Assembly (NCBI GenBank): GCA_945923475.1
Contig: CAMELE010000019.1
Coordinates: forward strand, 1-37,796
Source: an uncultured Mollicutes bacterium
GTDB lineage: Bacteria > Bacillota_I > Bacilli_A > Acholeplasmatales > Anaeroplasmataceae
Direction: 5' to 3'
Length of the DNA stretch: 37,796 nt
Part shown: one piece after another, positions 1 through 37,796 of the stretch
How the letters are laid out: each line of letters opens with the position of its first letter
Position numbering within the stretch: the first letter of the stretch is position 1
Program-made: the position numbers and the translations under genes
Notes under the pieces: generated by a model
What the model saw: the letters and a program-made list of their open reading frames with translations, nothing else
What the model was told of the DNA's origin: nothing
Database searches by the model: none

Positions 1-54
1 CTTGATTGCTTTTTCCTTGTCTTCCTTGCTTGTGAAGATTTTTATAATGCTCAT
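1..54 (-). CDS. Partial gene, N-terminal 18 residues only, function unknown
   Basis: A leftward reading frame starts at an ATG on the minus strand at 54 and runs off the left edge after 18 codons (MSIIKIFTSKEDKEKAIK). An AAAGGA sequence lies about 12 bases upstream, a little far for an ideal ribosome site. The fragment is lysine-rich and uses AAG, GAC and ATC more than the AT-rich phage genes to the right. It is the first frame downstream of the two leftward promoters and structured leader at 55-455, so it is probably the first gene of that transcript. Too short to assign a function; it could be a phage early gene or sequence joined from elsewhere. Confidence 0.4.
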   Translation of the reverse strand, partial: MSIIKIFTSKEDKEKAIK

Positions 55-98
55 GGTTTTACCAATCCTTTACATATTATTTGACTGTTAGTTGTCAC

Positions 99-307
99 CT
101 GTCCGTGGTGCTATCTGCCGTAGGCGATGGACAGCCCTACCGCTTGCACCGCACTTTCCATGTTCTACCATTGCGTCCACTGTGCGGTGCAGACGCTCGG
201 CTTACATTCAGTTTTCAAGGTTCAACGCCGCTCGGTGCTCCGGCCTCTTTCCGGTTATTTTACGTCACGCAAGAGGACTTGCTGTGGATCTTGTCTCTGT
301 CCTCTTG
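99..307 (-). promoter_or_regulatory. Structured GC-rich leader with several perfect stems
   Basis: On the minus strand downstream of two promoters, this stretch holds at least three perfect inverted repeats: 299-307 with 270-278 (CAAGAGGAC/GTCCTCTTG), 182-191 with 145-154 (GTGCGGTGCA/TGCACCGCAC) and 129-134 with 99-104 (CTGTCC/GGACAG). It is clearly richer in G+C than the rest of the window. A boxA-like motif sits in the middle. The arrangement resembles an rRNA operon leader or a cis-acting antitermination leader. No convincing protein reading frame is needed to explain it. Function is inferred. Confidence 0.5.
205..223 (-). promoter_or_regulatory. boxA-like motif, rRNA-leader type
   Basis: Read on the minus strand the sequence is GAACCTTGAAAACTGAATG. 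This closely resembles the TTCTTTGAAAACT-type boxA found in Firmicute rRNA leaders and 16S-23S spacers, where Nus factors bind the RNA to promote antitermination. It lies about 90 bases downstream of the nearer leftward promoter and between two stem-loops. Either a phage antitermination leader or a host rRNA-derived segment would explain it. Confidence 0.5.
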
Positions 308-316
308 ACTGTCTTA

Positions 317-345
317 ATTGTACCACAGGACTTTCCGCTTGTCAA
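317..345 (-). promoter_or_regulatory. Leftward sigma70-type promoter, proximal
   Basis: On the minus strand TTGACA (340-345) and TACAAT (317-322) are separated by exactly 17 bases. Transcription would start near 310 and enter the structured leader. A second promoter lies about 110 bases upstream, giving a tandem arrangement like rRNA P1/P2 promoters. Confidence 0.65.
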
Positions 346-426
346 GAGTTTTTTTGAAAAAATCTTGATTTTTTTTCGCTTGCCTTTCGGCCTGCTTTGC
401 GTTGCCCCGTGTCAATTTCTGATTAT

Positions 427-455
427 AGAATAGCACATAGGTGCAAACTTGTCAA
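427..455 (-). promoter_or_regulatory. Leftward sigma70-type promoter, distal
   Basis: On the minus strand TTGACA (450-455) is followed after 17 bases by TATTCT (427-432). A TATAAT lies 4-5 bases further on but at poor spacing. The bases just upstream (456-485) are A/T tracts that could act as an UP element. A third TTGACA at 410-415 has no matching -10. Confidence 0.5.
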
Positions 456-485
456 CAACTATTTTTCAAAAATCAAAAAAAATAT

Positions 486-751
486 CGGGGACTTGAAATG
501 GAAATAAAATGGTAAAATAGTTAAGGGGTTCTAACGTACTGTAATACTTTACTCATGTAAAGAATGATGATAGACTTTACCTCTTTAGTCAAGTGAAGTT
601 TTCCAGATACTGGGGGGGTGGGTTCCGTGTAAAAAAAATGGAAAAAATGGAAATATCTTCCTGCCTGGAAAAATAATTTCTAAACTCAATTTTAATTTCA
701 GAAAACGATAATAATATTTCAATTTCAAATAACGATCATAATTTTAATTAT
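486..751. other. Non-coding AT-rich stretch without a recognisable gene
   Basis: No supported gene on either strand. It contains a short perfect hairpin (CTTTAC, 547-552, with GTAAAG, 557-562), a G-rich run near 611-621, and two imperfect direct repeats at 694-745. It separates the leftward terminator at 752-789 from the leftward promoters at 317-455. A packaging site or operator is possible here, but nothing in the sequence proves it. Confidence 0.5.
694..745. repeat. Two imperfect direct repeats of about 25 bp
   Basis: Copies at 694-719 and 721-745 share AATTTCA followed by AACGAT and ATAAT, differing at a few positions, and are almost head to tail. They could be operator half-sites or simply low-complexity AT sequence. 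Confidence 0.35.
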
Positions 752-789
752 ATAATAAAAAAAATAAGCGGGAAAATATTTTCCCGCTT
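752..789 (-). terminator. Intrinsic terminator of the AbrB-like gene, leftward
   Basis: AAGCGGGAAAAT/ATTTTCCCGCTT form a perfect stem at 766-789, followed on the minus strand by ATTTTTTTTATT. The stem begins six bases after the TAA that ends the AbrB-like frame when its internal TAG is read through, which supports that longer gene end. Confidence 0.9.
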
Positions 790-794
790 TAATT

Positions 795-1022
795 TTATTC
801 CTTAATTACTCGATATCCATTCTATTCTAACGTTTCTTTTGCAAGAGCTACTGCATCACTGGCTTCAGGACATTCAATACATAAAAAAGTTTTACCATCT
901 ACTTCGTCAATATAAAATTCATAATTATGACCATTTACCATATGCAATTCTTCACGAAGCTTAGAGGGAATCATTAAACGTCCAACTGTATCGAGTTTTC
1001 TTGTATAAGCTGTTTTCAGCAT
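795..1022 (-). CDS. AbrB/SpoVT-type swapped-hairpin DNA-binding regulator
   Basis: The chosen ATG at 1022 has AAAGGAG eight bases upstream; an in-frame start further upstream has none. The N-terminal half (residues 1-40) carries the AbrB-family signature, RKLDTVGRLMIPSKLREEL, typical of dimeric swapped-hairpin regulators. Under the standard code the gene stops at TAG (822-824) after 66 residues. Reading TAG as Gln adds QNGYRVIKE and ends at TAA, six bases before the terminator, giving 75 residues. It has its own promoter with an inverted repeat over the -10, so autoregulation is likely. Targets are unknown; it may act on phage promoters or perturb host transition-state control. Confidence 0.85.
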
Positions 1023-1070
1023 TAAACTCACTCCTTTCTTTTTAATTGGGAGAGTGCGAGCCATCCCACA

Positions 1071-1113
1071 AAATTTTATAATTTATTTTATAAAATTTTT
1101 TGTTTTTTGTCAA
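1071..1113 (-). promoter_or_regulatory. Promoter of the AbrB-like gene with overlapping operator-like inverted repeat
   Basis: On the minus strand TTGACA (1108-1113), a 17-base spacer and TAAAAT (1085-1090) form a promoter. A perfect 11-bp inverted repeat, AAATTTTATAA (1071-1081) and TTATAAAATTT (1088-1098) with a 6-base gap, covers the -10 and the start region. This is where a repressor would block the promoter; AbrB-like autoregulation is the simplest reading. Confidence 0.65.
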
Positions 1114-1142
1114 AATTTTTCTTAACAAAATCTTAACACAAA

Positions 1143-1580
1143 TTAATTAAAAGGAACAATACCTTCATTAGGGTCAATTACTCCTCGTTCTTGATGAAAG
1201 CGATAATTAATACATCCATTTTTAAATTTATAAACTTCTACTTCAGGTATAATATACTGGTCTTCTTTATCTACAATTTTAGAACCAAGAGTAATACCGA
1301 TTGGATCTCCTTCTTCTTCATATTTAGATAAATCAATCGACATTAAATCTTTTTTATTTTTAATGACATGGACTATTCCAGGTCCAATATATTTTTCTTC
1401 TAGCCCTTTATTATATTCGATATATTTTTTATCGCTTTTAAAAGTCATAAAATCTTCAAGGGCTTTAGTATAATCTTTATAGATTTTTGCTTCAATAATT
1501 TTATCATAAATAAATCTGGCCGCACATCCTAAACCAAATGCCGCCCCAGTACCTAAAAGAAGCCCATGGACAAACTTCAT
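1143..1580 (-). CDS. Small protein with one N-terminal membrane segment, function unknown
   Basis: A 145-residue protein starting at ATG 1580, with GAGGGAAG about 8 bases upstream, and ending at TAA. Residues 5-24 (HGLLLGTGAAFGLGCAARFI) form a small-residue-rich hydrophobic segment, followed by a charged, lysine-rich soluble domain. It is therefore probably membrane-anchored with the bulk on one side; topology is not certain. It contains no TAG codon. It lies 35 bases downstream of the tiny basic gene and is probably co-transcribed with it from the promoter at 1801-1829. Not recognised as a known family; a role in host-cell modification is possible but unsupported. Confidence 0.75.
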   Translation of the reverse strand: MKFVHGLLLGTGAAFGLGCAARFIYDKIIEAKIYKDYTKALEDFMTFKSDKKYIEYNKGLEEKYIGPGIVHVIKNKKDLMSIDLSKYEEEGDPIGITLGSKIVDKEDQYIIPEVEVYKFKNGCINYRFHQERGVIDPNEGIVPFN

Positions 1581-1615
1581 TAAATCACTTCCCTCAATTT
1601 TTAAATATAATATAT

Positions 1616-1771
1616 TTACTTTTTCTTACGTTCTTTAACAGGATTATAAGCTCCCTGCTGTTTAGGGTTTTCGCCCCACATAAGTTGATAAACAGCTCTG
1701 GTTGCACTATTAGTTGCTCTACGTTTAGCTTTAGAGGCCATACTACCTAAAATACCACGAGGTTTTCTCAT
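1616..1771 (-). CDS. Tiny basic protein, function unknown
   Basis: A 51-residue protein starts at ATG 1771 with AAAGGAG about 8 bases upstream and ends at TAA. It begins MRKPRGILGSMASKAKRRA and ends in a lysine run, giving a strongly positive charge, as in small nucleic-acid-binding or virion proteins. It is the first gene behind the consensus leftward promoter at 1801-1829. No TAG codon is present. The strong promoter, good ribosome site and orderly spacing make it a real gene. No family was recognised. Confidence 0.7.
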   Translation of the reverse strand: MRKPRGILGSMASKAKRRATNSATRAVYQLMWGENPKQQGAYNPVKERKKK

Positions 1772-1800
1772 AAAATTATCTCCTTTAATTTTATATAAAT

Positions 1801-1829
1801 ATTATATAAAAAATTTTTATAATTGTCAA
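1801..1829 (-). promoter_or_regulatory. Leftward consensus promoter for the 51- and 145-residue genes
   Basis: On the minus strand a perfect TTGACA (1824-1829) and a perfect TATAAT (1801-1806) are separated by 17 bases. It faces away from the rightward promoter at 1884-1912, with 54 bases between the two -35 boxes. Confidence 0.85.
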
Positions 1830-1883
1830 TTTTACATTTTACATAATTTTTTTACCAAATACCATAAAAATTTTTGGCCATGG

Positions 1884-1912
1884 TTGACTTTGCAAATTTT
1901 TTGTGCTATAAT
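1884..1912 (+). promoter_or_regulatory. Rightward promoter for the packaging operon
   Basis: TTGACT (1884-1889), a 17-base spacer and TATAAT (1907-1912), with a TG one base before the -10 (extended -10). Transcription should start near 1919, leaving a leader of about 22 bases before the TTG start at 1941. It is the only clear promoter upstream of the packaging and capsid genes. Confidence 0.85.
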
Positions 1913-1940
1913 TTTTTTAGAAGGATTGGAGGTAATAATC

Positions 1941-3005
1941 TTGATAAAATTAGATTATACTCTTGAAACTCCTGAAGAACGAAATGAATTAGTAAAAAAA
2001 ATTTTAGAGGAAAATCCAAATCCCAATGAAAAGTATTTAGAAATCCTCGCAGATTATCTAATTCTATGTATGGAGAAACAAGAAAAAAAAGAAAAGAAAA
2101 TATTAACTGATAATAGATTAATGACAGTTAATAAACGTGAAACTTCTTTCGAAGGACTTGTTTCCCAGTTAGAGAATGGTGAAGATGGTATATATAATTT
2201 AATTAATAGTGATAAAAATATGATATTTTAGCCAAAAGTTACAATTACAAAAAAAGATTTAGAAGAAATTCCTAGCTTAAAACAATTAAAAGACACTATT
2301 ACAACTTGGGAAGCAAAAATGAAAGTAGTAAATGGTAAAGATGCTTTTACTATAAAAAAAGCATTAATAGAAATGCGCAAAGATCAATATATTATTAAAA
2401 ATGCTTATCGAAAACCAATAGTGCCAGTAAAACTTACAAGATCTAAATACAAAATTAAATTAGATGAAGATGTAAAAATATTTGATGATGATGGATATCC
2501 AATTCCAGAAGGAATCTCATTAATGAATCCTGAAATTTGTTCTTGCATTTTATGTAATTATTCTCGATTAAAAGAAGATAGTTGGGATCGTTTCGAAGAC
2601 GATACTTGGTATCTTATTTATGATTTTGAGAATATTTGCGATGAAGCCTTAGCGGATTATCCTATGTTAATGCGTATTGTAGAATGTAAAATTGATGGAT
2701 TACAAAATATAGAAATTCAAAAAATTTTACAAGAAGAATTTAATATTACTCATAGTTTAGAATATATATCAAGTTTATTTCGCAATAAAATACCAAAACT
2801 TATTGCTGATAAAGCTGTTGATAAATATTTAGATTGGTATTACACAACTCAAGAAAAAGGTAAATATAAAAAATGTAGTAGATGTGGGCAAATTAAATTA
2901 GCTCATAATAAATATTTTTCCTATAACAAAACAAGTAAAGATGGATTTTATAGTATATGTAAAAAATGCCGAAATAGTTCTCGTAAAGAAAAAATGAAAT
3001 CCTAA
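1941..3005 (+). CDS. Zinc-knuckle protein upstream of terminase, probable packaging-related protein
   Basis: The gene starts at TTG 1941 with GGAGG nine bases upstream and ends at TAA, giving 354 residues when the one TAG (2229-2231) is read as Gln. Under the standard code it splits into a 5' piece and a separate 228-residue piece in the same frame. The middle part is acidic with a CSCILC cysteine cluster. The last 40 residues hold a Cys-x2-Cys ... Cys-x2-Cys zinc knuckle (CSRCGQ and CKKC) and a lysine-rich tail. A similar knuckle begins the next gene. Position directly behind the rightward promoter and before TerL suggests DNA recognition for packaging; this is inference. A transcription regulator is another possibility. 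Confidence 0.75.
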
Positions 3006-3023
3006 AGAAAGGAGAAATATTTA

Positions 3024-4238
3024 TTGTCTAGCGAAGGTAAACAATATTATTGCGAAAAATGTAATAAAACTATGGATGGAACTTAGTTTTATACATCTAA
3101 TAATTTAGATAAATATCCTAATGATGGTAAATTACCAAAATGTAAAAAATGTATAACAATGCATGTAGATAATTGGAATCCGGATACTTATCTATGGATA
3201 TTGCAAGAATGTGATGTTCCTTACATTCCTGAATAGTGGAATTAGTTAATGGGTAAATTTGCGAAGGATAAAACGAAAGTCACTGGAATGACAATATTAG
3301 GTCGTTATCTCTCTGCAATGAAATTAAATCAATGGAAAGATTATAGATGGAAAGATAGTCAGTTCTTGCAAGACTTACAAAATAAAAAAATAGAAGAAAC
3401 AATGAAGCAATAGGGATATGATATTCAAGATATTACTACTGCCATTCAACGTGCTTCATTTACTTTACCATCAGAAGAATTAAAAGAGCCGCCTCCTCCT
3501 GCGCCTCCCCCTTTAGATTTTGGGAATTCTACAGAAGATTATTTTAAAGATAAGTTAGATTTCGATGTTCCTGATTTAGGTGCTGAGCTGACAGATGAAG
3601 ATAAACGATATCTTTATTTAAAATGGGGAAAAGGTTATAGTCCTGACGAGTGGGTGCGTTTAGAGCAATTATTTAATGAAATGATGTAGTCTTATGATAT
3701 TTAGTCCGCAGGACATATTGATACATTAAAACTTGCTTGTAAGACATCATTAAAATCTAATTAGTTATTAGATATAGGTGATGTAGACGGCGCCCAAAAG
3801 ATGATTAAAATGTATGACTCTTTAATGAAATCGGGCAAATTTACTGCGGCTTAGAATAAAGAAGAATCTGGCGATTTTGTTGATTCTGTTGGTGAATTAA
3901 TAGAAATGTGTGAAAAACAAGGTTATATTGAAAGATATTATGTTGATACTCCAAATGATAAAGTAGATTTGACAATTAAAGATATGCAAAAATATACACG
4001 CACTTTAATTGAACGAGAAACTAATCTTGGCAATATGATTGATTAGGCATTAAAGCAAAACGCTAAAGAAGATGAAGAGGCTAAAGAAAACGTTGAAGAC
4101 ACAATCGTCGATGACGTTGATATGTCCATTGAAGACATTGAAAAAACTTTAGAAGATAAAGATATTGAAGACTTTAGCGAATTTTTGGATAATGAGATAG
4201 AGTTAGATATAGATGCTTTCTCTGATAGGGAAGATTAA
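3024..4238 (+). CDS. Probable terminase small subunit-like protein with N-terminal zinc knuckle
   Basis: A TTG start at 3024 has AAGGAG nine bases upstream; the frame ends at TAA, 404 residues, with nine TAG codons read as Gln. Residues 7-43 contain a Cys-x2-Cys ... Cys-x2-Cys knuckle (CEKCNK and CKKC), followed by MHVDNWNPDTYLWILQEC. A proline-rich linker (EPPPPAPPP) leads to a helical acidic C-terminal half ending in many Asp and Glu. The N-terminal pattern matches, from memory, proteins preceding TerL in Firmicute gut phages; such proteins are taken as small terminases that recognise DNA and hand it to TerL. The stop overlaps the TerL start (TAATG), so the two are translationally coupled. 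Function is likely but not proven. Confidence 0.7.
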
Positions 4239-5989
4239 TGGCGTTACAAGATTTACTTGATCTATCTACAAGTAGAAAAAAAATAGGTATTTCTGAAGAA
4301 CGTATTAATGCTGTAATGCCAGTCATTCGTAAATATACTGCCTTTTGGCGTGAATATCCAGATTTATTTGTTGATTTTTTAGTGCGAGGAACACGCACAG
4401 AATAGAAAGAAGGAGAATTTAAATTTTTCTTCTATTAGCGTGTTTTTTTAAGATGTGTAATGCGCTATCAATATGTTTATGCAGTTTTCCCTCGTGCTTA
4501 TTCTAAATCATTCTTATCAGTCATGGCATTAATGGTTAGATGTATTCTTTACCCTGGCGTTCATCTATTTGTTACTTCTGGAGGTAAGGAACAAGGTGCG
4601 AGTATTCTACATGATAAAGTTAATGAAATTTGTGATTTAATACCAAGTTTTAAACGCGAAATTGATTGGGGCCGAGGTAAGAGCCAAGAGAGTAAAGATA
4701 AAGTACGTTATGTCTTTAAGAATGGCTCTGTACTTGATAATTTAGCTGCAAGAGAAAGTACTCGTGGTTAGCGTCGTCATGGCGGCCTAATGGAAGAATG
4801 TGTAGGTATTGATGATTAGATTTTGCGTGAAGTTATTATACCAGTTATGGCTATTCCTCGTAGAGCTAAAGATGGTACGACTCATGAGGAGGAAGCAGTA
4901 AATAAATCATAGATTTATATTACTACTGCTGGCTATAAAAATACATATCCTTATGATAGATTAATTGGTTTATTAGTTCGTATGATTACATAGCCTGATA
5001 GATGTATGGTATTAGGTGGAACTTGGCGAACTCCTGTTGCTGTTGGATTACAACAGAAGACATTTATTACTGACCAGAAAAATGAAGGAACTTATAATGA
5101 AGCTTCTTTTGAACGTGAATATGAATCAATCTGGTCTGGCACTGTTGAAGACGCTTTCTTTAATGCAGAAATATTTAATAGGAATAGAATATTGAATTAG
5201 CCTGAATATGAAGCTTCTGGCCGTTCAAGTAAATTATCTTATTATATATTAAGTGTTGACGTAGGTCGTAAAGGATGCGATACTGTTGTCTGTGTATTTA
5301 AAGTAACGCCACAACCACATGGCGAGCCGATTAAAAGTTTAGTTAATATTTATACTATGAATGATACACATTTTGAAGACTAGGCTATTAAACTTAAAAA
5401 ATTATATTATAAATATAAAGCTCGAAGAATTGTAATAGATGCTAATGGACTTGGTGTTGGTTTAGTAGATTTTATGGTTAAGCCATAGATTAATCCTGAA
5501 ACTTCTGAAGTGATTCCTGATTTTGGAGTTTATGGTGGGACTCAGGATGATGCAGTTCAAGAATATAAAAAATATAAAACCAATAGTACAGAATTAGATG
5601 TATTATATTTAATGAAAGCTAATGCACCAATTAATACTGAAGCACATAGTATTACTTAGTCAGTGTTAAATTCTGGTAAGATTAAATTTTTAATTGATGA
5701 ACGAACTGCTAAATAGAAATTATTAACTACTAAAGTGGGTTAGAATATGACTACAGAAGCACGGTCTGATTATTTAAGACCATTTAGTTTAACTACTTCA
5801 TTGCGCGAAGAAATTATGAATCTGCGTGAAGAAAATGAAGGTTTAAATATAATTTTGAAACAAGCTAATAAAAGTATTAAAAAAGATAAATTTTCTGCAT
5901 TAGAGTATGGATTGTATTATATAAAAAAAGTAGAAGAAGATAAAAAGAAGAAAAAATTCCGGGCTGCTGATTGGATGTTTATGAATTAA
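4238..5989 (+). CDS. terL: Terminase large subunit
   Basis: A 583-residue protein once 12 TAG codons are read as Gln; the standard code would break it into more than ten pieces. It is the packaging motor: an N-terminal ATPase pumps DNA into the prohead and a C-terminal RNase H-like nuclease cuts concatemers. A Walker A-like loop lies at residues 85-91 (PRAYSKS) and a Walker B-like stretch at 183-187 (GLMEE). Nuclease acidic residues are visible at D341 (LSVDVG) and D401 (VIDANG). A TAG-encoded Gln falls at residue 178 (STRGQRRHG), just before Walker B. The start overlaps the preceding stop. Length is normal for the family. Confidence 0.95.
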
Positions 5990-5998
5990 GCCGGGCAA

Positions 5999-6042
5999 CT
6001 CTTATTATTCTTTTAAATTAATTTTTAAAAGAATAATAAGAG
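5999..6042. repeat. 19-bp perfect inverted repeat between terL and the nuclease gene
   Basis: CTCTTATTATTCTTTTAAA (5999-6017) and its exact complement (6024-6042) flank a six-base loop. The stem is long but A/T-rich and lacks a T run after it, so it is a poor terminator. It could be an RNase processing or mRNA-stability element, or a mark of insertion of the neighbouring nuclease gene. Confidence 0.75.
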
Positions 6043-6077
6043 GAATTTATTTGTAGATAAGAAAGGAGACTTAATAT

Positions 6078-6434
6078 ATGGATGCCAGTCGTGCGGAAAT
6101 TAAGATTAGAGAAATCTTAGAGGAAGCCGGCCTGAATTTTAAGATGGAATATATATTTCCAGATTTAAAAACACATAATGGTCGTCCTTTACGTTTTGAT
6201 TTTGTAATATTTGATGATGATAATAATATTGATTTTTTAATTGAATATCAAGGTAAATAGCATTATGAAGCCAGCAATAAATTTGGCGGAAAACGCGGAT
6301 TATACCAATAGCAATATAATGATAATCAAAAACGTAGATTCTGTGCTTTACATAATTTACATTTAATAGAAATTCCTTATACAGAAGAAAATTTAATTTC
6401 TTATGATTATATAATGCGAAAAGCTGGATATTAA
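6078..6434 (+). CDS. Homing-type nuclease, Vsr/PD-(D/E)XK-like fold
   Basis: A 118-residue protein starting at ATG 6078 with AAAGGAG upstream and ending at TAA; it has two TAG codons. The core reads RFDF (D41), IDFLIEYQGKQHY (E56, Q61, H62) and later LHNLHLIEIPY. This is the pattern of small phage nucleases related to Vsr and EDxHD homing endonucleases, whose usual motif is LIEYDGxQHY. The Gln of QHY is encoded by TAG (6258-6260), which is direct support for TAG = Gln. Such genes often move between phages and sit between packaging genes, as here between terL and portal. DNA cutting is inferred; target site unknown. Confidence 0.85.
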
Positions 6435-6451
6435 TTGAAAGAAGGTGAAGT

Positions 6452-8137
6452 ATGGAATTAGAAAAGGAAGAATTAACCAGAAATGAATAGATACATAAAA
6501 AAGGTTTTGACATAACTGGAGGGACACGTGAATATTCTACAGTTGGCCCCAATGAATATAAAAAAATTAAAGTCGGTGTTAAGACATTAGATGATGCTGT
6601 TTTAAATCTTGGGTCTTTTAAATGGGATACTTATGGTCGCCGCAATGAAAAATATAGTCGTGAACGTATTTACACTAAGCCTATGGTTATGGATGCTTTA
6701 ATTCGTAATGATGTTCAAGAATTGCGAAGAATATCACGTTTCTTTTTTAGAGTAAGTGGTATTTATCAAAGAGTATGTAATTATTTTGCAAATATGTATC
6801 GTTATGATTGGGCTATTGCTATTTAGTCTAATAATACTGATGGTTCTGCTGTTAAAGATATTAATGAAACAAAAGCAGTAAAAGATTTCTGGCGAATTTT
6901 AAATTATTTAGATAATTCTTATATTAAGAAAATTTGTGGAGATATGGCTCTTGAAGTAATTAAATGTGGAGCTTATTATGCCTATATTGTTCCATCAAGT
7001 ACTGGCTTAATTCTATAGCAGCTTCCTATTGATTATTGCCGTTCGAGATATTCAGTAGGTAATTTACCTGCTATTGAATTTGATATGAGATATTTTGATA
7101 CTTTTGTGGATACTAATTATCGTAATAGAGTATTAAAATTATTCCCTGATGAATTTACAATAGGTTATCGTCTCTATAAAGCTGGTAAACTTTTACCTGA
7201 TGTAGCTGGTGATAATACTGGTAGTTGGTATTTATTAGATCCACAAAGCACTGTTAAATTTTCTTTAAATGGTACTAATGATATTCCATTATTTGTAAAT
7301 GCTATTCCTGCAATTTTAGATTTGGATGCTGCACAAGATTTAGACCGCCGCAAGCAAATGCAAAAATTGTTAAAAATTTTAGTTTAGAAATTACCGCTTG
7401 ATAAAAATGGTGATTTGATTTTTGATATTGATGAAGCTCGTGATATTCATAATAATGCTGTTGAAATGCTTCGTAGAGCAGTAGGTGTTGATGTATTAAC
7501 TACTTTTGCTGATGTAGATGCTATTGATACTTCTGATAAAAATACTTCTGCTACTACAGATGAATTAGAGCGTGTTGAACGAACTGTATATAATGCATTT
7601 GGCGTTTCGCGCAATTTGTTTAATACAGATGGTAATATCGCTCTAGAAAAGTCTATCTTAGATGATGAATCTACCATGCGTAATTTAATTTTGCAATTCA
7701 ACATATTTTTTGATAGAATATTATCAGTCCTGAATGTTTAGAAAAAATATAATTATAAATTCTATATGTTAGAAACTACATAGTATAATTATAAAGATTT
7801 ATCTAAGATGTATAAAGAGCAAACTTAGATTGGTTTCTCTAAAATGTTACCTTAGATTGCTCTTGGACAATCATAGAGTTTTATTCTTAATACAGCTCAT
7901 TTTGAAAACGAAGTTTTACATTTAAGTGAAATTATGATACCTCCTCTTATGAGTTCTACATTAAATGGTGAAGATATTTTGGGTAAAAAAGATTAGAATG
8001 GTTCTAACACTTCTCAAAATAAAACAAGTGGAAATGCTACTGTGAAAACAGAAACTAAAGAGGGTGGCCGACCAGAAAAAGCTAATGATGAAAAGAGTGA
8101 AAAAACAATCGCTAATCGTCAAGCTGCTGGTAAATAA
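6452..8137 (+). CDS. Portal protein
   Basis: A 561-residue protein from ATG 6452 to TAA 8137, with ten TAG codons read as Gln. It sits directly downstream of the terminase module, the usual portal position, and forms the dodecameric ring at the capsid vertex through which DNA passes. Visible features are the N-terminal IYTKPMVMDALIRNDV stretch, a central domain with VRNAFGVS-like text (VYNAFGVSRNLFNTDGN, typical of portals of Firmicute siphophages) and a polar C-terminal tail containing GGRPEKANDEKSEKTIANR. The ribosome site (GAAGGTGAAG) is modest. Spacing to the following gene is 12 bases. Confidence 0.9.
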
Positions 8138-8149
8138 GGAGGATTTATA

Positions 8150-9712
8150 GTGAAACATACAAGTGTTAAGTTAGATACTCCTGTTGAGTTTATTAATATC
8201 ACTAAAATCAATCCTTTAATTTCTAAATGTTAGATTAAAGTTTGTTATGTTGGTGATAAACCAAACCGCAATAGAAGTGTTATAACAAAAGAAGTTGCTA
8301 AAGATTTAGCATAGAGCTTACCAGGTAGCCCAATTGTTGGTTATTACAATGAAGCTAATGGAGATTATGAAGAACATAATCGTGTAATTGATATTTCTAA
8401 TGGTAAATTTGATATAAAAGACACTACTGTTCCTTATGGCTTTGTAGACTTAGGGGCAAAAGTTTGGTTTTAGAAATTCTTAGATGATGGAAAAAACGAG
8501 CATGAATATTTAATGACTGAAGGCTATATCTGGACAGATATTTATCCAGAAAGTAAACGTATTATTGAAAAAGGCAATAATCAATCTATGGAATTAGATG
8601 ATAAAAAAATTAATGCGTATTGGTCGAAAGATAAGAATGGAATGCCCGAATTTTTTATTATAAATGAAGCGATAATTAAGAAACTTTGTATTCTTGGAGA
8701 AGATTGTGAACCTTGCTTTGAAGGAGCTAATATTACTGCTCCTACGATGCATTTCTCATTTAGTGATAAATTTAATGAGCAATTATTCTCTATGATGAAA
8801 GATTTAAAAGAATTATTAGAAGGTAAAGGAGGAACAAAAGTGTTCACAAGATATAATGTGGAGATTGGTGATTCCATTTGGACTTCTCTTTATTCTTATA
8901 TTAAGGGCTTCGGAGCAGGTAATGCAATGATTGAAGAAGTTTGCGAAGATAATGGTAATTTATTTGCTATTGTCAAGGAAGATGATAAGTTCGTTCGTTT
9001 AGATTTTTCTATGGAGAATGATACTTTCACTCCTGGCGAAGTTTCTGAATTAACTGATTATTCTGTTTCTGATAATCCTCAATTCGATCCTGAAAAAGTT
9101 GCAGAATTTGCGAAAAAAAAGGACGAAAAAGATAAAGACAATAAAGAGAATAATGATAATAATAAGGAAGATCCTTCTAAAGAATAGCCAAAAGATGGCG
9201 AAAAGAAGGACACTACCGAAAATAAACCTACTGATACTTCTGATGAAGAAGGAAAGTCAACTAAGGATGATGAAGAGGAAAAAAAGAAAAAGAAAGCTAA
9301 GTACTCTTTAGAAGATGTAGTTGAATATGGTTTATTAAAAGATGAGTATGCCGCACTTGAGACTAAATATAATGAATTGGTTGAAAAGCAAGCACAGCTC
9401 GAACAAGAACTTGCTTCTTTAACTCAGTTCAAGACTGAAGCTGAAAGAGAAAAGAAGCAAGAAATGATTAATAGTTTCTATATGTTATCTGATGATGATA
9501 AGAAAGATGTTATTGCTAATATTGATACTTATTCATTAGATGATATTGAAGCAAAGCTTTCTATTATCTGTGTTCGCAATAAGGTCAGTTTCGATACTAA
9601 TGAAAAGAAAGAAAATGACCCACTTACATATAATATTAATAATGATGTAAATGAAGATAGCATTCCTGCTTGGATTAAGGCAGTATAGGATGTTGCGAAA
9701 ACTATGGAATAA
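8150..9712 (+). CDS. Prohead protease-scaffold fusion
   Basis: A 520-residue protein from GTG 8150 (AGGAGG upstream) to TAA, with five TAG codons. Residues 1-225 look like the phage prohead protease that matures the capsid, including an SMELDDKKINAYW stretch and an LCILGEDCEPCFEGA motif typical of this family. A highly charged low-complexity linker (about residues 317-385, Lys/Glu/Asp/Asn) follows, then a coiled-coil-like segment (EYAALETKYNELVEKQAQL) as in scaffolds. Position between portal and capsid genes fits. An internal start at 8840 probably makes the scaffold part separately. Catalytic residues could not be assigned with confidence. Confidence 0.8.
8840..9712 (+). CDS. Nested scaffold protein, internal in-frame start
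   Basis: Inside the protease-scaffold gene, AAAGGAGG (8825-8832) precedes an in-frame GTG at 8840 by seven bases, an ideal spacing and the strongest ribosome site inside this gene. Translation would give a 290-residue protein beginning VFTRYNVEIGDSIWTSLY (Val as start Met), covering a small folded domain, the charged linker and the coiled-coil. Nested scaffolds sharing the protease C-terminus are known in lambda (C/Nu3) and many siphophages, and supply excess scaffold over protease. It contains only two TAG codons. Existence of the product is inferred from the ribosome site. Confidence 0.6.
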
Positions 9713-9736
9713 TAAATTTTTAAGGAGGAAAACCTA

Positions 9737-10513
9737 ATGCTTTTAAAAGATATGCTTAAAGACCTAAGCGGCGTATCTGCTGTTAAGGGCGGCTACGTTG
9801 AATATGGCTATGGTCAGGTTGAGCCTAATCATTTAAGTGCTCAGCGCACTGGTCAGATTTATGCTCAATTACCTGCTAACAGAAATATCCAGCTTCTTGA
9901 AAATGGCCAGTTTGTTAAGTATGACTATGCTGCTGGTGAGCTTGGTGAAGTTAATTTCACTGGCAAGGGCGAATGGATGTTAGTTTATAATGAAATTAAA
10001 CTTTATCGTGAGGAACAAGCTGATTGCGAATTTGCTATGCGCAAAGATGATTATCAGGCTCGTTATTACAGCCCCTATGATGGCAAGCAGGAGATTGGTA
10101 CACGCTAGGCTCGTTATTTAAATGGTAAGGATGCCGAAGGTAATACTTCTATTACTATTACAGATAGCCAGGGTGTACAACATACTTATGAGTATGATGA
10201 TGTTACTGCTGGTCCTGATATTCGTGAACTCTTCTATGAAGAAGATCCTTTACATTTTGATGGTCCTTATGAGGCCCGTAGAATGCCTGCTGGCACTAAT
10301 ATGGTTCCTCGTGTTTTCAAGACCAATGTTGGTGATATTTTTACAACTAATACTATCGCAGAAGCCACTCTTGCAGTTGGCGATATTTTAAGTCCTCGTG
10401 CTGCTGATGGTATGCTTTCTAAATCTGGTGATGGCTCTATCCAATGGTAGGTTGTCAAGGTTTATGAAATGCCTGATCATCAGAAGGGCGTTAAGATTAT
10501 GCGAATCGCGTAA
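9737..10513 (+). CDS. Capsid-associated protein, probable decoration or head protein
   Basis: A 258-residue protein from ATG 9737 (AAGGAGG upstream) to TAA, with two TAG codons (10106-10108 and 10448-10450). It begins MLLKDMLKDLSGVSAVKGGY and is rich in Gly, Tyr and acidic residues without membrane segments. It lies between the scaffold and the major capsid gene, where head decoration or accessory proteins are usually encoded. Codon use is richer in CAG and GGC than in the packaging genes, suggesting high expression. Assignment rests on position; a head-fibre role is an alternative. Confidence 0.65.
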
Positions 10514-10530
10514 GAAAGGAGAGAAGAAAA

Positions 10531-11667
10531 ATGTTAGATAGAAAAAATCTTGTTCAATTAATGAAGACTGTCGCTAAGGCTGATCCTTCTACTCCTACTG
10601 CTTACAGCTTTAATGGTGAAAGTCTTTCTTATGATGCTCTTAATGAAACTCTCCGCAGAGAATTAAATGAACTTGCTGGAACTTATTCTTTATACCGTGA
10701 AAATAAGAACCTTATTTTCTCAATGATTGAGGAAACTATTGATGAAGTTCTTCCTAAGAAAGTTGAAGAGCAATATAATCAGTTTGCTGAAGTTAAGACA
10801 TTTAGACAGGGCGACAAGCCTATTTTCCGTAGAAAGTTCAGCAACAATACTCGTGCAAAGCAATTCATCACTCGTGTCGGCCTAGCTGGCATCTATGAAG
10901 TATTCAAGCTTGGTAAGACTGAAGAAAGCTTTGAAGTCCGTACAAGTGCTATTGGCGGAGCTGCTCAGATTGGTTTTGAGGAATTCCTCGATGGTCGTGT
11001 CGATTTTGGTGTTGTCACCCAGATTGTCATGGAAGGTATGGATGAACTTATCTATAAAGAGATGGCTGGTGCTTTAAAGGCTTCTATCAACCAGCTACCT
11101 CCTGCTAACCGTTTAGTTGCTAATGGTTTTGATGAACCCGGTTTTGATAAGTTACTTATGATTGCTTCTGCTTATGGTACTCCTACTATTTATTGCACTT
11201 ATGAATTTGCTGTTCGTATGATTCCGAAGGATGCTTGGCGTTATACTGAAGCTATGAAAAATGAGCTTTGGAATACTGGTCGTCTTGCTTCCTATAAGGG
11301 CTATAAAGTTGTTATTCTTGAGCAGGGCTTTGAAGATGCTACTAATGAAAAGAAAGTTATCGACCCAGGTTATGCTTGGATTATTCCTACTGGTGCTGAT
11401 AGTAAGCCTATAAAGGTTGCTATGGAAGGCAATACCATTGTTGATGAATATACCAATTATGATCGTAGCCGTGAAATTCAGGTTTATAAGAAGGTTGGAG
11501 TTATTGCTATGTTAGCTAATAACATCTGCTGCTATTGTGATACTGAACTTCTTGGTGATATGAAGACATGGCATCTTGATGGTGTAACTGGTAAGGTCCG
11601 TGACTATGCTGGTCAGATTACTGGTTCTCATGATACTATTGATGGCGGTAATGAAGATAAGCCGTAA
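10531..11667 (+). CDS. Major capsid protein
   Basis: A 378-residue protein from ATG 10531 (AAAGGAG upstream) to TAA 11667. It follows protease/scaffold and is of the size and composition of an HK97-fold capsid protein: helical N-terminal region, a segment FRQGDKPIFRRKFSNNTRA resembling the extended E-loop area, and a mixed C-terminal domain. It forms the capsid shell. It has no TAG codon: all eleven Gln use CAG (eight) or CAA (three), unlike its neighbours. A strong terminator follows at 11703-11744. HK97 fold is inferred from context and pattern, not from a structural match. Confidence 0.88.
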   Translation: MLDRKNLVQLMKTVAKADPSTPTAYSFNGESLSYDALNETLRRELNELAGTYSLYRENKNLIFSMIEETIDEVLPKKVEEQYNQFAEVKTFRQGDKPIFRRKFSNNTRAKQFITRVGLAGIYEVFKLGKTEESFEVRTSAIGGAAQIGFEEFLDGRVDFGVVTQIVMEGMDELIYKEMAGALKASINQLPPANRLVANGFDEPGFDKLLMIASAYGTPTIYCTYEFAVRMIPKDAWRYTEAMKNELWNTGRLASYKGYKVVILEQGFEDATNEKKVIDPGYAWIIPTGADSKPIKVAMEGNTIVDEYTNYDRSREIQVYKKVGVIAMLANNICCYCDTELLGDMKTWHLDGVTGKVRDYAGQITGSHDTIDGGNEDKP

Positions 11668-11696
11668 TTGATATTAACTAAAAATTAATATATAAT
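11668..11696 (+). promoter_or_regulatory. Promoter-like sequence just after the capsid gene
   Basis: TTGATA (11668-11673), a 17-base spacer and TATAAT (11691-11696) begin at the base after the capsid stop codon. The predicted start, about 11703, is the first base of the terminator stem. It may yield a short hairpin RNA or a transcript that reads through into the neck genes; chance occurrence in AT-rich DNA is possible. Confidence 0.45.
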
Positions 11697-11702
11697 ATTT
11701 TT

Positions 11703-11744
11703 AGGGGAGAATGGGGAAATCCCCTTCTCCCCTATTTTGTTTTA
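11703..11744 (+). terminator. Strong intrinsic terminator after the major capsid gene
   Basis: AGGGGAGAAxGGGGA pairs with TCCCCxTTCTCCCCT (11703-11733), followed by ATTTTGTTTT. The G/C-rich stem is the strongest in the window and stands out in AT-rich surroundings. Confidence 0.9.
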
Positions 11745-11766
11745 TGAGTAAAAGGAGAATAAAATA

Positions 11767-12333
11767 ATGAATAAAAAAATTTTAATGGTTACTAATAGAA
11801 GTGCTGGAGTAGTTGTTTATAATATTCCTGAAGAAGGCATTCGCAGAGAATTTACACCTGGAGAAACTAAGAAGATTCCCTTTGAGGAATTAGAGAAGCT
11901 TGCCTATCTTAGCGGAGGCCGCACTTTAATGGAAAATTTCTTAAAGATTGTGGATACTGAAACTACAGAAGAATTAGGTATTCATACAGAACCTGAATAT
12001 TATTTAGATGACGCTGGAGTTATTAAGCTTCTTACTGAAGGAACTCTTGATGAATTCCTTGACTGTCTTGATTTTGCTCCTATTGGAGTTATTGATATGA
12101 TTAAGAGTTATGCTGTATCTCTTCCTATGAGTGATTACAATAAGCGTAAAGCTCTTAAGGATAAGACTGGATTTGATCTTGATCGAGCATTAGCCAATAA
12201 GGAAGCTGAAGCTGCAGATGATGAGCAAATTACTCCAAAAGCTCCTGAACGTAGAGTAAAGACCGAAACTAAGCCTACAACGCCTCCTGGCCGTAGAACT
12301 GCTCCTCGTTATAACGTTGTAAAAGAAGGTTAA
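11767..12333 (+). CDS. Neck/connector-region protein, family function unknown
   Basis: A 188-residue protein from ATG 11767 (AAAGGAG upstream) to TAA. The N-terminal part (MNKKILMVTNRSAGVVVYNI ...) looks like a small beta domain, followed by FTPGETKKIPFEELEKLAYL and a helical region (FLDCLDFAPIGVIDMIKSYA). The C-terminus is a basic, Pro- and Arg-rich tail. Proteins with this pattern are known to me from Firmicute phages right after the capsid gene, without an assigned role. It has no TAG codon, like the capsid gene before it. A head-tail joining or capsid-associated role is inferred from position. Confidence 0.65.
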   Translation: MNKKILMVTNRSAGVVVYNIPEEGIRREFTPGETKKIPFEELEKLAYLSGGRTLMENFLKIVDTETTEELGIHTEPEYYLDDAGVIKLLTEGTLDEFLDCLDFAPIGVIDMIKSYAVSLPMSDYNKRKALKDKTGFDLDRALANKEAEAADDEQITPKAPERRVKTETKPTTPPGRRTAPRYNVVKEG

Positions 12334-12355
12334 TTATAAATAAGGAGGGTTTTAT

Positions 12356-12967
12356 ATGACATATTTTTATAAGATTTATGAACGCTTTTTAGGTAAAGTA
12401 ACAGATGATATGTATTTAGAACTTACTCCTCGTGATACATTTTTAGATTTACGTCAATTACTTATTGATAGCATCCCTGGATTCGAATTTCCGCGTAAAC
12501 GATTAGATTATGTTTTAGTTGATGAAGATACTCCTGATTTTATAAAAGGAGAAATTGATGGTGGAAATATTGATATACCATTAGGTGGAGATTTATCTGA
12601 AGAAGTAACTGGCAGTAATATTGATATAGATAATGCTTTTTAGGAGATATTTTCTGAAGAAAATACCTCCTATTTTAATGCCGATTTGGATGATGAAGAA
12701 ATTAATATCTTGGCTTTGATTATGGTTGAAGCTTGGGTAGAACGTCAATTGGCATCTATTGAAGTAACAAGAATGAAATATTCTGGTACAGATTTTAAAT
12801 TTACTTCATAGGCGAATCATATGTAGAAATTGTTATCATTGAGAACAGAAGTAAGACGTTAGGCTTTTCATATGTAGAGATTATATAAGCGTCGTAAAAC
12901 TGATGATAATGGATATATTAAATCTAATTGGTCTGTTCTAAGGGAGGTAAGTGCCCTTGATGACTAA
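12356..12967 (+). CDS. Probable head-tail adaptor
   Basis: A 203-residue protein from ATG 12356 (AAGGAGG upstream) to TAA, with five TAG codons read as Gln. Without readthrough it would stop after 95 residues. The C-terminal half is a helical region containing EAWVERQLASIEVTRMKY and FTSQANHMQKLLSLRTEVRR, a helical-hairpin pattern seen in gp6-like connector adaptors that dock on the portal. The next gene starts within its last codons (ATG 12960). Role is inferred mainly from position and helical pattern. Confidence 0.65.
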
Positions 12968-13253
12968 ATATAATTTTGATATAGATAATAATTTAATTAA
13001 TACTAATATTAATAGATTAACTAATTAGATATGGAAATTAATTCCTATGCGTGAAAATGAAGAAGATTGGTTATCTTAGTTAAATACTGTAATTATTGAA
13101 TTAACTGGTCTTGGGCAAATTTTTAACGATAGCTAGTATTTAATTCTTTTAAGCAAATTAGAAGGACTAAAAAATATTGAAATTGAATTTCCTATTTATA
13201 GAAAGACAGTGTTTGAAGCTATTACTTTATTAAGGGGGCTTCACATTGAATAA
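12960..13253 (+). CDS. Small neck-region protein, function unknown
   Basis: A 97-residue protein from ATG 12960, overlapping the previous gene by 8 bases, with GGGAGG about 13 bases upstream and inside that gene. It carries three TAG codons and ends at TAA. The central text IPMRENEEDWLSQLNTVIIE and the C-terminal FPIYRKTVFEAITLLRGL suggest a compact helical protein. I have seen similar proteins at this place in Firmicute phages but know no function. It overlaps the next gene by 8 bases as well, indicating tight translational coupling of the neck genes. Confidence 0.65.
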
Positions 13254-14241
13254 AAATGAATATTTAGATGCAATGTATAATCGTATTCCAAAAGCCAATA
13301 TGCTTACAAGATATCTATATGGTGATGGAGTAACAGGTCAACAAGAACGAATGATAAGAGATAAACGTAAAACATTAAGTAGAGCTTTACTTTATTCTTA
13401 TCAAGCTGCTTTGGTAAAAAAATTATATGATGATAAAGATACTATCGAACGCCGTGCATTAATTAATCCTGATAAAATAAAATAGGATTATGATGAAAAA
13501 ATTATTTCAATTGGGTTTGAAAGTAATTTTAAGACTGGAGATATTTTTTAGTGGCTGGGTACAAATACTTATTGGTTAATTTATTTATAGGATTTAACTG
13601 AATTAGCTTATTTTCGTGGTAATATAAGACGTTGTTCTTATGAAATTGCCTGGGAAGATGAAAATAAAAATTATCATAAAACTTATGTTGCTTTGCGTGG
13701 TCCTGTTGAAACTAAAATTAATTATATCCAAAAGCATGAAATTAGTGTAGATACACCCAATCATTCTTTAAATATATTATTACCTTATAATGATGATAAT
13801 GTAAAATTATGTCAACGTTATAATAAATTTTATTTATAGAATGATCCCAACAAAACATGTTGGCGTATTGAAGCTACTGACTTATATTCTACTCCTGGGA
13901 TAATTGAAATTAATGCTGTTGAATATTATTCTAATGAAACTGCTGATGATATTGATAATGGTATTGTCAATGGTTTAATATAGCCAATTCAAGATCCTAA
14001 TTAGGGTAAAGAAAATGGTATTATAGGTGATACTTTTATTAAGCCAAAAGTAGTATATGAATATAAGTATGATGGAATTAAATCTGGCAAATGGACTTGG
14101 GATAAGAAATTACCATTAACAGTTAAAGTAAATGAAGAAACAAATACTTTAAAATTACGATGGGAAACTACATATTGTGGTTAGTTTGATTTATTCTATG
14201 GGCCAGAATGTAAAACTATTGTAGTTGAATCTTTATTTTAA
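13246..14241 (+). CDS. Head-closure/neck-region structural protein, function not established
   Basis: A 331-residue protein from TTG 13246 (AGGGGG upstream) to TAA, with seven TAG codons. The N-terminal 80 residues are helical and basic (NMLTRYLYGDGVTGQQERM), followed by a mainly beta part rich in Tyr, Trp and Asn. The start lies inside the end of the preceding gene. The protein sits where head-completion (stopper) or connector proteins are encoded, but I cannot match a named family. The TTG start is chosen because it alone has a ribosome site near and no good ATG lies close by. Confidence 0.65.
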
Positions 14242-14262
14242 AGATGAAGGAGAAATCGGAGA

Positions 14263-14853
14263 ATGAAAATTGATAATGTAAAAAATCCAGAGTCAGCATT
14301 TTTAGCCCAAGAAAAAGATATGAGAATTATAGTTGATCGTATGGCCGCGAATCAACGCTTGCGTAAATTACTTTATTACACTACCCCTGATGCACTAAAA
14401 AGACCAGAAGTAAGTGATTAGAATTTCGTAAAAATGTTTGGCAAGAATATAAGGAATTTACCAAAATTATATATAGATAAAGATGTTTTAAATTATATTG
14501 TTATTAGTTTTGATAATTTTACTCCTAATGGAGATAATCCTGAATTTAGGGATAATACTATTGAATTTGATATTATTTGTCACTATGATTAGTGGCAATT
14601 GGCAGATTCATTTTAGTTAAGACCTTATAGAATTGCTGCTGAACTTGATAGTATGTTAGATAAAAAACATTTAACTGGAATTGGGCAACTTAATTTCGTC
14701 GGAGCATAGCAAATTATATTAACTGATGAATTTGCTGGACTTTGTTTATTATATGATACAATACACGGAGGAGAAGATAAAAAATATATGCCAAATCCTG
14801 CTGATGAACAAATGTTTATCGAGGATTATTTTAAAATGCCTAAAATGAATTGA
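14263..14853 (+). CDS. Neck or tail-completion protein candidate
   Basis: A 196-residue protein from ATG 14263 (AAGGAG ten bases upstream) to TGA, with four TAG codons. The use of TGA as stop, overlapping the next ATG (TGATG), shows that TGA still terminates. The text NYIVISFDNFTPNGDNPEF and IEFDIICHYDQWQL, then RPYRIAAELDSMLDKKHLTG, resembles tail-terminator or neck proteins that have a small alpha/beta fold. Position before the tail tube gene agrees with a tail-terminator. Assignment is tentative. Confidence 0.6.
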
Positions 14854-15587
14854 TGGATTATAAACTTAGTTTAATGTGCGGAACAGATTTACCTGTTCCA
14901 GAAATTCCATTAACTCTTCATTAGCCTAAGATAAAGGAAATAGCATTAATTGGCGAAAAAGAATTTTTTACTGGTGCTCAGTGTCTTTGTATTAATAAAA
15001 ATAGTATAACAAATCAGGACAAGAATGATTTGGATACTACTACCAATTTTTAGATATTTATGATGGTAATGTTATAGAAAGATAATAGCGAACGCCGTAA
15101 AGCTACGCAATAGGTTCTATCATTACTATTCCCAAATTCAAAGTCTACATTTACTCCTAGATCTATTGTTATTTAGTATAATGAGAGTGACATTTAGATT
15201 AATATTGATAATGATAACTTTGAATTATTTTAGTAGGTAGCAAGACAAATTTTTTGTTTTGATACTAATAAAAATGGGCAAGATAATTATAATCCTGCTA
15301 ATAAAAAAGCTCAAGAAATAGCTAATAAATTAATGAAAGGGCGTCAAAGGGTCGCTGAACTTAAAGGGGTTACCGATTCAAGCATTTTGAGCCAATACGT
15401 TTCTACATTGACTATTGGATTAGATTCAATGTCATTAGAAGATTGTATGAATTTAACATTGTATTAGTTATACGATTTAATAGAAAGATTTTCTCTTTAT
15501 ACCAATTGGGATATTGATGTAAGGAGTAGATTAGCAGGAGCTAAGTCAGATAAAAAACCTGACAATTGGATGAAAAACATTCATTAA
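14853..15587 (+). CDS. Tail-region protein of a Firmicute phage family, function unknown
   Basis: A 244-residue protein from ATG 14853, sharing bases with the preceding TGA, to TAA. It has nine TAG codons, including two in a row (TAGTAG, Gln-Gln, near 15234). The C-terminal third, MSLEDCMNLTLYQLYDLIER then NWDIDVRSRLAGA and PDNWMKNIH, is a pattern I recognise from tail regions of Firmicute phages; TAG falls at the Gln of LYQLYDL. Role unknown; a tail assembly factor is possible. A 79-base gap with a palindrome separates it from the tail tube gene. Confidence 0.65.
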
Positions 15588-15630
15588 TTTTGTATAAATC
15601 GCTTTACTAATTTTTGTAGCGAGTTATATA

Positions 15631-15650
15631 AATAAAATTTAAATTTTATT
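15631..15650. repeat. 20-bp perfect palindrome in front of the tail tube ribosome site
   Basis: AATAAAATTT is followed directly by AAATTTTATT, ending one base before AAGGAGG (15651-15657) of the tail tube gene. It may be a DNA-binding site or an mRNA 5' stability element; a weak stem (TCGCT/AGCGA) lies just upstream. Confidence 0.6.
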
Positions 15651-15666
15651 AAGGAGGAAATAACCT

Positions 15667-16764
15667 ATGAAATTTGGTGTTCGTGAAATATGCGATGTCG
15701 TATTAAAAGCTCGTGCTCCTATGAAGGTTGGTAATAAAGTTTTCTATGCGAACGAACCAGTTCTTTATTTCGATACATTAAAGACTTCTAGTCTTGAAGG
15801 TGCTTCTACGACCGTATATGCACAAGGCGGACGCGGCAATGCTCGTTTAGTAGCTTGGGATGGCGACCGTACTTTAACATTCACTATGGAAGATGCTCTT
15901 ATTTCTGCTGAAGGTTTCATGATTCTTTCTGGTGCTGGCTTAATTGATGCTACAGCTAGTAACACTATTAAGCAACACGTGACTGAGAAGACTAATGCTG
16001 TTGTCTTAGCTGAAAACAAAAAGAGTGTTCAGATTTATACTACTAATTTACCTTATGAATATATTTCTAAGGATGGCAAGCGTGATGGTGAATACTACAT
16101 CTATGCTATGTTAGTTGATAATGATGAACCTGTTACTGAACCTTATTTACCTACTGTAATGCGTACTGGTACTAAACCTAAGAAATTCCGTTATAATGAA
16201 GATACTAAGGCATATGAAGAATTAGCTAGTGATGAAGCTGTTACTGAGGCTCAGAATAAGGGCGAAACTATTTATTATGGTCTTGAGATTAAGACTATAA
16301 CTGAAAATGCTGATAATAATATTAAGGCTTATACTCTTGCTGATGGTAAGACTGATGATGATCCTCATAAGCTTGCTAAATTTGAGAATGGTGTTGTTCT
16401 TCTTGACTATTATGTTGAAAAAGCAAGCAAGGCTAAGCAGATTGAAATTACTGCTGAATCCTTCGGTGGTAACTTCTATCTTGAAGCTTCTACCTTATTC
16501 CGTACTCAAGATGGCGTTGATCTTCCTGCTGAGTTTATAATTCCTAACTGCAAGATTCAGTCTAACTTTACTTTTAGTATGGCTGCGACTGGCGATCCTT
16601 CAACTTTCACTTTCACTCTTGACGCATTCCCTGGAACTACTCGTTTCAATCCTACTAAGAAAGTTCTTGCGGCTATCCAGATTATCGAGGAAATCACCGA
16701 TGCTTCTATGTATCGCACTCAGACTATCCACGATTCTAAGCATGATAGCTACTTTGATATTTAA
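15667..16764 (+). CDS. Major tail (tube) protein
   Basis: A 365-residue protein from ATG 15667 (AAGGAGG ten bases upstream) to TAA. The N-terminal text FDTLKTSSLEGASTTVYAQG and LVAWDGDRTLTFTMEDALIS is typical of major tail proteins of long-tailed Firmicute phages, which stack as hexamers around the tape measure. The C-terminal part (CKIQSNFTFSMAATGDPSTF) fits the tube beta-sandwich. Like the capsid protein it has no TAG codon, and six of nine Gln are CAG. No sheath gene is seen next to it, supporting a non-contractile tail. A terminator follows after one small gene. Confidence 0.85.
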   Translation: MKFGVREICDVVLKARAPMKVGNKVFYANEPVLYFDTLKTSSLEGASTTVYAQGGRGNARLVAWDGDRTLTFTMEDALISAEGFMILSGAGLIDATASNTIKQHVTEKTNAVVLAENKKSVQIYTTNLPYEYISKDGKRDGEYYIYAMLVDNDEPVTEPYLPTVMRTGTKPKKFRYNEDTKAYEELASDEAVTEAQNKGETIYYGLEIKTITENADNNIKAYTLADGKTDDDPHKLAKFENGVVLLDYYVEKASKAKQIEITAESFGGNFYLEASTLFRTQDGVDLPAEFIIPNCKIQSNFTFSMAATGDPSTFTFTLDAFPGTTRFNPTKKVLAAIQIIEEITDASMYRTQTIHDSKHDSYFDI

Positions 16765-16766
16765 TT

Positions 16767-16925
16767 ATGATTATTAATTCTCGCGCCCCTCGTCCTGAGA
16801 AGGCTTATGAAGATAAAGTTGTAGTTGAAGAATCAAAGAAGGAAACCAAAGCTACTGTAAAAACTAAAGAGGCTCCTCTCACTGAAGATGAGCTTATTAA
16901 TAAAATTATCAAAGGAGAGGGTTAA
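16767..16925 (+). CDS. Small charged protein behind the tail tube gene
   Basis: A 52-residue protein from ATG 16767, two bases after the tail tube stop, to TAA. There is no ribosome site of its own, so it is probably translated by coupling to the tail tube gene. It begins MIINSRAPRPEKAYEDKVVV and is rich in Lys and Glu, with a helical C-terminus (LTEDELINKIIK). No TAG codon. The stop codon lies in the loop of the terminator hairpin. Too short to assign; it may be a tail tube accessory protein. Confidence 0.6.
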   Translation: MIINSRAPRPEKAYEDKVVVEESKKETKATVKTKEAPLTEDELINKIIKGEG

Positions 16926-16943
16926 TCCCTCTCCTTTTTTTTA
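16911..16943 (+). terminator. Intrinsic terminator after the tail tube transcription unit
   Basis: AAAGGAGAGGG (16911-16921) pairs with CCCTCTCCTTT (16927-16937), then a T run to about 16942. The stop codon of the small gene lies in the loop, so coding sequence and terminator overlap. Confidence 0.9.
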
Positions 16944-16969
16944 TTATGTGAAAAAGGAGAAAAAATAAT

Positions 16970-18250
16970 ATGACAAAATTAACAAATATTTAGAAAAATT
17001 AGCTAATTTATTATAAACCAAAAGGCCGGCAATATAAAAATGAAGAAATTACTCCTAAGTATTTGGATAATTTATTAAGTTCTTATAGAGAATTAATGCG
17101 TCCTAATAAAACTTTAGAAAAAGAAACTAATGATGCTAAATTATTAGAGCAAGTATTAAATGGAATTAAATAGTATTAGAATAATTATGTAGATTCTAAA
17201 AATTATTCTTTAGAAGATATTGTAGCAGATGCTGCATTAAATAACTTATTGTTAAATTTAAAAGAAGTTAATCCGCATTTATTTGAAGGAGCTGGATTAA
17301 TTACTAGCAGTACAGATAAAGTGGCTTAGGGTGCAATGTTAGAAGATTTTATGAATGAATTTATTACTACAGTCAATGCTGCTTTTCAAGGTATTAATTT
17401 TGATTCTGGAGATATGATTTATAGAACTGGTGGTATGCTTGATGCTATAAATAATAAAAATTTAATATAGGATATTGGCAATGATGTAATGTAGTAGACA
17501 ATTGATAAATTTAATAAAGTTATAAATACCGCTGCTTTTAAAAGTGGAAAAATTATAGATAAAGGCGGCGATAGTACTACTAGTAGGCAAAAATATATTA
17601 GAGAAGGCAGTTTTGCTAAAGTCGATATTACTACGAATTAGATTGATAGTAAAGCCATTAAAGTAGATAATGCTGGATTAAACTATGATATAACTATTAC
17701 CGCACAAGCAACTATGCTAGAAAAAGTAGTTAGTGCTTTATCTTAGGCTACATTTACTGATAAAAACTATTTGAGTACAAAAGAACTACATTTGGGACAT
17801 ACAAATCCTGTCAGAGTGTTTATGACTGTTGCCGATGGAGATAGCTCTTATAAATTATATAGATATGCTCGTATGCTAAATTGTATGGCTAATCATCATG
17901 GGATGCATAATTCTCCTGAATTATTTTACCGTATTCGTGCTATTTATGAATTAACTGGCGGAAAACAAAAAGTTGAATAGAGCTATTTAAAATCTAGTAG
18001 TGAAAGTATGTTAGGTGATTTAATTACTGGAGCTGGTCGTGCGAAGTATTTGGTAGTTAACAATCCATAGGCTGGTGGATTTTTAAAGGTTATTCCTACC
18101 GCTGAATTGGTAAAAGATATTGAATATAATCTTTATTATAATTAGAAGCTTACATCTGGAGAATTCCTTAATTCTACTAAAACTGGTTCTATGTCTATGG
18201 AACAATCTCTATATAGTGATATTAGTTTAAAATTTAGTAGAATATTATAA
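16970..18250 (+). CDS. Structural-region protein of unknown function, rich in TAG codons
   Basis: A 426-residue protein from ATG 16970 (AAAGGAG upstream) to TAA. It has thirteen TAG codons, including codons 8 and 11 and one TAG pair, so without suppression it would end after seven residues. The N-terminal half is helical and rich in Asn and Asp, the middle holds YDITITAQATMLEKVVSALS, and the C-terminal part is mixed. It lies between the tail tube and the tail assembly chaperone. It is not a second tail tube by any motif I can see. Possibly a tail or virion-associated protein; no family recognised. Confidence 0.7.
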
Positions 18251-18257
18251 AAATTTT

Positions 18258-18286
18258 TTGATTTTGGAAAATTTTTTTGTTATAAT
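18258..18286 (+). promoter_or_regulatory. Promoter for the tail assembly chaperone and tape measure region
   Basis: TTGATT (18258-18263), a 17-base spacer and TATAAT (18281-18286) with TG one base before the -10. A leader of about 70 bases follows, with an imperfect A/T stem around CTCCGAC (18315-18322), then AAGGAAGTGAG and the GTG start at 18363. Confidence 0.75.
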
Positions 18287-18362
18287 ATATTTATAGAGAA
18301 TAACAATTAAAAAATTTGCTCCGACAAAATTTTTAAAATATAAAGTTAAAGGAAGTGAGAAC

Positions 18363-18890
18363 GTGGCGAAAATAGCTTTTACAAAACTCTCCCTTTAGAA
18401 AAATTCGGAAATAAAAAGTTGGCAATATAATGATTAGGTTATTGAAGTAAAATAGTATCTTTCAATAAAAGAGAGAATGGATATTGCTTAGTCGGTCATT
18501 CAACAAGTCATTGATTTTAATAATGAATTTTTGAATGAATTTGCTTTCCATATGTATATGGATTTAGCAATAGTTTTTAATTATACGAATCTATCTTTTA
18601 CTGATAAACAAAAAGAAGATTTGTATAAACTTTATGATCTACTTGTTGGATCAGGATTTATAAAAGAATTAAAGAAACAAGTAGATTGTAATCAAACTGA
18701 TGATTTAGAAGTCTATACTTATGAAACGCTTAATGGATATTATAAATATCGTAATAGCATTTATGGTATTATGGATATTATGAGTTCTGATTACGGTTCA
18801 TTAGCGACTGAAGCTGAATCATTAAGAAAATCTATTACCGATACTAATAGCTTAAACGTTTTAAAAGAAACCTTAACCAATTTAGGATAA
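18363..18890 (+). CDS. Tail assembly chaperone
   Basis: A 175-residue protein from GTG 18363 (AAGGAAGTGAG upstream) to TAA, with four TAG codons, the first at codon 12. It begins MAKIAFTKLSL and contains NLSFTDKQKEDLYKLYDLLV, the pattern of tail chaperones (gpG-like) of Firmicute siphophages, which keep the tape measure protein ready for tube assembly. It sits immediately before the tape measure gene, the usual place. A TTTAAAA slippery heptamer in the correct frame occurs at 18860-18866, but the shifted frame stops after nine codons, so no gpGT-type long product is formed. Identification rests on motif and position. Confidence 0.75.
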
Positions 18891-18903
18891 AGTAATAGAA
18901 GTT

Positions 18904-18963
18904 ATTCCTAAATTAAATAGGAATATGTAAAAGGTATGAGGATATTCCTCATACCTTTTTTTA
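18904..18963 (+). terminator. Double hairpin and terminator between chaperone and tape measure genes
   Basis: A first 7-bp stem (ATTCCTA/TAGGAAT, 18904-18924) is followed by a perfect 14-bp stem, AAAAGGTATGAGGA with TCCTCATACCTTTT (18929-18959), ending in a T run. It should end the chaperone transcript and reduce transcription into the tape measure gene. Confidence 0.85.
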
Positions 18964-19000
18964 ATTATATAAATAGGAATTGAGAGAAAGGAGAAAATAT

Positions 19001-22000
19001 ATGGCTAAAAATAGTGCCCAATATGATGTAAGACTTGCCTTTTCAGCGGATGTGGCTTAGGCAAGATAGCAATTAAAAAGTTTACAAGATGAATTAAGTA
19101 AACTTAGTACATTAAAAAATGTAAATGTTGGAACTCGTTTAACGAAAGAGTTAGAGCAAGCTTCTTTAAAAGCTGCTGATTTAAAAGTAATGCTTGAAAA
19201 AGCAACTGATATTAATACAGGCAAGTTAAATCTAACTTCTTTCTCTAATTAGCTAACTAAAAATGGAGAAAGTTTATCTACTTACAGAAAAGCTTTAAGT
19301 GCTTTAGGACCCCAAGGTGAAGAAGCTTTCTTATAGTTAACATAGAGTGTAATTACTGCAGATGCAGCATTAACCACAAGTAGTAAAAAATTAAATGAAC
19401 TTAAAAAGACATTAGCTAATACTGTTAGATGGTAGATTTCTTCTAGTATGATGCATAGTTTTATTGGTGGCATTGAAACTGCTTATAATTATGCTAAAGA
19501 TTTGGATAGAGCTTTAACTGATATTAAAATTGTCACTGAAGATAGCACTGGAGCAATGGCGAATTTTGCTGAAAGAGCTAATAAAGCAGCATAGGCTTTA
19601 AGTACTACGACTAAAGATTATGCTTAGGCTTCTTTAATTTATTATCAATAGGGTTTAAATGATAAAGAAGTAGAAGCGAGAACTGCTGTTACTATTAAAA
19701 TGGCTAATGCAGCGGGTGAAAGTGCTTCTAAAGTATCTGATTAGTTAACTGCTGTTTGGAATAACTTCTATGATGGTAGCAAATCTCTTGAATATTATGC
19801 AGATGTAATGACTAAACTTGGTGCATATACTGCTTCTAGCACTGATGAAATCTCAGAAGGTATATAGAAATTCGCATCTGTTGCTAATACTATTGGTCTT
19901 AGTTATGAATATGCTACATCTGCATTAGCTACGTTAACTGCTAAAACACGTGAAAGTGCGAATACAGTAGGTAATAGCCTTAAAACCTTATTTGCACGTA
20001 TTTAGGGTCTTACTCTTGGAGAGACTCTTGAAGATGGTACTAATTTAAATAAATATTCTAAAGCCCTTGAAAAAGTTGGTATTAGTATTAAAGACCAATA
20101 GGGCGAATTAAAAGATATGAATACTATCCTTGATGAAATGATGAATAAATGGGATAGCTTAAGTCGTGCTGAAAAAATGGCTCTTGCATAGACAGTCGGT
20201 GGTGTTCGTCAATATACTCAATTAGTTAATCTTATGGAAAATAAAGATTATTTTAAAGAGTTGGTTGGAGTAGCTAAAAATTCTGAAGGTACATTAAATG
20301 AACAAGCTAATATTTTTGCTGATAGTTGGGAAGGTGCTCGTAAAAGAGTACAAGCAGCTGCTGAAGGTATTTATGATAGTTTGATTGATGAAGAATTTTT
20401 TAAAGATGTTGATAATATTGTTACTGTTGTATTAAATGGTATTAATGCTACTATTAAAGGCCTAGGTGGAGTTAAAGGTGTTCTAAGTAATATTGGAGCT
20501 TTAGTTACTACAATTTATAGAAAAGAAATATCTCAAGGATTAAATACTTTTGGAGATATGATAATGAATTTAACTCCAAAGGGTAAAGCTATAATACAAA
20601 TGCGTCGTCAAGATGCTTTAAATCAATAGAAAAAAGTATATGAAAATTTTTCTGAAATTGGTGAAAATTCTTCAACTCCTTGGAATCCAAGTAGTTATTA
20701 GAATAATGCTCGGTATGAAAAGTATGCGAATATAGCTCAAGTAGAATAGCAAATTTTAGATATTTCTAAAGATTTAACTGAAGAAGAAAAAAAGCAGGCT
20801 AGTAATTATGTAGATATTTTAAATGCTATGCAAGAAAGAAGAGTTCTTGCCGGATAGCAATTAGATCAAAGTAGAGATCAATTTAGATAGTCTGAATTAA
20901 ATTTAGCATTTGCTATGAGAAATAATCCAGGAAATCGGAGTTATGATCAAGTAACAAAAGATATAAATCGTATTTCTTAGGCTGGTATTGTTTTTGAAAA
21001 TGTTGCTCAAATTAATAATTTGGCAAAAACAACACTTGGAGTAAGAACTGGTGAAGAATTTAATAAAGAAAATCAACAATCCAGGATAAAAGATATAGAT
21101 AAATTAATAGCATCTTTAAATCAACTTGAATCTTTAGGAAAAAATAGTAATTTTAATTTCTTAAATAAAAATAATACAGAATAGATAAACTAGTTAAATG
21201 AATTATTAAAAGATTTATAGCAAATAAAAAAAGCTTTAGATGAAGGAAAAGTTTCAGCTGAAGATTATAATAAAGCTTTGGAAAAAATAAAAGGATTTAC
21301 AACAAAAGCTTTAAACGGTGAAGATACAAAGGATAAAAACGGGCAAACTCATCATGTGGCCGGAGCTGCTGAACAATATAATAATGAATTAATAAAAGTT
21401 AATCAAGGTTATGAAAATGTAGGACAACAAGTTAATGCTGCTGCTGCGAATGCTAATAATTTTGCAGCATAGTTATTAAAGGTAGAGCAAGAAGCTAAAA
21501 ATGCTGAAAGTTAGTTAGAGCTAATGAAAAATGCCATCAATGAGTTCAATACTAGGGCTGCTACTACTGGAGAAATAATTACTAGCGTTAGCACAAGTTT
21601 GATGAGTTTCAGTGCTATAGCCAACGGATTTTAGGGAATTAGTAGTGTTATCACTAATGATAATTTATCAGGTTGGGAAAAGGTTTTAGGATTTATCAAT
21701 AGTGGAATAATGATACTTCCTAATTTTATTAATTTATATAATCAATTAACTAAAGTTATTAAATCTAAAACTATATCTTAGCAGGCTGAAAATTTAATTT
21801 CTAATTTAACAAATAATAATACAGACAAAGAAATAAAAGGAATAGCTGGAAAAATTGTCGTAAAAATTCAAGAAAGAATGGCCCATTAGGGAAATACAGG
21901 AGCTATGATAGCTGAGACTGTTGCTGCGACTAGCCTATAGGCTGTTACCGCCGGCCTTACTTTAGGTATTACTCTTCTAGCTGCTGGCATAGGATTAGCG

Positions 22001-25000
22001 ACATAGGCTCATAAAAATCATATAGAAAAATTAAATGAAGCAGCTGAAAAAAGTAGAGACTATTCTGAAACTTTAAAATCTGAAGTAGATGCTAATAAAG
22101 AATTAATTAATAAATATAATGAATTATTAGAAACTTATTAGAAGAGTGATAAAGGCAAATCAGAGTTACGAGAAACTACCCTTGAACTTTGTTAGAGTTT
22201 AGGAATTGAAGATGCAGCTTTATTAACTTTACAAGAAGAATATGAAGCTTTAACAAGCAAAATAAAAGAAGCTAATAAAGCTAAAACTGAGAGTTCTTTA
22301 TATGCTACTTAGCAAGCTATTAAAGATACATACCGTGCTGGTGTTTCTGAAGATAGCTATAATAAATATATTGTTGGTCAAGGAGCTTTTAAGGTATATA
22401 GCGGGTCTAAAAATAAATAGACTTAGTCTTTTGAAAAAGAATTATTGTCTGAAAACCCAGAAGTAATTGGATGGGATGATATGACTCGTATTTCTAGTTC
22501 ACAGGATTTTGTTAATTTATATGAAAAAGCTAATTAGATGTACTAGCTTTCGTTAGAAAAGGCTAGTAAAGAAAGCATTAATACCGATGATATTTCATAT
22601 ATTAAAAAATTAAATAATTTTTTGACTGATACAAAAGACTTTTATGAAAATATTAAAGGATTATTTAATACAGAAGATAATTTAATATTAGATGTTGCTT
22701 GGAATGAAATTGATACTGATAAAATTGAAACATTAAAAGAGTATGCTACTTTTTTAAAAGAGTTTAAATAGAATACATCTGATTTAAATACTGATGATCC
22801 AGAAGGACTTATAAATAGTTATTTATTTGGAAAAGAGGGAATTAGTGATTTTGCTACTTAGTATGCCGCTTTAGCAGAATGGCTAAAGAATACTAATTTT
22901 AAATCAGTTATAACTCCTGAAGATATAATTAATAATTTTTCTGAAGAAGATATTGAATTACTTTTAAAATTAAGAACTGAAGCCGTTGGAATTATTACAG
23001 GAGATAACTGGCAATCAGCATTAAATGATTTACTTAATCTTTCTTAGAAAATTATTGATAATAAACCTTTAGAATTTAATGTTTCTTTGGCTAAGACAGC
23101 TAAAGAAAAATTAAAAAAGGATATGGATGCCACTGATTGGCCGAAATATTTTAAAGAAGTAGAAATTCCTTGGGGGACTAATGGCTGGGTAAGTCAACAT
23201 GGTTTTTAGTCTATGACTGACAATCAAAGACAATAGTATTTATCTTAGAAACAAGCTGAAGAAGAATAGCAAAATTATTAGAATATAAAGGATAAAGATA
23301 GTTGGGTTGATACTTAGAATACTATTTATGATGAACTGATAGCTAAAAATAAAGAGTAGCTTGAATAGATAACCAGTCAAGCTCCAACTGAAGAAAAGAT
23401 TTAGTAGGCTTAGGCTGTTATTGATAATGAACAAATGAGATAGTCTCATTTAGATAGTTTAAATGTAGCTCAAACCATGTTTGATGAAATTGCTAAACAA
23501 TTAGGATTAGAGAATGAGAATAATATTTAGGAAGCATTAAATAAAGAAAATCCATCTGTTGAACTTGTAAATGCTTATAATATTTTATAGTCTTAGAAAG
23601 CCTTAGTCGCTAGAGATAATCAAAATTTAGCTAATGCTTAGAATATTTTAGATATATCAGAAAATTATGATTAGATGGTCGCTGATTTAGAACATTATGG
23701 GGAATCATTGGCTTCTGAAAAAGATAATCTTGAAAATACTTATAATTCAATAATACAAGATTTTGAAAATAGTCGTAGTTAGGTGTTATCTGAATTAAAT
23801 TTACAAAATTTAGATATTGGAGATACTATTAGTGCTTCGGCTTATTCTACATTAGAATCTTTTGGCATCCACGTTAATGAATATTTTTCTGAAATGGATG
23901 ATGGTACTTATAAATTAATTGCGAAAGCTTAGGAATTAAATAAAATTTTAGGTATAAAATCTATTGAAAATGCTTATAATGCTGCCGATAATTTTACGAA
24001 TTTTATTAAGGATAATAATTAGAATAAGCGTTATAATTATCTTCAAGGGAAGACTCCTGAAGAATTACGAGATACTATTTTAAGGTAGGCTAATCAAGTA
24101 ACAAATAATGGTATTCCTACATCTTGGACAACTGATTATAAAAAATCCTGGATTAGAGCTGCTGGATTAAACGTTGAAGAATATAATGATAAATTAGATG
24201 AAGGTGTTGTTGAAGCTGCTAAGCATTATCAAGAATTAATTAATAATGGTAATTATCAAATTGATGTTACAGTTCTTAATTCTGATAATATGCTTGATTT
24301 AAATAAGAATGCTAAAGCAGCTGGTATTGATACCACTGATAAACGCTATACAGATGCTATGGTTAATATGGCTTCTGAAGCAGGCATAGAATATGATGCC
24401 ACTGTAACTGCTGTTATTGATGCTCAATCAAAGTATGATGAAGCTATTAATGAATATGGAGAGGATTCAGAATTAGCGAAAAAAGCCGCCGAAGATTTAG
24501 GAAAAGCTTAGGAGAATTTGGCTAAAAATATTCGTACTATTTAGTTTTATAAAGCAACAGAAGATTTAGCTAATTATATGAAAACTTTAAAAACTACCAA
24601 AGATAATACTGAAAAAATGACTACGGCTACTAAAGCGGCAGAAGCCATTAGCAAGGCTTTTGGTAAAACAGTTAATTCTTCTTTTGTCCTAGATAAAGAA
24701 AATTAGAAATTAATTGATAAATTAATTAATGGTACTCAAAAACAAAGAAATGAAGCAGCATATAAAATTGATTTAAAAATTAATAATACAGAATTCACAA
24801 ATGATGTAGAAGATGCAATAGAAGATGCTTCAGGAAAAGCAGGAGAAGAAATAAATAAGTCTTTTGCAACTCAATTTGAATAGGTAGATTTGAGTGAGTC
24901 TATAACCAATGGCATGGAACAAGGAGTTCAAACTGGCGCCGATGCAGTAAGAGCTACAATAAATAGCTTAAATGGATTAACTTTTAATACTGATGGTTCG

Positions 25001-28000
25001 ATTAACATGGATAATACTTCTGCAGTTAATGCATTACAAGGTCTTCAAACTGCTTTAGGTAACACTACTGGTGAAGCTGGTCCACTGGCCGGCATATTAA
25101 GTAGTATTTTATAGACCAGTATGACTCTTGATTCTTCTCAAATTCAAACTTTAGTAGATTTTTTAACAGATTTATTTAATGCTTTACAAGGTGATACAAG
25201 TGCTTTAGAGAATATCGCTAGTCAAGGAGCTAGTCAATTAACAAATGCTGGTATTGATATCACAGGTATGGGTCCAGGAGAAAATGAATGGACTAACATT
25301 ACTACTAAAGGTCCGTCAGGTGGAGGAGGAGGCTCATCTAAAAAGTCTACTGCTGATATTGGTAAAGAGATTCAAGATGAATTAGTGAAAACTAAAGAAA
25401 AGAAACGTGATCGTCTTGAAGCTTTACGTGAGGGAGCTAATCCAGAAGACTCTGCTAAATATATTCAAGAAGAAATAAAATTATTAGAAGAAGAGCAGGA
25501 TATTCTTGAAGATTAGATTAAATCTTGGAAAAAATTACTAAAACTTAAAGTAGAAGAATTTAATAAAGATCATCCAGAGTTTGAAATAAAACTTACTGAT
25601 GACGGTGAAATTGCTAATGCTTCTGAATTATGGGGTCAAGTTTGGGCAGAATATGAAAAAAATGTCGAAAATGGAATGAGTAAAGAAGACCTAAATGAAT
25701 GGTTTACTAAAATTAAAAATGGTCTTGACGGTCCTATGAGTATTCAAGAGCGTATTGATGAAAATGTTGCTGCAATTGCTCAGAAAGAAAAAGAAGCTGC
25801 CGAACTTGAACTAGAAGCCATTACAAAATAGATCGATTGGAAAGTTAAGTAGATTGATTTTTAGATTAAACGTCTTAATTATTATCAAGAAAAACTTCTT
25901 AAATAGGCTCATGGTAATAAACAGACTATTGAAGCAATGCTTGAAGGATTTGCTTACCAAGAGCAAGAAATGTTATAGCTCTTTGATAAAGGTGCCACAT
26001 TACGTTAGGGTATTGATGAGTTAAATGCCGCAAAAGCTAGACACCCAGGATATGAGCAGATGTTCGATGAACAAATACTTGAATACCAAAGTGATTTAAT
26101 TGATGTTAATGAGGCCATTCTAGATTTACGTAATGATATTGAAGATTTAGTCTAGAACGTTTTAGATTTGGCACTTGATGAAATTGATAAGTAGATAGAA
26201 CGTCTTGATACTTATACATCAATGCTTGACCATCTTAATAATATTATTGATTTGTCTGGCCGCTCAATGCTTGATATGGGATTAAAAACTTAGATTGGTG
26301 CTACTAAAGTAGAAACAATGTTAGGCAAAATGAAATCCTTAAAAGGTCAAATGGATGGTTTAACTAAAGCCACTAAAGAAGCATAGGCCGCTCTTGCTGA
26401 TCGTTAGGCTGATGGAGATACGTCTTCTGTAAAATTCTGGGAAAATCAAGTTGAAGTATTAAAACAAGAAACTGAAAAAGCTTCTGATGAATTTTTAGCT
26501 TCTTGGGAAGAAACCCTTGAAGCCGCTTAGGATTTATTTGAAATGCGTGTTGAAATGGCTGTTAATATATTAAGTAATGCTCTATCACCATTTGAAACTC
26601 TTGAAGATTTCCAAGATAAATATGAAAAGGCAAAAACCGTTAATGAAGAATACCTTGATGATGCTGAACGTTTGTATGAGTTGAATAAATTAAATCGTTA
26701 GCTAAATTTATAGTTGGCTGATGCTAATGACCTTTTAGCTAAACAAAAACTTAGAGACATTTAGCAAGAGATTCACGATCTTCAGGCCGATGGCGTCAAG
26801 ATGAGCCAATATGACCTTGAATACTTATAGAAAAAATATGATCTACAGCTTGCTGAGATTGCCCTTATGGAACAGTAGAATTCAAAAACTTCAATGCGTT
26901 TAGTGCGTGATGCCGCAGGTAACTGGACTTATGCTTATGATGCAGATGAAGAAAAAATTGAAGATGCTACATAGAAATATGAAGATGCTGTTCATGAATT
27001 AGGATAGCTTAGCAAAGATTATATTAATGACGTAAGCGAATAGCTAATATAGAATCAAATTGATTTTAAAGAAGCCTTACAAGATCTTGATAAGAATTCT
27101 GCTGATTATTCAAATTAGTTATTATCATTACAAGAATATTATGTTGAGAGACAAAGATATTTACTTGATGAATTAAATAAAGGTGTTGTAAATAGTGGAT
27201 TAACATTCCATGATACTCTTTATGGCCAAATGACTGATTTGTATGATTATAATGATGCTTATATGCAATTTGTTAATAATTCTAATACAACTATTACAGA
27301 ATTGCAGACTAACTATAAGGATTGGCAAAAAGTTGTTGAAACAGCGATGGGAGTAGCTGGCACTTCTTGGGATAATTTTGGCACTGATATGGGCGGCACT
27401 CTTGATAGCCTTGAAGAACATATTCAAAGACTATGTGATGAAATTGAAGAACTTGTTAATGTATTAATGGGTTATATTTCTCAATCTATTGGAATGGTTC
27501 TTGATTGGGAATAGAAATATTCTAAACGTACTGATGAAGAACTTGCTAAAAATGAATAGTATATTGATGGTAATTTCGTTGGCGGCGGAGGTGGAGGCGG
27601 TTATAGTGATGTTGATATGCAAACTGACTTCACTGCTTTAGCATAGCGTTGGGCTGCTGGAGAGCGTAATTTAACTAATTATAATGGAACTAAAACCTAT
27701 AATAGTTTAGAAGAAATAAAAGCTGATTTAGATAAAAAATTAGATGCTTTTGAAAAGGGTGCAGATATATTATTCCAAGGCAGTGGTGAAGCATTTGATG
27801 ATGAAGCCTATGAAAGTGTTTATAATAATATTTATTAGGGTACTTATAAACGTAATGGCAACAATTATGGTATGAGATCTTATCCTAATGCTACTAGTAA
27901 TTCAATAGTCGATAAAGCTAGTAATTATTTAGGAGTTAGATATCGTTGGGGCGGTACTGATGCAGGGTATGGTCTTGATTGTTCTGGTTTAGTTTATAAT

Positions 28001-28696
28001 GCTTTAAATGATGCAGGAATACCTGTACCAAGAACTTCAGCACAAGGCTATAGAGATATGTCTAAAGCAATTAAAGAAAGCAGTGTTAAGCCAGGAGATC
28101 TGGTATTTTTTGGTTATGGTAATACCGTAGACCACGTTGGTATTTATGCTGGCAATGGATAGATGATAGATGCTCCTGGAGCCAAGGTTCAATATACTAA
28201 TATTGATGAAAAACGAGATAGACTTCTTGGATATGGTAGACTTGGTAATACAAATTATTCTTCTAGTGATACTGCGGCTTTAATGGATAGACTAGGGTTA
28301 TCTAGAAGAGGCGGAGCAGCCTCTGGAGCCTATACTGGTGATTGGGGACCCGGTTAGGGCATAGGTATTGATAATGGTAAGATTATTAAAGTTCATCCAA
28401 AAGAGTTGATACTTAATAAATCTGATACTAGAAATATACTTCGTGCAGTTGATATTGTTCGTAATATGAATGATTGGGTAGATAAATAGGTTTAGTAGAT
28501 GTCTAGTATAAGCTCTTCTAAATTAGATAGTTTATTTAATTCTGCTATCCCAAGATATGAAACTCAACCTATTAAATAGGAAGTTACTATCCAAGCTGAT
28601 TTCCCAGGAGTAACTGACCATTATGAAATTGAAGAAGCATTATCTAATCTTAGCAATAATGCTGCTCAATATATAAGTGCAAATAGATCTAAATGA
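19001..28696 (+). CDS. Tape measure protein with NlpC/P60 peptidoglycan peptidase
   Basis: A 3,231-residue protein from ATG 19001 (AAAGGAG upstream) to TGA, containing about 100 TAG codons, the first at codons 20 and 23. It sets tail length and aids DNA entry. A TP901-type tape measure core lies near residues 165-370 (LDRALTDIKIVTEDSTG). A hydrophobic segment is at about 975-1000. Long helical/coiled-coil stretches, notably about 2110-2850, are joined by Gly linkers near 2107 (SGGGGGSS) and 2860. An NlpC/P60 domain spans about 2958-3080, with catalytic Cys2994 (LDCSGL) and His3045 (DHVGIY). The peptidase would cut host cell wall at infection. This is very long for the family. Confidence 0.95.
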
Positions 28697-28720
28697 GGAG
28701 GATTAATTTCCTCCTCATTT
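28691..28720 (+). terminator. Hairpin at the tape measure stop codon
   Basis: AAATGAGGAGGA (28691-28702) pairs with TCCTCCTCATTT (28709-28720) around a six-base loop. The TGA stop is in the left arm. The T tail is short, so termination may be weak; the right arm CCTCCTC would also mask the GAGGAGG ribosome-site-like sequence in the left arm. Confidence 0.7.
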
Positions 28721-28741
28721 TGAGGAGAGAAAGGAGTTAAT

Positions 28742-31700
28742 ATGGCTTATAATAGAAAAGAAGAATATTTAGCTGTAGTAAAATAGCCTAAATAGATTAC
28801 TGATGAATTATTAGAGACTATTGATTATATTGCACAAGCACGGGATGCCGAGTTGTCTTTTGATAAAACTATAATTGCTGAAATTGTAAGCCTTAATAAT
28901 GCAGATACTGGTGAGTATTTTGTTGAATACTAGAAAGGTAAATTTAGAGCTTATGCTCCTATTGGAATTAATTATACTTATTCTAAAGGAACTAATGTTT
29001 ATGTAAAAATCCCAGGTGGAGATTTTACATAGAAAAAAACAATAGAAGGAAAGGTTTCAGCGTCTTCTTATACAGAAGAAGAGTATGAAGATTTATCTCA
29101 ATAGGTTATTGAAGTAAATGAAATTCATAGTGATGGCAATGAATATGGTATTTTGGCATATGCACCAGAAGGTAATACTTACTATGAAAAAGTAATTTAT
29201 AGTAATGAAAAATTAGAAGAAAATTCTATTTTTACTAGTTTAATTAGTACATATCCTAATATCATGATTTCAGCGGATTTTAGGACTTAGTTTTATGGCA
29301 TTATGGTTGCTGGTAATTATGGTTTAAAAATAGAATTTGAAGAAAAAGATACTGGAGTTATTTTTACTCGTCGTTTAGATATTACTAATTTTTCAGGTAG
29401 TATTTATAACTATGAAGTATTTTCACCTTAGTATGCTATTTATAATTTCCAAGGAATTAATTTACTTGGTGTAAGAAAAATTACATTTTTCCAAGAACGG
29501 TTTATTGATTATGATAAAGTATATAATAGTAAAAATGAGTTAATTCAAACTTATGATGAAGATCCAAATATTTTTTGTAAAAATATAAAACTTTGTTTTG
29601 TAGATTTGCAAGATACAACAAAAGATTTATATTATGTAGGCATAAGTGCTCCTCAAGGTTTATCATTAATATATGATACAGATTCTATTGTCTTAAAAGG
29701 TGTATTTTATTATGCCAATAAAGATATATTAGATAAAAAAAATTGTGTTTGTTATTGGTATAAATAGAATCCTGCTATTTTATCTGGTGATGAAAAATAT
29801 GATAAAATTGCAGGGCCGGGATGGGAATTAATTAATGATAAGACAAAAGTTAATTTTAATGAATTAACTGTTTCTGGAAAAGATGTTTATCAATAGATGA
29901 GATATAAATTAGTAGTAGTTTATAATTCTTCAGTCACATTAGATAAGGATGTAAGAGTTGTAAAATATTATAATGAACGTTTTACAATAATACGTAATGA
30001 TGTAAGTGATACAGAAGTTAAATTAGAAATAGTCGATGGACGTGAAAAAACTGAAACGGCAGACTGGTATGTTGATTTTATGGATGGTTCATATGTTGCT
30101 TTAGATAAAAATGTCAGTTCTATTGATGTATCTAAATATTTAGATTATGGTACTGTAATGTTTTATACAGTTAGTTTATTAGAAGACGGCAATTATGTAC
30201 CATGTGAATATAAATTAACTAATTATCAATCTGATATTCCAGTAAGAGTAATATTTAATGGTAATGATACTTTTTAGTATGATAAAAATAATAGTATTAC
30301 TGTAGATTAGTCAGAATCAGAAATGATTATTACTCCTACTATTACAGTTAATAAAGATAATGTAGGTATTAAAACAGTTACTTGGTATTCACCTGATGGA
30401 GGTTAGTTATTTGAATACGCTACTACTAAGATAACCAATTCAATGATTTCTAGATTATGGGTTAATCCAAAAGATAATTCAGTACATTTTAATATCCGGC
30501 AAAAACGTATTGCTGGTTATACTAATAATACCTTAATTTTAAAAGTTATTACATTAACTGATAAAGAGTATTATTTTAATAAAACTATTTATTTTAGTAA
30601 ATAGGGTGAATATGATTTAAACGGCAGAGATTATACATTTATAATTAAATAGTGTGATGAAAATGGAAATGAAATTTCTAAACGGCCACTAAATAAAATT
30701 GGAGATAATTATAATCCTATTTATTTTAAAGCTGAATTACGACTTGATGGAGAAATTATTACTGCTGATACTAAATATAAAGATGAAGAAGGAAATGTAC
30801 TAGGTAGTTATAATTTAAATTTAAAACGTACTGATATTCATGTTTCCAGCGAAAAATTAACTGATACTATATATAAAGTAAATAGCTTTACTGAAGATAA
30901 ACAAGGACAATATTTTATTAAATTTAGTCTTACAGTTGGCATTAAAGGAAAAACTGAGGGAACTAAAGTATTAAATTATTGGTAGCCTATAATGGTCAGT
31001 GAAAATATTGATATTAATAATATAAAAGAAATAAGTATTCCTGATAGAATTACTTATGATAGTTCTGGAACAGCAAGTTATCATTCGGTAAATGCTATTT
31101 CATTTATTTATTATTGTAATAGAGTAAATGTATAGTTAATTGGGCCTTATAGTTATTCTATGACTTCTAATTTATTTTTATACCCATTAGAAGAAAACGG
31201 TTAGAGGACTGGGTATTATAAATTAATCCCTACCTCTACTTTTGGCGGAGCTTATTTCGCTGAAGAAACTGATACTGTAAACACATCTCCTATGGGGGCT
31301 ATTTATATTACTATCCCAACTGATAGGTATGGAGATAATACTAAAAGGTATTTAGTTTATCCAATAGTAATGTTAATAGAACGAGATGGAAATGTTAGTG
31401 ATGTAGAAGAAGATGATGGTACTGATATTCCAGTATTAGATGAAGAAAACCCAGAATTTACTAAGCCCATAAAACCTAGCTTTTCTCACTAGGGCGGTAA
31501 GTATGATTAGATAGCTAGGCCATAGGAAAATGAATAGAAAGGATATTTGGGTGGAAGAACTTATATAGGAGATGCTTGGGAAAAACACCGTAAAATTCCT
31601 ATCACTAATCCTGTAGAACCTACAAAATATTCGACACAAAAAGTACGATCTTTAAAAAATGAAATAGATACTAGCGGTTATGTGTCTGGATTGTATCAAT

Positions 31701-31951
31701 ATGATAATGATGATATCCCTACTAATATTTTGCGAGCAGATGGATTAGTTAAATTAGGAGGAGATAAACTAACTATTGATATTGATGGTAATTTAACTTT
31801 AAATGAAAATACTCCAAGTAATATATTAACTATAGCAAAATTATTAAATGAATTAACTTCTAATGTAGATTTTAAATAGGAATTAATTAATAATATAGTT
31901 CCTCCACCTTAGAAGAATATTAAAATACGTAATTGGTATATTGAAGAATGA
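28742..31951 (+). CDS. Large tail/baseplate protein, function unknown
   Basis: A 1,069-residue protein from ATG 28742 (AAAGGAG upstream) to TGA. It holds about 23 TAG codons, with the first two at codons 15 and 18. It is mainly beta-like, with many Tyr, Asn and Asp residues, in repeats of domain-like blocks, and ends in a segment GLVKLGGDKLTIDIDGNLTL before a short helical tail. It follows the tape measure gene, where distal tail and baseplate proteins are encoded. No catalytic motif was found. A baseplate or receptor-binding component is likely from position only. Confidence 0.7.
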
Positions 31952-31980
31952 TGGATTTTTATCCATCATTCTTTTTTTTT
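31944..31980 (+). terminator. Intrinsic terminator overlapping the stop of the 1,069-residue gene
   Basis: AAGAATGATGGAT (31944-31956) pairs with ATCCATCATTCTT (31961-31973) around TTTT, followed by a T run. The TGA stop codon lies within the left arm. About 77 bases of AT-rich sequence follow before the next gene, without a convincing promoter. Confidence 0.9.
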
Positions 31981-32057
31981 ATTTGGACCAAAATAGTATG
32001 TTTACAATATATAATTTTTAAAAATTAATAGAAATAAGAGTTAAAGGAGGTCAATAA

Positions 32058-35000
32058 ATGGCAACATCTACAATAAATGTAAATAGAGTATATCCGCCAA
32101 TTGTAAATAGCTCAATACCAGCATATTTAGCTACTGCGGAATCTTTAAATATAAATTTTTCTTTGCCTAAATCGTTGAATTATGATGATGTAAAAAATAT
32201 TTCAATAAAATTTAGCCAATAGTCAAATAATAAAAGTGTTGTAAATACAGATATTTATTATGATGGAATTATTTATATGGAAAAGCCTACTACCTCTACT
32301 AATGGAATATATACAGTCACTGTAAAGAATTCTGATATAAAATTAGGAGATACCATTGGGTGGGTTTCTAATACTTTTTATAAAATTCAAATTCGATTTG
32401 GATATAGTAAATTAGATTATGAAAAAAATAAAATTGCGTTTTTCAAATGGAAAAAAACACAAACATTAATAAATGGATTTTCAGAATGGTCTAATGTTAT
32501 AATTACTAAAGCAATAGAAGAACCTATAGTAAATATCTTAAATAATAAAGAAATAACCAATCTTGATGTTGGTTTTATATTAACTAAAAGTGAAAATGTA
32601 GAAACAACTAGATTTCCTAAATTCCAGGGCGGCTACCATTGTGCGGCCGAAGAGCCTATGGATAAATATCGTTTTAGACTATATGAGGGAGCTTATAATA
32701 GTTTAAATTAGCCAACTCTTGACCCTTATCTGTCTAGCGGATGGTTATAGTTTAATGGAGGCGGCCAAGATTATTATACAGGGTTGGTTGAATATAGTTT
32801 TAATAGATAGTTAGATTATTTAGGTCATAAAACTTATTCTGTCGTTTTAGACGTAATAACTGCTAATGGCTATTAGAAATCTTCTGAATTTTATAATTTT
32901 ACAATTACTGAAAGTTATTTAAAATAGTTAGAGTCTTTAGTATTTATTATTAAGGATAATACTGGAGATACTACAATTTAGCAAAGACTATTTAACACAA
33001 ATGAAGTTAGTTTTGAAACTTATAAGAGTTATTTTAATATCGAAGGTGAAAATCCTACCTATATTAGAGGATATTTTGATAACTGTGTTGAAAATGGAAT
33101 AAATTATCAAGCTGGTGATATTGTTTATAGGACAGGCATTGTTGGTATAAATGCTGAAGAACATATTTTATCTCGTGATACCAGAGTAAAAGCAGTTGAG
33201 AATTTTACTCATAATATTCGTTCTGACGAGAATGCCAGTTTAGAAATTTATATAAAAAATAATCCTTATAAAGTAACAGAACATACCATTGATACTACTA
33301 TTACTGGTGAAAAAATAGAATATGATAAAGTAGTTTTAAAATATCAACCTCTTGATGGAACTTTTATTTTATCTAGGGCTTGTGAAAAAGATAATTATAC
33401 TCAATGGGAAGATATTGCTCAATTCGATTGGTATAATGAATCTAATTATGATAATGAATTAACATTATTATATGAAGATTTTACCATTGAGAGTGGAGTT
33501 AAATATAAATATGCTTTACAAAAGAAAAATTTAGCTGGCCTTAGAAGTGCTCCTAAATATGAAGCATCTGATATTGATACTTCGCCGGCACATTGGTCTA
33601 ATTTTTAGTATAGTTATATTTATAATAATGGTATTCAAGTTCGTTTAAATTTTGATTGCAAAATAAATAGCTATAAACATACTACTCTATTTTAGAAATA
33701 GGATAGTTTAAATTCTAAATATCCTATTATATTGCGGAACGGTCTTGCACATTATGCTGAGTTTTAGTTAGGTGCTAAGATTTCTTTACTTAGTGATGAA
33801 GATTCTTCTTTCTTGATGCGTAACGATACTAAGGGTGGATATTATCACAGTTGGTATGGTGATATAGTTATTTCTAAAGATAAATATATAGAAAATTTTA
33901 CACGAGATTTACAAACGCCTTATAATGATAAATTAACATTAGGTCAATATACAAATATTGATGCTTCTGTATTTAATACTTCACCAACTAATAATAATAT
34001 TTATATGGAACGCATTTATCGTCATTGGGTAGAAGAATTCCTTAATGATGGTGGATATAAATTATTTAAATCAGCAACAGAGGGCAATCATATTATTACT
34101 TTAACTAATGTCTCTTGGACTCCACAAGCTTCTTTAGGAAGAATGATTTATGATTTTAGTTCTACAGCTTATGAAGTAGCAGAGTTTAATTGTGATAATA
34201 TTAAATTATATAATATTAATCCTTTAACAACTTTATCTAATAATTCTAAGTTAGCTATACAAAATGCTAATACTAAAAATAAAGTAGTTATTGGTTAGGT
34301 GGCTAGAACATTTAATGGCCAATTAGATAAAGAAGTAAATGGAAATTCTTTAAAAATTATTTCTAATCCTAAATTTAATGAAAAATATGATAATATTTAT
34401 GAAGCTATTAAATTATAGGAAGAAGTTGAAATTAGTGAAGAAAAAAAATATAAATTAATGAAAGTCCGTTCGATTTGGGTTGAGTAGTATCCTAAGTTAA
34501 GTTTAAAAAATAGGATTGAGTATTTAAAACATCAAAATGGTCTATCTATGATTGAATAGTTAGAAAATGCTGTTGAATTATTACGATGTGAATAGTTATT
34601 AAAAGAATACGAAAAAAATCAAACTAACATAATAACTATGATAATTAATGGCAAAGAAATTTCTATGATGCCTAGCCGTATATATCATATTGATGATATG
34701 AATTTACAATCTATGTATTTAAAATTTACTCGACCTGTTTTAATTAACTATATAGCTGAAATAGAAGAAGAAGATTATTTACAAATGGTAACAGTAGCAA
34801 CCCGAGAATTTGTTCAATGGGGGCAAATAGGAGGAGTATTTACTGATACTAAAGATATATTAGATAATCATTAGTTTTTTAGAAATGATGATACTAATAT
34901 AGTTAATGAGGATTACAATTATAGTTTGTATTCTACTCGAAATATTATGGAAGTGTTGAAAGAAAAGATACATACTTCTATTTTAAATGATTATAGTGGA

Positions 35001-35477
35001 GAAAAAATAAATTCTTCTTTTGAAATTTTATATAATAAAATAAATGAGTTTTTAGATAAGATAGATGATGACACAGATTCTATTGAAAATTTGTTAATTG
35101 AAGGAACTGAATTATTAGAAGAATATCGTCCGCTATCTGGATTAGTTTTAAATGATTAGACTGATGCTTGGATGAATGGTTCAAATCAATTGGTAGTTTA
35201 TAATTTTAATGGTATTGAAAGCCTAGAAATTGAAGCTGACGCTAATACAGATATTGTATTTGGCAGAAACAATGAAGTTGATAGTAGTACTGGTTCTATT
35301 TCTCCGGCCAATGAGGGTAATCATATTCGAGTTGGGCCAACAAATAAAATAGTATTAAATCCTTTAAAAAGCACAATTAAATCATTAGAGTTTGCTCGTC
35401 CTTCTTATGCTATTATTAATTATAAAGCTGTTTCTTCCTTAGAGCTAAAAGGATATATTAATACAAATGAGGAGTAA
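32058..35477 (+). CDS. Large tail/baseplate protein of Firmicute phage type
   Basis: A 1,139-residue protein from ATG 32058 (AAAGGAGG upstream) to TAA, with about 19 TAG codons. The N-terminal part (VNRVYPPIVNSSIPAYLA, then FSLPKSLNYDDVKNISIKF) and the internal SKYPIILRNGLAHYAEFQLG are patterns I recognise from large tail proteins of long-tailed gut Firmicute phages, next to the baseplate hub gene. It appears multi-domain, beta-rich and fibre- or baseplate-like, with a helical segment near residues 800-1000. Its precise role (receptor binding or structural spacer) is not known. Six bases separate it from the next gene, whose ribosome site lies in its last codons. Confidence 0.75.
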
Positions 35478-35482
35478 ATAAT

Positions 35483-37796
35483 ATGAGAGAATATTTGACT
35501 GATTCAAAATTCTTATCTATGTTAGATGAGATGCGTATAAAAAAACATTACGCTAAAATTACTGTATTATCATTTGTAGATGAAAAACCTTTGCGTGAAA
35601 TTTAGGGAATAGCTACGGCTGGATCTGTTACTGTTAATGGACAAGCTGCATTACGTCGTACAATAAGCTTAACAGTAAGTGGAATAGAAAATGAAAATGA
35701 TATAAATAATATTGAAAATATAATTTCAATAAATAAAAAAGTAAAGATAGAAGTAGGGCTTGAAAATCCATTTGAAGATTATAAAAATTATGGAGATATT
35801 ATTTGGTTTCCTCTTGGTACTTATGTAATTAATCAAGCCACTACCTCTACTACTGCTTCTTCAGCAAATATTTCTATTTCAGGCAAAGATAAAATGTGTA
35901 TGCTTGATGGAACTTGCGGAGGTACATTACCTTCGGCGGTTACTTTTCATGAAACATAGTATGAAGATGATAACGGAGATATTTTTATAGAACAAGTACC
36001 TATATTTACTATTATTAAAGAATGCGTAACACATTTCGGTAAAGAACCAGAATAGAATGTTATAATTAATGATGTAGATATGACAGCTAAACTTAGTACA
36101 AAATATGTAGGTCAAAACCCTATATGGTTTTCAAAAGATTATAAAAGTTTTGTTATTAGCGAAAATGCACCTGAAGATGAAAATTTTTTATAGCATAAAT
36201 TTATTTATGGACAAGATGTTGGATACCAAGAAACAGATTTTACTTATCCCGGAGAATTGGTATTTTCTGCTGGCGATACAGTAACTTCTGTTCTTGATAA
36301 AATTATTGAATCTTTAGGCAATTATGAATATTTTTATGATTTAGATGGTCATTTCATATTTTAGCAGAAAAAGAATTATTTAAATTATTATTATACTCCA
36401 ATTACTTAGATTAATGATAATTATTATATTAAAGCTTTTTCTGACAGTAAGTATTATTATACTTTTATTGATGCTAAAGATGCTTTATCTTATTATAATA
36501 GCCCTAAATATGAAAATATAAAAAATGATTTTATTGTTTGGGGCGATAAAACAAATGCTAATGGGGTTACTAAGACTATCCAATATCATTTGGCTATTGA
36601 TGAAAAACCACAAATTGATTTAGCTAATTAGTATATGTGGGATATTACCAAAGGCAATGGAGATCATGCTTATTATTTATTTGAATATGAAAAAAATAAT
36701 TATAACTAGACCCCTGAACAAAAAGCTATTGAAATAATCTATACTGAAAATCATAGTGAAATTACTGATAGTTCAATAGAAACAGCCATTAAGAAAGATA
36801 TAACAAATAATATTTTATAGAATTATTCTTTTTATAATGGTGATTAGTTTATCTTGTATTATAAGGTTATTTTTTCTGACTAGATAAGATATTACAAAGT
36901 AGTATTATTAAATAAAGAAATTATTGATTTTATATATCTTGAAGATTTAACTGATACTATTGATTTTACTTATTTAGCTTTTGGAGTTTATCCTAAGAAA
37001 GATGAAGAGGATGAATCAGATGATAGTAGTTCTTCTGACAATGAGCCGATAGATCATCCTGACAAACCCAATGCCCCTGGTTTAGATCCAGGCTTTGGTA
37101 TTCCTGACTCTTGGCATAAAGGTACTTAGGAAGATAAACAAAATTAGTTAAATCCTGATTTTAATGTAGATCCAGATGGATCTTCTAAACCTCCTAATGA
37201 TTCTGATGATAAAAAAGATGATACTACAAAAGTAAAAAATAAAGAATTTTATTTAGTATAGAAAAGAATTATAGATAATGTTGATGTTTTAGGATATTAT
37301 AATAAAAAAGGCGAATGGATATAGATTTTTGAATTATCAGAAAAATTAAATTTAACTAATATAAATAATTTAATAAATAAAGTAAAATAGAATTATTATT
37401 TAAAAATTATAAAAGATATAAATTTTGATGAAATTAATAAAGAATATGATTTTAATTTTATTAATCAAAATAATATTTTATTAGTTTCAAGCACTGGTTT
37501 ATTAATTTATAAATTAAACTCTTATGATTCTAAAGGCAATAAACAAGAATACAATTATAGTATTCCTGATAGTTATTCTGCTATTAAAGATTTAGAAAAT
37601 AAAACATTAATATCAGAAGAAGAGCATAAAGAATTAGTTAAAGTTTTATTAGAATATTATAAAACAAATAAAGATGATCTAATAGATGATATTACTTTAA
37701 TTTACAATTATACAGATATAAATGATATTTCTGGCGATAACTCATCTGGTTCTGATAATAAAAAAGGTAGTGACTTACTTCTTCCATTCTTAGATC
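35483..37796 (+). CDS. Baseplate hub / Tal-like protein, partial at right edge
   Basis: At least 771 residues from ATG 35483 (GAGGAG upstream) to the window edge, with about 16 TAG codons. The N-terminal text MLDEMRIKKHYAKITVLSF, the REIQGIATAGSVTVNGQAAL stretch and DIIWFPLGTYVINQ are typical of gp27-like hub or tail-associated (Tal) proteins of Firmicute siphophages, which close the tube tip and carry fibres or lysins. An acidic, Ser/Pro-rich low-complexity stretch (about residues 510-585) looks like a flexible insertion. The gene continues beyond the window, so any C-terminal lysin domain cannot be seen. Confidence 0.75.

Follow-up and report, generated by a model that had tools for sequence, protein, structure and literature searches.

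The window, that is, the whole stretch of 37,796 nt analysed here, corresponds to contig C19 in a MAG of 2.45 Mb, and is most likely part of a large gut bacteriophage, representing the late module of a siphophage-like virus. Under table 11 it yields short ORFs only, the longest of 378 aa. Re-calling of genes with TAG read as glutamine, as proposed in a preliminary description of the sequence, recovers about 23 collinear rightward genes of up to 3238 aa, with the following features.

1941-3005, + strand: sigma-factor-like protein (phrog_5767, E 2.4e-52); 1 in-frame TAG; TTG start with GGAGGT upstream
3024-4238, + strand: conserved late protein (phrog_3314, E 5.7e-55); 9 TAG
4238-5989, + strand: terminase large subunit (phrog_2, E 1e-20; tblastn to annotated terminases); 12 TAG
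6078-6434, + strand: HNH / homing endonuclease (phrog_9084, E 1.3e-26); 2 TAG
6452-8137, + strand: portal protein (phrog_2739, E 2.3e-77); 10 TAG
8150-9712, + strand: conserved head-region protein (phrog_3313); 5 TAG
9737-10513, + strand: protein in scaffold/protease position, its function suggested by position (phrog_35301); 2 TAG, 4 CAA, 9 CAG
10531-11667, + strand: probable major capsid protein (phrog_4088, position, orthologue in phAss-1 and Enterococcus phages); 0 TAG, 3 CAA, 8 CAG
11767-12333, + strand: small conserved protein encoded downstream of the capsid gene (phrog_30998); 0 TAG
12356-15587, + strand: five connector / tail-completion genes at 12356-12967, 12951-13253, 13246-14241, 14263-14853 and 14850-15587 (phrog_3853, 31155, 6123, 4051); 28 TAG
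15667-16764, + strand: virion structural protein, probably tail tube (phrog_2729, E 1.3e-53); 0 TAG, 3 CAA, 6 CAG
16970-18890, + strand: two genes separating the tube and tape measure genes, at 16970-18250 and 18258-18890; 18 TAG
19001-28696, + strand: tape measure protein with C-terminal NlpC/P60 domain (TIGR01760, E 2.8e-33; P60 matches); 99 TAG; TGA stop; frame open from 18980
28742-31951, + strand: large tail-region protein; 23 TAG; TGA stop
32058-35477, + strand: large tail-region protein (phrog_30026); 18 TAG
35483-37796, + strand: tail protein, truncated at the end of the contig (phrog_32343, phrog_1887); 16 TAG

Pfam and NCBIfam gave little on the window beyond PHROGs. Structure predictions for the capsid and tail-tube candidates were of low confidence (mean pLDDT 52.8 and 53.6, respectively). 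The capsid model had no significant PDB match, the best Foldseek matches of the low-confidence tail-tube model include tail tube proteins (E 1.6e-3), and a PDB sequence search with profiles of both returned nothing useful; with low-confidence models and no significant PDB match for the capsid, the capsid and tube names thus rest on position and PHROGs.

The preliminary description had counted by hand some 240 in-frame TAG codons, with frames continuing through them to TAA or TGA. The full count is 246 TAG, beside 251 CAA and 49 CAG, with no internal TAA or TGA in ~11,900 codons, and gene ends are marked by TAA and TGA. The TGA stops described for 14263-14853, 19001-28696 and 28742-31951 were all found, and the overlap of one of them with the next start is TGATG at 14851-14855. 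The tape-measure frame holds 99 TAG, 0 TAA and 0 TGA, the remaining two frames 139 and 261 TAA, and the longest open run is 3243 codons, as against at most 249 in Markov-1 shuffles of the window. No clear pattern was seen in the base after TAG as compared with that after CAA or CAG. Nearly every gene is broken under table 11, as might be expected of a decayed prophage or of assembly errors, with the TAGs as nonsense mutations in dead genes, but this explanation is vanishingly improbable: only TAG, and neither TAA nor TGA, occurs in frame, there are no frameshifts, frames and protein families are intact, and 129 TAG positions are common to the window and the separately assembled relative G001.

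The alignment of homologues at TAG columns, which the preliminary description had proposed as a check, identifies the residue. In standard-code relatives, glutamine occupies 226/487 cells (46%) at TAG columns of the window, equal to its rate at ordinary glutamine columns (CAA/CAG, 382/798, 48%) and tenfold above the 4.3% background. The commonest other residues are K (43), E (43), D (30) and N (27), and the non-glutamine cells are spread over K, E, D, N, S and T, as at ordinary glutamine columns. When the window is compared with G001 and G002, its nearest relatives, TAG is also seen to swap with CAA and CAG. By these comparisons, the predicted reading of TAG as glutamine in the window (genetic code 15) is confirmed.

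The preliminary description had seen no suppressor tRNA, and for the window this stands, with none seen in a tRNA scan and no Rfam match. It does not stand for the phage, as the proposed wider search for a CUA-anticodon tRNA found one on sister contig C10. The two contigs are probably from the same phage: G001 is matched by C10 at 89.1% and by the window at 89.5%, in adjoining stretches, and their union is suggested by this equal divergence and order, no end overlap being found among C19, C10, C45 and C1. C10 was read outside positions 20,001-44,999, and its CUA tRNA (58673-58747, minus strand) has an encoded CCA and glutamine-type ends (open U1/C72, G73), lacks the usual T-loop motif, and was missed by ARAGORN. 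CUA tRNAs were also found in C1 (a second phage of the bin), G003, G007, G012, G014 and phAss-1, and in G013 a group-I-like intron seems to interrupt the CUA tRNA within its anticodon. The suppressor tRNAs resemble tRNA-Gln in having G73 and a 1-72 pair that is weak or open. The C1 tRNA is 90 nt long and, with its variable region of 21 nt, is like type II tRNAs, as is a similar one in phAss-1, which would suit a reading of TAG as another amino acid, e.g., Tyr, Ser or Leu. Such a reading is very unlikely, however, as these residues fall far behind glutamine at the TAG columns of standard-code relatives, the long-variable-region tRNAs of C1 and phAss-1 still have G73 and weak 1-72 pairing, and short variable regions are found in the CUA tRNAs of C10, G003, G007, G012 and G014.

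In G008, a relative of 192 kb that uses the standard code, 37 tRNAs were found, none of them with a CUA anticodon. In the long recoded relatives G010 and G011 no tRNA of any kind was detected, and a CUA-tRNA covariance model found no suppressor; a suppressor is therefore not always visible in a recoded genome. A relaxed CUA-tRNA scan of G001, G002, G005 and G018, which are records without tRNA arrays, gave chance matches only. Elsewhere, of the phages for which table 15 was predicted, just 52.4% were found to carry a CUA tRNA (PMC11210395), and divergent suppressors have been suggested to escape detection (PMC7886860); the C10 tRNA, with its missing T-loop motif, and the apparently intron-split one of G013 illustrate how suppressors can hide from standard scanners. 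In C1, a candidate HDV-like ribozyme at 1205-1151 directly follows the CUA tRNA, which has no encoded CCA (RF02682, 26.1 bits, E 0.012, below the gathering score of 44). Theta (HDV-like) ribozymes, minimal forms that cleave at the tRNA 3' end, are known next to phage tRNAs (PMC10879173), and the C1 candidate, with its sub-gathering Rfam score and its place beside a tRNA, may be one of this kind. No HDV-like ribozyme was seen at the C10 tRNA.

Phage and bacterium were binned together, and the bacterium itself could in principle use code 15, with the phage merely following. This is highly improbable, given that coding density over 31 other contigs of the bin is 88% with table 11 and 89% with code 15, that TAG ends 96/522 ORFs (18%) in them, and that the bin holds two release-factor-family genes (PF00472 occurs in the bin only on C17 and C33). 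By these other contigs the host uses the standard code; its identity is a matter of binning only, and binning is no proof of host. Two further leads of the preliminary description, a phage release factor 2 and a phage glutaminyl-tRNA synthetase, were not borne out in what was searched: no PF00472 release factor was present in 13 related records, most of unknown completeness, and in a search of the bin a synthetase was found in its bacterial part.

TAG recoding in phages is already established, and the reassignment itself is not new; the window phage is a further code-15 phage beside the crAss-like phages, Lak and phAss-1. Like it, phAss-1 (OQ749652; PMC10607447; proposed genus Phassvirus) is a large gut siphophage with TAG as glutamine in genes that include TerL and tape measure. 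It has three CUA tRNAs, a tRNA array and the same late gene order from TerL to tail tube, and its capsid orthologue is also TAG-free (15 CAG, 0 CAA). However, its tape measure and tail genes are placed elsewhere, and amino acid identity to the window is 41% for TerL and 49% for capsid. Similarity and synteny thus fall short of genus level, which on sequence grounds places the window in a different lineage, outside Phassvirus. The crAss-like code-15 phages (PMC7886860, PMC9523058) likewise read TAG as glutamine mostly in late genes, with phage CUA tRNAs, short-distance code switches and a standard-code host, and in two of them glutamine at TAG was shown by mass spectrometry (PMC9523058). They are an unrelated lineage, whereas the terminase and portal of the window are SPbeta/949-like. 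In the Lak megaphages (PMC8346664) the same reading was deduced from terminase alignments, and most genomes have a CUA tRNA; these phages, at ~540 kb, reportedly encode RF2; the search of related records here turned up no release factor. In the window's own clade, members whose TerL is 67-73% identical to that of the window include both standard-code and recoded phages, and code state has changed several times in the clade, switching between close relatives.

Recoding had been described as extending across the whole late region. This holds for most late genes, but 10531-11667, 11767-12333 and 15667-16764 have no TAG among 21 glutamine codons (Fisher p = 3e-6 vs the rest), 9737-10513 has only 2, and early genes are recoded too. 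Across relatives, TAG/Gln is 0.02 in scaffold, capsid, adjacent and tail-tube genes, as against 0.17-0.66. CAG is preferred by most of these genes, even in standard-code relatives. Early-strand genes of C10 and relatives are recoded at a lower rate; in C1, G001 and G002 the early strand has 4.4-7.0 TAG per 1000 codons, the late strand 13.6-20.6. The TAG-free head and tail-tube genes, early-gene recoding, the C10 suppressor and the patchy code state are new beyond the preliminary description.

Together these findings make it very likely that code 15 is in use during infection. The phage would make the CUA-anticodon tRNA of C10, the host glutaminyl-tRNA synthetase would charge it with glutamine, and the charged tRNA would outcompete host release factor 1 at TAG. 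TAG would be freely tolerated in most late genes, and genes whose products are required in very large numbers (capsid, tail tube and the scaffold-position gene) would be kept TAG-free, since TAG reading is probably slower or leakier than CAG reading. The higher TAG density of the late strand, and the avoidance of TAG by the highest-output genes, could also be accommodated if TAG were ambiguous, with partial readthrough giving truncated and full-length late proteins and TAG acting as a timer and not as a full glutamine codon. This is unlikely, as a tape measure of 3232 codons with 99 TAGs would be completable only if each were read very efficiently, and TAG is evenly spread along genes; its avoidance in capsid and tube genes also argues against a timer for all late proteins. 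With TAG as a working glutamine codon, its avoidance in the capsid, tube and neighbouring genes may be a sequence-only readout of the cost of reading it.

More tentatively, and with considerable doubt, the code switch in this clade might be set at suppressor-tRNA maturation, through 3' release by the candidate HDV-like ribozyme of C1 and the group-I-like intron of G013, with genes partitioned by TAG so that the highest-output proteins are independent of the suppressor. Degenerate or split suppressors would, on this view, also account for the failure to detect one in about half of code-15 phages. Having both standard and recoded members, the clade is well suited to the study of code switching.

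The window, contig C19 in its entirety (37,796 bases, 30% GC; one of 118 contigs in the MAG), has a longest ORF of 378 aa under table 11. With TAG taken as sense, about 23 rightward frames follow one another with almost no gaps, containing 246 TAG, 251 CAA and 49 CAG codons and no internal TAA or TGA; the longest open run is 3243 codons, versus at most 249 in shuffled sequence. TGA stops stand where the preliminary description had placed them, with a TGATG overlap at 14851-14855. PHROGs matches comprise a sigma factor, TerL, an HNH endonuclease, portal, virion structural proteins, tape measure and tail proteins. Annotated relatives are large siphophages, for the most part from Bacillota; they comprise Geobacillus E3, Enterococcus VRE9/EF1, phages of the Lactococcus 949 group, and phAss-1 from the gut. 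In IMG/VR, TerL relatives turned up at 55 loci and capsid relatives at 20. Ahead of the late module, short genes lie on both strands, including one that is free of TAG:

1-1883, both strands: short genes
1143-1580, minus strand: short gene, 145 aa, no NCBIfam match

With query TAG codons masked, homologues covered 144 TAG columns, where the sense residues were Q 1731, E 391, K 261, N 185 and S 173, plus 723 TAG. In standard-code relatives (those with in-frame TAG absent or nearly so), Gln filled 226 of 487 cells against a 4.3% background, and 382 of 798 at the window's CAA/CAG columns; these cells share ancestry and are non-independent, yet the pattern recurs in every relative singly. Where TAG codons of the window align with the related phage G001 (84.8% identical in amino acids), that phage has 129 TAG, 35 CAA and 9 CAG. 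Judged by homology, the earlier claim that TAG is read as Gln here is right.

The same description had seen no suppressor tRNA, which holds for the window (none by tRNA scan or Rfam) but not for the phage. Over its first 20 kb, C10, another contig from this bin (60,564 bases), shows an 89.1% match to G001 (58.8-81.4 kb); for the window the match to G001 is 89.5% (13.9-51.8 kb); because of this similar match in neighbouring stretches, the two contigs very probably belong to a single phage. C10 carries:

C10:58673-58747, minus strand: tRNA, anticodon CUA (Rfam 37.9 bits; no ARAGORN call)
L051:14608-15194, minus strand: ROOL RNA, 321 bits, within the tRNA array
L051:13361-13473, minus strand: RAGATH-33 RNA, 140 bits, within the tRNA array

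This CUA tRNA has T-loop GGCAGCA, versus the usual TTCRANN, with U1 opposite C72, G at N73 and an encoded CCA; its close relative in G003 has GTCGGCA. ROOL RNA is also present in G012 (L212) and G014 (L185). ORFs of at least 150 aa in L051:1-15565 (C10:45000-60564) hold 63 CAG, 34 CAA and 14 TAG; this leaning towards CAG is not shared by the remainder of the phage.

CUA tRNAs occur elsewhere in several forms. That of C1, the bin's second phage (163,874 bases), is 90 nt long with a 21-nt variable region, and phAss-1 has a similar long form; G007, G012 and G014 have short forms. Recoded G013 has no called CUA tRNA, and ARAGORN reads one of its genes as an intron-containing tRNA-Ser. In our own interpretation of the sequence, splicing after CTCT and before AAA (the intron's last base being G) gives a complete anticodon stem, loop CTCTAAA, U1 opposite C72, G73 and CCA, so that a CUA tRNA gene is apparently split inside its anticodon by a roughly 220-nt intron. 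Because the Rfam group I match is weak (18.6 bits, gathering 50), we only infer that this intron is group-I-like. Recoded G010 and G011 (both >170 kb) yielded no tRNA with either the Rfam tRNA model or the CUA model; TAG makes up 0.5-0.7% of their aligned codons. The elements concerned are:

L178:15888-16185 (G013:95888-96185), plus strand: apparently split tRNA gene
L006:1151-1205, minus strand: candidate HDV-like (theta-type) ribozyme immediately after the C1 CUA tRNA (RF02682, 26.1 bits, below gathering)
L212:11294-11383 (G012), minus strand: partial OLE RNA match (RF01071, 52.9 bits, gathering 50; covering 436-595 of the 616 model positions), within the tRNA array

An HDV-like ribozyme adjoining a phage tRNA has been described (PMC10879173).

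G73 and a weak or open 1-72 pair are common to all these CUA tRNAs, flanking sequence being used for those of G014 and G013, which ARAGORN trims differently and the comparison table lists otherwise. These features are largely shared by the phages' tRNA-Gln and absent from most of their other tRNAs; G73 and a weak 1-72 pair are among the identity elements of bacterial GlnRS (E. coli GlnRS). A GlnRS scoring above the curated cut-off is present in the bin. No release factor of phage origin was found among the 13 records searched. The bin has two release-factor-family genes, and TAG ends 18% of ORFs in its other contigs. Given the Gln-type tRNA ends, the bin's GlnRS, the two release-factor-family genes and the TAG stops, the simplest path would be that host GlnRS charges the CUA tRNA, which would then compete with host RF1 at TAG.

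On a 30-row TerL tree the recoded label requires 6 changes, and well-supported branches make no fewer than 5 of these unavoidable, with some rows' labels resting on fragments; standard-code G008 (L133) and L075 fall among recoded members. Code switches over short distances are already known for crAss-like phages (PMC7886860). The presumed host is assigned by binning; relatives' bins are Clostridium, Clostridiales and Treponema MAGs.

TAG use is uneven among genes. It accounts for 2% of Gln codons in scaffold-position, capsid and post-capsid genes (31 recoded relatives) and likewise in the tail-tube gene (24 relatives), versus 17-66% in remaining genes. CAG/(CAA+CAG) is 66-78% in scaffold-position, capsid and tube genes of recoded relatives, 43% in the small post-capsid gene and 5-27% elsewhere; the phAss-1 capsid orthologue has 15 CAG, 0 CAA and 0 TAG. 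These relatives do not count as independent cases, yet the same trend is still seen at about 49% capsid identity. Since standard-code relatives have the CAG preference too (85-90%, 56% and 18-42%, respectively), it is independent of recoding. TAG depletion likely reflects selection for rapid, accurate decoding in very-high-output genes; no earlier statement of such avoidance was met in the literature searched, and priority is not claimed. The recoding is of an already-known kind, and the details worth follow-up are its hidden suppressors and TAG-free high-output genes.

What the first reader, a model, noticed from the sequence alone, without database searches (positions are those of the whole stretch)
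10531..16925. The major capsid and tail tube genes contain no TAG, unlike most late genes
The capsid gene (378 codons, 11 Gln), its follower at 11767 (188 codons), the tail tube gene (365 codons, 9 Gln) and the 52-codon gene after it have zero TAG, while genes between and around them have 2 to 13 each and the tape measure about 100. In the capsid and tube genes CAG dominates (14 of 20 Gln). This suggests selection against slow suppressor decoding in the most abundant proteins, or a mechanism that makes them before suppression is established.
Basis: partly seen in the sequence, partly recalled or inferred. Interest (0 to 1): 0.75.

Follow-up and report, generated by a model that had tools for sequence, protein, structure and literature searches.

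The report
Stop-codon-free genes for abundant virion proteins
This phage reads the stop codon TAG as glutamine in most of its virion genes but leaves it out of its capsid and tail-tube genes, and the same holds in two unrelated groups of such phages, most simply because TAG is a poor codon that selection removes from proteins made in bulk.

Summary
The counts are right. MCP 10531-11667 has TAG/CAA/CAG 0/3/8 and the tail-tube gene 15667-16764 has 0/3/6, against 227 TAG among all 505 Gln codons of 20 genes. Chance gives two such genes with P = 4e-5. The other two TAG-free genes say nothing: one has 1 Gln, the other none. In 12 non-duplicate recoded phages MCP has 1 TAG of 147 Gln codons and tube 3 of 123; most other late genes run 21-63%. 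Two other groups agree: crAss-like phages (MCP 5 of 797, a second virion gene 6 of 274) and Lak-C1 (2 of 27), though other Lak loci lack power or bias. MCP and tube also shift codons for Lys, Arg, Leu, Phe, Asn and Cys, and standard-code relatives keep CAG there too. Across five recoded genomes TAG use falls as a Gln-free codon index rises (rho -0.47 to -0.54), although my first index gave nothing. Terminator-like hairpins follow MCP and tube in part of the relatives. Best reading: translational selection against TAG in the most abundant proteins. Early, suppressor-independent synthesis is weaker. Expression was not measured; the tube's identity rests on gene order.

The parts
10531..11667 (+). 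Major capsid protein gene; TAG/CAA/CAG 0/3/8; AAG and CGT rich
   Evidence: PHROG 4088, unknown function. AlphaFold2 model, mean pLDDT 68; the 50 Foldseek rows listed are HK97-fold shells (phage capsids, encapsulins, gene transfer agents), best E 8e-8.
15667..16764 (+). Probable tail tube gene; TAG/CAA/CAG 0/3/6; same codon bias
   Evidence: PHROG 2729, virion structural protein. Upstream of two small genes and the tape measure, as in Enterococcus phage VRE9_2. Fold model poor, pLDDT 46.6; no match by sequence profile in the PDB.
9737..10513 (+). Gene before MCP, CAG-rich (2/4/9); in 12 recoded phages TAG is 11 of 148 Gln
   Evidence: PHROG 35301, unknown.
11767..12333 (+). Gene after MCP, one Gln here; in 12 recoded phages TAG is 1 of 71 Gln
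   Evidence: PHROG 30998, unknown.
16767..16925 (+). 52-codon gene without any Gln; uninformative for TAG
11702..11733 (+). Hairpin with T-rich tail after MCP, terminator-like
   Evidence: RNA fold of 11690-11745: -26 kcal/mol, z -4.3, 0 of 200 shuffles as good.
16911..16937 (+). Terminator-like hairpin closing the tube plus 52-codon unit
   Evidence: fold z -5.3.
18929..18959 (+). Terminator-like hairpin before the tape measure gene
   Evidence: fold z -7.0.
4238..5989 (+). Terminase large subunit, contrast gene, 12/8/3
6452..8137 (+). Portal, contrast gene, 10/11/1
18980..28696 (+). Tape measure (by size and place), contrast gene, 99/100/11

Best explanation
The phage belongs to a code-15 lineage that reads TAG as glutamine in late genes. 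TAG works there but is a poor codon. In the shell and tube proteins, needed in hundreds of copies per virion, translational selection keeps the preferred codons for most amino acids: for glutamine it keeps CAG, tolerates some CAA and removes TAG. In proteins needed in few copies (terminase, portal, tape measure, fibres) CAG has drifted to TAG by C-to-T change. Shown here: the counts, their recurrence, the wider codon bias, its independence from recoding. Inferred: that MCP and tube are the most expressed genes, and that the cost of TAG is slow decoding or occasional termination times abundance.
For: (1) Window: P 4e-5. (2) Twelve non-duplicate recoded phages: MCP 1/34/112, tube 3/45/75, other late genes TAG 21-63% except g9737 (7%) and g11767 (1%). 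By alignment column, against repeated counting of inherited codons: TAG in 4 of 78 Gln columns of MCP+tube and 294 of 544 of 11 other genes. (3) C-to-T turns CAG into TAG, so genes richest in CAG should gain most TAG under mutation alone; they have least. (4) MCP+tube avoid GGG, CGG, CGA, AAA, ATA, TTT and prefer AAG, CGT, TTC, TGC, AAC; CAG is the strongest enrichment and TAG the second strongest avoidance. (5) Standard-code relatives have CAG-rich MCP and tube (L022: 0/1/13 and 0/0/12). (6) A Gln-free codon index trained on two such relatives predicts TAG fraction over 17 gene families (rho -0.81; -0.73 without MCP and tube) and over all ORFs with at least 6 Gln in five recoded genomes (rho -0.47 to -0.54). 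(7) Other groups: crAss-like, 51 dereplicated loci, MCP 5/29/763, second gene 6/15/253, TerL 169/279/109; Lak-C1 MCP 2/2/23 against 151/179/89 in its other ORFs of the stretch, P 0.001. In crAss001 the MCP and an auxiliary protein have nine copies each per asymmetric unit (PMC10172136, passages). (8) My terminator script finds hairpins after MCP in 8 of 14 and tube in 6 of 15 relatives, and 0 of 15 after each of nine other genes.
Against: No expression data. The first codon index (CAI) showed no relation to TAG fraction among TAG-bearing ORFs in any of five genomes. In the MAG that holds the window, EF-G, EF-Tu, S7 and S12 use CAA 52 of 52, so the Gln preference of MCP is opposite to this presumed host's. 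Lak relatives L219 and L220 have an MCP with 1/28/0 and no codon bias; L217 and L218 give P 0.17. In crAss-like phages TAG is avoided no more than CAA (odds ratio 0.75, P 0.53), and only 19 of 51 loci reach P < 0.05 singly. Some TAG-free, CAG-rich ORFs elsewhere have no known abundance.
Confidence: 0.78

Rival explanations
1. Timing or insulation: MCP and tube must be made before, or without, the suppressor tRNA, so TAG is excluded to free them from the code switch.
For: TAG-free genes can be translated without the suppressor. Terminator-like hairpins suggest partly separate transcripts for MCP and tube. The library's papers describe TAG as rare outside late genes (PMC6784885, PMC9523058, passages).
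Against: g9737 and MCP directly follow TAG-rich portal and g8150 with about 17-24 bases between genes and no terminator found after portal, g8150 or g9737 in 15 of 15 relatives. Timing does not predict the non-Gln codon bias nor its presence in standard-code relatives.
Confidence: 0.1
2. Truncation poison: a fraction of ribosomes stop at TAG, and truncated shell or tube subunits would spoil assembly, so TAG is removed from proteins that polymerise.
For: MCP and tube polymerise. The few TAG seen lie anywhere in the genes, so the codon itself can be read there.
Against: Portal, also an oligomer, keeps 10 TAG of 22 Gln. Codon bias at sites that cannot truncate is not explained. It may add to the main cause.
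Confidence: 0.12
3. Selection only for CAG: CAG is simply the best codon and TAG is no worse than any other non-preferred codon.
For: In crAss-like phages TAG and CAA are avoided alike (log2 odds -4.1 and -4.4).
Against: In the window's family TAG is avoided about 16 times more than CAA (4 TAG: 79 CAA in MCP+tube against 902: 1112 elsewhere, P 1e-15; counts inherited among relatives).
Confidence: 0.25
4. Recent import of MCP and tube from standard-code phages.
For: Nothing specific; no gene trees were built.
Against: The genes are syntenic and orthologous in all recoded relatives read, with MCP identity 62-98% to the window, and the pattern recurs in crAss-like phages and Lak-C1.
Confidence: 0.02
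5. Chance.
For: Two of the four TAG-free genes are uninformative.
Against: P 4e-5 in the window alone and recurrence.
Confidence: 0.001

Closest known systems
phAss-1 and relatives (code-15 Caudoviricetes; OQ749652, PMC10607447)
   Same: Homologous MCP (49% identity) and tube in the same order, in-frame TAG in other late genes, suppressor tRNA-CTA genes. MCP 0/0/15, tube 0/2/12. In the passages seen, that paper says that of four signature proteins TerL and tape measure contain TAG.
   Different: Weaker recoding: portal 1/20/13, P 0.03 for the contrast. The passages seen do not remark on or explain the TAG-free MCP.
Enterococcus phage VRE9_2 / EF1 group
   Same: Gene-for-gene order from portal to tape measure; MCP and tube biased to CGT and TTC.
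   Different: Standard code; prefers CAA (MCP 6 CAA:1 CAG, tube 8:0) and AAA.
Recoded crAss-like phages (Suoliviridae)
   Same: TAG in TerL and portal, almost none in MCP and one further virion gene, CAG about 95% there.
   Different: Unrelated capsid family (Pfam Crass_capsid); CAA avoided as strongly as TAG. The second gene is only probably the crAss001 gp36 homologue (BLASTP E 3e-4 for one member, none for another; hhalign probability 8%).
Lak megaphage C1 (MK250029)
   Same: MCP 2/2/23 and AAG-rich among TAG-rich genes.
   Different: T4-type MCP (Gp23); other Lak loci fetched do not show it clearly.
Codon bias of highly expressed genes in bacteria and phages (general knowledge)
   Same: Bias across many amino acids, strongest in abundant proteins.
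   Different: Here one of the disfavoured synonymous codons is a reassigned stop codon.

Membership tests
Code-15 (TAG = Gln) phages | In-frame TAG in conserved late genes | tested here: met
   TerL 12, portal 10, tape measure 99 TAG; families found by reading TAG as Gln.
Code-15 (TAG = Gln) phages | Suppressor tRNA with CTA anticodon | tested here: inconclusive
   None in the window, a fragment. Present in relatives C1, G002, G011, G006 and phAss-1, not in the parts read of standard-code G012.
Code-15 (TAG = Gln) phages | TAG decoded as glutamine | not tested
   Taken from the phAss-1 paper (PMC10607447, passages) and metaproteomics of crAss-like phages (PMC9523058, passages).
Translational selection on codons of abundant proteins | Bias over several amino acids beyond base composition | tested here: met
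   T-ending four-fold codons and G-ending Lys and Gln are both favoured in MCP+tube.
Translational selection on codons of abundant proteins | Graded relation between TAG use and codon bias | tested here: met
   rho -0.81 over 17 gene families, -0.47 to -0.54 in five genomes; the earlier CAI gave no relation.
Translational selection on codons of abundant proteins | Preferred codons match those of the host's highly expressed genes | tested here: inconclusive
   Match for AAG, CGT and TTC; opposite for Gln (host CAA 52 of 52). The MAG may not be the host.
Translational selection on codons of abundant proteins | Measured high expression | not testable with these tools
   No expression data held.
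HK97-fold major capsid protein | Fold | tested here: met
   moderate model quality.
Tail tube protein | Fold | tested here: inconclusive
   Model pLDDT 46.6; gene order only.

The most novel reading that the evidence does not exclude
Code-15 phages keep a suppressor-independent core of bulk assembly proteins (shell, tube and, in one relative, a vault-like protein), so the code switch does not gate production of bulk parts but only the scarce parts that complete and release the virion (terminase, portal, tape measure, fibres). Recoding would then act on completion of the particle and not on structural proteins as a class.
Probability: 0.15. Interest if true: 0.8.

Novelty: new variant of a known kind. 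Interest (0 to 1): 0.57.

Why it matters
Published models, as quoted in the papers read (PMC9523058, PMC10879173, passages), hold that stop-codon recoding delays structural and lysis genes. If the most abundant structural proteins are free of the recoded codon in several lineages, that delay cannot act on them directly, and the TAG fraction of a gene may serve as a proxy for how much protein a recoded phage makes from it. It also sets a bound: a tape measure with 99 TAG codons could hardly be made if each TAG lost more than a few percent of ribosomes (at 5% loss 0.6% would finish, arithmetic only).

Tried and rejected
Codon adaptation index with weights relative to the best codon: no relation to TAG fraction among TAG-bearing ORFs in five genomes, because it follows base composition; replaced by the ratio of high to low genes in standard-code relatives. 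Both are reported. I chose the second after seeing the first.

The standard-code training set is L006 and L022. L006 has 4 TAG in its TerL match and 1 in portal, so it may be weakly recoded.

The column 'host other' includes one ORF read on the wrong strand; its TAG share there is an artefact and is not used.

Origin of the suppressor tRNA from the Gln-CTG tRNA: aligned; no clear parent, not pursued.

Tube fold and PDB sequence search: no support. Pfam on MCP and tube: nothing over cut-off.

Rows dropped before counts: for the 12 recoded phages I left out L005, L010, L011, L013, L019 and L096 as near-duplicates of kept loci, L006, L014-L017 and L022 as standard code, and counted phAss-1 apart. 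For the crAss set, 75 of 80 loci were called recoded by coding density; with four named records 79, of which 78 had MCP and 51 remained after dereplication with at least 4 genes.

Papers: the key paper on recoding in phages (Nat Microbiol 2022, 10.1038/s41564-022-01128-6) is not held and was not seen, so I cannot say that the TAG-free MCP is unreported. Searches listed no paper whose title or abstract start states it. Cook et al. (PMC11210395, passages) report MCP found in 407 of 715 code-15 genomes with table 11 and 475 with table 15, which fits MCP genes mostly intact under the standard code.
Full report
Observation. The window is contig C19 of a metagenome-assembled bacterial genome and is a fragment of a phage late region. 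Read with TAG as Gln, 20 genes hold 505 Gln codons: 227 TAG, 45 CAG and the rest CAA. MCP has 0/3/8 (TAG/CAA/CAG) and tube 0/3/6. Terminase has 12/8/3, portal 10/11/1 and tape measure 99/100/11. Permutation gives P = 4e-5 for two or more genes with at least nine Gln and no TAG.

What the genes are. The protein of 10531-11667 matches a PHROG of unknown function, but its predicted fold (pLDDT 68) finds phage capsids and encapsulins in all 50 rows listed, so it is an HK97-type capsid protein. The protein of 15667-16764 is a virion structural protein by PHROG, followed by two small genes and the tape measure, which is the usual place of a tail tube. Its fold model is too poor to confirm this. Enterococcus phage VRE9_2, with the standard code, has the same gene order from portal to tape measure.

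Relatives. A scan of IMG/VR with the MCP gave 20 loci, a scan of GTDB genomes gave two, and the same MAG holds a second phage, contig C1 of 163,874 bases. In 12 non-duplicate recoded phages, the window included and three of them close relatives (window, L003, L008), pooled counts are MCP 1/34/112, tube 3/45/75, gene 9737 11/32/105 and gene 11767 1/40/30; the 13 other families run from 21% to 63% TAG. All 12 single-phage Fisher tests of MCP+tube give P of 0.0023 or less; phAss-1, weakly recoded, gives 0.03. By alignment columns, which does not count an inherited codon twice, TAG occurs in 4 of 78 Gln columns of MCP+tube and 294 of 544 of eleven other genes.

Not only Gln. MCP and tube use AAG for Lys (73% against 16% elsewhere in the window), CGT for Arg (76 against 37), CTT for Leu (55 against 17), TTC for Phe (53 against 17) and almost none of AGG, CGA, CGG, GGG. 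Four-fold boxes end in T and Lys and Gln end in G, so base composition is not the cause. Standard-code relatives share the CAG-rich MCP and tube. Preference for CAG therefore does not come from recoding; what recoding added is a third Gln codon, which spread by C-to-T change everywhere except where codons are under selection. In this family TAG is avoided about 16 times more than CAA in MCP+tube.

Graded relation. I trained a codon index without Gln on two relatives (MCP+tube against other late genes) and applied it to recoded phages. Over 17 gene families the rank correlation with TAG fraction is -0.81, -0.73 without MCP and tube, and -0.59 (P 0.035) without the four lowest. Over all ORFs with at least six Gln in five recoded genomes (G005, G002, C1, G011, phAss-1) it is -0.47, -0.54, -0.49, -0.49, -0.54. 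An earlier index, a plain CAI, showed nothing within TAG-bearing ORFs; the second was chosen after that, which weakens this line.

Other recoded groups. In crAss-like phages the MCP has 5 TAG of 797 Gln codons, a further virion gene 6 of 274, portal 271 of 2008 and terminase 169 of 557, in 51 dereplicated loci. The further gene is probably the auxiliary capsid protein by place, but sequence comparison with crAss001 gp36 is weak. In the crAss001 structure, MCP gp32 and auxiliary gp36 have nine copies each per asymmetric unit (PMC10172136, passages). Here TAG is avoided as much as CAA and not more. Lak-C1, a T4-type megaphage, has MCP 2/2/23 beside TAG-rich genes. Four further Lak loci do not add support: two give P 0.17, two have an MCP without codon bias and with 1/28/0.

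Transcription anatomy. A script for hairpins with T tails within 130 bases of each stop found them after MCP in 8 of 14 phages, after tube in 6 of 15, after the last small gene before the tape measure in 12 of 13, and 0 of 15 after each of nine other genes (no shuffle control for this script). The window's own hairpins after MCP and after the tube plus 52-codon unit fold far better than shuffles. Such terminators fit stepped, high output of MCP and tube. They also allow separate transcripts, so the timing rival is not excluded by anatomy alone.

tRNAs. Recoded relatives G002, G011, G006, C1 and phAss-1 carry CTA suppressor tRNAs; the standard-code relative G012 has Gln tRNAs for both CAA and CAG and no CTA in the parts read. 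phAss-1 has all three kinds.

What does not fit. The MAG's EF-G, EF-Tu, S7 and S12 use CAA 52 of 52 although the phage's MCP prefers CAG; either the MAG is not the host, or a phage tRNA changes the preference, or something else is at work. VRE9_2 prefers CAA in MCP and tube, so the favoured Gln codon differs between phages of this order of genes.

Verdict. It is best explained by translational selection in the most abundant virion proteins, in which the reassigned stop codon behaves as a poor synonymous codon. The mechanism of its cost (slow decoding, termination) and actual expression remain untested, and prior notice in a paper I could not read is possible.

Noticed in passing
L102:3045-5492 (recoded relative G002): An 816-codon gene matches the major vault protein shoulder (PF11978, E 1e-22) and a vault repeat (PF17795), with TAG/CAA/CAG 0/0/27. 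A scan of IMG/VR gave 60 loci with relatives; in 31 loci whose neighbours hold TAG, the ORF of 804-838 codons (24 loci, duplicates among them) has no TAG in 24 of 24; in the other 7 the script picked another ORF length. One literature search listed no paper.
   Followed up: partly
L102:8718-10271 and L058:25511-26872: A PHROG 850 RNA-binding protein (DUF2828, DUF7788) is TAG-free and AAG-rich both in G002 (0/0/15) and in the unrelated Lak-C1 (0/3/7).
   Followed up: no
L064:4735-6117 and L103:2-982: SPFH/Band 7 and flotillin-like phage genes, also CAG-rich and TAG-free (0/1/20 and 0/2/17).
   Followed up: no
G000 contigs C1 and C19: One bacterial MAG holds two different recoded phages of this family; a named MAG (Clostridium sp. 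SUG910) also holds two contigs of it.
   Followed up: no
window 1884-3005: Sigma-factor-like gene (PHROG 5767) with an HNH or zinc-finger-like C-terminal match, before the late region; only 1 TAG of 11 Gln.
   Followed up: no
window 6078-6434: HNH homing endonuclease gene between terminase and portal.
   Followed up: no
window 11668-11696: Best promoter-like match of the scanned stretch (11 of 12) starts right after the MCP stop; the total number of matches in the scan equals the shuffles.
   Followed up: no
L059:1783-6113: The MAG's EF-G, EF-Tu, S7 and S12 genes use CAA for all 52 Gln.
   Followed up: partly
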